A program made the translations under genes and the position numbers. Below are positions 1-40,418 of a stretch of 40,418 bases of DNA, piece after piece. The first letter of the stretch is position 1; each line of letters begins with the position of its first letter. Where the stretch lies: IMG/VR virus record IMGVR_UViG_3300028666_000059, positions 1 to 40,418 of that record. The stretch is one strand, 5' to 3'. The notes under the pieces were generated by a model, which was not told the DNA's origin, ran no database searches, and saw only the letters and a list, made by a program, of their open reading frames with translations. This DNA is from a virus.

Positions 1-131
1 GAAATCGCTGAGCCAGATCCATCATTCCCCGCACCACCAGTTGCTCCTTTCCCGATACAAATTGTTCCAACGCTAGTATCGCCTCCACTGCCACCCGCAT
101 TCTGGCCAGAAGATCCAGCAGTTCCGGCAGC
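1..131. repeat. Left copy of the 131-bp end overlap
   Basis: Bases 1-131 are the same as 40288-40418 except at position 127 (G here, A at 40414). The repeat lies inside a coding frame that continues correctly across the join. It is therefore best read as the overlap of a circular or circularly permuted assembly, not as a functional terminal repeat. Confidence 0.93.
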
Positions 132-695
132 TCCAATAGTGACAGTTTCCGATGCTCCAATAGTTGCCGAAGATGCGAATTTTCTGGAATATCCACCACC
201 ACCACCACCTGCCCCAGAGGACCATCTTCCAACTCCAGTATTAGCGGTTCCCCCTCCTCCTCCTCCTCCTCCGACACACTCGATGATGCAATATTTCATG
301 CTGGCCGTTGGCGTATAAGTTCCTGAGGAAGTGAACGTCTGGATATTGATAGTTGTAAAACCACTTCCGCCAGCTGCAGCTTGGAATGTTGGTAATGCAC
401 CCGCACCATTCGATGTAAGAACATTTCCAGAGCTTCCAACACTCGCTATTGATTGAAGAGCTCCCGTAGTAGTTGTTCCTCCACAAATTACTGCATAAGC
501 TGTAAAGCTCGTATCTCCTGTGCCTCCACCCGCAACGACTGCTGTTCCAAATACTGGTTGCGACGATGCTCCTTGAGATATAACAGGAACGCCAGAAGTT
601 GAAGAAGGAGCTACGTTGTTAAGTGTGCCACTAGCACCACCTGTCTGGACGTTGTATTGTGTAGGGGAATAATCTGAGCTATTGTTCGTAACCAT
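1..695 (-). CDS. Glycine-rich tail protein, N-terminal part (gene crosses the join)
   Basis: This is the 5' part of a 325-codon gene that continues at 40287 and stops at 40005. The ATG at 695 overlaps the TAA of the preceding gene (TAATG). The N-terminal 100 residues repeat a module also seen in the two upstream tail genes, including a V-A-G-G-G-T-G-x-T block and a VLTSNGAGALPTFQ segment. The later half is a glycine-rich domain with runs of six to seven glycines, of the kind found at phage tail tips and receptor-binding proteins. The role in host recognition is inferred from composition and position only. Joined length is 978 nt, an exact multiple of three, which supports circularity. Confidence 0.85.
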   Translation of the reverse strand, partial: MVTNNSSDYSPTQYNVQTGGASGTLNNVAPSSTSGVPVISQGASSQPVFGTAVVAGGGTGDTSFTAYAVICGGTTTTGALQSIASVGSSGNVLTSNGAGALPTFQAAAGGSGFTTINIQTFTSSGTYTPTASMKYCIIECVGGGGGGGGTANTGVGRWSSGAGGGGGGYSRKFASSATIGASETVTIGAAGTAGSSGQNAGGSGGDTSVGTICIGKGATGGAGNDGSGSAI

Positions 696-1501
696 TATGC
701 CACCGTTAAGTTTCCAACTGCGTTTGTTATTGTAAAAATTGGAGCGCTAGCACTAGCTGTCGTACATATGAGAGTGCAGCAATCTGCCGTGTTCGTACTT
801 GCTACGTTTCCAGTTGAGACTGTAGAGGTAGAACTTCCAAAAATGATCTTTTGATTAGTTGTGTACACAATCTTCCATCCGCCAGTACCCACACCTACTA
901 TTAGAATCGTATCTCCAATCGCGTTGTTTGTCGGAAGGGTAAAGGTAGTGAGCGTAGATTTATCTGCTAAATACCCATTTTGGGCTGCAACTGTTGCAGA
1001 ACCACCTGTCACATCTGTCCAAGTAAAGCCACCCCCAGTTCCTGCTATACTTATAGTATTAGCCCCATTTGTTACAACGATCCCCGCACCAGCACTAATA
1101 TTCCCTGCTGCAGGATTTCCAGAAGTAGCCCCAATTATAACCTGACCATCACCAATTACCCTCCATGCAGGAACTTGTCCAGTCGTTGTAGTTAAAACAG
1201 CTCTATTGTTCGTAGTGATTTGTCCCACAACGTTTGCAGAAGAAGAATATAGGATGTCATTGGCCGTGGTTGTAGCAGGATAACTCGCAGTAGAATACGC
1301 GGGATTGGCTGATGATCCCTGGGATTGAAGTATAGTTCCTGAAGTTGCTGAGGGAGCTATATTAGAGATCGTATCGTTCGCCGATCCACCTGCAAGGAGG
1401 TTGTATTGAGTAACAGCTGTCCCTGTAAACGTAGCAGTTCCATCAAATCCCACTATGCCTGCTGTGGATGCGTTGATTGCATTACTTGGTGTTCCGGCCA
1501 T
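695..1501 (-). CDS. Modular tail fibre-like protein (268 aa)
   Basis: A low-charge protein rich in Ser, Thr, Gly and Ala, with alternating beta-strand character, in the tail gene array. Residues 30-60 contain the YNLLAGGSANDTI and APSATSG blocks shared with its neighbours. The C-terminal 200 residues, from SYPATTTANDILYSSS onward, are clearly paralogous to the C-terminus of the 537-residue protein at 38383-39996. The ATG at 1501 follows an AAGG Shine-Dalgarno. It is probably part of a tail fibre or tip. No enzymatic motif is visible, and exact placement in the virion is unknown. Confidence 0.85.
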   Translation of the reverse strand: MAGTPSNAINASTAGIVGFDGTATFTGTAVTQYNLLAGGSANDTISNIAPSATSGTILQSQGSSANPAYSTASYPATTTANDILYSSSANVVGQITTNNRAVLTTTTGQVPAWRVIGDGQVIIGATSGNPAAGNISAGAGIVVTNGANTISIAGTGGGFTWTDVTGGSATVAAQNGYLADKSTLTTFTLPTNNAIGDTILIVGVGTGGWKIVYTTNQKIIFGSSTSTVSTGNVASTNTADCCTLICTTASASAPIFTITNAVGNLTVA

Positions 1502-1510
1502 CTATATACC

Positions 1511-2215
1511 TTATGTTACTGTCCATGTCCCTTGCGTTCCGGGAACCGCTATCCAAGCCGTATCAGCTGATCTGTAAACAAGAGTAATTGCATCCCCACG
1601 CTTGTTACTAGCACAGGTACCGGCAGATGCAGACACTGTGGATCCTACTCGTATAACCTGTCCTGTATTCGCTGTGATAGTCAGAATGTTTACTGTATCT
1701 ACCGCAAAAGAAATCACATTACCTTGAGATGGAGATGCAGGCATTGTAGCCGTCGCTGTCCCTGTTACAAAATAACCATTATTAGCCGCTGCACTGAATG
1801 AAGTTGATTCGTCTGTCCAGGCTCCGATTATCGATGCTGTTTGCCATGTCGGAAGTGCTGAAGCTCCATTAGAAGTTAATACTTGTCCAGATGTGCCAAC
1901 TCCTGAAACGTTCTGAAAAGCTCCTGTTGCTGTGGTTCCGGCACATATAACAGAATAGGCTGTGAAAGTTGTGTTTCCTGTTCCACCCCCCGCAACGACT
2001 GCAGTAGTGAAAGATGGGTTAGCAGAAGAACCTCCAGATACTAATGGTATTCCTGAAGTTGCTGAAGGGGCTACGTTAGCGACCAAATCAGAAGAAGAAC
2101 CTCCAACAATCACGTTATATTGTGTTGTTGTAGATCCTACGAAAGTGGCTGTCCCATCAAAGCCTACTAGCCCTGCTGCTGAGACGTTTAAGGCATTGGC
2201 TGGTGTTGCTGGCAT
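1511..2215 (-). CDS. Modular tail fibre-like protein (234 aa)
   Basis: A paralogue of the adjacent tail genes. Its first 120 residues match the N-terminal module of the join-crossing gene (VAGGGTGNTTFTAYSVIC and the GQVLTSNGASALPTWQ block). Its last 110 residues are a version of the common C-terminal module: a W, an NGY, a TMP/TLP block, then a GQ.I..GS strand and a DAITL strand. It starts at an ATG preceded by AGGA and ends nine bases before the next gene. It is likely a structural tail component. Confidence 0.84.
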   Translation of the reverse strand: MPATPANALNVSAAGLVGFDGTATFVGSTTTQYNVIVGGSSSDLVANVAPSATSGIPLVSGGSSANPSFTTAVVAGGGTGNTTFTAYSVICAGTTATGAFQNVSGVGTSGQVLTSNGASALPTWQTASIIGAWTDESTSFSAAANNGYFVTGTATATMPASPSQGNVISFAVDTVNILTITANTGQVIRVGSTVSASAGTCASNKRGDAITLVYRSADTAWIAVPGTQGTWTVT

Positions 2216-2223
2216 AATTTGTC

Positions 2224-2742
2224 CTATGTTACGACTGTAAGGGTTCCTTGAGGAGGTTCACTCTGAAATGTATTGCTCCCCATATATGAAATGGTTACCT
2301 CATCTCCCGCACTATTGCTTGTTACAGTTCCAGTAGACCCTGCATGTCCCGTAACTGTACCTATTACAATACTTTGTCCACCATTAGGTATTATTTGAAA
2401 TTTACTGCTAAGACTAAATATTTTAAAGGTATCTCCAATCGTAGGGGTCAAAGGAAGAGTAAATGTGACCAAAGAGGCTCCCGAACAGATATATGCATTA
2501 TCTGCCAAGATTTGTATTGGATTTGTAGGGGAGGCACTTGTAACGACATTCCAGGTATATCCTTCTCCTGATATAGATATGGTAATCGTATCGCCAGATC
2601 CTGTAGTAGTAACTGATCCAGCACCTAATATATTAAGCGTATTTGAGGAAGGTGTTGCAGACCCAATATTGGCTACAAATAGAGTTGGGACATCAGGAGG
2701 TAGGACACCTCCACCATTTTCGAGTGCTCCTGCTTGGCTAAT
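2224..2742 (-). CDS. Tail protein with probable ATT start (172 aa)
   Basis: The frame is open from 2751 to 2224, but it contains no ATG, GTG or TTG before a TTG at 2508. The 78 codons upstream of that TTG are clearly coding: GAGSVTTTGSGDTITIS resembles the repeats of the 537-residue tail protein. An ATT at 2740-2742 lies five bases after an AGGGGG Shine-Dalgarno and would give an N-terminus (M)SQAGALENGG. A TAG lies in frame three codons further upstream. The C-terminal module (NAY, TFTLP, IGDTF, GQSIVIG) is shared with neighbouring tail genes. The start is inferred; the reading frame is not in doubt. Confidence 0.75.
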   Translation of the reverse strand: MSQAGALENGGGVLPPDVPTLFVANIGSATPSSNTLNILGAGSVTTTGSGDTITISISGEGYTWNVVTSASPTNPIQILADNAYICSGASLVTFTLPLTPTIGDTFKIFSLSSKFQIIPNGGQSIVIGTVTGHAGSTGTVTSNSAGDEVTISYMGSNTFQSEPPQGTLTVVT

Positions 2743-2757
2743 AACAACCCCCTAGAA

Positions 2758-3651
2758 CTACTTCAGTTCAAGTTTTTTTATAAGCAGCTGGGCATTCTCT
2801 AGTTGTTTCTCTAGTAGAAATACTTTCTTATCTGAATTCTGAGAACGTAAATTCGCACTACTTGCATCAAGAGCGATCGCCTCTAGTTTCTTGAGAATAT
2901 CATTCTTGAAATCAACTAGATCACTTGGCTTAGAGGTAAGTTCATTGCGAAGATCGTCGATTGCTTTTGCAATTTTGCATTCCAATTGCAAACTAACAGA
3001 AGGTAAAGCGGCTTTACTATTGGCTGAATCTGCCTTTAAAGCCGTGACTTGGGTGTTGATTAAATCAATTGATGAAATGAATGCAGCAGGAGAAATGCTG
3101 TTGTCTTTTGTGGATTTGATATCACTTTCTAGCTGTGAAACAATACCATCTACTGACTTGCGAAGATCATTGAACATCTGTGCATGTTGAGCGGCGTTCT
3201 TGTTAATTGTGACTTGTAAAGCCCCCACTTCTGCAGCGTTTGCTTTAGTTGCCAAAGCCTCGTCTTGAGTCTTCTTAAGAGTCGCCATACCACCCTTAAC
3301 ATCATCCAGCATCTTTGTAACGCTTCCTTGGATATCACTCTGCCCAGATATGATCTTTGCCGATGTTCCTGCATGCTCAATGAGATCACTCTGAAGACCA
3401 TTAACTCGTTCAACTTGGAGGTTGTGAAGTTTTGCTACGTTCTCCCCGAGACTATCAATAGCTTTTTTATAGCCATCAGTCTTCTCTTTCTCCATCTCGA
3501 TCTTAAGAACTAACGCATGCATCTCATCAAAGAGGGCGTCATAAGCAGCTATGCGATCTTGGTAAGAAGGGATCTTAGCTTCAAGTAAAGCCAGTCTTTC
3601 TTCTGGAGTCTTCTCAGTGTTATCTTGGGCAAAACTTCTAGCGTCGCTCAT
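2758..3651 (-). CDS. Coiled-coil virion-region protein (297 aa)
   Basis: This protein is highly charged and mostly helical, with long heptad-like stretches such as EERLALLEAKI near the N-terminus and LEKQLENAQLLIKKLE at the C-terminus. It contains no transmembrane segment and no recognised catalytic motif. The start is placed at ATG 3651 because a GGAAG Shine-Dalgarno lies six bases upstream and the preceding gene stops at 3653. Lying among beta-rich tail genes, it could be a trimeric stalk or fibre-assembly factor. That is inference only. Confidence 0.8.
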   Translation of the reverse strand: MSDARSFAQDNTEKTPEERLALLEAKIPSYQDRIAAYDALFDEMHALVLKIEMEKEKTDGYKKAIDSLGENVAKLHNLQVERVNGLQSDLIEHAGTSAKIISGQSDIQGSVTKMLDDVKGGMATLKKTQDEALATKANAAEVGALQVTINKNAAQHAQMFNDLRKSVDGIVSQLESDIKSTKDNSISPAAFISSIDLINTQVTALKADSANSKAALPSVSLQLECKIAKAIDDLRNELTSKPSDLVDFKNDILKKLEAIALDASSANLRSQNSDKKVFLLEKQLENAQLLIKKLELK

Positions 3652-3652
3652 G

Positions 3653-3982
3653 TTAACTTCCGTAAACGATTTCGATATAAACCGAACCACTTCCTGGCGC
3701 AGATACTTGCTTTACATAGAACTGTGTGTTGATGGGAAGCACAAATACTTGATCCACATGCGTTCTGTTAGTGCAAAGGTCAAACAATTTAAAGCTCTTG
3801 GATGGGACATAGAGCTGATTGTTAATGCCATCTACGCTAAAGAACATGTCTGTATCACAGGTATTCGTTATACATACTAAGCGAGATGCTTGTGTAGTTG
3901 GGGTTCCTACAGCAACAAATGACCCAGTTATGCTTCCAAATGCTAAGGATCTGAGAGTATCAAACCTTACGTTCTGTGCCAT
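3653..3982 (-). CDS. Small tail-region structural protein (109 aa)
   Basis: A compact beta-rich protein (segments such as FFSVDGINNQLYVPS and FVLPINTQFYVKQ) between a large repeat-rich tail protein and the coiled-coil protein. It looks like a single-domain collar or tail accessory protein. The ATG at 3982 is nine bases after the upstream stop, in an operon-like arrangement. I do not recognise a specific family. Confidence 0.8.
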   Translation of the reverse strand: MAQNVRFDTLRSLAFGSITGSFVAVGTPTTQASRLVCITNTCDTDMFFSVDGINNQLYVPSKSFKLFDLCTNRTHVDQVFVLPINTQFYVKQVSAPGSGSVYIEIVYGS

Positions 3983-3990
3983 ATTTTACC

Positions 3991-5397
3991 TTAGTTTATG
4001 ATCCACCAGTTGATGTGCACGTCGCCGTTAAGTGCAGCCGCACCGTTGTTTTTAAGAGTTACGGTCAGAGTACTAGCAGCTTGCACTACACGTGTAATCG
4101 TCATCTGAGCATCGTTTGTGCCAAGGTTATCTGCGCTTACAAAGATTGCCTGGGCAGTCCCTGATACTGATGAGTTAGTGATTGCAAAGGCTTGAGAGCT
4201 TCCTGATGCAGTTGTTACGCCTGTGAAGGTGGCATGTCCCACTCTTCCGTTCACTGTGATAGATGTAGCAGCAACACTTCCTGTAATAGGAGTTACTAGA
4301 ACGTTACCTGCTGTTGCTCCAGAAGCAATTGTAACTCCACCAGAACCTGATTGTAGAGTTGTCGCACTTGTTGTATTTGTTGATCCGACTGTCAGAGCTT
4401 TTGCGCCTGCGCCGGTTGCTATGGATACTGTAGTTGCTGTTGCGTCGGTTGATACACCGAGAGCGCCTGTTCCAGAGTTGGCTGTGAGCGTGCCGTTAGT
4501 AGCCGTAATTGCAAGAGCGCCTGATCCCGACTGAACTGTGGTTGCTGCTGTGGTATTAGTTGACCCGACTGTCACCGTGTTTGCTGCGGCATCACTACCA
4601 ATTGCTACAGTATTACCACCGCCATTCACTGCGATGTTTCCTGTTCCACATTGTACCGTTACTGCGCTAGCACCATTGGTTGAGCCAAGGGTTACTAGTT
4701 TAGCTCCAGCACCTGTTGCTAGAGATACGGTCGTAGCCGCCGCATCAGTTGAGAGTCCTAATGCTCCAGTACCTGAGTTTGCTGTGAGTGTGCCGTTAGT
4801 TGCTGTTATTGCCAATGCCCCGCTACCAGACTGTACAGTCGTTGCTGAAGTTGTGTTTGTTGAGCCAAGAACTGTAGTCTTTACAGCTGCACCAGTACCA
4901 ACGTGAACTGTTGTTGCGCTTGCGTCAGTTGAGATGTTCGTTGCGTTAGTGCCAGATTGGATGTTTGTTGCACCACCTAGTGTTGTGATACCAGCATCGC
5001 CTGTAAGTAGCCCTGTAGAAGTAAATGCGCCAGGTGATGTTGCTGGGTTAGCGATACCGATAGATGCTGTAGATCCTGAGCCACTCGTTACAAGCTGTCC
5101 AGATACACCAGCGAGGTTGATATTACCTGCTGTTGGTACTACTACAGTACTGTCATCAGTTGTTAGAGAGTTAACATCTCCAGAAGCCGCTGAAACAATG
5201 GTCCATGTCGCTTGCACTACGCCTTGAACAGTGCTTTTGTTGGTTAGCGTGTAGAGAGTTCCTGTTGTGGAATCCCACCATTGCTGTCCAATAGGGTAGT
5301 TGATATTCGTAAGTCCTGGCGCTACTGGTGATTTAACAAGACCTGGGACAGATGACGTCCCGACTGCTACTGCATAAACGTTGGTTGGCGTGCTCAT
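3991..5397 (-). CDS. Repeat-rich tail fibre-like protein (468 aa)
   Basis: After a leading segment (residues 1-75) that resembles the start of the 537-residue tail protein (PIGQQWWDSTTGTLYTLTN versus PIQKQWINTTSQKFWVLS), the protein becomes a long series of short beta repeats. Units such as TTVQSGSGALAITATNGTL and TLGSTN(T/G)(T/A)SA recur several times. A C-terminal globular domain follows. This is typical of fibres built as beta-helices or beta-prisms. The first gene of the tail-fibre array, it has a good GGAGG Shine-Dalgarno (AGGAGGCTCCATG). Confidence 0.86.
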   Translation of the reverse strand: MSTPTNVYAVAVGTSSVPGLVKSPVAPGLTNINYPIGQQWWDSTTGTLYTLTNKSTVQGVVQATWTIVSAASGDVNSLTTDDSTVVVPTAGNINLAGVSGQLVTSGSGSTASIGIANPATSPGAFTSTGLLTGDAGITTLGGATNIQSGTNATNISTDASATTVHVGTGAAVKTTVLGSTNTTSATTVQSGSGALAITATNGTLTANSGTGALGLSTDAAATTVSLATGAGAKLVTLGSTNGASAVTVQCGTGNIAVNGGGNTVAIGSDAAANTVTVGSTNTTAATTVQSGSGALAITATNGTLTANSGTGALGVSTDATATTVSIATGAGAKALTVGSTNTTSATTLQSGSGGVTIASGATAGNVLVTPITGSVAATSITVNGRVGHATFTGVTTASGSSQAFAITNSSVSGTAQAIFVSADNLGTNDAQMTITRVVQAASTLTVTLKNNGAAALNGDVHINWWIIN

Positions 5398-5538
5398 GGA
5401 GCCTCCTGGCTTTATATATAATAAAAACTTTAGTACTAGCAGCTTTTTTGAGCTATGAATATATAGCGAACTAAAGAAATGATTAGGACTTATGTGAATG
5501 CTCTCGAAATGGTAGAATTAGGGGAAATGAGAGGGAAT

Positions 5539-5703
5539 ATGGACAATGCGCAAATGCTAATTATCATAGGGAGCATTTTAATTCCCCTTTTTACCGGATT
5601 CGGCTATGTGATAAAACGCTTATCCTCTATTGAAACCAAACTCTCTAAACTTGAGGGAGCTTTTGAAGAACGTGGGCGATGGGAAAGCAGGATGGTGAAA
5701 TGA
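5539..5703 (+). CDS. Small single-pass membrane protein, lysis-cassette candidate (54 aa)
   Basis: First gene of a five-to-six-gene plus-strand island inside minus-strand virion genes. A hydrophobic segment (MLIIIGSILIPLFTGFGYVI) is followed by a short coiled coil (LSSIETKLSKLEGAF) and a charged tail. This layout resembles XhlA-like or spanin-like lysis proteins. The ATG at 5539 has a GAGAGGG Shine-Dalgarno; in-frame starts at 5527, 5509 and 5479 are also possible. The stop overlaps the next start (ATGA). Lysis function is inferred from topology and company only. Confidence 0.62.
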   Translation: MDNAQMLIIIGSILIPLFTGFGYVIKRLSSIETKLSKLEGAFEERGRWESRMVK

Positions 5704-5984
5704 GCTGGATAAAAGAAAATTCTCTACCTCTCTGCGCTATTATTCCTTTAGGAATCTCCTTTTTGATCTTGCTTGTCTGCTCTTTTTTTGTGTTTATTTT
5801 AAAGTCAGACATCATCGCCAAGGTAGTGTTGTTGCAGGGATTTCTTTTTTTTGCCGCATGCCTCTCAATGATAACGTGGGATCATTATGACTCTAAAAAG
5901 TTCCATGCAAAACTAAAAATGGATAACGAAGAGTTTATGAGAATCATGGAAGAAATACGTTCACATAGAGGAGAGAAGAAATGA
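5700..5984 (+). CDS. Two-pass membrane protein, holin candidate (94 aa)
   Basis: It starts at the ATG of an ATGA overlap with the preceding gene. There are two hydrophobic segments, about residues 10-34 and 40-61, and a charged helical C-terminus rich in Lys and Glu. The size and topology suit a small holin, but no family signature is seen. The stop again forms an ATGA overlap with the next gene. Confidence 0.65.
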   Translation: MSWIKENSLPLCAIIPLGISFLILLVCSFFVFILKSDIIAKVVLLQGFLFFAACLSMITWDHYDSKKFHAKLKMDNEEFMRIMEEIRSHRGEKK

Positions 5985-6124
5985 ACGGAGATACCATGTT
6001 TATTTTAGCAGCAATTTTCTTTTCGACACTTTGGCTGAATGATAAATTCAATGAAATCGAAGAACGACTTGATAAAATAGAAACCGCATTGAGTGGTATA
6101 GAACACTCACTTATGAGGATATGA
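5981..6124 (+). CDS. Tiny membrane protein with coiled-coil tail (47 aa)
   Basis: Starts at ATG 5981 overlapping the previous stop, with an AGGAGAG Shine-Dalgarno six bases upstream. A hydrophobic stretch (MFILAAIFFSTLWL) precedes an amphipathic charged helix (FNEIEERLDKIETALSGIE). Its design repeats that of the first gene in this island, which suggests ancient duplication or parallel spanin or antiholin roles. Confidence 0.55.
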   Translation: MNGDTMFILAAIFFSTLWLNDKFNEIEERLDKIETALSGIEHSLMRI

Positions 6125-6319
6125 GTGTCAGAAGAGAACCTATATGATCCAGACAAGATGGATCGGCCTATTTATAAATTACGCAACCCAGGTCCCGAGG
6201 ATTCGATAGCTTTTGAGATTACTTTTCAGAGGAGTCCTTTCTGGGTGAATGAACTTCCCCCTAAAAGCGTGTGGGCTTGGTGGGAAGGTAGATATAGACT
6301 TTTAGATTTAGATACGTGA
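6125..6319 (+). CDS. Small soluble protein of unknown function (64 aa)
   Basis: A GTG at 6125 directly follows the TGA of the preceding gene. The protein is soluble and rich in aromatic residues and proline (several Trp near WVNELPPKSVWAWWEGRY). It is the only gene of this island without a membrane segment. I do not recognise it. Confidence 0.5.
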   Translation: MSEENLYDPDKMDRPIYKLRNPGPEDSIAFEITFQRSPFWVNELPPKSVWAWWEGRYRLLDLDT

Positions 6320-6323
6320 GGAA

Positions 6324-6515
6324 ATGATGGAAAAGAAAAGAATACCAATAGATTGGAATCCAGCAGTGCAACTAGGCGTTGTCGTTTTAGTCCTTTTTGG
6401 AGCAAATATTCCTTTCTATTTGGCTTCTCGTTACGAAACAAAAGAAATTCAAAAAGAAATGACAGATTTCCATAAGAAAATGGCTGCCATTGAAGAAAGA
6501 AACAGGAGTAAATGA
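6324..6515 (+). CDS. Small single-pass membrane protein (63 aa)
   Basis: Starts at ATG 6324 or 6327, behind a GAGGAA sequence. One transmembrane segment (about residues 16-34, VQLGVVVLVLFGANIPFYLA) is followed by a charged helix with KEIQKEMTDFHKKMAAIEE. The topology matches the other members of the island and could be a spanin-like or antiholin-like component. Its stop overlaps the next start (ATGATG). Confidence 0.58.
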   Translation: MMEKKRIPIDWNPAVQLGVVVLVLFGANIPFYLASRYETKEIQKEMTDFHKKMAAIEERNRSK

Positions 6516-6640
6516 TGGACTGGCAAATCTGGCTCGCTCAATTTATACTATTGTCCATAATCAGTTATAAATGGGGAAAACAAGAAGACGAAAAAGAAGA
6601 AAGATTACTAGACGCAATAAGACAAACTAAGCGGCCCTAG
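6512..6640 (+). CDS. Tiny membrane protein, last gene of the plus island (42 aa)
   Basis: Begins at ATG 6512 overlapping the upstream TGA. A hydrophobic N-terminal segment (WLAQFILLSIISYKW) precedes a charged tail (KQEDEKEERLLDAIRQ). Its last 14 bases run into the convergent stop of the 816-residue minus-strand gene. It shares the short TM plus charged helix design of its neighbours. Confidence 0.5.
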   Translation: MMDWQIWLAQFILLSIISYKWGKQEDEKEERLLDAIRQTKRP

Positions 6641-9077
6641 CTCGTTGCTGTGCTCTTTTCTCTGCATTTTCTCTGTCTCGTTTTGAAATCTTTGCATTTA
6701 TCATTTTCTGTCTTATTTCAACGATCTGTCTAGCCCCTTCTCGAGTATTAGTATTGCGAAGCTCATACGCTTCTCCGAGTTTATCCTCATATCCCAAGGC
6801 CCTAAGCTTTTTAAAGACTGCAGGAATGGTAGATACTCCAAATATTGCCCGGAGAACTGGAGTTCTAAGCCAATATTTATTCCAAAGTTTTTTGAGATTT
6901 GGAAACTTGGCGATTTCTTTTTCTACTTCTTTTTGGACTTGCTCAATAGGTTTTCCGTTTTTTGCTCCATCTTCAATGCGTGACTTAAGTTTTTCATGGA
7001 ACTCATTCATAACATCATCAGGAACACCGGCTTCTTTCAGGACCTTTCTTGCCTCTTCAGATGTCTTAGGCATTCCCTCTTTGTGAAACTTAGCTTCGAT
7101 ATATTTCCCCATAGACTCAGCAGAAGGAGCAGCTTTCTCTACCTTGAACATTGCTTTTTGAAGATTAGAATTTTCTTTGATTGTATCGCCTAAAGCTCTT
7201 CTAATCTCATGGCGTGTAAATGCACCTTGTGGGCCTTTAACTGCCTTTTTAGACAGAATAGCATCTCTTTGAAGTGCTGTTTTAGCATTCAATGACTTAA
7301 GTTTCTGTTCTAGAATATGAATGGTATCATCCACTCTTTTAACTGTTTCCGCATCTAAGTGAGGAGCCTGGGTACGCAGAGTATTCTTATAAGCCTTTAG
7401 CTTGTTTAACATTTCTCCATAGGATTTCGCATAGGCTTCCTGTACGCGCAAGTAAGTATCAGGTGTGATATGTCCAGGAACTTCACCACGTTCTAGCAAC
7501 TTCATTTCATCAACAAGATACTTCTGATCATTCTTGAGATCTTTAGCTGCCTGTTCAAAGAACTTTGTATCTTGAGAGAATGCCTCTGAGCGAATCCGGG
7601 AAGATGCCTCTTCTGCTTGTGCTACTAAGTCTTCCATAGACTTGCGTGGCTCAAAGTACTTCTGTCTATGCTTGGCGTCAAGGATACGTTCTTGGAGTGA
7701 TTGAGTGGATTTTTCTAGGGATTTTACCGTTTCTTGAAGAGATTTTATGTGCTCGGGAGGCGCTTTTTGCTTTGTAGCCTTAATCAAATCCCTTTTAGCT
7801 TCGATGAGATCTTCTCTGGCCTTCGACATGCTTTTGTGGGCCTGAACTTCTTCCTGTTGTGCAAGTTTCCTTATAGCCATACGTTTTTCAATAGTCTCAG
7901 GTTTAGCCCCAAGACCTGGACCTTCTGGTTTAGGCTCAAGTGCTCTTTCTAAGACTTCGGGTTCTTTAGCTAAAGTTTGAGAAGTTCTTTCTCTATGTGC
8001 TATTGCTTCTTCTGGATGGGCTACTTGTGCTTCTACGCCCAATTCTTGTCCGCCTTTAGAAACTCGGCCTTTAAGGGAAGCAATCTCTTCATCAGCAATA
8101 GCCTTAAGTTTATTGACATCGGCCTTTATTCCTCTATTGAACCCTTCAGCACTTATACCAGCTTCTTCTGCCCTTCTACCTATATTTGCGGCTGCTTCTT
8201 CAAGAACTTCTTTGGAGGCTCCACTATTGAAAAGTTTAGAAAAGTTCTTTGCTAGTCCAGGAAGTTTCGATAGAGCAGCGCCAACTAATTCTCCACCTGC
8301 GCCAAAGAGAGCCCCAAAAACGCCTGCTTTGGCAATCTCTTTAGATGCCTCTTTGCTATTGGTTTCGCCTTTGAATAGATGAGGAAATACTTCTGCAGCC
8401 TTTTCGCCCATCTCTTTCAGAACGAACCCAGGAACTCCACCTAATTCGAATGCGAGCACATCTCTATAGGCATTTCCTCTATCAATATCAAAAGGAAGTT
8501 TTCCTTCTTTTCCAAATGGAGCCTGTCCTTTTTTTAGTCCTGTAGCTTCAGAAAGGAATTGATTGCCAGCAGTACTCCCAAAAAGAGCTTTTGCCAATTC
8601 CATGGGAAGTTGTTTACCTATATCTCCTAGTGATGGCTTTTGTTTTCCTTCTTCTTGTTGATGTAATAAGTCTTTGTATTGCTGTATTCCTTCTCTAAGG
8701 CTTCCTTTTTGTGGGCCTTCATTCATTAGAGAAGATTTTTGCGTTAAAAGATCTTGAGCTTGTTGTTCCGGAGGTCCTCCTAGAAGTTGATTTGCCATGA
8801 AATTTAAGGCATCTCCAGCATCTTGAACTCTTCCAGAATCTATAAGATCATAAAGCGCTTTTTCAGTCTCTGGAGTATATTCTAGTCCCAATCTTTCGAA
8901 GTACTTGGGGCCTTCTTTTAGAAGAGTTTTTCTTTGGGCAGCACGGTTCTTTCCTTGATCCGCTCTCGCGTTCAAACGTTTCTCTACACCACCACTAAAT
9001 CCCTCACCTAAGCCACCACCAAAGCTTTTGGCAAACGATTGTGCGAATGTGGGAACTGGATCGAGTAATAAAACCAT
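6627..9077 (-). CDS. Large helical virion protein, probable DNA-ejection protein (816 aa)
   Basis: A long, mostly helical protein. Residues 10-35 are glycine-rich and amphipathic (FAKSFGGGLGEGFSGG), there is a hydrophobic or small-residue stretch near 248-270 (AGVFGALFGAGGELVGAAL), and long charged coiled-coil regions follow from about 280 to the end. This layout and the position after the hub-like protein resemble P22/T7-type ejected internal proteins, but no lysozyme or transglycosylase motif is visible. The start is ATG 9077. The role is inferred. Confidence 0.72.
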   Translation of the reverse strand: MVLLLDPVPTFAQSFAKSFGGGLGEGFSGGVEKRLNARADQGKNRAAQRKTLLKEGPKYFERLGLEYTPETEKALYDLIDSGRVQDAGDALNFMANQLLGGPPEQQAQDLLTQKSSLMNEGPQKGSLREGIQQYKDLLHQQEEGKQKPSLGDIGKQLPMELAKALFGSTAGNQFLSEATGLKKGQAPFGKEGKLPFDIDRGNAYRDVLAFELGGVPGFVLKEMGEKAAEVFPHLFKGETNSKEASKEIAKAGVFGALFGAGGELVGAALSKLPGLAKNFSKLFNSGASKEVLEEAAANIGRRAEEAGISAEGFNRGIKADVNKLKAIADEEIASLKGRVSKGGQELGVEAQVAHPEEAIAHRERTSQTLAKEPEVLERALEPKPEGPGLGAKPETIEKRMAIRKLAQQEEVQAHKSMSKAREDLIEAKRDLIKATKQKAPPEHIKSLQETVKSLEKSTQSLQERILDAKHRQKYFEPRKSMEDLVAQAEEASSRIRSEAFSQDTKFFEQAAKDLKNDQKYLVDEMKLLERGEVPGHITPDTYLRVQEAYAKSYGEMLNKLKAYKNTLRTQAPHLDAETVKRVDDTIHILEQKLKSLNAKTALQRDAILSKKAVKGPQGAFTRHEIRRALGDTIKENSNLQKAMFKVEKAAPSAESMGKYIEAKFHKEGMPKTSEEARKVLKEAGVPDDVMNEFHEKLKSRIEDGAKNGKPIEQVQKEVEKEIAKFPNLKKLWNKYWLRTPVLRAIFGVSTIPAVFKKLRALGYEDKLGEAYELRNTNTREGARQIVEIRQKMINAKISKRDRENAEKRAQQRARAA

Positions 9078-9090
9078 GATTATCTCCTAT

Positions 9091-9627
9091 TTAGAAAATT
9101 GCTGCAGATCCTGCCATTCCAAGTCCCTTACCTAAGCCACCACCAATCGAATTGAAGAACTGCTGCCAACCGCTTAATTGTTTAGGCATTAGCGTATTTT
9201 CATATGGCTTCTGTCCAAGCAAGTTTTGTCCTAAGCCTAATAAGTCTTGAATGGCTTGGTTTTGTAGCCCCAATCTTTGAGATTGAAGAGATTCTGATAG
9301 TTCTTGTGCTGCTGAAGATGTGGTATTACCAAAGCCAGAGCTTCGTCTCGCCCCTGTCCCCATTCCTGAGAAGCGAGATGCTAGGTTGCCCTGAATAGCT
9401 CCAAATTGTCTTAATGCTGGAGCTTCTAGTTGATCGAAGTAAGATTGATCGCCGCCCGCGAGCTTTGAGAGGTGTTCAAGACCAGATCCGATACCACCTG
9501 ATGAACCAGAGAAAAGCTGTTGAAAAAGTTGTTGTTGCTCTGGAGAGAAGTTCGAAAGTCTTCCCGCTGAGTATCCTTTTGGGACTTTGTCTCCCCCGTA
9601 TCCATATGAACCATTCATTGATGACAT
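9091..9627 (-). CDS. Gly/Gln-rich virion protein, possible small ejection protein (178 aa)
   Basis: A Ser/Gly/Gln-rich protein with two glycine-rich amphipathic segments (SGSSGGIGSGLEHLSKLAGG and IGGGLGKGLGMAGSA). It lies immediately upstream of the large ejection-like gene, as the small ejection proteins do in P22-like phages. ATG 9627 follows a GAGGTG Shine-Dalgarno; GTG 9633 and ATG 9618 are alternatives. The C-terminal glycine segment resembles the N-terminal one of the downstream protein, suggesting related membrane-active parts. Confidence 0.7.
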   Translation of the reverse strand: MSSMNGSYGYGGDKVPKGYSAGRLSNFSPEQQQLFQQLFSGSSGGIGSGLEHLSKLAGGDQSYFDQLEAPALRQFGAIQGNLASRFSGMGTGARRSSGFGNTTSSAAQELSESLQSQRLGLQNQAIQDLLGLGQNLLGQKPYENTLMPKQLSGWQQFFNSIGGGLGKGLGMAGSAAIF

Positions 9628-9708
9628 ATGCACCTCGTTTTAATCCGAGTATATACCTGTCAAATATTTTCTATGTGCAAACATTTAAATTTACGCGATA
9701 GGAATGGA

Positions 9709-10380
9709 TTAGACAGTATATTTCGTTCTAACTAGGGTATTGTCTTGGCTAATCTCATACATCTTAAAAATGCGCCTTATAGTCTCTTTATTGACATTGA
9801 ACTCACTTGCTAGCCGCTCCTTTTCAAAAGAAGATAAGGAGCAACTTAAAATCTTTCGAATGTTTTCTTCTGTGAGTTTTGAATTGGGATTTTTTGTCCC
9901 AAGAACGCTTTTATTTCTTCCCTTTGCAAAGCAATCTCTGATGTTTTGTGTCCGATTTCCTAAAAATAAATGTTCTGGATTTATACAAGGGGGATTGTCG
10001 CATTTATGACAGATAAACATTCCTTCCGGAATTTTTCCATTAACCCATTCCCATGCCACACGTGTACAGGTATGAAGTTTTCCTTTATAACCAACCCTTC
10101 CATAACCATTTCTTTTATTGCCAAGCCATTCCCAACAGCCAGAAGCTGTTTTTTGCACATTTCCCCAGAATTTTTCTTTAAAATATTCTAAATATCTATC
10201 TTTATGAGGATTGCTGCGACACCCGCATGAAAAAACTCGCTTTTGCACGAGATAACCGCCCTTGACATGTGTTTTCTGTCCGCATTCGCATTCACATTCA
10301 TAAAGACCCTTTTTTGTGCCAAGAACTGTCAAGTACCCGATTTTTTCTCCAATGGGGACAAAATATTTTCTTTTCATCAT
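9709..10380 (-). CDS. HNH homing endonuclease-like protein (223 aa)
   Basis: The N-terminal zinc-binding part has Cys pairs near residues 29/33 and 52/54. A beta-beta-alpha-metal nuclease core lies at about 105-145, with CHKCDNPPCINPEHLFLGN holding the HNH residues His125, Asn135 and His138. A C-terminal DNA-binding segment (about 165-212, with KLTEENIRKIL and a helix-turn-helix NKETIRRIF) follows. These features are typical of free-standing phage homing endonucleases. It is inserted between two virion genes on the same strand. A perfect palindrome lies just upstream. Confidence 0.88.
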   Translation of the reverse strand: MMKRKYFVPIGEKIGYLTVLGTKKGLYECECECGQKTHVKGGYLVQKRVFSCGCRSNPHKDRYLEYFKEKFWGNVQKTASGCWEWLGNKRNGYGRVGYKGKLHTCTRVAWEWVNGKIPEGMFICHKCDNPPCINPEHLFLGNRTQNIRDCFAKGRNKSVLGTKNPNSKLTEENIRKILSCSLSSFEKERLASEFNVNKETIRRIFKMYEISQDNTLVRTKYTV

Positions 10381-10391
10381 GATATGCTATG

Positions 10392-10410
10392 TCATCCTGT
10401 GACAGGATGA
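10392..10410. repeat. Perfect 9-bp palindrome upstream of the HNH gene
   Basis: TCATCCTGT, a single G, then ACAGGATGA form a perfect inverted repeat between the stop of the 160-residue gene and the start of the HNH gene. It could be an operator, an RNA hairpin limiting HNH expression, or the footprint of an endonuclease site. No T-tract follows on either strand, so it is not a typical intrinsic terminator. Confidence 0.7.
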
Positions 10411-10417
10411 GACCATA

Positions 10418-10900
10418 TTATGCATTTGCTAGCCACTCTAAAATTATATATCCACTGTTTATTGCAGGTGGCGAGCCGGCTCCAGCGGTAATGACAATAT
10501 TGGCAGATGTGATTTGTATATTAATTTGATTATTCGCAGCGGTTGGATCAACGTAAGGTATGGGATAAAAATTACCAGAATTATCCGAAAATGTTCCCCA
10601 AATTCTCACAAATCCACTAATTTGTGTAGTAGTAATTCCATGAGCAATCGTCAAAGAACTTCCGGTAAATGGATAGACTCTTCTGAGGGTTTGTTGCTTA
10701 GAATTTCCTCCACCAACGAACCATGACTCACCTGTGACCCCTGGAGTAGATGTTGGGAATAATCCAATAATCCGATTATTTACTACGTTGGCGATGTCGA
10801 TATAGGCTTTGGATAGTTCTTGGCTTAGGGGCTGGGCTTCTTGAGGGAAGTCTCTTGATGTTCGTAAGTAAGGGACTTGGTTTACAACATTAGAACTCAT
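10418..10900 (-). CDS. Small structural protein downstream of the hub-like gene (160 aa)
   Basis: The N-terminal half is helical (FPQEAQPLSQELSKAYIDI) and the C-terminal half is beta-rich with no charged catalytic cluster. It follows the hub-like protein gene by one base (stop TAG, one base, ATG) and is translated from the same transcript. It is probably a tail or neck accessory protein. I do not assign a family. Confidence 0.75.
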   Translation of the reverse strand: MSSNVVNQVPYLRTSRDFPQEAQPLSQELSKAYIDIANVVNNRIIGLFPTSTPGVTGESWFVGGGNSKQQTLRRVYPFTGSSLTIAHGITTTQISGFVRIWGTFSDNSGNFYPIPYVDPTAANNQINIQITSANIVITAGAGSPPAINSGYIILEWLANA

Positions 10901-10901
10901 G

Positions 10902-13900
10902 CTATACCAAAAGTTGTGACGGATTTGTGTCTAGTATGAGCGAGTGTAGCTCTATCTCTGCAAACTGCAATATCTGATTAGGATCTCTCATTTGTGCATC
11001 GTTTAGAGTAAATCCAATTTGAACCGTGTCGCCGATCAGAGAAGTATTCATTCTTTGCCAGAGTTGCGACTGCGTAGATGCTGTAGGCGTCATAAGATTG
11101 TTTTGCTGATACTGAAATGTGGTAGTTGTAGCTTGTGAGGTTGGTGCAGAAGAGAATGCTATTGTAATAAGGCCATTCGCATAAACAATTGTTGATCCGC
11201 TTACTTGACCAGTTCCTGTAACCGTAAACGCCCCTTTGCCATTGTCAGTGAACGTAGCAACACTACCCACAGCAATGGTTACAGAACCTGGAACGATGGA
11301 GCCTTGGAAACCAAAGAGCGATTGATAATTGAAGGAGAAACTTGTTATTGCTCCATTTCCTATAGTCCCAAGAGATAAGTTTTTACAATTGAGAATTTCA
11401 TAAGTAGGCGAAGTGGCAATAACGTTAGTGTAGATCAACGCGTTGTTTTGTGAGTTTTGATCAGGAACAATAGTACCAGCATTATAAGCATTCGCAGCGT
11501 CCTGGCTTAAGTATATTTGTAACTCGATCTGTCCTGAGTTGGTTGTACTAAAAAGATATGCCTGTGGTCCAAGTCTTGTCTTTCTGCTCATTCCCCAAGA
11601 AGTTGGGAATTGCTTAGTCTGTATGAGAGGCACATACATTCTTGTAACGACACCACTTCCAAAATATGTCCCAGTTGTCAATGTGATTGTGGGGTTGTAT
11701 ACATTGAATGAGTTCTGCGTTACACCAAATACTGAGAATACGTTCCCGTTGAGCTGCGTACCAACTGTTCCAAGGCATCCTGTAATGATGATGTAGTCGT
11801 TGTTCTGTAGGCCATGATTAGGTGAATAAATAGGATTAAGGGGAGTTGCAACCCCTCCAGAGACATAAGCAGTGAATGCTGATGAGTTCACATTCAAATT
11901 TACCGTTGTTGGGGTCGCAGCGGTTACTACATAGGTATTGCCGTTCAATTGGGTCATCCCCACGACGCCGATAATAGTTACAGACTCACCTACGGCAAAA
12001 TTGTTGTTTGCGGTGAGGACACATGGGTTCGCGGCTGTTGCACCTGTGATGGTCGCTGCAAAGGAAACATCATCTATATAGAGAGATGGAGATTCTTCCG
12101 TTCCTATGCCCTTTATGACTACAAATCCTTGTTGATTACCCGCGATAACTTGTTGCTGCAAGAGCGTAGTTTCTCCCGCATTCCAAGGTTGATTCCATGC
12201 AGACCATGTTGGAAATTCTGTACCAATCGTCGCCCAAGTTTGCCCAGTTTGTCGCCTGAACTGTCCATAAGTCGTATAACATTCATTAAAGATTGCCCAA
12301 GAGCTGTCCCTGTAGTTATAGAAGAGCGTTTGGTTCGGGAAGATCGAGACTTGCGTGTTGTCATTGGTATTACTATTGCTCGTGTATGTGAAATAGACCC
12401 ATTCATTTATATAATCCCTTGTCGCAGATGTCCTCTGAGAGCCGTTATTGAATAAATCAATCTCAAACACTTGGTCTGGTATTTCTTCATCAAAACGTGC
12501 GCATTCGACTTGGTTAGTGATGGTAATGCCTCGATTGCCTACTGCATACACTCCTCTATCTAATACAATCGTGGAGAAGGTTGATGCATCACCAAATTCT
12601 GAGTTAATAATAAAGAAGTTGAAAGGAACGATGTCATTACCTGAATAGACAAGCTTGGTCTTTCGCGTAGCAAATCCTACGATAAGAACATCCTGGTTAG
12701 GAGCAACGGTAAGAATTGGAGCTTCATACCCTGCAGTAATAAAGCCTCCATAACCTTGAACATCGGAAAAGTATGCATTCGCTTGAGCTGACTGGTTGTT
12801 TGGAGTAAGTATCGGATTGTATATCGTTGCTGCTGATGTAACAGATCCTGTAAAGCTTGCTGTGTAATATGGAGATCCGTTCTGGCTATAGATGATTGTA
12901 TCTTGCAAGTAATAGGGACCTGCGCTTGATGTCTGTACAATAGGTCCAAAGAAAAGAAGCCTGTCTTTGAATTGCAGAACTACTCTGGCGCTCACTAGGT
13001 AATATTGAGCATCTGGGAGGTTCTCGATAGAGAAGTTGCTGTTGGATATAGGTGGGCAGAAATTCACCCAACCATTTGTTCCATTGAGTGTTGGAGAAGA
13101 TATGTTCCCATTAGTTGGATCTCCGTCATACCATCGCATACAGTCTTTTGTGGGAGATGCACTACTGGTCAAATATTGAGCGATCCCACCAACTCCAGTA
13201 GCCAAAGTTGCTACTCCTCCAGATACATAGGCTCCAAATCCTGTTGTGTCTACGTTCAAAGTAATATGACTGCCTGTAGATCCAGCAGAAACAATGTAAG
13301 TATTCCCATTGAGTTGCGTCATCCCTGCAACGCCTGTAATATTTATACTTTGCCCGATACTGAATGTATTTGCTGCTGTTAGAACGCCAGGATTGGCTTG
13401 TGTTGCTCCTGTGATAGTTGCTGTTGTCACACTCCCAAGAGTCGCATCAGGCAATTCTACTACGACATTATTCGCATCAGTCACAGAGATGACATAGCCT
13501 GTCTGGAAATTTATACCTGAGATATTGGCGATTTCATTTAGGAAAACAAAATCTCCAATGACAAGCCCATGAGCTGTGATATTTAATGAAACTTTCCCAG
13601 GAGGGCCAGCAGAGATTGTTGTCGAGGTGACAATCGTCTTGAATTGCATCCCTATATTAGCAGTAACAAAAGGTATTGCTATCCCATTGGTTGCCCAGAA
13701 AGCCCCTTCGTAGTTAGTTGACCAGAATTGCTGATAGTTCTGACCATTCCAGGCAACTGCCGTCGGGTTTGTTTTTTGTGTATATCCAAGATAGGTGTTG
13801 GTTGCTGGGTTCTTATAAAAGCTTACGTTGTAAATCGTATAAGGCTGGCTTCCTAGAACGTTATATGCATTTGTAGTATCGAACGCTATGTTTCCTGGGA

Positions 13901-14621
13901 ACTGAGTCGCTGTAAGATTTAAGTCCTTCAGACCCATAACAGGTAGAGCGGGATAGTATGAATATTTAACCGTTACTGGATGATTTGCTGCGGCTAATAT
14001 TGTAATTTCGCCTGTGACGTAATCAATGGTTCCGGATGGACTAAGAGTTCCATCTTTGGCCGGGTCTGTGTATAGGGTGGACGTCGAAACATCGGTAATT
14101 GTTACTGTGCCAGGGATAATCTGGCCGTTTGCTTGGAGATTAAATCCTGCAAGAATGTTCCCATTACCTGATGCATCAAGTGTTATTACCTCAGAAGCAA
14201 GAGATGCAATTCCTCCTGATACGTATGCCCCAAACCCTGTTGAATCAACAACTATAGTGATATGAGTGGAGGTGCATACACTAATCGAATAGGTGTTTCC
14301 ATTGAGTTGTGTCATCCCTGCAACATCAGAAATGGTAATGGTCTCTCCAACAACAAATGTGTTATTCGCAGTGAGAACGCATGGATTTGCCTGAGTCGCA
14401 CCTGTAATGGTTGCCGTGCTCATTGGGAAATATGAAGCAACTGCAGAGTTAAAAAAGCGCTGCAACCTATTGACCGCTTCCGTACCCCTTTTTCTTTTTA
14501 CTCTTCCACGCCATTGATAGGCATTTATGAGCGTTGGGAAGGAGTCGTTATCGATCACAAAAGCTGTGCGATCTGTTCTTAAACCTTTATTGATTGGACC
14601 AACGACTATTTTTTCGCCCAT
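10902..14621 (-). CDS. Very large tail hub / DNA-stabilisation-like protein with FCCH-type repeats (1239 aa)
   Basis: This is the longest gene of the phage. After a conserved-looking N-terminus (MGEKIVVGPINKGLRTD, then PTLINAYQWRGRVKRKRGT), three copies of a 70-residue beta module occur at about residues 70-137, 400-477 and 854-924. Each carries GMTQLNGNTY and AYVSGG. This is the phage version of the E1-FCCH-like domain. The N- and C-terminal regions also hold related (I)PG(T/S)VTI segments. Position between adaptor and ejection genes fits a tail hub or P22 gp10-like role, which is inference. ATG 14621 is chosen because the preceding gene stops at 14626 and a TAGGC lies just upstream. Confidence 0.85.
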   Translation of the reverse strand: MGEKIVVGPINKGLRTDRTAFVIDNDSFPTLINAYQWRGRVKRKRGTEAVNRLQRFFNSAVASYFPMSTATITGATQANPCVLTANNTFVVGETITISDVAGMTQLNGNTYSISVCTSTHITIVVDSTGFGAYVSGGIASLASEVITLDASGNGNILAGFNLQANGQIIPGTVTITDVSTSTLYTDPAKDGTLSPSGTIDYVTGEITILAAANHPVTVKYSYYPALPVMGLKDLNLTATQFPGNIAFDTTNAYNVLGSQPYTIYNVSFYKNPATNTYLGYTQKTNPTAVAWNGQNYQQFWSTNYEGAFWATNGIAIPFVTANIGMQFKTIVTSTTISAGPPGKVSLNITAHGLVIGDFVFLNEIANISGINFQTGYVISVTDANNVVVELPDATLGSVTTATITGATQANPGVLTAANTFSIGQSINITGVAGMTQLNGNTYIVSAGSTGSHITLNVDTTGFGAYVSGGVATLATGVGGIAQYLTSSASPTKDCMRWYDGDPTNGNISSPTLNGTNGWVNFCPPISNSNFSIENLPDAQYYLVSARVVLQFKDRLLFFGPIVQTSSAGPYYLQDTIIYSQNGSPYYTASFTGSVTSAATIYNPILTPNNQSAQANAYFSDVQGYGGFITAGYEAPILTVAPNQDVLIVGFATRKTKLVYSGNDIVPFNFFIINSEFGDASTFSTIVLDRGVYAVGNRGITITNQVECARFDEEIPDQVFEIDLFNNGSQRTSATRDYINEWVYFTYTSNSNTNDNTQVSIFPNQTLFYNYRDSSWAIFNECYTTYGQFRRQTGQTWATIGTEFPTWSAWNQPWNAGETTLLQQQVIAGNQQGFVVIKGIGTEESPSLYIDDVSFAATITGATAANPCVLTANNNFAVGESVTIIGVVGMTQLNGNTYVVTAATPTTVNLNVNSSAFTAYVSGGVATPLNPIYSPNHGLQNNDYIIITGCLGTVGTQLNGNVFSVFGVTQNSFNVYNPTITLTTGTYFGSGVVTRMYVPLIQTKQFPTSWGMSRKTRLGPQAYLFSTTNSGQIELQIYLSQDAANAYNAGTIVPDQNSQNNALIYTNVIATSPTYEILNCKNLSLGTIGNGAITSFSFNYQSLFGFQGSIVPGSVTIAVGSVATFTDNGKGAFTVTGTGQVSGSTIVYANGLITIAFSSAPTSQATTTTFQYQQNNLMTPTASTQSQLWQRMNTSLIGDTVQIGFTLNDAQMRDPNQILQFAEIELHSLILDTNPSQLLV

Positions 14622-14625
14622 ATGC

Positions 14626-15195
14626 CTACAATTGTGTGACCATGAAAAATGCATTAGTCGGATCTACTACTCCAAAATTCAAAGTAAACACCGTCGCGCT
14701 GGATATCACAATGGAGGCGTTACTTTCTGAAGAAGAACCAGTAGCACTAACGAAAACTCCATAGGTCGTATTAGTCACAACGTTCGCGTTCAAAGTCACT
14801 GTATAATTAGCCGCGCTATTTCTTACAATACTCGCTACTCCTATACTCTGAGATGCCACGATTGCTCCCGTGGACCCCGTAAAGGCTGCATAAGCACGCA
14901 CTAAGCTGATTGGGAAAGTAAGATTGGCGTTCTGGAATGCAACAACTGGATGCGACGCATCTGCCACACCCGCAACAGAATATAATACCGAAGCAGTTCC
15001 TGTGGGTGCTCCTGCTGGAGCGTTCTCTGCCGGAAAGTTTACTTGCTTATGCTGACCACCGTTCGAAGCATTGAACCCCACATGGTCAATCTGCACCCAG
15101 CTATTAATAGCATTGGTGTTTGTTTGCATATTGGGCTGATCGTTCGAAGGGTTGTTAGATGCAAGCGGGATATTGTTTGTATACGTAATAGTCAT
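14626..15195 (-). CDS. Beta-rich virion protein (189 aa)
   Basis: A polar, Asn/Thr/Ala-rich protein without catalytic motifs. The N-terminus (NNPSNDQPNMQTNTNAI) is followed by an HVGFN segment and a jelly-roll-like set of strands. It starts at ATG 15195 with an AAAGGA Shine-Dalgarno. Its position between adaptor and hub suggests a tail or head-fibre protein. Not recognised to family level. Confidence 0.78.
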   Translation of the reverse strand: MTITYTNNIPLASNNPSNDQPNMQTNTNAINSWVQIDHVGFNASNGGQHKQVNFPAENAPAGAPTGTASVLYSVAGVADASHPVVAFQNANLTFPISLVRAYAAFTGSTGAIVASQSIGVASIVRNSAANYTVTLNANVVTNTTYGVFVSATGSSSESNASIVISSATVFTLNFGVVDPTNAFFMVTQL

Positions 15196-15198
15196 TGA

Positions 15199-15342
15199 TT
15201 AATCCTTTTTTAGAGAAAATTCATCATGGAAAGGACGCTTTTTTCTTCTTATTTCACTTCGTTTTGATTCGCTCATTCCCTTTCTTTTTAGCCACTTTTG
15301 TGTAGATTTAGTCATTACAACGGTTCCGTATTCTTCTGACAT
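15199..15342 (-). CDS. Small basic protein (47 aa)
   Basis: An open frame with a strong AGAGGT Shine-Dalgarno, ending three bases before the next gene. The protein is strongly basic in its middle (KWLKRKGMSESKRSEIRRKK). Its size and charge are like other tiny basic proteins of this phage. It might bind nucleic acid, but no motif proves this. Confidence 0.6.
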   Translation of the reverse strand: MSEEYGTVVMTKSTQKWLKRKGMSESKRSEIRRKKRPFHDEFSLKKD

Positions 15343-15363
15343 GATTACCTCTAGTTAAAAAGA

Positions 15364-16512
15364 TTAATTTCCACCACCTGAAAAATTATTAGATGGAGAC
15401 TGAGAAGAAAAGTCACTGAAGATCGTAGGTGTACGTGTTGCTGTGAATTGGCGTTGCGATCTTTTCCACACCAAATTCTCCTGCTCGCGGAACAGTGGCT
15501 CATAAAATTGAAACTGCTCTATGTCGCCAGTATCAGACAGTATCTTCCTAGCAGCGCCACGAGCTATATATTCAGCCATGTATGCAAATGGAACAGATTG
15601 ACTGGTAGATAGAAAGGCAGCTGGGGTCAGATAAGTTTCTAATTCAACCAAATAGCTTACATCTGGAGGTGGGCGAAGGGTGATTGTGTTGTTATAGAAC
15701 AAAATCGCTCTTGGTATGCCTTGTTGAATATAATAGCTCTGGATATTGATCGGCGTGCCCGTAGGAATATTTTCATTAAACGTTACGTTGATCTGGCCAG
15801 TTGTATAGTTGATCGTATTCACCGTAGCACTATAACCACCTGCAACAGCTCCAGTTAACATCCCTAACTGCATATTGCCGGTAACGCCTGTAGTAGATAA
15901 AAACTGTCCTGAATCAGACACCACGACTGTATTGTTGTTGGCATCTTGCGTAGTTATGAAAACAGCAGGATATGTGCTGGTTTTCGGTACACTTGTATTT
16001 AGGGTGGTTGCGACTATTGGGTCTATAGATGAATTGGCTGCTATGATACCTGTTATGTCCACATGTCCTGCTAGCGCTGGGAAGAATGGAGTTGTCAGTG
16101 TATAAGTAGCCCCACCATTGCCTTGGAAGGAATTGTTAAGTGCTTGGATATAATTGGGCCATATATTGAAAAACCCACCTTGCTCAGTATAAAAAGGCAC
16201 TTGGATGCCATTTACAAATGCAGGACCGAGGAAGCCTTGATATACGGGATAGTAGGATATTAGCTGACCACCTGGTTCTATTTGAACCGGATATCCATTC
16301 GTGTTGTATAGCGGCATATTGTACTGATCTATTCCAGGGGAAGTCTGAAATCTATAAGTCGTCTTAAAATCAAATAGCTGCATCCTGGCATCAACATCTA
16401 TCAACCAAAAGCGGTTCACATAATCGATCAAGAGATTGTCCGTTACCGAAGTATTGGATGTGGGCTTGATGAGTCTTCGGATGTAAATTAAAATGTCACT
16501 TAGAAGATTGAT
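15364..16512 (-). CDS. Head-tail adaptor-like protein with probable ATC start (382 aa)
   Basis: The frame is open from 16515 to 15364. Its first usual start codon is a TTG at 16431, but the codons upstream are clearly coding (SDILIYIRRLIKPTSN then VTDNLLIDYVNRFWLID). An ATC at 16510-16512 lies three bases after AGGTGA and would give (M)NLLSDILIYIRR. The protein holds a DYVNRF...DVDAR...FDFKT segment at 32-55 and is otherwise beta-rich. Gene order (capsid, small proteins, this gene, hub) suggests a head-tail adaptor or connector. The HNH gene directly upstream is in the same frame and ends at the TGA just before this start. Confidence 0.75.
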   Translation of the reverse strand: MNLLSDILIYIRRLIKPTSNTSVTDNLLIDYVNRFWLIDVDARMQLFDFKTTYRFQTSPGIDQYNMPLYNTNGYPVQIEPGGQLISYYPVYQGFLGPAFVNGIQVPFYTEQGGFFNIWPNYIQALNNSFQGNGGATYTLTTPFFPALAGHVDITGIIAANSSIDPIVATTLNTSVPKTSTYPAVFITTQDANNNTVVVSDSGQFLSTTGVTGNMQLGMLTGAVAGGYSATVNTINYTTGQINVTFNENIPTGTPINIQSYYIQQGIPRAILFYNNTITLRPPPDVSYLVELETYLTPAAFLSTSQSVPFAYMAEYIARGAARKILSDTGDIEQFQFYEPLFREQENLVWKRSQRQFTATRTPTIFSDFSSQSPSNNFSGGGN

Positions 16513-16515
16513 ATA

Positions 16516-17118
16516 TCACCTATAAATTCTGTGTTTCTTTGAGTGACAGTCTTTACAGACCCAAATCACATCCATTGGCTTCATGTAATCCTCGTGGTGT
16601 CCTTGTGTTTTGCATTTTATACCACATTCCTCACACACATCAGACCTTTTTAATATCCCTGTTTTAGTAGCCCAACAAACCAAAGCATGAGCGGCGGATT
16701 TCTGAGGGTTTTTCTTTTTCCATTCTGAAGTAACTCGGCCTGCTTTTGTTACATTTTCCCTTTGCCATTCTCTCTGCCTATTGCGGTTTTTTTCTCGAGC
16801 TTCCTTGGTGCGCCTTTTTTCAGCGCGTCTTTTAGCTATTTCTTCTTTATGTTTTTCGTAGCTTTTTTTGCTTTGCTCTCTTCGTTTCTCATAATTGAGA
16901 TAATATTCTATCTTCGCTTTTTCCCTTAAGAGTTCTGCATTCTTCCTTCGATATTCAAGAAAATATTTCGAGTATACCGATTGATTTTCTAGTCTCTGTT
17001 TTTTGCTCCTTTTCCTTATGCAAGGTTTGCAATATACATTGAACCCATCGCAAGAATACCTATCTTTCCCAAACTCTGTTTCTGCCTTTTCCTCTAAACA
17101 CTTTGGGCATTTTTTCAT
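16516..17118 (-). CDS. HNH endonuclease inserted at the adaptor start (200 aa)
   Basis: The N-terminal zinc finger begins KKCPKCLEEK and ends with YCKPCIRKR. A very basic helical linker (about 50-135) follows, then a C-terminal HNH core with CEECG, GHHEDYMKPMDVIWVCKDCH and a final KKH. It belongs to the common phage family with a GHHEDY..P signature. The ATG at 17118 follows AGGGG; its AT lies in the stem of a possible hairpin (17117-17122 with 17138-17143). It is a selfish homing-type gene lying between a degenerate and a functional copy of the adaptor gene start. Confidence 0.85.
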   Translation of the reverse strand: MKKCPKCLEEKAETEFGKDRYSCDGFNVYCKPCIRKRSKKQRLENQSVYSKYFLEYRRKNAELLREKAKIEYYLNYEKRREQSKKSYEKHKEEIAKRRAEKRRTKEAREKNRNRQREWQRENVTKAGRVTSEWKKKNPQKSAAHALVCWATKTGILKRSDVCEECGIKCKTQGHHEDYMKPMDVIWVCKDCHSKKHRIYR

Positions 17119-17147
17119 AACCACCCCTATAAAGAGAGGTTATTATA

Positions 17148-17180
17148 TTACCAAGAACTGGTGTCATCAAGGAGATTCAT
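17148..17180 (-). other. Vestigial adaptor gene start (10 codons) left of the 186-residue gene
   Basis: Behind TATAGGTAGAGC an ATG opens MNLLDDTSSW and then stops. The first codons match the start of the adaptor on the far side of the HNH gene (NLLSD after the ATC), and both are preceded by TATAGGT. It appears to be the original 5' end of the adaptor gene, cut off by the HNH insertion, or a duplicate made by it. Confidence 0.55.
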
Positions 17181-17187
17181 GCTCTAC

Positions 17188-17748
17188 CTATAGAGTTGCA
17201 AATGGGCTACCAACGGGTCTTGCATCGAGTCTATGCTTTGTATGCTTAGCGATGAGCTGTCCAGTAAACACAGCGCCACCTTCTTGAGCAATCGGACGAT
17301 CTTCCATCTCTAGAACGTGATACTTGCAATTGCTAATACGCTCAGCTACATATCTTGGGGCTGCTACTGGCTTATTAACCGGAACATCCCACTCTTCTGC
17401 AGGGATTCCAGGAAAAGGTTTAACCCAGAGGTCAATAGACTCGCCTTTTACTTCGATGTTCTCTGCAATGAATTTCACGTATTTCTTTGATTCTTCATAC
17501 TCAGAGCGGAACTTCTCATTGAATTTCTCTTTTGATCCAATAGTTCTTTTTGGCTTCAGAATGATTGGGCCCATGCCTTCCGCCTCTCTTCTGGAGAGCT
17601 TCGTTTGTGGTTCATATTCTTCAATTGGCCCTACACTGGCAGTGTCGCTTGTAACCGCTTTGAGTTGCTCTTTAAAATTATCTAGCTGCACTTCTGCTTT
17701 ATCTAGTTCTTGTTGTCCTTTTGAGTTTACGCGTGGTCTGTCTGACAT
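17188..17748 (-). CDS. Virion-region protein of unknown function (186 aa)
   Basis: A charged, mixed alpha/beta protein with a helical N-terminus (QELDKAEVQLDNFKEQLKA) and a proline-rich middle (WVKPFPGIPAEEWDVPVNKP). It lies between the decoration-like genes and the adaptor. Its stop is seven bases before the old adaptor ATG. No family is recognised. Conserved position suggests a head-completion protein. Confidence 0.78.
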   Translation of the reverse strand: MSDRPRVNSKGQQELDKAEVQLDNFKEQLKAVTSDTASVGPIEEYEPQTKLSRREAEGMGPIILKPKRTIGSKEKFNEKFRSEYEESKKYVKFIAENIEVKGESIDLWVKPFPGIPAEEWDVPVNKPVAAPRYVAERISNCKYHVLEMEDRPIAQEGGAVFTGQLIAKHTKHRLDARPVGSPFATL

Positions 17749-17823
17749 AAGTCTCCTATCTAATAAAACTTTTAGCTAATCGCTACTTTTACCTAGATTA
17801 GGACTAAATACCCAAAGAATCAA

Positions 17824-18255
17824 TTAATTTGGAGATATGTTTATGTATGAGCCTGGAATATACGTGCCGAGGGAGGTTCTTCCATTTGCATTAATTGCAC
17901 CTGAATTGATGTCCCCAATAGCTATTATCTGGGGTGGTGTGGGTCCGTATGTAGGGGAAGAAATGAATGCATTGGAGTTTAGTGAGTTGATAGATACAAC
18001 GACTTGGTTGGCGCTCGGTATAGAGGTTACATAGCCTTGTTGACCCGTTATTTGGTAAGTCCCATAAAATTGGGGAATATTCACTCTAACCTCTTGTCCA
18101 ACCACATAATTATGATTAACAGAGGTTGTAATTGTTGTGGATGCGCCCGTTGTTAACGCAGATATCACAAATCTAGATGGCTGGAAATAGCCAGGTTCTA
18201 TTGGAGGGTTGTTCTCCGGACTGATTGGTCCTTTGTAAGGATATGGAAAGCTCAT
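17824..18255 (-). CDS. Short paralogue of the capsid decoration-like protein (143 aa)
   Basis: The start at 18255 is chosen for its AGGAGG Shine-Dalgarno. Residues 25-143 match the C-terminal half of the 371-residue protein at 18459-19574: ALTTGASTTITTSVNHNY pairs with AITTGTTTTITTTTSHNY, and both then have GQE, GYVTS and a (V/I)AIGD(I/V)N block. This is a partial duplication. It probably binds the capsid in the same way or competes with the larger protein. Confidence 0.8.
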   Translation of the reverse strand: MSFPYPYKGPISPENNPPIEPGYFQPSRFVISALTTGASTTITTSVNHNYVVGQEVRVNIPQFYGTYQITGQQGYVTSIPSANQVVVSINSLNSNAFISSPTYGPTPPQIIAIGDINSGAINANGRTSLGTYIPGSYINISPN

Positions 18256-18256
18256 T

Positions 18257-18379
18257 TTACCTCCTATAACAAGATGTAGCGGTGAACGAGACATGTCCTG
18301 CTGTGCACCGCCCCCCTGCGCCTGGAATTGCTTGCAGACTTCGCAAGGAGGGACCTAGACCCTCTTCGCGCATTTTCAT
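18257..18379 (-). CDS. Small basic leader ORF (40 aa)
   Basis: An AAGG sequence four bases before ATG 18379 opens a 40-residue frame that ends one base before the next gene's ATG. The product starts MKMREEGLGPSLRSLQ and is Arg/Gly-rich with three Arg/Tyr residues at its end. GC content is higher than in the neighbouring genes. It lies just after a strong terminator, so it may be a leader peptide for the following gene, or the region may act as RNA. Confidence 0.42.
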   Translation of the reverse strand: MKMREEGLGPSLRSLQAIPGAGGRCTAGHVSFTATSCYRR

Positions 18380-18395
18380 ACTACCTTACCTTATA

Positions 18396-18432
18396 GAAAA
18401 TAAAAAGAGCCCTAGATTTCTCTAGAGCTCTA
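18396..18432 (-). terminator. Rho-independent terminator after the decoration-like gene
   Basis: On the minus strand AGAGCTCTAG (18431-18422), a six-base loop and CTAGGGCTCT (18415-18406) form a 10-bp stem with one G-U pair. TTTTTATTTT follows directly. It lies 28 bases after the stop of the 371-residue gene and would end the capsid transcript. Confidence 0.85.
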
Positions 18433-18458
18433 AAACCCTCTATGCAGTCTTTTTAGAA

Positions 18459-19574
18459 CTACATATCAGAATAAATAGCTTCCCAATAAACCACATCGCT
18501 GGTTGTTCCTGAAAGGTGTGAGCTAGCGTCAGTTACTGCGCTACCTGCACCTATCACGAATCCTTGGCGAGTATTGTTTACAAAAGCCCCTCTAATAGCA
18601 GGACCATTTATGGTCGATACGCCACCAGAAGATGTTGGGAAAGAAGGAGAAGGATACAGAGCGCCTCCGGTATAGAGATCGCCACCTGTATTCACATCAC
18701 CTACTGCAACTACTTGTGGGAATGATAGACCAGGGACACTTGCAACTGTTGGGTTGTTTGTGTATGCGCTATATCCCGTAGAGTTGATCGAGCACACAAA
18801 TACTGTATTGCTTGTTACCGAAGTTACATAACCATAGATCGGAGATCCAGGGATTGTGCTATTCGGAAGAGAGTTGAGTTGAGTTGTTCCCCATGATGTA
18901 GGAATTCTAAAAGCAATCTCTTGGCCTGTACGGTAATTGTGGCTTGTTGTTGTTGTAATTGTTGTGGTAGTACCAGTCGTAATAGCACTGATAAAATTCA
19001 CACCTGGCAAATACAAGTCGGGATAAAGAATCTTCTTCACATACGCGCCTGCAGGAGAACCTGAAAGTGCTGTGTAGTTAGATTGGTTACCGTTCCAAAC
19101 GATTGTGAAGTGGTCTGCATCGCCTACTGCACTAATTTGGAATGGCATACCTGAAATCTGAGGCATACCAGTCGTTGCGGACTGATAAAGACCCTCAAAA
19201 GTCACCCAATCACCAACTGAATAACCATGCGCTGTTACGTTAAAGACAATAGGACTTGCCTTTGTTGCGCCAATGATTTGTTTCTGCGCTCCATACTGAA
19301 GCATTAGACCAGCACCAAAAGTGCTGATACCATTGCTTGTTACAACGTCAGTAATCAATGTTGGTGTCGCGCCAGAGTTTAACAACACTGAAGCAAAACC
19401 TTGTCCCATAGACACGTCCCAATAAGCTTGGGGAATACCGTGTTGGGCAAATGCTGCCGATGCAGTGTAGTTAGTGATCTTCACGAGGTTTGGCTGGAAA
19501 GGCAAGTATACATACTGCGCCGATCCAGTTGTTGCTGTGTAAGAACCACGAGCAATTCTATTATATTCTGTCAT
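18459..19574 (-). CDS. Capsid-associated, decoration-like protein (371 aa)
   Basis: Immediately downstream of the major capsid gene (one base between stop and ATG) and followed by a terminator, so it is co-expressed with it at high level. It is a beta-rich protein. Residues 105-160 hold an FCCH-like module (GYSVGDWVTFEGL). The C-terminal half holds the ITTGTTTTITTTTSHNY segment that is duplicated as a separate gene at 17824-18255. A decoration or head-fibre role is inferred from position and composition. Confidence 0.82.
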   Translation of the reverse strand: MTEYNRIARGSYTATTGSAQYVYLPFQPNLVKITNYTASAAFAQHGIPQAYWDVSMGQGFASVLLNSGATPTLITDVVTSNGISTFGAGLMLQYGAQKQIIGATKASPIVFNVTAHGYSVGDWVTFEGLYQSATTGMPQISGMPFQISAVGDADHFTIVWNGNQSNYTALSGSPAGAYVKKILYPDLYLPGVNFISAITTGTTTTITTTTSHNYRTGQEIAFRIPTSWGTTQLNSLPNSTIPGSPIYGYVTSVTSNTVFVCSINSTGYSAYTNNPTVASVPGLSFPQVVAVGDVNTGGDLYTGGALYPSPSFPTSSGGVSTINGPAIRGAFVNNTRQGFVIGAGSAVTDASSHLSGTTSDVVYWEAIYSDM

Positions 19575-19575
19575 G

Positions 19576-20544
19576 TTACACCCCCAAAGAAGTCATGCGC
19601 GTGCATGCTAAGTTACGGATTGCCGTATCTTGCGTGAGCGCCTGAGCTTGAGCGAATTTAACCGCTAAGGTTGCGTTCTGAGCTAGCATACCAGAGTAGT
19701 AAGGATCTCTATAAATCAAGTTCATAGAATATCCGTCCTGTTGGATATGCGTCACAGCTTGCTTGCCTACAACATAGTTATAGTAAACATCGGCGCCACT
19801 TGCAGAAAACGCTCTCGCTACTGGTGCTTCAGAGCTTGTAAGAATACGGATGTTATAAACACTACCGTACTCAGATGGAAGCGCTGATGCATTTGTAGGA
19901 TAGTTCCACTGGGAGAGGAATCCACTACCAGTTAAGCTATCAAAATCACTTTGTAGCTCTGTAGAAGAAAGCATAAAATATGCACTTCTTACAGGGCCTG
20001 TACCAAAATGATCCATACCTTCAATACCAGACATAAATTTGTAGGCATTGTTAGTATCCAAAGTAGTTGCAACAAGACTAAAGTCTGATGCTCCTAAGTT
20101 GGTTGGGTTGTCTCCATTCGTTCCACCGCCAGCATTAATTTGGCTAGCTGCAGAAAGGATGTAGTCACGAAGGATCAAGTCTTCGGCTTGACGCATAGCG
20201 GTGGCTAGACGCTCAGAAACCCAAGCGAGAACTCCCTCTTGGTCTTGCAAAATAACTTGCTCGTTCAAAATACAGCCAGTACCAAAAAACGCCATTTGCG
20301 CGTCTATGATATCTCTTTGTGGCACTTGAGCTGGAGGATCAATACCTGTGTTCCCCAATTGAATTGTAGGAGGAACAAGGGCTCTTGGTCTCATAAAGCG
20401 CATAGTTGTTCCACCATTAGGTGGCATGCTCACTTTATCACAGATCAAGATGTTGTTCATTGTAGGAGTAGGTACATATAACATCGCCGGAGCTAAGCTC
20501 TGGAGAATCATAGGACCTAGATTCCCTGTAGTAGTAATAGACAT
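19576..20544 (-). CDS. Major capsid protein, N4-gp56-like (322 aa)
   Basis: Length, position after the scaffold gene, and sequence layout fit the HK97-fold N4-gp56 group. There is an N-terminal arm (residues 1-30), a basic MRFMRPRAL segment, a long helix (WVSERLATAMRQAEDLILRD, about 109-128), and a C-terminal domain with DPYYSGMLAQNATLAVKFAQ. The ATG at 20544 follows GAGAG. A long structured leader lies upstream and a terminator follows the next gene, so capsid and decoration proteins form their own expression unit. The family call is from memory of such proteins, not a search. Confidence 0.82.
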   Translation of the reverse strand: MSITTTGNLGPMILQSLAPAMLYVPTPTMNNILICDKVSMPPNGGTTMRFMRPRALVPPTIQLGNTGIDPPAQVPQRDIIDAQMAFFGTGCILNEQVILQDQEGVLAWVSERLATAMRQAEDLILRDYILSAASQINAGGGTNGDNPTNLGASDFSLVATTLDTNNAYKFMSGIEGMDHFGTGPVRSAYFMLSSTELQSDFDSLTGSGFLSQWNYPTNASALPSEYGSVYNIRILTSSEAPVARAFSASGADVYYNYVVGKQAVTHIQQDGYSMNLIYRDPYYSGMLAQNATLAVKFAQAQALTQDTAIRNLACTRMTSLGV

Positions 20545-20563
20545 AATTTCTCTCTTTGTCTAG

Positions 20564-20659
20564 TTACGTTGATCTATTACACCGTGGACGACGATTGAAA
20601 TCTGACGTACTACGTCCGTTCGTAATAGACCGGAGTGAAGTTGCGAGCTTCGTACGCAT
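20564..20659 (-). CDS. Possible 31-residue Arg-rich leader peptide inside the capsid leader
   Basis: ATG 20659 opens a 31-codon frame (MRTKLATSLRSITN...) ending 20 bases before the capsid ATG. A weak GAG lies upstream. The frame overlaps strongly base-paired sequence, so it may be coincidental. If translated, it could couple ribosome movement to folding of the leader RNA. Confidence 0.25.
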   Translation of the reverse strand: MRTKLATSLRSITNGRSTSDFNRRPRCNRST

Positions 20660-20711
20660 TGAATACTCTTGACGCGAGTAGAACGACTCCCTTAACGCTG
20701 GGAGTGCGTAA
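20573..20711 (-). ncRNA. Multibranched structured RNA leader of the capsid gene
   Basis: Several nested inverted repeats occur in 140 bases. TACGC/GCGTA (20653-20657 with 20706-20710) encloses hairpins TACTC/GAGTA (20664-20668, 20676-20680) and ACTCCC/GGGAGT (20686-20691, 20700-20705), forming a three-way junction. A GAAG/CTTC hairpin follows. Finally TCTATTAC/GTAATAGA (20573-20580, 20622-20629) encloses GGACG/CGTCC (20586-20590, 20613-20617). It lies 28 bases before the capsid ATG. It may be a cis-regulatory leader, an RNA stabiliser or a separate RNA. No known riboswitch or ribozyme core is recognised. Confidence 0.55.
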
Positions 20712-20752
20712 CCCTATATTAAAATATGAGGAATTTATGTACAGAAATGTTT

Positions 20753-20911
20753 TTAATCACTGACTAAAGAACAACCGACTAATTTTATTCCGCATTTGTT
20801 ACATCTATAAAAAGGCTCCAAAGAATCAGACAACTCTTCACTGCCCCATTCATGATGTAATCCATTCTTTTCACATTTCTTATTTTCACATTTCTTATTT
20901 TCAGAAGCCAT
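20753..20911 (-). CDS. Small zinc-ribbon protein (52 aa)
   Basis: An open frame between the 120-residue gene and the capsid leader. The protein has a tandem ENKKC repeat at the N-terminus, a CHxEW-like middle (GLHHEWGSEEL), and a second Cys pair (YRCNKCG) near residue 37. The Cys arrangement suggests a single zinc ribbon. The Shine-Dalgarno is weak (GAGAA). The function is unknown. Confidence 0.55.
   Translation of the reverse strand: MASENKKCENKKCEKNGLHHEWGSEELSDSLEPFYRCNKCGIKLVGCSLVSD
20868..20897. repeat. Perfect tandem 15-bp duplication
   Basis: TTTTCACATTTCTTA occurs twice back to back inside the small zinc-ribbon gene and encodes its ENKKC repeat. The copies are identical, so the duplication is recent or still slipping. 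It adds a second Cys, which may matter for metal binding. Confidence 0.85.
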
Positions 20912-20984
20912 AAATTCTCAATTTCATTACTCTAAACCTACTTAATTCCTCCAGATTTAAGTGGTTTGATAAGCCGCAAGTGTA

Positions 20985-21020
20985 CAGCCTCTTGTTTCAT
21001 AGCAAGGGGCTGTTTTATTT
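20985..21020 (+). terminator. Orphan plus-strand terminator
   Basis: CAGCCTCTTG (20985-20994), an eight-base loop and CAAGGGGCTG (21003-21012) form a 10-bp stem with one G-U pair, followed by TTTTATTT. The T-tract is on the plus strand, although all genes here are on the minus strand. No plus-strand coding sequence lies upstream for 400 bases. It may end an antisense or small RNA. Confidence 0.7.
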
Positions 21021-21028
21021 AACCTGGT

Positions 21029-21391
21029 CTATTTCTGATCAATTTTCCCTTTTTCGTTTGCCCATTGCCAATATTTCATCATGCTTTCGTATATTCTATC
21101 TCTCTGTTGAACTTCTTTAAGTTCTGGCACCTCTATTTTAGGAGGGAGCAATGCAAGTGGCATCCAATAGGGAGGTTCTGCTTGTTGAGAAAACCACACC
21201 AAACCACCAAAGCCATCTAGTACAAGCCAACTTCCTGGATAATCAGGATATTTTTGTCTTCCTATGTCCCTTTGAAAATGAAACAACCCTATCCATATTC
21301 TGACACCATCACTAAGCAAAACAAACTTATCCCGAGGTGCGTGCTTTTTTTCCATGAGTATCCACGGACTTTTCTTCTTGAAGAACCCCAT
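21029..21391 (-). CDS. DUF551-like small protein (120 aa)
   Basis: Layout resembles DUF551-type proteins: an N-terminal WI....K.AP segment (PWILMEKKHAPRDKFVLL) and a C-terminal aromatic PYWMPLALLPP. A basic start (MGFFKKK) precedes it. It begins three bases after the scaffold stop with a GAGG Shine-Dalgarno. DUF551 has no established biochemical function. Several divergent copies occur elsewhere in this genome. Confidence 0.62.
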   Translation of the reverse strand: MGFFKKKSPWILMEKKHAPRDKFVLLSDGVRIWIGLFHFQRDIGRQKYPDYPGSWLVLDGFGGLVWFSQQAEPPYWMPLALLPPKIEVPELKEVQQRDRIYESMMKYWQWANEKGKIDQK

Positions 21392-21393
21392 GA

Positions 21394-22095
21394 TTAGCCT
21401 CGTCTATTTCTGATCAATTCTTTCATTTTGGCATAAGCATTCTCTTGGCCTTTTGAGCTGAAATCCCCTTGCATTGCATAGGGAGGAGTCGCGCCTGCAC
21501 TTGATGGTTGGTAGTATGGGTTTCTTTGGTTTTTGTTTACTGTGTCTTGGATCGATGTCTTAGGTTCGTCCTTCTTGTGGATTCCCAGTGCTTTGATGTT
21601 CTGATAAAGAAGCTTCTTGCGGGCAAAGTTGTCTGGCATTTCTACCATTTGCTCGGCTATTTCTGGATGACGCTCAGCAAACTTCTGAATATTTTCTTCG
21701 TTTAGGATCTGATTGAAGTCGGCGTTTTGTCTCAGGAAGGAAACTTGTCTTTCCTGTTCGATCATGGCCGCGGCTTTTTCTGTCGCTCGTCTATCAATAT
21801 CTTGTCCCATATCCTGCGCAAAACGGGATAATTGCTTTTTGAGCGTTCTTTTATCGACATAAGGCTCGCTATCATCATCGTCATCAGCATCTTCATCCCT
21901 ACCTTTGTGAGGACGTTTAGAAGCTTCGTATTCTTGAAGTTTTTTCTCTAGTTCTTGCTTCGATCTGCGCTCTTCTTCTAGTTGGCGCTCATACATTTTT
22001 CTCTGTAAGGCGAAGTTCTTTTCCTTTTCTACTTGAACCGCTTCTGATTGTACTTGTGTGTTTGTAGTATTGATACTTTCATTTGGTGTGGACAT
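21394..22095 (-). CDS. Scaffolding protein candidate (233 aa)
   Basis: A highly charged, mostly helical protein directly upstream of the capsid region, the usual place of a scaffold. It has a coiled coil (about residues 25-60, QRKMYERQLEEERRSKQELE), an acidic patch (DEDADDDDDSE), a second helical region, and a basic C-terminus (KMKELIRNRRG) of the kind that docks onto capsid protein. ATG 22095 is preferred over 22161 and 22107 because GAAGG lies five bases upstream. No protease gene is seen, so the scaffold is probably recycled or expelled. Confidence 0.75.
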   Translation of the reverse strand: MSTPNESINTTNTQVQSEAVQVEKEKNFALQRKMYERQLEEERRSKQELEKKLQEYEASKRPHKGRDEDADDDDDSEPYVDKRTLKKQLSRFAQDMGQDIDRRATEKAAAMIEQERQVSFLRQNADFNQILNEENIQKFAERHPEIAEQMVEMPDNFARKKLLYQNIKALGIHKKDEPKTSIQDTVNKNQRNPYYQPSSAGATPPYAMQGDFSSKGQENAYAKMKELIRNRRG

Positions 22096-22119
22096 AATAA
22101 CCTTCATCTTAACGCCGAA

Positions 22120-22140
22120 TAGCGATAAATGGTTTATACT
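22120..22140 (+). promoter_or_regulatory. Candidate promoter for the 22-24 kb plus operon
   Basis: A TATACT (22135-22140) lies 25 bases before the first plus-strand ATG, the same -10-like hexamer as at the Cro operon. No good -35 is visible at the right distance; instead TAGCGATAA (22120-22128) lies just upstream. The region is divergent, since the scaffold gene starts at 22095 on the other strand. Weakly supported. Confidence 0.35.
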
Positions 22141-22165
22141 AAAATATTTATTTGAAGGCAACGCT

Positions 22166-22711
22166 ATGAAACTAAATAAAACCGATGTCTATGACAGATT
22201 CACTCATTTCACTAAGCAAGAATTCGATATTGGCGAATGTTGCCAAGACCTAATCAATCAAAGACCTTTTGGAGACCATCCGTTCTACATATTCGCTCAT
22301 CCTAGGACCAAAGAAGATGGCGTTACTAAAGTTATGATATGGCAGCCAAGACTAACTAAACCACGCGCAGAGCCCAACTCTATGCTATTTAAGGCCTATC
22401 CAGGGACAGATGTGATTAAGGTTCTTTGGATGATTCCATCTAGAGAATTGTGGAGTCAATTCCAGAAGGGCATGATTACTCAAAATAAGACTGTAATTGA
22501 GAGTATTGATAATTTTAGACATCGTAGGAGTCAATTAGAGGCTCCAGAAGATGATGACCTATCTGATGAGGCTATAAGCGCTATTTACAGCGAGATAAGC
22601 CATGCTGCCAATAAGAAGCAGACGACTGATGCAAAGATGCAAGACTTACAGAAACATATGGCTGTGATGCCAAGAGGACTTAAAAATGAAACACACCGAA
22701 CTGAAAACTGA
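22166..22711 (+). CDS. Phage protein of unknown function, first gene of plus operon (181 aa)
   Basis: Starts at ATG 22166 with GAAGG eight bases upstream. A compact N-terminal domain holds DIGECCQDLINQRPFGDHPFYIFAH, KVMIWQPRLTKP and NSMLFKAYPGTDVIKVLWMIP. A helical acidic C-terminus follows (APEDDDLSDEAISAIYSEI). It looks like a conserved phage protein found near capsid genes, but I cannot assign a function. It overlaps the next gene by 26 bases. Confidence 0.78.
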   Translation: MKLNKTDVYDRFTHFTKQEFDIGECCQDLINQRPFGDHPFYIFAHPRTKEDGVTKVMIWQPRLTKPRAEPNSMLFKAYPGTDVIKVLWMIPSRELWSQFQKGMITQNKTVIESIDNFRHRRSQLEAPEDDDLSDEAISAIYSEISHAANKKQTTDAKMQDLQKHMAVMPRGLKNETHRTEN

Positions 22712-22886
22712 ATACGCCACTGCAGATCTAGACAGAATCACATTTGAAGTACGCGGCTTATTCCAGGACACCATCGAGGCTTATGAAAAACGCGGATTTA
22801 CTGGGATAGATCTTCTTAAGATGTCCTATGGGCATATAAAACATGAGATTAATGCATTAGTTAGGGCGTATTTGGGGGATGAATGA
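22686..22886 (+). CDS. Small helical protein (66 aa)
   Basis: Begins inside the end of the preceding gene and overlaps the following one by four bases. It is a charged helical protein (DRITFEVRGLFQDTIEAYEKRGF then HIKHEINALVRAYL) with no membrane segment. No family is recognised. Tight overlap implies translational coupling. Confidence 0.6.
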   Translation: MKHTELKTEYATADLDRITFEVRGLFQDTIEAYEKRGFTGIDLLKMSYGHIKHEINALVRAYLGDE

Positions 22887-23116
22887 CAATTAGACAAGGT
22901 TTTTTATTCTTATTCTTAGCAATCACTGGGTGGATATCACTTTGCTATATAACCGATAAGGCATTCCCTAAAGAACCAACAGTCTATATGAGCTATTGGT
23001 GTGGAGAGATACATTTTGGGCCACCTGAATATGACTGGCCAGGGCCGAATGACATTATTCCCGACTCTATTCCAGATAGGCCAAGAGATGAACCCGAAGA
23101 GAAGGGCGCGGAATGA
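22883..23116 (+). CDS. Small membrane-anchored acidic protein (77 aa)
   Basis: An N-terminal hydrophobic segment (GFLFLFLAITGWISLCYI, about residues 6-23) acts as a signal anchor. The rest is short, Pro- and acid-rich (EYDWPGPNDIIPDSIPDRP). ATGA overlaps are present at both ends. It might be an outer-facing or periplasmic accessory protein, but function is unknown. Confidence 0.6.
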   Translation: MTIRQGFLFLFLAITGWISLCYITDKAFPKEPTVYMSYWCGEIHFGPPEYDWPGPNDIIPDSIPDRPRDEPEEKGAE

Positions 23117-23268
23117 TCAAGAAAAGAAAAAAGGCAAAAACCCGCTTTGTAATTTGCATGCCTATTGGAGAAATAGGACAGATTCTAAGTAATGTTGATG
23201 GCATTCCTAAATTTATCGATCCAGTTGGGAAGAACTACGAGGACATTAGGAATTATGGATTTAGCTAA
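23113..23268 (+). CDS. Small basic protein ending in the YGF junction motif (51 aa)
   Basis: ATG 23113 overlaps the previous stop (ATGA). The N-terminus is very basic (MIKKRKKAKTRF). The C-terminus KNYEDIRNYGFS matches the end of the protein at 29944-30135 (KNMEDVRDYGFR). The last 14 bases contain the start of the next gene, exactly as in two other places in the genome. Confidence 0.6.
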   Translation: MIKKRKKAKTRFVICMPIGEIGQILSNVDGIPKFIDPVGKNYEDIRNYGFS

Positions 23269-23488
23269 TGGATGGATTAATGCTTATGAAGCAACCGAAG
23301 AAGACTACAAACGACTTAGAGAATATACCGGCCATGCTTTGGTTTATGAAAAGAGTGACAATCGGGAAATAGGCGCTCATTACCTTGTGGCTCAACTTAC
23401 GCAAATCGGATGGCTAATAAGAGGCGGAGAAGAAATAGATGTATCTCATTGGATGCCATTACCCGAATCACCTAAGGAGAAAGAATGA
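23255..23488 (+). CDS. DUF551-like protein (77 aa)
   Basis: The start at 23255 is chosen because it lies in a TATGGATTTAG junction used three times in this genome and gives MDLANGWINAYEATEED. The C-terminus has the hallmark DVSHWMPLPESP seen in DUF551 proteins. The role is unknown. DUF551 genes are common small passenger genes in phages. Confidence 0.65.
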   Translation: MDLANGWINAYEATEEDYKRLREYTGHALVYEKSDNREIGAHYLVAQLTQIGWLIRGGEEIDVSHWMPLPESPKEKE

Positions 23489-23691
23489 TGTATTCGATTG
23501 AAGACCTAGCAAAAACATTCAAGCTTCATCACGTGAGATCAGAGAAGCTTAATAAGAAGCTCATAAAAGAATTCAAAGAGAAGAATCCTGGAGAACCTAT
23601 TCCCGATCCTTTCAATGACGACTTTAGTCTTCCTCTAGCCCTTGAGTCTATATGTCATGCACTATTGGAACTTAGAAAGGCCAAAGAATGA
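23485..23691 (+). CDS. Small charged protein (68 aa)
   Basis: Two adjacent ATGs (23485, 23488) follow AAGGAGAAAG. The protein is charged, with helical ends (SIEDLAKTFKLHHVRSEKLN and LPLALESICHALLELRKAKE) around a proline-rich centre. It overlaps its neighbours by four bases at both ends. No family is recognised. Confidence 0.6.
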   Translation: MMYSIEDLAKTFKLHHVRSEKLNKKLIKEFKEKNPGEPIPDPFNDDFSLPLALESICHALLELRKAKE

Positions 23692-24005
23692 ATGAGTGGA
23701 TCAGTGTGAAGGATAGTCTGCCGGAAATGGAGCAAGTAGTCCTTGGATGCGATCAGTTTGGTGAAATGCAGGTTTGTAGAAGAGAACAACCTTGGGAAGA
23801 TGAACCCGCGCTTTGGTACTTCGGTCATATTTCTATATTTTTCCCTAAGCACTGGATGCTGTTACCTGAACCTCCCAATCAAAACTTCCATTCAGAAGAG
23901 ATTTTACATATGAAATGTCATAGCTGTAACGAAATTGATCTTGTTTTTCAATCAAAAGCTAAAGAATGGTCCTGTCTTGGATGTTCATTGAAGGAGGAAG
24001 AATGA
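23688..24005 (+). CDS. DUF551 protein with C-terminal zinc ribbon (105 aa)
   Basis: A classic DUF551 layout: MNEWISVKDSLPEMEQVVL at the N-terminus and HWMLLPEPPNQ at about 60-70. A zinc ribbon is fused behind it (CHSCNEIDLVFQ ... CLGC). The fusion suggests the DUF551 domain is attached to a nucleic-acid or protein-binding finger here. It is translationally coupled to its neighbours by overlapping stops and starts. Confidence 0.72.
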   Translation: MNEWISVKDSLPEMEQVVLGCDQFGEMQVCRREQPWEDEPALWYFGHISIFFPKHWMLLPEPPNQNFHSEEILHMKCHSCNEIDLVFQSKAKEWSCLGCSLKEEE

Positions 24006-24274
24006 CTGACTGGATTAATGTAAATACCAAGAAGCCATCAATTGCCCAATACTGTTTAGTCAGAAAAGCAGGACATTATGCTTTTGCTATATGGAACCCT
24101 GGATTTTGTTATGTAATTAATTCGCTTGAAGAAGCCGAAGAATGGACGCCTGCATTGCTCTCAGGGCCTTTTTATCAATGGAGGAACGATGGTTCCTTAG
24201 ATGTGCAGCCAAACGCAATAATAGATGAGAATGGAGAAGACATAATGCATTTGTTGGGAAAGGAGAAAGAATGA
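24002..24274 (+). CDS. DUF551-like protein (90 aa)
   Basis: Start at ATG 24002 in an ATGA overlap, behind GGAGGAAG. It begins MTDWINVNTKKPSIAQYCLV, matching the start of the neighbouring DUF551 genes, but the usual HWMPLP end is replaced by EEWTPALLSGPFYQW. It appears to be a diverged copy. Function unknown. Confidence 0.6.
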   Translation: MTDWINVNTKKPSIAQYCLVRKAGHYAFAIWNPGFCYVINSLEEAEEWTPALLSGPFYQWRNDGSLDVQPNAIIDENGEDIMHLLGKEKE

Positions 24275-24486
24275 AACTCAAGGCAAAGATAAAGAGCAAA
24301 CTCATACCTGCCCAGCTTAAGTTCCTGTACGAAAACTATGAAATCGTAGCTAATGCTGTGTTAGACCTTCCTTCCAATAAGCAAGAACTGCAGGATATCA
24401 TCTTACAAGTAGAGCAGGGGTATTACGCTCAAGGGGAGTTTTTGGGCGCTTTGAAGAAGAAATTAGAAAACATGAATGCTCCCTGA
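24271..24486 (+). CDS. Small helical protein overlapping the tRNA (71 aa)
   Basis: ATG 24271 follows AAAGGAG. The protein is basic at its start (MKLKAKIKSKLIPAQLKFL) and helical throughout. Its last ten bases, including the stop, are shared with the 3' end of the antisense tRNA-Thr. It is the last gene of the plus operon. No family is recognised. Confidence 0.6.
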   Translation: MKLKAKIKSKLIPAQLKFLYENYEIVANAVLDLPSNKQELQDIILQVEQGYYAQGEFLGALKKKLENMNAP

Positions 24487-24549
24487 AGGATTCGAACTTT
24501 CGACATCTTGATTACAAGTCAAGTGCTCTACCAACTGAGCTAAAGGAGC
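24477..24549 (-). tRNA. tRNA-Thr (anticodon UGU)
   Basis: A complete cloverleaf reads on the minus strand: acceptor GCTCCTT/AGGGAGC with discriminator A, D-arm GCTC/GAGC, anticodon arm CTTGA/TCAAG with loop CTTGTAA (anticodon TGT), a five-base variable loop, and T-arm GAAAG/CCTTC around TTCGAAT with one A-C mismatch. CCA is not encoded. UGU reads ACA and other ACN threonine codons. The late genes are very threonine-rich, so the tRNA may help their translation. Confidence 0.92.
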
Positions 24550-24550
24550 G

Positions 24551-24736
24551 TTAGGCTAACTTCTTCGGAGGAGTCTTAAGCTGTTTCTTGTTAGCAGGAA
24601 GCACGCCAACACTACCATCGACCATCTTGCCGACTTTGTTGCGAACGCCAGTACCAGTATAGTTCCCAAATGGGCTTTTAGACTTATTGACTTTGACTTG
24701 TGGGGATTTCGATTTAGGATTCTCGTGGATAGCCAT
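24551..24736 (-). CDS. Small basic Lys/Pro-rich protein (61 aa)
   Basis: ATG 24736 shares a base with the TAA of the preceding gene (TAATG). The protein is rich in Lys, Ser and Pro (MAIHENPKSKSPQVKVNKSK and TPPKKLA at the end) and is probably disordered. It is one of three small polar proteins between portal and scaffold. It could be a DNA- or capsid-associated minor protein. Confidence 0.58.
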   Translation of the reverse strand: MAIHENPKSKSPQVKVNKSKSPFGNYTGTGVRNKVGKMVDGSVGVLPANKKQLKTPPKKLA

Positions 24737-24984
24737 TATTCTACCTCTATGCGAGCCTCATCTGGATCTATTGACATTGTCTTTACTCTACCTTTAGGCA
24801 GGGTAGCAGCTTCTGCTTTAGCATTGCCCAAGTGACCAACGGGAGTGCGATGACCAACGCCGTAGTCAGTACCAGCACAAATGCGATTGCGATCGTCGTA
24901 TGATGGAGCTTCAAAGTTCCAAGGAGTCTTTTTAGAACTTGCCTTGGGTTTAGCTTGTATTGGATCATGAAAACCACTCTTCAT
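24736..24984 (-). CDS. Small polar protein (82 aa)
   Basis: A Lys/Pro-rich N-terminus (IQAKPKASSKKTPWNF) is followed by a Gly/His-rich middle (GTDYGVGHRTPVGHLGNA) and an acidic end. It starts at ATG 24984 with GGAG ten bases upstream. No family is recognised, but the tandem arrangement with two other small polar genes suggests minor head components. Confidence 0.58.
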   Translation of the reverse strand: MKSGFHDPIQAKPKASSKKTPWNFEAPSYDDRNRICAGTDYGVGHRTPVGHLGNAKAEAATLPKGRVKTMSIDPDEARIEVE

Positions 24985-25017
24985 AACTGCTCCATATAGA
25001 GGTAGGAGAGCTTAAAC

Positions 25018-25041
25018 TAGCGAAAATACTCGTAATCGCTA
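25018..25041. promoter_or_regulatory. Inverted repeat TAGCGA ... TCGCTA upstream of a small-gene cluster
   Basis: TAGCGA (25018-25023) and TCGCTA (25036-25041) flank a 12-base spacer in the gap before the 82-residue gene. The 9-mer TAATCGCTA at 25033 recurs at 17777, also upstream of a minus-strand gene. It could be an operator or promoter element. Evidence is weak. Confidence 0.3.
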
Positions 25042-25061
25042 ACCTAAACTCTCCCGATAAT

Positions 25062-25274
25062 TTAGTATCTGTTACCAGGCTTCATTGGCTTAGAAGCAAT
25101 CTTGCTCTTAGAGCGCTCTTGGTCTCTGTGGATATCTTCAGAAGTGTCTGGATAGTCTGCAAGATGACCTGATCCTTCTGCACTAGTGTAATGCTTAACC
25201 TTGTTGCTAGACTTCATCAGTGCATCTGAAGAAGCTGGGTAGCCACCGTGGTCTGTAATTTTACGTCCTGACAT
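25062..25274 (-). CDS. Small polar protein (70 aa)
   Basis: A Ser/Lys-rich, probably disordered protein beginning MSGRKITDHGGYPASSDAL and ending SKPMKPGNRY. GAGAGGG lies seven bases before the ATG. It is similar in character to the two genes downstream. No recognised domain. Confidence 0.6.
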   Translation of the reverse strand: MSGRKITDHGGYPASSDALMKSSNKVKHYTSAEGSGHLADYPDTSEDIHRDQERSKSKIASKPMKPGNRY

Positions 25275-25353
25275 AATTCCCTCTCGGTTGAATTATTTGT
25301 GTTCTTTCCATAATTGTAATCCGATAGAGGTATTGTTCAAGAAATATCTTTCA

Positions 25354-25746
25354 TCACTTTGTAGCCTTGATTTCTGCGCTGGTTTCACCGCTGCTAATTG
25401 TCAGACGATTCATAGCATTTCTAAAGAGTGCACTAATACTTAAAGATGACCCAACTTGACCCGGAGCAAGGGGATTGGCGGCGGGATAGTAGACCAATGT
25501 AGGAGCATATTCAGGGTGTTGTATGGAATAGAAGCTAGATGCTCCTAGAGACCTTCTTAAGTCTTCTGCCCATGCCGTGAGCTGGTCTTTGGCTTCTTTT
25601 ACAGCGGCGTGGTCTTCTGGAAGGTTTTCTCTGAAAACACAGGTCTTTCCGGAGATAACGCTAATGGTTACGTCATCATCGTTTTCAATAATGACGATAT
25701 TGTTCTTAGGAGTTGTCCATGTGAGGACGTAGGGAGATATATTCAT
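25354..25746 (-). CDS. Unknown virion-region protein (130 aa)
   Basis: An alpha/beta protein starting at an ATGA overlap with the gene upstream. The N-terminal half looks beta-rich (NNIVIIENDDDVTISVISGK). A helix with DQLTAWAEDLRRSLGAS precedes a proline-rich end. It lies between portal and scaffold, where head-assembly factors are found, but I do not recognise it. Confidence 0.68.
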   Translation of the reverse strand: MNISPYVLTWTTPKNNIVIIENDDDVTISVISGKTCVFRENLPEDHAAVKEAKDQLTAWAEDLRRSLGASSFYSIQHPEYAPTLVYYPAANPLAPGQVGSSLSISALFRNAMNRLTISSGETSAEIKATK

Positions 25747-26132
25747 GCATCCGAGCTGGTAAAATTGTCCCCTAAATCATCCAGATTGGTGATTATCTCG
25801 CCAATAAGATGTTTCATGAGTTTCTCTTCTTTTGCTGAAGTGTGAATTATCTTTAGGTTGCCTAGATCTTGGATGGTCCATACATCATTAAACGATGAAA
25901 CCCTTGGGCAGAAGTCTTTGATTTTAGAAAAATCGTCTTGAAACTTATCAAAGAACAGCCAGTCTCGAACCATTATTCTAAGGGGCCCTACATGAATTCC
26001 GGTGGTGGCGTTATATTTAAGCCAGTCATGGAGCAGGTCGCCTACATCTGAGCTTGGGGTATATATACAATCAAAGATCACATCGCGCTTATTTATGTTC
26101 TTTTTAAGCGTTATGAGCAGTAATCGTGACAT
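25743..26132 (-). CDS. Unknown virion-region protein (129 aa)
   Basis: A mixed alpha/beta protein with a strong GGGGGG-containing Shine-Dalgarno. The segments MSRLLLITLKKNINKRDVIF and VRDWLFFDKFQDDF stand out, but no motif is diagnostic. It is translationally coupled to the 130-residue gene. Its place right after the portal gene may imply a portal- or scaffold-linked role. Confidence 0.68.
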   Translation of the reverse strand: MSRLLLITLKKNINKRDVIFDCIYTPSSDVGDLLHDWLKYNATTGIHVGPLRIMVRDWLFFDKFQDDFSKIKDFCPRVSSFNDVWTIQDLGNLKIIHTSAKEEKLMKHLIGEIITNLDDLGDNFTSSDA

Positions 26133-26198
26133 GAACCCCCCTTTTCAGAGACTAGGTCAACCAAACAACCCCCCTGTTTTATACAGAAGATGTTTAAT

Positions 26199-28352
26199 TT
26201 ACCCCCCAATTCCAGACATCTCTGGCTGGTTTTGGTTTATATTTTGAGCATTTGCTCCATGCGTACCCATTCCTTCCATGCTAGCCATAAGTTTTGAAGC
26301 AAACTCATTGGCATTAGCGTCGTGGCGTCCTTGAGACTTTTCCTGATCTTCCATTAGTTTATCGCGATACTCAAAAGAATCAATCTGATTCATCTTAAGC
26401 ATGGTCTCGATCTCACCGTATCTTTGGATTACATCAATCATCTTCTCTAGAGCTTCCATTTTAGCTTTTGTAGAAAGCGCTCTATTCTTAGAAATCTCAG
26501 ATACTCGTTCTTCAAGAAGACCAACGTTTGACTCAAATCTTCCATAACGCTCTTTAGCAGATGCAATATTGAGGCTTGCTTTGGACATGAGTTCTTGGAG
26601 TTTGGCATGCTCGAATGCATGTTGAACGCTTTGCGTTTCTTGAGCCATGGCGGCTTGTTGTTGCTCTTGCTTCTGTAAGAACTCCATAGCTTCTGCGCGC
26701 CCTGAGAGGTTCATGTCTTTGATGATCATGCTTGGAGGGAACACTTCCCGCCCGAACATCTGGTTGATCTCTAAAAGCTGTCTTGCCTGCATGTTCTTCT
26801 GCGTCGGAGTATTAGCTCCCTCTTCAACGATCGTTTGATACTTAGCAAAGATCTTAGAATAGAAATGAGGAGACGGCTCTTCACCAAGGATTAGTCCAAC
26901 CTTCTCTGCATTCCAGTTGTTTAATGTCACTTGCAATAGAAGTCCGCCGAGAGTCTTTAATGCATAATCCCATTGATCGAAGTACTTCTGGAGAACGGTT
27001 AAGTTGGCCGCTTGCTTAAGCATTACTGTAAGAGATGAGGCTTGAGAGTCTTCTTGCGCTGACCAGTTCTCTAAATTTACCCCGGAGATTTGGAATATCA
27101 TGTTGATAAGGTCGTTGGCTAGTTGCATATCAGACGGAGGAACAGCATTCGGAACAATCTTTTCGACGTCCCCCATCTCATAACCTTCGTTGATGATGAT
27201 GTCGTAGCCTTGGCCTGACTTCTTGAGGTTATCTTCATTACCAACAGCTCCAATCTTTCTCTTCCAGCCGGAGTTTATAGAGCTCTCAGATATATCATGG
27301 TTGAGGATGATCCTTCTGTTAAGAAGGAAGTTTGTGTCTCTTAGTGTGCGGACCAATCCTCTAGATCTCAGATCGTAATAGTTAAGATGGGGTTCGTAGT
27401 TCCAGAATACAGGAACAAAGGGGAACTGCTCAAAACCAAGCGGGTTTTCTCCCTGGAACATCAGCTGATCGTTAAGAACAACCGCAAGTTTCCATGTAGG
27501 TACTTCCACTTCCACCGCTTCTAAGTCCGGGATGTTGTAGAGAATCTGCTCTAGCTGGCCGTTTTCTCCTGCAAAGTCAAAGAACTGCTTACGCGACGCT
27601 GAATAGAGCTTTTTCTTCTTTTTCTTCCACTTATACCACACATACGAGAGGACCATAAGATCATTTCTAGCCATGTTATAGTTCTCAGGGAGAAAGTAGA
27701 ATGATCCATATCGTTGAGGAGTTCCTGCCATTGGAGCTATGTTAGCTATCTTATCAGGGAACCTAGCCTCGGCTTCTTTCTTTGAGATGTACTCCTGGCA
27801 CCAAACAAACTGAGCATCAGAGAAATCGGGCTCTCTTGCGTACGGATCCACTAGAAAGCTATTGTATTCCCACACCTTTACCTTCAAATCCCCTTGGGCT
27901 GGATCGGAAGTATAATCGAGATATGGTTGCAAAAGGCATAAACCCGCTACACAAGAGAGCTCGCAAGCCTTAGAGAACTGCTCACTTATAGCACTCGTGT
28001 TAACGCAATGATCTATAATGCGCGTATACTGGTCGGTTGTATTTGGGTCAGCACCCTCAGATGGGATGTAGATTATGTTCTTCCTATGCTGCCTTTGATA
28101 TCCCGTGATCATGTTTATAGGCTGCTGCAGGAAGTTAAAGTAGAAGTTTTGGTAAGATGTGCCAGGACTGAAATTAAAATACCGGTTTATGAACGTCTGT
28201 GATCCGGCATAAAAAAGTGAGTCAATGTTAGCTTGGTTCCATCGCGATTGTTCGATTGGCTGAAACTTGCCATAGAGATTATCCAACCACTGTCGGACAT
28301 TCCCTTGGTTTGGTTCTAGGGCATTCTCCCAGGGGGCGAAATAAAATGAGAT
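26199..28352 (-). CDS. P22-type portal protein with probable ATC start (717 aa)
   Basis: The protein matches P22-like portals: N-terminal RWNQANIDSLFYAG, then PINMITGYQRQHRKNIIYIP, DYTSDP/VKVWEYNSFLVDPYAREPDFSDA, a central NFLLNRRIILNHDISESSINS, and a long helical C-terminus (barrel-like) rich in Gln and Glu. It forms the dodecameric ring through which DNA is packaged. The first usual start is TTG 28286, but in-frame coding extends upstream (SFYFAPWENALEPNQGNVRQ) to an ATC at 28350-28352, four bases after a perfect GGAGGT. A TAA closes the frame six codons further up without any ATG, GTG or TTG. Confidence 0.87.
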   Translation of the reverse strand: MSFYFAPWENALEPNQGNVRQWLDNLYGKFQPIEQSRWNQANIDSLFYAGSQTFINRYFNFSPGTSYQNFYFNFLQQPINMITGYQRQHRKNIIYIPSEGADPNTTDQYTRIIDHCVNTSAISEQFSKACELSCVAGLCLLQPYLDYTSDPAQGDLKVKVWEYNSFLVDPYAREPDFSDAQFVWCQEYISKKEAEARFPDKIANIAPMAGTPQRYGSFYFLPENYNMARNDLMVLSYVWYKWKKKKKKLYSASRKQFFDFAGENGQLEQILYNIPDLEAVEVEVPTWKLAVVLNDQLMFQGENPLGFEQFPFVPVFWNYEPHLNYYDLRSRGLVRTLRDTNFLLNRRIILNHDISESSINSGWKRKIGAVGNEDNLKKSGQGYDIIINEGYEMGDVEKIVPNAVPPSDMQLANDLINMIFQISGVNLENWSAQEDSQASSLTVMLKQAANLTVLQKYFDQWDYALKTLGGLLLQVTLNNWNAEKVGLILGEEPSPHFYSKIFAKYQTIVEEGANTPTQKNMQARQLLEINQMFGREVFPPSMIIKDMNLSGRAEAMEFLQKQEQQQAAMAQETQSVQHAFEHAKLQELMSKASLNIASAKERYGRFESNVGLLEERVSEISKNRALSTKAKMEALEKMIDVIQRYGEIETMLKMNQIDSFEYRDKLMEDQEKSQGRHDANANEFASKLMASMEGMGTHGANAQNINQNQPEMSGIGG

Positions 28353-28430
28353 AAGTACCTCCGCATGCCTAGGGCATTAGACTTTTTACTTACACCATAA
28401 CAACTTAAGTATTTTCAAGAATAGATTTGG

Positions 28431-28631
28431 TTATTCAACCCCCCATTCCTTCCATGCAAGTTCCGTCATTGTACTTAGCATATCCTGACATCTTTTAAGG
28501 CCTTTCTCGTGCTGATATACAAACAATAAAGATAATGCAACCCCAAAACACCCCGCCATGAGCTCAGTGTCGTCGATATTATTAAGATCGGCTAACTGTT
28601 TGATCATCCCAATGACGTCTTTGTCTTTCAT
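28431..28631 (-). CDS. Small helical protein (66 aa)
   Basis: The start overlaps the previous stop (ATGA). The protein is helical, with a mildly hydrophobic centre (MAGCFGVALSLLFVYQ) and an acidic N-terminus. It is the last of a string of small overlapping genes between terminase and portal. Not recognised. Confidence 0.6.
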   Translation of the reverse strand: MKDKDVIGMIKQLADLNNIDDTELMAGCFGVALSLLFVYQHEKGLKRCQDMLSTMTELAWKEWGVE

Positions 28632-28831
28632 TCCTCAATAACCTCAAAGGTGTCGTTTATCCAATAAGTCCACTCTTTATACATCGCCACAAACTCATCT
28701 GGGCCAAGGGATGCTAAAAGTATCCCGTCTTTGTCTACGATTAGTTCTTTGCATCTGATCTTTGTGAAGAGTTCGCATTCGCTATCAAGGCATATGGTAA
28801 AGTTTTTTAGCACTACTGTTTCATTTTTCAT
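28628..28831 (-). CDS. Small soluble protein (67 aa)
   Basis: ATG 28831 overlaps the stop of the DUF551 gene, and a perfect AAGGAGAT lies upstream. It is a beta-rich small protein (TVVLKNFTICLDSECELF then VDKDGILLASLG) with a C-terminal aromatic stretch (EWTYWINDTFEV). Unknown function. Confidence 0.6.
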   Translation of the reverse strand: MKNETVVLKNFTICLDSECELFTKIRCKELIVDKDGILLASLGPDEFVAMYKEWTYWINDTFEVIEE

Positions 28832-29067
28832 TGTATCTCCTTAGGTAATTCTGGAAGAGGCGTCCAATGGGTTATTTCTATTTCATCTGGATAGAATGAC
28901 CATTGATCTGTTTCGTTGATTTTATCGATAACGTTTATTCCATGACCGTGCGTCGGAAGGCCCTTTTTATAAGTAAATAAGACTGCAACAGATTCATATC
29001 GGTTGGGAAGCCTGTCCTTCACATTAATCCAAGCATTTATTTCTTCTTTTCTTGACACACATCCCAT
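28828..29067 (-). CDS. DUF551 protein (79 aa)
   Basis: A DUF551 signature: NAWINVKDRLPNRYESVAVL near the N-terminus and EITHWTPLPELPKEIQ at the end. ATG 29067 with a distant GAGGG is the usual choice. An ATA at 29038-29040, overlapping the upstream TAA (ATAA), would give the more typical (M)NAWINV start. It is coupled to genes on both sides. Confidence 0.7.
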   Translation of the reverse strand: MGCVSRKEEINAWINVKDRLPNRYESVAVLFTYKKGLPTHGHGINVIDKINETDQWSFYPDEIEITHWTPLPELPKEIQ

Positions 29068-29288
29068 GCTCGCAAGCCCTCTTCTTTTAGCATATCGAAC
29101 ACCTCTTCAGCGGATTTTCTGGATGGAAGCGACTTCCCTAGGGACTCCAATAATATATGTATCATGGCATCTACTGCGGTGTGGTCGGGGATTTTATTAA
29201 CCTTTATCAATTCCATTATCAATTGGATGGCCATAAAGGTCGTATCAGATTGGTTTTCTTCGTTAGTCCACTCTCTGGCATCACTCAT
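29037..29288 (-). CDS. Small helical protein (83 aa)
   Basis: Starts eight bases inside the end of speD and overlaps the DUF551 gene. It is a helical, acidic-to-neutral protein (TFMAIQLIMELIKVNKIPDH and SAEEVFDMLKEEGL). It may be a regulator or passenger. No family is assigned. Confidence 0.6.
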   Translation of the reverse strand: MSDAREWTNEENQSDTTFMAIQLIMELIKVNKIPDHTAVDAMIHILLESLGKSLPSRKSAEEVFDMLKEEGLRAWDVCQEKKK

Positions 29289-29679
29289 GTTTCCCTCTAC
29301 TGATCAAGGTATCTGTGATCTCTTTGGGCTTAAGAACCATTTGCATTTGATCATAGAACCATGAGAGTTGGGTTCTATCGCCGCAGGTGAATATATCTAT
29401 GAAACATGCTTTGTATTCTGGGTAGGTATGGATAGATGCATGAGACTCCGCAAGCAGGATAAGGCATGTATAGCCGCCGTTATCGAATTCATACTCTATG
29501 TGATCTATGATAGTTGCCCCTGCTCCAACACAGCCTGCGATCATTGCTTCTTTGATAGCTGCATTGTCTAAGATAGCCTCGGAACAGTCGTAGAACTCAG
29601 CCGTGTAGTGCTGGCCCTGGAAGTGATGAGCTGCGAAGAGTGTGAAAGGTAGTGTTAGTAGAGCGAGTAGAGATTTCAT
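29281..29679 (-). CDS. speD: S-adenosylmethionine decarboxylase-like pyruvoyl enzyme with signal peptide (132 aa)
   Basis: AdoMet decarboxylase makes the aminopropyl donor for spermidine by self-cleaving to form a pyruvoyl group. The protein has the whole small-class core: GQHYTAEFY at 22-30, the cleavage site LLAESHASIHTYPE with Glu78-Ser79, His84, and Cys99 in FTCG. Length after the N-terminal extension fits the family (about 115). Residues 1-17 (MKSLLALLTLPFTLFAA) look like an export signal, which is odd for a cytosolic enzyme. ATG 29679 follows AGGA and overlaps the upstream stop. Known SpeD relatives in phages can also be ornithine or arginine decarboxylases. Confidence 0.85.
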   Translation of the reverse strand: MKSLLALLTLPFTLFAAHHFQGQHYTAEFYDCSEAILDNAAIKEAMIAGCVGAGATIIDHIEYEFDNGGYTCLILLAESHASIHTYPEYKACFIDIFTCGDRTQLSWFYDQMQMVLKPKEITDTLISRGKHE

Positions 29680-29957
29680 AGAGAATCCTGTATGGTGGGG
29701 CATTGTTTTTGCTCAGAGCATTGAGTAACTTCTTTTGTCATGTGTATTTGTTTCCAGTGCGTTACGTCCATGTCTCTTATTTCTTTTAGATTGCTTAGCT
29801 TCTCGTGCCTGCTTAATACGTCATCAGAGAAGATCCAAGCATTATGCCATAGCTCGGCTGTTTCTTCTTCTAAATCATAAAGAGTTACGCGAACCTTTTT
29901 CCCTCGAGGAGGGAGCATATCTTTCACGCTGATCCAACGTTCTTTATCTAAATCCAT
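29676..29957 (-). CDS. DUF551 protein (93 aa)
   Basis: The start at 29957 lies in the shared TATGGATTTAG junction, so the first residues are MDLDKERWISVKDMLPPRGK. The DUF551 end motif is DVTHWKQIH. A C-terminal tail with TQCSEQKQCP echoes a segment of the neighbouring protein (TQCSEQNHEW), suggesting local duplication. Its stop overlaps the speD ATG. Confidence 0.68.
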   Translation of the reverse strand: MDLDKERWISVKDMLPPRGKKVRVTLYDLEEETAELWHNAWIFSDDVLSRHEKLSNLKEIRDMDVTHWKQIHMTKEVTQCSEQKQCPTIQDSL

Positions 29958-30135
29958 AGTCTCGAACATCTTCCATATTTTTTGGTGCTTTTGGGCCTGA
30001 GTTATTTTGCTCCGAGCGCTTCATTATTACGTGATCTTCTTCGCCGCACTTCTTACACCATACTTCTTCTGTTGTAGGAATCCCCGTCCATTCATGATTT
30101 TGTTCAGAGCATTGGGTGAAATTATCTAAATCCAT
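29944..30135 (-). CDS. Small zinc-ribbon protein ending in the YGF junction motif (63 aa)
   Basis: ATG 30135 lies within the last codons of the large terminase gene, behind AGG. Residues include FTQCSEQNHEW and VWCKKCGEEDHV (a Cys-x2-Cys finger). The C-terminus KNMEDVRDYGFR resembles that of the 51-residue plus-strand protein. The last 14 bases contain the start of the next gene. Confidence 0.62.
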   Translation of the reverse strand: MDLDNFTQCSEQNHEWTGIPTTEEVWCKKCGEEDHVIMKRSEQNNSGPKAPKNMEDVRDYGFR

Positions 30136-31399
30136 AATGCCTAGGGTCATATCGTGGGGGTCCATCGTCGTCCTTTTGCTTTATCGCATCCATTGTATAT
30201 CGTTTACCAAAAGCTGAAAATAATGCATAGCGTAGAGCGTCGACTGCATGATCTGCTGTCTTTATAGGTTCTTCTATGCCTCGAGCTGCTTTCTTTGGAT
30301 CCCATACATACATTTCCATCTCTCTTATCAAATTAGGACAGGCATCCAGAATTTTAAGCTGATGATTGCTAATAAGGTTAGACATGAAAGTAATACCAGG
30401 GAAAACATCGTTCTCAGCTTCAAGGCATCTAATCTTTCGACGTTTGAGTTCAACACTGAAAGACTCAGCACTAGGGTCCAAATACAAGCCGCGTACATTA
30501 TAGCCGTCAATAAAGCGCTCAATATCATCTGCGAACTCACTATTTGTTTTCTGTCTAAAGGTTTTTTTAGGATCCCAATAGTACTCTTTTTCCACCCAGA
30601 ATCTAGGCGTATGCTCTGATCTATATCCGATCATTACTGCCGCGAAAGGGTTTTGAGCTCCGTAGTCAATTCCGACGTAAAACTGTTGAGCACACCCAGG
30701 AGCTCTTGGGATGACATGCGTCTGTCTGTCAAAATCACTGAATATGGCACCTTCTGCTTGGACCCAGAGGCCTTGAATATAGCGTTGATAAAAAAGTCCG
30801 GTGTATTTGGTCTTGAGATCTCGTTTAGTCTTTTCATCAAGCGAAGGATTGTCATCAATCTCGAAATGTAGCCCATATGCATATTCCTTGTCTGGGTTAT
30901 CTAAAAACTGTGTCTTAACCGGATGTACTGGCGAATCGGGGTTGCACGTACCAACCATTTTGCTGTGAGGTTTAGATAGGCGCGTTGTGAGCATATCCAT
31001 GAAGTTAACTGGGATAGTTGTCATCTCATCGACATAAGCAAGGGAGTGGGTATTACCTTGTATTGCACGGACTGCGCTCTCATCGTGCGCTCCCAATGCA
31101 CGGATACGCTTATCTCCCATTAATAGCGTCTGGTTTCCTCGCTGCCATGTACAATATCCCCTCATAAGAGTGTCCGCTATAGGACGAGCTGCGTTAGCTT
31201 CGATAGCGGAGAATGAGTTACCAATCATTATTATGTCGTTGTCTGGGCAGTTGATGGCTAGTTCTATGAAGCGTACGAGAGACGCGTGTGTCTTGCCCGA
31301 ACGAACAGCACCATGCGCTATATTGATCTTTGCGGTAGAGTCTCTTATAAACTCTTTTTGCTTAGGTGATAATGTGAGCTTTTCATCGGAAAATGACAC
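30122..31399 (-). CDS. terL: Terminase large subunit (425 aa)
   Basis: The DNA-packaging motor and nuclease. Residues 30-37 GAVRSGKT are the Walker A loop, SLAYVDEMTT near 119-128 is Walker B with the catalytic Glu125, and GTCNPDSP (150-157) is the coupling motif. The RNase H-like nuclease domain shows FYVGIDYGAQNPFAAVMIG, LYLDPSAES and a C-terminal TADHAVDALRYALF with its metal-binding Asp. The start is GTG 31399. It follows the small subunit by 14 bases, as is normal. Circular permutation of the assembly fits headful packaging. Confidence 0.95.
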   Translation of the reverse strand: MSFSDEKLTLSPKQKEFIRDSTAKINIAHGAVRSGKTHASLVRFIELAINCPDNDIIMIGNSFSAIEANAARPIADTLMRGYCTWQRGNQTLLMGDKRIRALGAHDESAVRAIQGNTHSLAYVDEMTTIPVNFMDMLTTRLSKPHSKMVGTCNPDSPVHPVKTQFLDNPDKEYAYGLHFEIDDNPSLDEKTKRDLKTKYTGLFYQRYIQGLWVQAEGAIFSDFDRQTHVIPRAPGCAQQFYVGIDYGAQNPFAAVMIGYRSEHTPRFWVEKEYYWDPKKTFRQKTNSEFADDIERFIDGYNVRGLYLDPSAESFSVELKRRKIRCLEAENDVFPGITFMSNLISNHQLKILDACPNLIREMEMYVWDPKKAARGIEEPIKTADHAVDALRYALFSAFGKRYTMDAIKQKDDDGPPRYDPRHYGFR

Positions 31400-31413
31400 T
31401 GAACTTTCTCGCC

Positions 31414-31902
31414 TTATTGAGATTTATCGAGATCTGCCTCAGGGAGCTGCTCGGATGCATGTGTCTCATCTGGACTTGTATTCTGCTTTGATGGCCGTTC
31501 AGAGCGCAATAGAGCAATACCGGCAGCAATGTCCTTCATCGCACACTTCACCCCTTCCTGATCATTCTGAATGAGGTTAGGAGGAGCGTACCCTCTTAAG
31601 CGGGCTTTCTCATGGGTGTTAAGTAGAAACATAGCTGCTTTAAGGGATCTGTCCATGTCCTCTTGGCTATCTAGTATGCGATCAATGATACTGTCGGCTT
31701 TGTCAATCTTGTTCTCGTAGTAGTTATTACGTTCGGCATCTAGTGCTTGTTTAATTTCAGGATCTGTTTTAAAAATGTCATACAGCTTAGTATGGCTACA
31801 GTTAAGTTCTTCGCATATTTTATAAACTATCCCGCCACATTTTTTAATAGCCGCAATTATTACATCACGCGGAATTTGAAGCGGCACTCCTGGTGTTCCC
31901 AT
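31414..31902 (-). CDS. terS: Terminase small subunit candidate (162 aa)
   Basis: Located directly before terL. An N-terminal helix-turn-helix (DVIIAAIKKCGGIVYKICEE then HTKLYDIF) precedes a helical oligomerisation region (NNYYENKIDKADSIIDRIL) and a disordered acidic tail. This matches the recognition role of TerS at pac. Residues 13-58 resemble those of the upstream zinc-ribbon/HTH protein, so the two are paralogues. It overlaps that gene by 38 bases. Confidence 0.8.
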   Translation of the reverse strand: MGTPGVPLQIPRDVIIAAIKKCGGIVYKICEELNCSHTKLYDIFKTDPEIKQALDAERNNYYENKIDKADSIIDRILDSQEDMDRSLKAAMFLLNTHEKARLRGYAPPNLIQNDQEGVKCAMKDIAAGIALLRSERPSKQNTSPDETHASEQLPEADLDKSQ

Positions 31903-32251
31903 AATTAACTAGCCCTTTTTCTTTTAATCTTTTTAGGCGTGGTTTCCACGCTTTATTTCGTTCTTCAACTAAAACGGATTGCACCCTTGTGCGTTTTCGG
32001 AAATGCTTTGCCATGGTTTTGGGGCATACTCCAAGTTTCTCATGTATTGCCCTTGAATATCCTTCGCATTCTTTTATTAAGGCTATCATGTCCTCATCAG
32101 GTATTTTGTCGAGAAATGATTTTCTTCGTGTTGAGGTGTATCTATTGCTGCAAATCTTAGAACAAAATGTTGGAAGCTTGGTTCCTCTTTTCTTTTTAGG
32201 AAATCCCTTTTTACATTTAAGACAATAAAATGTTTCGCCATTCCTAACCAT
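31865..32251 (-). CDS. Zinc-ribbon/HTH DNA-binding protein, TerS paralogue (128 aa)
   Basis: A zinc ribbon at the N-terminus (FYCLKCKKGF ... FCSKICSNRY) is followed by an HTH of the TerS type (MIALIKECEGYSRAIHEKLG then KTMAKHF, and VEERNK). The C-terminus is basic. It may be a second packaging-recognition factor or a regulator of the packaging operon. A strong palindrome lies 24 bases before its start. Confidence 0.72.
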   Translation of the reverse strand: MVRNGETFYCLKCKKGFPKKKRGTKLPTFCSKICSNRYTSTRRKSFLDKIPDEDMIALIKECEGYSRAIHEKLGVCPKTMAKHFRKRTRVQSVLVEERNKAWKPRLKRLKEKGLVNYGNTRSAASNSA

Positions 32252-32274
32252 TTTTTCTCTTTTAAATCAGGTTA

Positions 32275-32292
32275 TAATTAAAAGTTTAATTA
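32275..32292. promoter_or_regulatory. Palindromic operator-like site before the terminase operon
   Basis: TAATTAAA, two bases, then TTTAATTA form a perfect 8-bp inverted repeat 24 bases upstream of the zinc-ribbon/HTH gene. It contains a TATAAT-like sequence on the plus side (32273-32278). It is probably an operator or promoter core for the terminase operon and could be bound by the adjacent HTH protein. Confidence 0.5.
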
Positions 32293-32382
32293 CAGTCTAG
32301 TCTTACCATTTCGTTGCTCTGCACGAGATGGTCGAACTTATTCGTTTTTTCGCAATAACCCACTTTTCTTGGTATAAGTCCT

Positions 32383-32592
32383 TTAGGGCTTTTCTTTTGC
32401 CTGGCAGCACGCACATGGTTCGTTGTCTGGTACTAAATCCAAAACCATCCTTTCATTAGCGATAGCATGCCAATCAATTATCCTTCCAGCTACGTAGTCA
32501 AACTCTTCTTTTGAAATGTCGTGATCTTTCATGAGCTTGCAAAGGTGCTCTGCTATGTGAACTACTCGGGCCATATCAATCGTCATCGTCAT
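32383..32592 (-). CDS. Small protein with C-terminal Cys cluster (69 aa)
   Basis: ATG 32592 (or 32586) is preferred over the long upstream extension because it overlaps the preceding stop and gives a compact product. It is helical (ARVVHIAEHLCKLMKDHDIS) and ends NEPCACCQAKEKP, a possible metal site. No family is recognised. Confidence 0.55.
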   Translation of the reverse strand: MTMTIDMARVVHIAEHLCKLMKDHDISKEEFDYVAGRIIDWHAIANERMVLDLVPDNEPCACCQAKEKP

Positions 32593-32824
32593 ATTCCGTA
32601 TCGTTGTAAGAAAATACTTTTTCAGGTCTATGCCAATAGAACACTTTATCTCTTGTAAAGAAGATGTCCCGTTTCGGACAAGTCCACACATTTCTTTTGT
32701 AGTCGTAGTAGCATCTTGGGTATACCGATTTATCGTGGAGATGAATAGTTACAGGGCCGAAGGGAGTTACGAAGCATGCTCGGATTATGTACCCAAGCGT
32801 TTTGAAGGATTCGATTAGTTTCAT
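32576..32824 (-). CDS. Small aromatic protein (82 aa)
   Basis: ATG 32824 is chosen over 32833 because AAAGGAT lies at normal distance from the former. The protein is Tyr/Phe-rich and beta-like (FVTPFGPVTIHLHDKSVYPR then KRDIFFTRDKVFYWHRP) with an acidic end (DTEYDDDD). It is the first gene of the minus-strand late block. Not recognised. Confidence 0.58.
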   Translation of the reverse strand: MKLIESFKTLGYIIRACFVTPFGPVTIHLHDKSVYPRCYYDYKRNVWTCPKRDIFFTRDKVFYWHRPEKVFSYNDTEYDDDD

Positions 32825-32844
32825 GTTGACCATCCTTTAGGTCA

Positions 32845-32876
32845 TAAAAAAGGGAGAGGCTTTTTAAACCACTCCC
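32845..32876 (-). terminator. Minus-strand rho-independent terminator
   Basis: GGGAGTGG/CCTCTCCC (32876-32869 with 32859-32852) forms an 8-bp stem with one mismatch and is followed on the minus strand by TTTTTTATG. No minus-strand gene is known immediately upstream, so it ends a non-coding or leader transcript from the 32.9-33.2 kb region. Confidence 0.72.
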
Positions 32877-33224
32877 CTGAGTTCTTAACCCAGTTGTCTG
32901 GGGTAAGCGTAAAAAAACACATACTTTGTATTAATTACTTTAGGCTAAAAACATAATAAAGTTAAGCGTAAAAATTTTTTTAATTTTCAATAGATGATTT
33001 TTTTCTATAGAGGCGAAAAGAAATAAGATCGAATGTGCTAGGAAAATATTTATTGGGAGGAGTAATTTTTCCTTCATAAAAGAAAAGAGACCGAGTTCGT
33101 CGCTCGGTCTCTGGGTATCAACAAACTTTCAACCGGCAGGAAGAAAATTCGCACTAAAGATGTCGAATAAAGTACTCCAAGATGGATTTACTGAAAATAG
33201 TAAATAAAAATTGAAAAGTTGATG
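32877..33224. other. Non-coding AT-rich control region
   Basis: No convincing gene is seen. The region holds a hairpin TTAACCCAG/CTGGGGTAA (32885-32893 with 32898-32906, one mismatch), two direct repeats TAAGCGTAAAAA (32904-32915 and 32963-32974), T-rich and A-rich tracts, and a minus-strand terminator at 33077-33112. It separates the late minus block from the replication operon and probably contains the main early promoter. Confidence 0.55.
33077..33112 (-). terminator. Strong minus-strand terminator in the control region
   Basis: AGAGACCGAG and CTCGGTCTCT form a perfect 10-bp stem with a seven-base loop (33086-33112). On the minus strand TTTCTTTTAT follows. It faces the replication gene's upstream region, where no minus-strand gene is seen, and could stop antisense transcription or end a small RNA. 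Confidence 0.78.
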
Positions 33225-33247
33225 CCTCCAAAACTTGACGATGGAGG
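33225..33247 (+). promoter_or_regulatory. Hairpin that hides the replication gene's ribosome binding site
   Basis: CCTCCA (33225-33230) pairs perfectly with TGGAGG (33242-33247), an 11-base loop between. TGGAGG contains the GGAGG Shine-Dalgarno of the replication gene starting at 33253. The hairpin would limit translation of the initiator protein. Confidence 0.55.
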
Positions 33248-33252
33248 TCCAT

Positions 33253-34173
33253 ATGTCTGTTCTAAGGGTGCGCAAATCAGAAAATTTCGTTTCAATCGAT
33301 AAAAGATTCCTGGAAGATCCAAACCTTTCTCTGAAATTGAAAGGCTTCTTGGCTTATTGCCTATCTAAGCCCAATGACTGGGAATTTTATGTTCGTCAAA
33401 TGGCCTCTGTTCTCAAAGAAAGTAAAACCGCTCTCTATTCTGTAATCAATGAAGGCATTCAATTTGGATACATCATTCGATCTGAACAAAGAATCGAGAA
33501 TGGTAGATTTAGTGGTTGTGATTATGAAATTTTTGAACTTCCGCAAATTAAAAATATTTCTACCGTGTCTCAAAACCCGGACGCGGATGTTCAGGAACCG
33601 GAAAACGTGCAACTACTAAAGAATTACTGTACTAAGAATGACTTAACTAAGAATAACTGTAATGTCGAACGTCCTAAAAGTCCGATCGACGACACCCCTT
33701 CCACTACCTCTCAGTCAGAAAAAGAAAACGCATCTAGATATCTGTTCTCAAAGAAAAAGGAAGTTTACGAAATGACTACTGTTCCGGATTTTTCTAAGTG
33801 GAACATTGCTATGGATCGTCTGAACCGAATTGATAAACGCTCTTGGGAGGAAATAAAACAAATGATCGACTGGGTCTTCGACCATGACTTTTGGTGTAAG
33901 AACATTCAATGCCCTTCTACTCTGCGAAAACAGTGGGATAAAATCATGATGCAGCGTGTCGCTACCCCCATCGTTTCCATGAATGTATCTAAGAACATTT
34001 CCTTGTTTGAAAAATTTCGCGAAGGATTAGCTAGCAAAGGGTTACAAAATTATATAAAAATTGAAGGGAAATATCTCGTAGCTCGTGGGAAAGATTACTC
34101 CCTAGCAATGAATCCCAGTGAGCTTTGGAGAAGCGTCTGTGAAACTTTTAACGTAGAGTTTGTGCCCGCATGA
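33253..34173 (+). CDS. Replication initiation protein, lambda-O-like layout (306 aa)
   Basis: The N-terminal domain (about 1-105) resembles the winged-helix domain of phage replication initiators, with FLEDPNLSLKLKGFLAYCLS and a helix-turn-helix near VLKESKTALYSVINEG. A disordered linker (110-165) contains the iteron-like repeats in its DNA. A C-terminal domain has EVYEMTTVPDFSKW and WEEIKQMIDWVFDHDFWCKN, as in helicase-loading proteins. The ATG at 33253 has GGAGGT four bases upstream. It starts the replication operon. Confidence 0.78.
   Translation: MSVLRVRKSENFVSIDKRFLEDPNLSLKLKGFLAYCLSKPNDWEFYVRQMASVLKESKTALYSVINEGIQFGYIIRSEQRIENGRFSGCDYEIFELPQIKNISTVSQNPDADVQEPENVQLLKNYCTKNDLTKNNCNVERPKSPIDDTPSTTSQSEKENASRYLFSKKKEVYEMTTVPDFSKWNIAMDRLNRIDKRSWEEIKQMIDWVFDHDFWCKNIQCPSTLRKQWDKIMMQRVATPIVSMNVSKNISLFEKFREGLASKGLQNYIKIEGKYLVARGKDYSLAMNPSELWRSVCETFNVEFVPA
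33615..33660. repeat. Three iteron-like repeats, candidate origin of replication
   Basis: Three tandem 15-16-bp copies occur inside the initiator gene: ACTAAAGAATTACTGT (33615-33630), ACTAAGAATGACTTA (33631-33645) and ACTAAGAATAACTGT (33646-33660). They lie in the part coding for the flexible linker, the same place as the lambda origin in gene O. AT-rich DNA flanks them. Confidence 0.55.
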
Positions 34174-34274
34174 CTGACTTTTTTTACTTCCTCATCCTCG
34201 GTTGCATCATCGGCCTCTTCATCACATTCATCTTGTTCTTCGATGATAAGAAAGGTCCTCCATCATGCCCCTGA
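34170..34274 (+). CDS. Tiny membrane protein (34 aa)
   Basis: ATG 34170 overlaps the initiator stop (ATGA). Nearly the whole product is one membrane segment (FYFLILGCIIGLFITFILFF) followed by DDKKGPP. It overlaps the rusA start by ten bases. Small membrane proteins of this kind are found in several places in the genome; function unknown. Confidence 0.55.
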   Translation: MTDFFYFLILGCIIGLFITFILFFDDKKGPPSCP

Positions 34275-34672
34275 AACATGAGATCACTGTCGACATGAAA
34301 GCCTTCCCATGGTCAGCCCCTATAGTTACTAGATTCGGGGCTTATGACACTAGATCTAACAAAAAGAATGCTTTGAAGTGGCTCATCAAAACGGCTTGGG
34401 ACAAACAAATGATCACAAGTCCTGTCGAGATATGCCTCTATTTCGCGTTTAAACCCTATAAATCCTGCGCAAAATCAAAAATCAATGCCATGGTAGCGGG
34501 TGGTATTAAACATGCAGTTAAACCCGATTTAGACAACCTTTTTAAGGCTACTGCCGATTGCCTCAAAGGAATAGTGATCTTGGACGATAATCAGGTGTTT
34601 AAAATAAGTGCTGAGAAATATTACGCAGAATCCGATCATATCAAAATAATTGTTATAGACCATGGAGTCTGA
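34265..34672 (+). CDS. rusA: RusA-family Holliday junction resolvase (135 aa)
   Basis: RusA cuts four-way DNA junctions made during replication and recombination. The family signature is complete: [19 protein letters not shown] with Asp88 and Asp90-Asn91, and ILDDNQV with Asp107/Asp108, which form the metal site. A basic segment ([13 protein letters not shown]) precedes it. Length is normal. It resolves branched DNA before packaging and works with the ERF and YqaJ recombination genes. Confidence 0.9.
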
Positions 34673-34673
34673 A

Positions 34674-34811
34674 ATGCCACTTTCCAAGGGTAAGAGTAAG
34701 AAAGCTATCAGTTCAAATATTCGTACTGAGATGGAAGAAGGAAAGCCCCAAAAACAAGCTGTGGCGATCGCGATGAGCGTTGCAGGCAAGTCTAAAAAGA
34801 AAAAGAAATAA
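34674..34811 (+). CDS. Small basic phage protein (45 aa)
   Basis: ATG 34674 follows GGAG at good distance, two bases after the rusA stop. The sequence [20 protein letters not shown] followed by [18 protein letters not shown] and a lysine tail belongs to a widespread class of tiny phage proteins. Biochemical role unknown; the charge suggests nucleic acid binding. Confidence 0.72.
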
Positions 34812-34829
34812 CTAAAATTTAGGTAGGTT

Positions 34830-34955
34830 ATGGCGAAGAAGAAAGAACACATGAAGCACGAAAAGAAAGAAATGCATCATGAGAAACAAGAAAAGAAACA
34901 TCACCACAAAGATGGCAAAGAGAAAGCAGTAAAAGCTAAAATGGGCAAGTGCTAG
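34830..34955 (+). CDS. Tiny Lys/His-rich protein (41 aa)
   Basis: ATG 34830 follows AGGTAGG. The product is about 40% Lys plus seven His (EKKEMHHEKQEKKHHHKDG), and ends in a single Cys. The composition suggests metal or nucleic-acid binding. No family is recognised. Confidence 0.6.
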   Translation: MAKKKEHMKHEKKEMHHEKQEKKHHHKDGKEKAVKAKMGKC

Positions 34956-34957
34956 TT

Positions 34958-35083
34958 GTGAATAAGCTCATCAAAAAAGACAAAGCTAAGATCGACAAGA
35001 TGATGAACACTCTAATCAAGAAAGATATCCCAAGAGATAAGAAGCTTGAAGAGTGTTCTAAGATGAAGAAGAAAAAGCGTTAG
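34958..35083 (+). CDS. Tiny Lys-rich protein (41 aa)
   Basis: A GTG at 34958 lies two bases after the previous stop (the Shine-Dalgarno is weak). The product is Lys-rich (VNKLIKKDKAKIDKMMNTLI), with a KKKKR end. It overlaps the YqaJ stop by four bases. It may help condense or shield DNA, but that is speculation. Confidence 0.5.
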   Translation: MNKLIKKDKAKIDKMMNTLIKKDIPRDKKLEECSKMKKKKR

Positions 35084-35919
35084 CCTATTTTCCAATAAGT
35101 AGTCGCTTGCTTTCTGTATCTCTCTAAGTCTACCCCTCTAATCTCGGGAATCTTGGAATAATCCACCGTCCCCTTTCTGCTGCATTGGGTAAGACTTAAT
35201 CCACACCCTTTCGCAGGTCTACCATTCGTATACCTTAGCATTTCTTCTTTGATTAGTTCTTTCTCAGCTTCAGCCGCACATGCTCTCTGCCATCTATCAA
35301 CTAAGAGTTCCCATTCTGGATCTTGCACTTCCATGATCTCCTCAACGGATTGATAACCCTCCGGGGGTGTCCGATCCATGATGTTCTTCCAGAAGCTATA
35401 GGATTTACTTGTAGCCTCTTCCATGAATGCCATATCCCTTTTAACTTCTATCATAGTCGTGTCAACTATCTCGTCATCTAAGGCAAAGCAACTGAAATAC
35501 ATTGCGCGGTCAATGCTAAGCACCTCCATTTGTTGTTGGATCTGGCTTAGGTAGTAGACTGGTATGATCCCCTGGTTTGCTTGCTCATGACGCTCTTTGC
35601 TGTTGCATTTGATCTCTAGGATTAGGGACCTTGCATCATCCAAACCGTCAGGAGTGGCTGTTTGCCAGAAACGATCTGGATGAGCAAAGGTTTCACATTC
35701 ATTCATTTTTATGCCTGTCTTCTCACAGAATATCTCACGCGCTCTAGGCTCTAATCTATTACCTCGATCCATAGCTTTGGAGTAGAAATGACTTTTGCCA
35801 TGGACTTTTTCGTCATAGAGCTGGTGGATATTCTTAAAGGGACTAATGCCTAGGATAGGGGCGAGATCAGATGCTCCAATGGTGGTCTTCCTAGCCTCTA
35901 ATTGCTCAAGCGTTAGCAT
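35080..35919 (-). CDS. YqaJ-type recombination exonuclease (279 aa)
   Basis: A lambda-exonuclease-like enzyme that resects double-strand ends so the ERF protein can anneal the single strands. Motifs: IGASDLAPILGISPFKN (14-30), MDRGNRLEPRAREIF with Glu57, the catalytic PDG...LEIKC with Asp91, Glu102 and Lys104, and YYLSQIQQQMEV (122-133). Full length. The start overlaps the preceding gene's stop. It is in one operon with the ERF gene. Confidence 0.9.
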   Translation of the reverse strand: MLTLEQLEARKTTIGASDLAPILGISPFKNIHQLYDEKVHGKSHFYSKAMDRGNRLEPRAREIFCEKTGIKMNECETFAHPDRFWQTATPDGLDDARSLILEIKCNSKERHEQANQGIIPVYYLSQIQQQMEVLSIDRAMYFSCFALDDEIVDTTMIEVKRDMAFMEEATSKSYSFWKNIMDRTPPEGYQSVEEIMEVQDPEWELLVDRWQRACAAEAEKELIKEEMLRYTNGRPAKGCGLSLTQCSRKGTVDYSKIPEIRGVDLERYRKQATTYWKIG

Positions 35920-36068
35920 ACTTCCTCCTCGCCATCCAACTGTCCAGGATTCCCAGATAGTTCAATGTATTCTTCGTATAGGTTGGATTCTTCGATCTTT
36001 TTCAATCTATCATCCTCATGGTCATCTTCTAGTTTTTGATACCAGCTATCGAAATTAAACTGTTGCAT
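35913..36068 (-). CDS. Small acidic protein between ERF and exonuclease (51 aa)
   Basis: ATG 36068 follows AGGAAGAA and overlaps the ERF stop by 14 bases. Its stop overlaps the exonuclease start. The product is strongly acidic (WYQKLEDDHEDDRLKKIEES, and DGEEEVC at the end). It could be a small partner of the recombination proteins or a DNA mimic. Confidence 0.65.
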   Translation of the reverse strand: MQQFNFDSWYQKLEDDHEDDRLKKIEESNLYEEYIELSGNPGQLDGEEEVC

Positions 36069-36672
36069 AGTTCTTCCTCTTGAGTTGGTCGATCACTGCT
36101 GTTGCGTTCATTTTAGATATGCGAGCGATGGAGTCTACTTTCTGCTCTTTGCAAATCTGCTCTTCTAAGTATTCATCACCATTGATCATGAGAGTAATGT
36201 ATTTAGCTTGTGCTTCGGATAGGTAGCCAGCGTCAGTTTGTGTTGAAGGCTCTGCATTACGAGCTGTGTTCTTAGACACAGGTCTAATTTCTTGTGTAGT
36301 ATTGCCATCATCTTCTTCTTCACATGCCGAAAGACAGAGTATAGCAGCATAAGCAAATCTTCTCGCGTACGTAATAGACGATCCTAATTGTTGGTCGTTC
36401 TTGCCTGCTCTCATCACTAAGAAATCAGATTCAATGAACTCTCCAGAGATGTGTGCAAGTCTTGTAATTACCACCATATCTCCTTCTGGCTGGGATTTTA
36501 ATATCTGTAGTACTGACATGCCATGCTTGTTGAGATAAGGCATCGTAGCCCTTTGCATTGCGTTTAGCGTGGCATACTTGCTCTTAAAGTGAGGATTGGC
36601 TTTGTCAAATACCACCGGCTCGAATTCTGCCTGAGCTTTTACCAATGCCTCGTATATTTTCTGGTTCTCCAT
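36055..36672 (-). CDS. erf: ERF-family single-strand annealing protein (205 aa)
   Basis: ERF proteins anneal complementary DNA strands in phage recombination. The N-terminal family signature is clear: ALVKAQAEFEPVVFDKANPH, FKSKYATLNAMQRATMPYLN and GMSVLQIL. The central domain has a SSITYARRFAYAAILCLSA segment. The C-terminal part is variable. First gene of the leftward recombination operon, directly downstream of the divergent control region. Confidence 0.9.
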   Translation of the reverse strand: MENQKIYEALVKAQAEFEPVVFDKANPHFKSKYATLNAMQRATMPYLNKHGMSVLQILKSQPEGDMVVITRLAHISGEFIESDFLVMRAGKNDQQLGSSITYARRFAYAAILCLSACEEEDDGNTTQEIRPVSKNTARNAEPSTQTDAGYLSEAQAKYITLMINGDEYLEEQICKEQKVDSIARISKMNATAVIDQLKRKNYATV

Positions 36673-36824
36673 TTGTACTCTCCTGTTAGTAGTTATGGGT
36701 CTTGTCTAAAGCTTACCACTGTTGTGTGTTTGTTGTATATCTTTTGTGTTTGTGTAAGGCGTAAATATCTTTCTTGTATAATTTTCGTAAGCTTTTATAC
36801 TAAGTTTAGGACAAATGAGGGATT
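36673..36824. promoter_or_regulatory. Divergent early control region
   Basis: About 150 bases between the leftward ERF gene and the rightward Cro-like gene. They are T/G-rich on the plus strand and include a TAAGGCGTAAAT (36754-36765), similar to the TAAGCGTAAAAA repeats at 32.9 kb. The plus promoter (36774-36801) is described separately. A TATACA on the minus strand near 36738 is a possible -10 for the ERF operon. Confidence 0.55.
36774..36801 (+). promoter_or_regulatory. Sigma70-type promoter for the Cro-like operon
   Basis: TTGTAT (36774-36779) and TATACT (36796-36801) are separated by 16 bases and lie 23 bases before the Cro-like ATG, which has a TGAGGG Shine-Dalgarno. The match to the -35/-10 pattern is good. 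Confidence 0.62.
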
Positions 36825-37019
36825 ATGGAATTAAAGGAATTTTTAGATAGTAAAGATATTTCAGTGTTAGAGTTCGCAGAAAGGATCGCAGTATCTCCTC
36901 CTACTGTCTATGACTGGATCAATAAAAAATCGAGAATCAGCCGGAAAAATGCTAAGCAAGTTGAGGATTTCACTGAAGGCGCTGTTACTGCTATATCTAT
37001 GAGGCGAAGGAATGGTTAA
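36825..37019 (+). CDS. Cro-like DNA-binding regulator (64 aa)
   Basis: A single helix-turn-helix domain: FLDSKDISVLEFAERIAVSP then TVYDWINKKSRISR. The tail EDFTEGAVTA matches the dimerisation end of YdaS/Cro-like proteins. It probably represses the divergent control region next to it. No CI-like repressor or integrase accompanies it, so a full lysogeny switch is not evident. Confidence 0.82.
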   Translation: MELKEFLDSKDISVLEFAERIAVSPPTVYDWINKKSRISRKNAKQVEDFTEGAVTAISMRRRNG

Positions 37020-37389
37020 TAGACTAAAAAGAGGAACTCACCTCGTGTGTTATGACTTCGATGGCAATGACATTTCTGTGGAAGCCTGGAATGATTTGAT
37101 GAGTCTTTCCGAAGTCACTGACTGTAGAATATTGGCCAATGGTGAGATTGGTAAATTTTGGATTAGTACGGTTTGGCTTGGAGTAAATCTTAACTATGGC
37201 GAGGGTCCTCCTCTAATATTTGAGACGATGATCTTTGGTAGAGACGAGGAAGGGATAGATTATGATGATCTTTATATGCAGCGCTATTCAACTAAAGAAG
37301 ACGCTATAAAATGGCACTCAGTATTGGTAGAGAAACTAAAAGAAGGAACACCTTCTGATAAATTACCGCACATGGAGTCATCATCATGA
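37012..37389 (+). CDS. Conserved small phage protein (125 aa)
   Basis: Overlaps the Cro-like gene by eight bases. It carries segments seen in a common phage protein of unknown role: KFWISTVWLGVNLNYGEGPP, LIFETMIFG and MQRYSTKEDAIKWH. It is probably soluble and alpha/beta. Co-expression with the regulator suggests an early function. Confidence 0.75.
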   Translation: MVNRLKRGTHLVCYDFDGNDISVEAWNDLMSLSEVTDCRILANGEIGKFWISTVWLGVNLNYGEGPPLIFETMIFGRDEEGIDYDDLYMQRYSTKEDAIKWHSVLVEKLKEGTPSDKLPHMESSS

Positions 37390-37487
37390 CCATTGAAGAC
37401 ATACTCTACTACGTCATATTACTAGTGATAGGCTCAATTGCCTTATGTCTAATAGTTAAGTTCATAGTCCCCTATTTCTCCTCATGA
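37386..37487 (+). CDS. Tiny membrane protein (33 aa)
   Basis: The ATG overlaps the previous stop (ATGA). Most of the protein is one membrane segment (YYVILLVIGSIALCLIVKFI). The TGA overlaps the next gene start. No Shine-Dalgarno of its own is seen, so it would rely on coupled translation. Confidence 0.52.
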   Translation: MTIEDILYYVILLVIGSIALCLIVKFIVPYFSS

Positions 37488-37717
37488 GATCCCGGCCTAT
37501 ATCTACAGCCATGCGTAATCAACTGCGTGGGGAAGAACTAGAAGAGCGTGTAAAGCATGCTGAGAGGTGCTGGGTCAAAGCCATGAAGGATTATGAAGAA
37601 CAGAAGATTGCTGGGGTAGATTTGATAGACATTGCGAAAGTTCTGGATGTAAAGCAGCTTGACATTTTCATTTGGAAGGGGCTTCTCAGAGTTGATATCA
37701 CCCCTATGCATGATTAA
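37484..37717 (+). CDS. Small charged protein (77 aa)
   Basis: A charged helical protein (RGEELEERVKHAERCWVKAM then DLIDIAKVLDVKQLDIFIWK) at the end of the Cro operon, abutting the convergent tail gene (stops adjacent). No family is recognised. Confidence 0.6.
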   Translation: MRSRPISTAMRNQLRGEELEERVKHAERCWVKAMKDYEEQKIAGVDLIDIAKVLDVKQLDIFIWKGLLRVDITPMHD

Positions 37718-38386
37718 TTATTCATTATATCCATACAGAGTCACGGTTCCTGATACAATGGTTCCTGATCCTACTACGATCTGGAAAGCATTTGCATTTG
37801 CAGGGCCGCCACCGCCACCGCCATACATAGCCCAGTTATTACCTCCTCCATAACTATATAAAAACGTTGTTCCAACAACTACTGAATTTGCTGTTCCAAA
37901 CGTTGCTTGAAATTGTCCCGATACTGCAGCTCCAGCCGTATTTTGTATGTTAGTTGCCAGAACAAAGGCATTTGGACTCGTTAAATTGTAAATAGGTGAT
38001 GAATTCAAAAGCGTTCCACTATAACCCTGATATCCAGTTGATAAATAAGAAGACCCTCCATTCGTTGACACTTGCAGGTATATCGTATCTGGGTTTCCTG
38101 CTGTTACTATATTAGACAGGACTATCAAATAGTCTACATAGACCAGCCCCGATGTAAAGTGCAATGCAGAAGAACTAGAGGCGCTTTGTGACTGGATTAA
38201 AACAAGTCCTCCTCCTGAAGAAGAAGCTGCCCATTTCATTCCCGTTGTCTGAGAACTATCTGCTGTCAATACTTGGTTATTAGATCCAACAGTAAGAAGA
38301 CCAGGTTGTGTACCTGCTCCCGTTCCTACTACGAGTTCTCCTTTAGCATTCAGATATGGACCATTACTTGGATTTGTAAACGTCAT
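37718..38386 (-). CDS. Tail tip protein with glycine-rich end (222 aa)
   Basis: Last gene of the leftward tail array. Its N-terminus (GPYLNAKGELVVGTGAG then NNQVLTADSSQTTGMKWAA) is a phage fibre-tip layout. A beta-sandwich-like middle and a YGGGGGG stretch precede the C-terminal NEQ-free VTLYGYNE end. ATG 38386 follows AGGT and overlaps the previous stop. Probable receptor-binding or fibre-tip role, inferred. Confidence 0.82.
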   Translation of the reverse strand: MTFTNPSNGPYLNAKGELVVGTGAGTQPGLLTVGSNNQVLTADSSQTTGMKWAASSSGGGLVLIQSQSASSSSALHFTSGLVYVDYLIVLSNIVTAGNPDTIYLQVSTNGGSSYLSTGYQGYSGTLLNSSPIYNLTSPNAFVLATNIQNTAGAAVSGQFQATFGTANSVVVGTTFLYSYGGGNNWAMYGGGGGGPANANAFQIVVGSGTIVSGTVTLYGYNE

Positions 38387-39996
38387 GATGTACCTATATT
38401 TCCTGCGTGGTTAATTCGAACCCATATTGTATTGGCTACTGCACATAGAAGAGTGATTGCATCGTATTGATTAGATGATGTCACTGTTCCTGTAGCTCCC
38501 AGCGTTGAGCTATTTATCCCAACGATCACTTGTTGCCCTGATGCTTGTGATATTGCCCATCCGCCTACTCCATAGCCTACAATTGAAATAGTATCACCAA
38601 AAGAAGAAGATGCAGGAAGAGCAAGTGTGCATAGCGTTCCATTGTTGATCATATAGCCGTTATTAGAGGTCATAGCCTGTGAAGAAGTCATAACGTTATG
38701 CCAAGCAAACACGTTCCCGGTGTTGGCAATCGTTATGCTGTTATGTCCGTTAGTAATCGAGATGCCTGTACCAGCTGTGAGTGTTGCCGCCAGTGGTGCT
38801 CCTGCACTTGATCCAATAAGCAAGTCTCCATCTGCTGCCATTGTTACCCAACCAGGTACTCCAGACGCACTTGTGGTAAGTACTGCATCGTTAGCTGTTG
38901 TGATCTGCCCCACAACGTTTGTAGAGCTTGAGTAAAGGATGTCGTTGACTGTAGTGGTCGCAGGATAGGTTGCTGTAGAGAATGCAGGGTCAGCGCTTGC
39001 CCCTTGGGATTGTAATACCTGTAAAGCCGTAGATGTAGGGCCTACTTTCGTGATCGTCGTAGAACCGTTACCTATTAGAACTGCGTGATTGGTTAATCCT
39101 GTTAGCTCTGTGACTACTTGATGACCAGATGCGACTGTTGTGATGCTTCCAGAGCCGAATAGATCTAATACTCCAGAAGAAGGTGTTGCCGTACCAGAGT
39201 CTCCAACAAACGAAATTGGAACGCTTCCCATTGAGCTAATAGTAAGAGTGTGCCCTGAACCTGCTACAGATACTGTTGATCCATCACCAACGACGTTGAT
39301 GTTGTTAGCAGATGGTCCAATAGCTCCTCCGGAGTTTCCAGTCAACGTCTCAACAACAGATGATCCAGAGAAAGAAACTGTAACGGTAGATCCAGATCCA
39401 GAAGTAGAAGTTGCTACGCCATCACCAACTATATGCAATACGTGAGAAGATGGAACGGCTGTTCCTGAATCTGTCACATAAGAAGTCGCGACTGCTGTAC
39501 TTGGTGTGAAAGTAACTGTATGTCCTGATGCAGATGTGCTCATCCCTGTACCACCAGCAAGGATTATATCTCCACCTGATGGAGTCGCTGTACCTGAATC
39601 TGCTGTGAATAGGCTAGTTACTGCTCCGATTAATTGGGCTGTTAAAGTGTGAGAGCCAGGATTCCCTGCAATAGTGATTGTTGTCCCATCTCCAACGACG
39701 TTGATGTTCGAACTCCCATCAGGGCTTACTGCACCACCTGAGTTACCTGTAAGAGTCTCTGCAGTTGCTGAGCCTTGAGGAAATAAAAGCCAATCAGCTG
39801 TAATGACTGCATTAGTAGTTGTAAAGCCAGACAATACCCAGAACTTTTGGCTTGTAGTGTTGATCCATTGCTTCTGAATAGGGTAGTTTACATCTTGCGC
39901 TGTCGGGTCACGTGTTGAGAAATGCGTAACAAAGGGAGATGTCGAGTTCGCTCCCGTTGCTATGGAGTAAGTCTGGTTCGTGTATTGGTCTGTCAT
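38383..39996 (-). CDS. Large repeat-rich tail fibre protein (537 aa)
   Basis: The N-terminus (VNYPIQKQWINTTSQKFWVL) pairs with that of the 468-residue fibre. Repeats such as ETLTGNSGGA(V/I)(S/G)P with N(I)NVVGDG and DSGTA(T/V)PS recur four or more times between residues 75 and 290. The last 200 residues (TATYPATTTVNDILYSSS to the end) are paralogous to the 268-residue protein at 695-1501. Starts with GGAG before the ATG. A fibre or spike component. Confidence 0.87.
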   Translation of the reverse strand: MTDQYTNQTYSIATGANSTSPFVTHFSTRDPTAQDVNYPIQKQWINTTSQKFWVLSGFTTTNAVITADWLLFPQGSATAETLTGNSGGAVSPDGSSNINVVGDGTTITIAGNPGSHTLTAQLIGAVTSLFTADSGTATPSGGDIILAGGTGMSTSASGHTVTFTPSTAVATSYVTDSGTAVPSSHVLHIVGDGVATSTSGSGSTVTVSFSGSSVVETLTGNSGGAIGPSANNINVVGDGSTVSVAGSGHTLTISSMGSVPISFVGDSGTATPSSGVLDLFGSGSITTVASGHQVVTELTGLTNHAVLIGNGSTTITKVGPTSTALQVLQSQGASADPAFSTATYPATTTVNDILYSSSTNVVGQITTANDAVLTTSASGVPGWVTMAADGDLLIGSSAGAPLAATLTAGTGISITNGHNSITIANTGNVFAWHNVMTSSQAMTSNNGYMINNGTLCTLALPASSSFGDTISIVGYGVGGWAISQASGQQVIVGINSSTLGATGTVTSSNQYDAITLLCAVANTIWVRINHAGNIGTS

Positions 39997-40004
39997 GGTT
40001 ACTC

Positions 40005-40418
40005 CTATATATATTCAGTTACGATTACGACACCTTTTGCTCCTGCCGATCCGGCAGACGCGCCGTCTTGATTGTATGAGCTTCCTCCAGCACCGCCCCC
40101 ACCATAATTTTGTCCTGCATTATTTGTTCCTGGGGTTGCTATAGCGCATCTACCTCCATATCCAAAATAGGAAGAGCCGCCTTCTCCTTGTGGATAAAAT
40201 ACACTTGTGCTTGCGTACGAATATTGTCCTTGTTGTCCTGGAAATGTAATATCGCCAGTTCCTGCTACTCCTCCAGCACCTCCGATAGAAATCGCTGAGC
40301 CAGATCCATCATTCCCCGCACCACCAGTTGCTCCTTTCCCGATACAAATTGTTCCAACGCTAGTATCGCCTCCACTGCCACCCGCATTCTGGCCAGAAGA
40401 TCCAGCAGTTCCGACAGC
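40005..40418 (-). CDS. Glycine-rich tail protein, C-terminal part (gene crosses the join)
   Basis: Continuation of the gene beginning at 695. It ends with a TAG at 40007-40005. The portion to 40287 is unique; 40288-40418 repeats the left end. It is dominated by Gly-rich stretches (GGGGAGGSSYNQDGA) and ends AKGVVIVTEYI, a typical end for glycine-rich tail-tip domains. The single mismatch at 40414 changes Ala to Val. Confidence 0.85.
   Translation of the reverse strand, partial: AVGTAGSSGQNAGGSGGDTSVGTICIGKGATGGAGNDGSGSAISIGGAGGVAGTGDITFPGQQGQYSYASTSVFYPQGEGGSSYFGYGGRCAIATPGTNNAGQNYGGGGAGGSSYNQDGASAGSAGAKGVVIVTEYI
40288..40418. repeat. Right copy of the 131-bp end overlap
   Basis: Same as 1-131 apart from A at 40414 (G at 127). 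Removing one copy closes a circle of about 40,287 bp and restores the reading frame of the tail gene. Confidence 0.93.

Follow-up and report, generated by a model that had tools for sequence, protein, structure and literature searches.

The portal gene of the phage analyzed here starts at an ATC codon placed 4 nt behind a strong Shine–Dalgarno (SD) sequence, and most of its relatives, which form a large group of uncultured phages, also start the portal at a codon other than ATG. The comparisons described below make it probable that initiation of portal translation is restrained by selection, and that of the head-to-tail adaptor to a lesser degree. It is a long-standing question of virus assembly how a phage comes to make about 12 copies of its portal subunit when capsid subunits number in the hundreds. 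The initial annotation had proposed that start codons such as AUC and AUU control the output of low-copy virion parts. This proposal is supported for the portal, in which the trait is gene-specific, clade-wide, repeatedly re-evolved, and tied to the strength of the SD, and more weakly for the adaptor.

Non-AUG starts in the phage genome

The window, that is, the whole virus record of 40,418 bases that was analyzed, carries the terminase, portal, scaffold-like, capsid, second virion protein, adaptor, and tail genes on its minus strand. The features concerned are as follows:

30122–31399, minus strand, large terminase gene, control family (phrog_2, E = 2.8e-48; probable GTG start in this phage)
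28357–28362, minus strand, portal SD GGAGGT, 4 nt 5′ of the ATC, with U at −1, an arrangement shared with relatives
26199–28352, minus strand, portal gene, 717 aa, start ATC at 28352–28350 (Pfam P22_portal, E = 4.7e-59; phrog_156 portal, E = 5e-50)
21394–22107, minus strand, scaffold-like gene, ATG, control (139 of 143 ATG in the family; function inferred from its place before the capsid gene)
19576–20544, minus strand, major capsid gene, ATG, control (phrog_1357 major head protein, E = 2.4e-17)
18459–19574, minus strand, second virion protein gene, ATG with a strong SD, control (119 of 120 relatives ATG; mean SD −10.3 kcal)
17148–17180, minus strand, orphan adaptor 5′ fragment ATGAATCTCCTTGATGAC... 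(MNLLDDTSSW*), 5′ of the HNH gene, resembling the adaptor consensus MNLLSDI
16516–17118, minus strand, HNH/endonuclease VII-like endonuclease gene (phrog_2340 endonuclease, E = 9.5e-28)
16516–16521, minus strand, adaptor SD AGGTGA, sharing bases with the HNH stop codon
15364–16512, minus strand, probable head-to-tail adaptor gene, 382 aa, start ATC at 16512–16510, with U at −1
2748–2753, minus strand, SD-like AGGGGG of the small tail-fibre-like gene, read from the sequence
2224–2742, minus strand, small tail-fibre-like gene, start ATT at 2742–2740, with U at −1

The starts read GGAGGT-actt-ATC at 28352 (portal), AGGTGA-tat-ATC at 16512 (adaptor), and AGGGGG-ttgtt-ATT at 2742 (the small tail-fibre-like gene, hereafter the third gene), all on the minus strand, so that the three starts without AUG described in the initial annotation are all present. 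Between the in-frame upstream stop and the start codon, none of the three genes has an ATG, GTG, or TTG. The three start positions are fixed because the residues conserved in relatives begin at codon 2 (SFYYPPW in the portal, NLLSDI in the adaptor, and SQAG in the third gene). Downstream of the portal ATC, an in-frame ATG is reached only 80 codons into the gene; another ATG is located 14 nt 5′ of the start, but in a different frame. The portal protein scored 200.9 bits against PF16510, for which the curated cut-off is 26.1, and thus belongs to the P22-like portals. Its start lies outside AUG, GUG, and UUG, is fixed by conservation, and has a strong, well-spaced SD, so that translation from it may be attenuated. 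The capsid gene uses ATG, as had been noted initially, and its family comprises 123 ATG and 3 TTG starts.

A tRNA-Thr (TGT) gene is located at 24477–24549 among the structural genes; the single tRNAs of relatives vary (Asn, Gly, Met, Thr), and one relative carries five. An Rfam search of the whole 40,418-nt window gave no match except one tRNA. Between the portal and scaffold genes, a block of small plus-strand genes (22058–24486) runs against the structural gene direction, and one gene of this block (family 3) has about 150 relatives.

Start codon of the portal in relatives

Relatives were collected by scanning IMG/VR with three portal queries, the adaptor, and the capsid protein, which yielded several hundred loci, and seven further loci were taken from genome contigs. 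The portal start was pinned in relatives by the conserved N-terminus S-F-Y-Y-P-P-W. The start tallies count distinct sequences rather than independent lineages, save in the named tree-based tests. Among 165 distinct portal 5′ ends, 161 carry one of seven codons at the anchored position (TTG 42, ATT 38, ATG 27, ATC 24, ACG 19, GTG 9, and CTG 2), and in the remaining 4 a plausible start lies only a few codons away (ATG in two of them, TTG or ATC in the others). The survey of start contexts in related phages that the initial annotation had suggested thus gave 134 non-ATG starts at the same anchored position and 17% ATG; 83 of the 161 portals start outside ATG, GTG, and TTG altogether. Sequence error as the source of the non-AUG portal start is ruled out by these approximately 160 distinct sequences from many contigs. 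ATA, AAG, AGG, and non-cognate codons occupy the anchored portal start in 0 of 161 cases. The absence of ATA stands beside 62 ATT and ATC starts in AT-rich genomes, and the adaptor has ATA twice.

Pairwise substitutions between relatives were constrained at the first and second codon positions and free at the third from codon 3 of the portal on, and no coding-type constraint was found 5′ of the start, the SD excepted. Of the 80 portals with an A-first near-cognate start (ATT, ATC, or ACG), 64 lack any ATG, GTG, or TTG in the interval from the upstream stop to that codon.

On a FastTree tree of portals with 145 tips, the portal start underwent at least 75 codon changes and at least 44 changes of codon class, and it differed in 36 of 55 sister pairs. 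UUG and GUG, together the start codons of one third of the portals, swap with AUU and ACG on the tree. The portal codon is labile yet confined to AUG and its one-base neighbours, which argues that it is under selection and has not decayed. Such lability within the set of AUG neighbours is the pattern of stabilising selection on strength, and not that of selection on identity or of decay. No correlation between portal and adaptor codon choice within a genome was evident by eye at 55 shared loci.

A TGTAAA-N5-TTTACA palindrome of intergenic appearance was observed in 80 of 346 loci (for example, L052:9456-9472 and L029:1749-1765), sometimes just 5′ of the portal or adaptor SD; it may be an operator or a terminator. 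A search for cultured relatives among 50,697 phage records gave one weak portal match and no capsid match. Contigs of the clade that are phage-sized or short (L213–L219) occur in MAGs of Simkania, Patescibacteria, Bacteroidetes, and Nitrospiraceae, and their binning looks unreliable. As these MAGs belong to unrelated phyla, the genome-contig matches point to no particular host.

Control genes on the same contigs

With alignment-anchored starts, the major capsid and second virion protein genes of the same contigs start with ATG in 211 of 216 cases. Non-ATG starts were found in 134 of 161 portals versus 5 of 216 controls (Fisher p = 5e-67, counting distinct sequences and not independent lineages). 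ORF families built from all loci gave the same picture: hardly any start other than ATG occurs in the capsid, second virion protein, scaffold, terminase, and tail families (terminase, 75 ATG and 4 GTG/TTG). Among starts with an SD of −8 kcal or lower, ATG was used in 2 of 78 portals versus 103 of 104 controls. Host start selection therefore does not explain the portal codons, nor does a strong SD by itself, because controls on the same contigs, those with a strong SD included, keep ATG. The capsid gene itself has a weak SD (−3.4 to −5.2 kcal), and the terminase and several tail genes, whose output is presumably low, combine ATG with almost no SD.

The capsid gene is in 2 to 5 pieces in 11 loci (L102, L116, L203, L206, L200, L204, L125, L201, L054, L043, and L091). 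The inserts range from about 160 to more than 1000 nt, recur at sites near codons 15, 21, 29, 100, 145, and 181, and resemble small group I introns; no Rfam family scored above threshold.

Coupling of start codon, SD, and the −1 base

The mean SD pairing energy of the portals was −5.5 kcal for ATG, −6.9 kcal for TTG/GTG, and −8.9 kcal for near-cognate starts (p = 3e-8), on the assumption of a common anti-SD, CACCUCCUUU, which may not be that of the host, and with spacing ignored. This covariation of SD and codon persisted in 91 thinned lineages (p = 2e-6) and in tree-independent pairs (11.3 for, 0.8 against). The SD core is present in all 82 near-cognate portals, with a spacing of 4–5 nt in 78 of them. 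Even in the ATG portals, SD pairing is at least as strong as in the capsid gene. The SD–codon trend recurs in the adaptor (p = 0.002).

The base at −1 is coupled to the codon as well. U at −1 occurs in 67 of the 80 A-first near-cognate portals, including 19 of 19 with ACG, versus 21 of 53 with TTG, GTG, or CTG (p = 2e-7) and 11 of 26 with ATG; independent pairs supported its association with A-first near-cognates by 13.5 to 1.2. The adaptor ATC starts have it in 11 of 11 cases. A contiguous helix of U(−1)A(1) with A37 and U36 of the initiator tRNA would be expected to produce such a pattern. The association of U at −1 with A-first near-cognates argues that a normal initiator tRNA reads these codons. 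We found no strong conserved RNA fold 5′ of the portal (upstream folding z of about −0.4), and SD accessibility was alike in every portal codon class.

Adaptor and third gene

The AlphaFold model of the adaptor (pLDDT 77) best matched 8zkk_B of phage VP1 in the PDB (E = 7e-4, probability 1.00, TMt 0.54), with weaker matches to SU10, GP4, and Pa223; “head to tail adaptor” models were also matched. The model carries an extra inserted domain. A podoviral head-to-tail adaptor (T7 gp11-like) is the putative identity, which the place of the gene downstream of the capsid gene fits. Among 107 adaptor starts in relatives, 64 are ATG and 43 (about 40%) are non-AUG (TTG 22, ATC 10–11, ATT 5, GTG 3, and ATA 2). 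The start control proposed for the adaptor in the initial annotation thus receives weaker support than that of the portal, the relatives being intermediate.

The HNH gene adjoins the adaptor 5′ end, and the adaptor now starts ATC AAT CTT CTA AGT GAC. The ATGAATCTCCTTGATGAC fragment upstream of the HNH gene is probably a former adaptor start; insertion of the HNH gene seems to have cut the adaptor off from its ATG, leaving MNLLDDTSSW*. By the pattern used, this fragment was found only in this phage. Two relatives (L086 and L089) have closely similar sequence directly 5′ of their ATC start. A group I intron in the adaptor of this phage was considered and rejected, as no Rfam match was obtained and the adaptor N-terminus is encoded 3′ of the HNH gene.

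Only four loci match the third gene. Relatives have ATG at the aligned position (MSQAG... in L119, L120, and L092) or directly beside it, and the third gene is judged to be outside the pattern. Its ATT is, from the sequence, a real start, yet one without a demonstrable pattern, and it is probably unrelated to the portal and adaptor trait. Accordingly, the initial view of this gene as a structural gene starting with ATT holds for the start codon, but the gene is tail-fibre-like and does not code for part of a ring, and the start in its relatives is ATG.

Proposed restraint of initiation and competing explanations

Three linked regularities, namely the covariation of SD and codon, the U at −1, and the 4–5-nt spacing, point to selection on initiation strength. 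The device would consist of an AUU, AUC, ACG, or UUG/GUG start behind a strong, close SD, with a weaker SD where the portal retains AUG. The ordinary initiator fMet-tRNA would read the near-cognates, the U at −1 pairing with A37 for A-first codons. The probable head-to-tail adaptor, as the next ring, would rely on this device in about 40% of genomes. The net effect would be low portal synthesis. Its benefit may be that a virion needs no more than about a dozen portal subunits and that these would misassemble if made ahead of scaffold and capsid. Portal proteins expressed alone form differing oligomers and require co-assembly with scaffold and capsid (PMC3185693). In Staphylococcus aureus, AUU and AUA starts with an extended SD yield approximately 10% of the AUG reporter (PMC13009471), which makes restrained portal synthesis the natural reading.

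Several observations fit this reading poorly. ATG is used by 17% of the portals, with an SD at least as strong as that of the capsid gene. The capsid SD is weak, so that initiation signals alone do not give the capsid-to-portal ratio, and the ATG with little SD of the terminase and several tail genes indicates that low output is possible without a poor codon. Stoichiometry alone does not explain the combination of a strong SD with a weak codon at the portal, and a simple “any weak codon” model does not predict the absence of ATA from portals.

The strongest competitor, which we nevertheless consider unlikely, is conditional control, in which the near-cognate start senses the IF3 level or growth state and thereby gates portal synthesis in time or by host physiology instead of only holding it down. 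A weak codon is likewise combined with a strong SD in infC and S. aureus ccpN, and gating would explain why the clade avoids the AUG with weak SD seen in the terminase. However, a third of the portals have UUG or GUG, which are better tolerated by IF3, and these interchange with AUU and ACG; neither a conserved leader structure nor an operator was found (z of about −0.4, with SD accessibility alike). In IF3 feedback of the infC type the gene itself encodes IF3, and the gene here encodes the portal.

Neutral tolerance, in which a strong SD renders the start codon unimportant and lets it drift, is disfavoured and improbable. The SD core in 82 of 82 near-cognates and the frequent codon changes would suit it, but equally strong SDs leave ATG in place in 103 of 104 controls, drift would be expected to produce ATA, AAG, AGG, and non-cognate codons too, none of which occurs in portals, and the U at −1 is enriched only at A-first near-cognates. 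Still less probable is a misread start, with the portal beginning upstream through a frameshift, downstream, or on a spliced transcript. The out-of-frame ATG 14 nt 5′ of the portal and the orphan ATG fragment before the HNH gene could be taken as signs of it; against them stand the 64 of 80 A-first near-cognates without an alternative start, the constraint that begins after the codon, and the SD 4–5 nt before it, and in the adaptor the NLLSD residues follow the ATC itself, so that splicing out the HNH region is unneeded. Relaxed start selection in host or phage, the former of which the initial annotation had offered as its alternative, or an altered initiator tRNA is hardly credible and contradicted by the control genes: several near-cognates function, and a tRNA with anticodon CAU occurs in L023, L047, and L102, but the trait is found only in portal and adaptor, nearly every capsid, scaffold, terminase, second virion protein, and tail gene on the same contigs starts with ATG, and most scanned loci lack a tRNA-Met, which also eliminates a phage-encoded initiator tRNA as a rule of the clade.

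We therefore retain restrained initiation of the portal as the preferred reading. More tentatively, near-cognate initiation of portal and adaptor may act as a clade-wide, gene-specific assembly valve, in which SD strength, codon, and −1 base coevolve as a set-point that IF3 or host growth state may read, for making rings at the right time and in the right number.

Comparison with known systems

The orthologous portal starts, which vary in codon, SD, and −1 base, form a natural series and a ready experiment on start selection and stoichiometry. Gene callers restricted to ATG, GTG, and TTG will misplace or truncate portal N-termini in this group. ACG starts have, to our knowledge, rarely been documented in bacteria, and a literature search of partial coverage returned no earlier report of near-cognate portal starts in phages.

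In Escherichia coli, the AUU start limits the output of infC, which is autoregulated by IF3, and of pcnB (the work on pcnB being cited in PMC13009471). The portal shares AUU with these genes but is a structural virion gene with many codons and with no IF3 gene or feedback known here. The ccpN gene of S. aureus and Bacillus subtilis, S. aureus cvfC1, and infC resemble the portal in having a near-cognate start, a strong start-proximal SD, and conservation across species; their non-AUG starts lower initiation in reporters (PMC13009471), as those of the phage portal may do. Relative to AUG, the output from the AUA start of S. aureus ccpN reaches at most 30% in rich medium, versus 10% in poor medium (PMC13009471). 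These genes are cellular regulators, and ccpN keeps its non-canonical codon, whereas the portal flips among seven codons, including ACG and UUG, and its codon covaries with SD strength.

A role of U at −1 has been described for chloroplast initiation (Esposito et al. 2001, 2003, as cited in PMC4587860 and PMC9841429), in which it is favoured and thought to extend anticodon pairing, as proposed here for the portal. In the phages, by contrast, the U at −1 is an evolutionary covariation seen only at A-first near-cognate starts. With P22-type portal operons (PF16510), the clade shares the portal family and the terminase–portal–scaffold–capsid order; the portals of P22 and Paracoccus phage KLEP18-1, unlike most of those of this clade, start with ATG.
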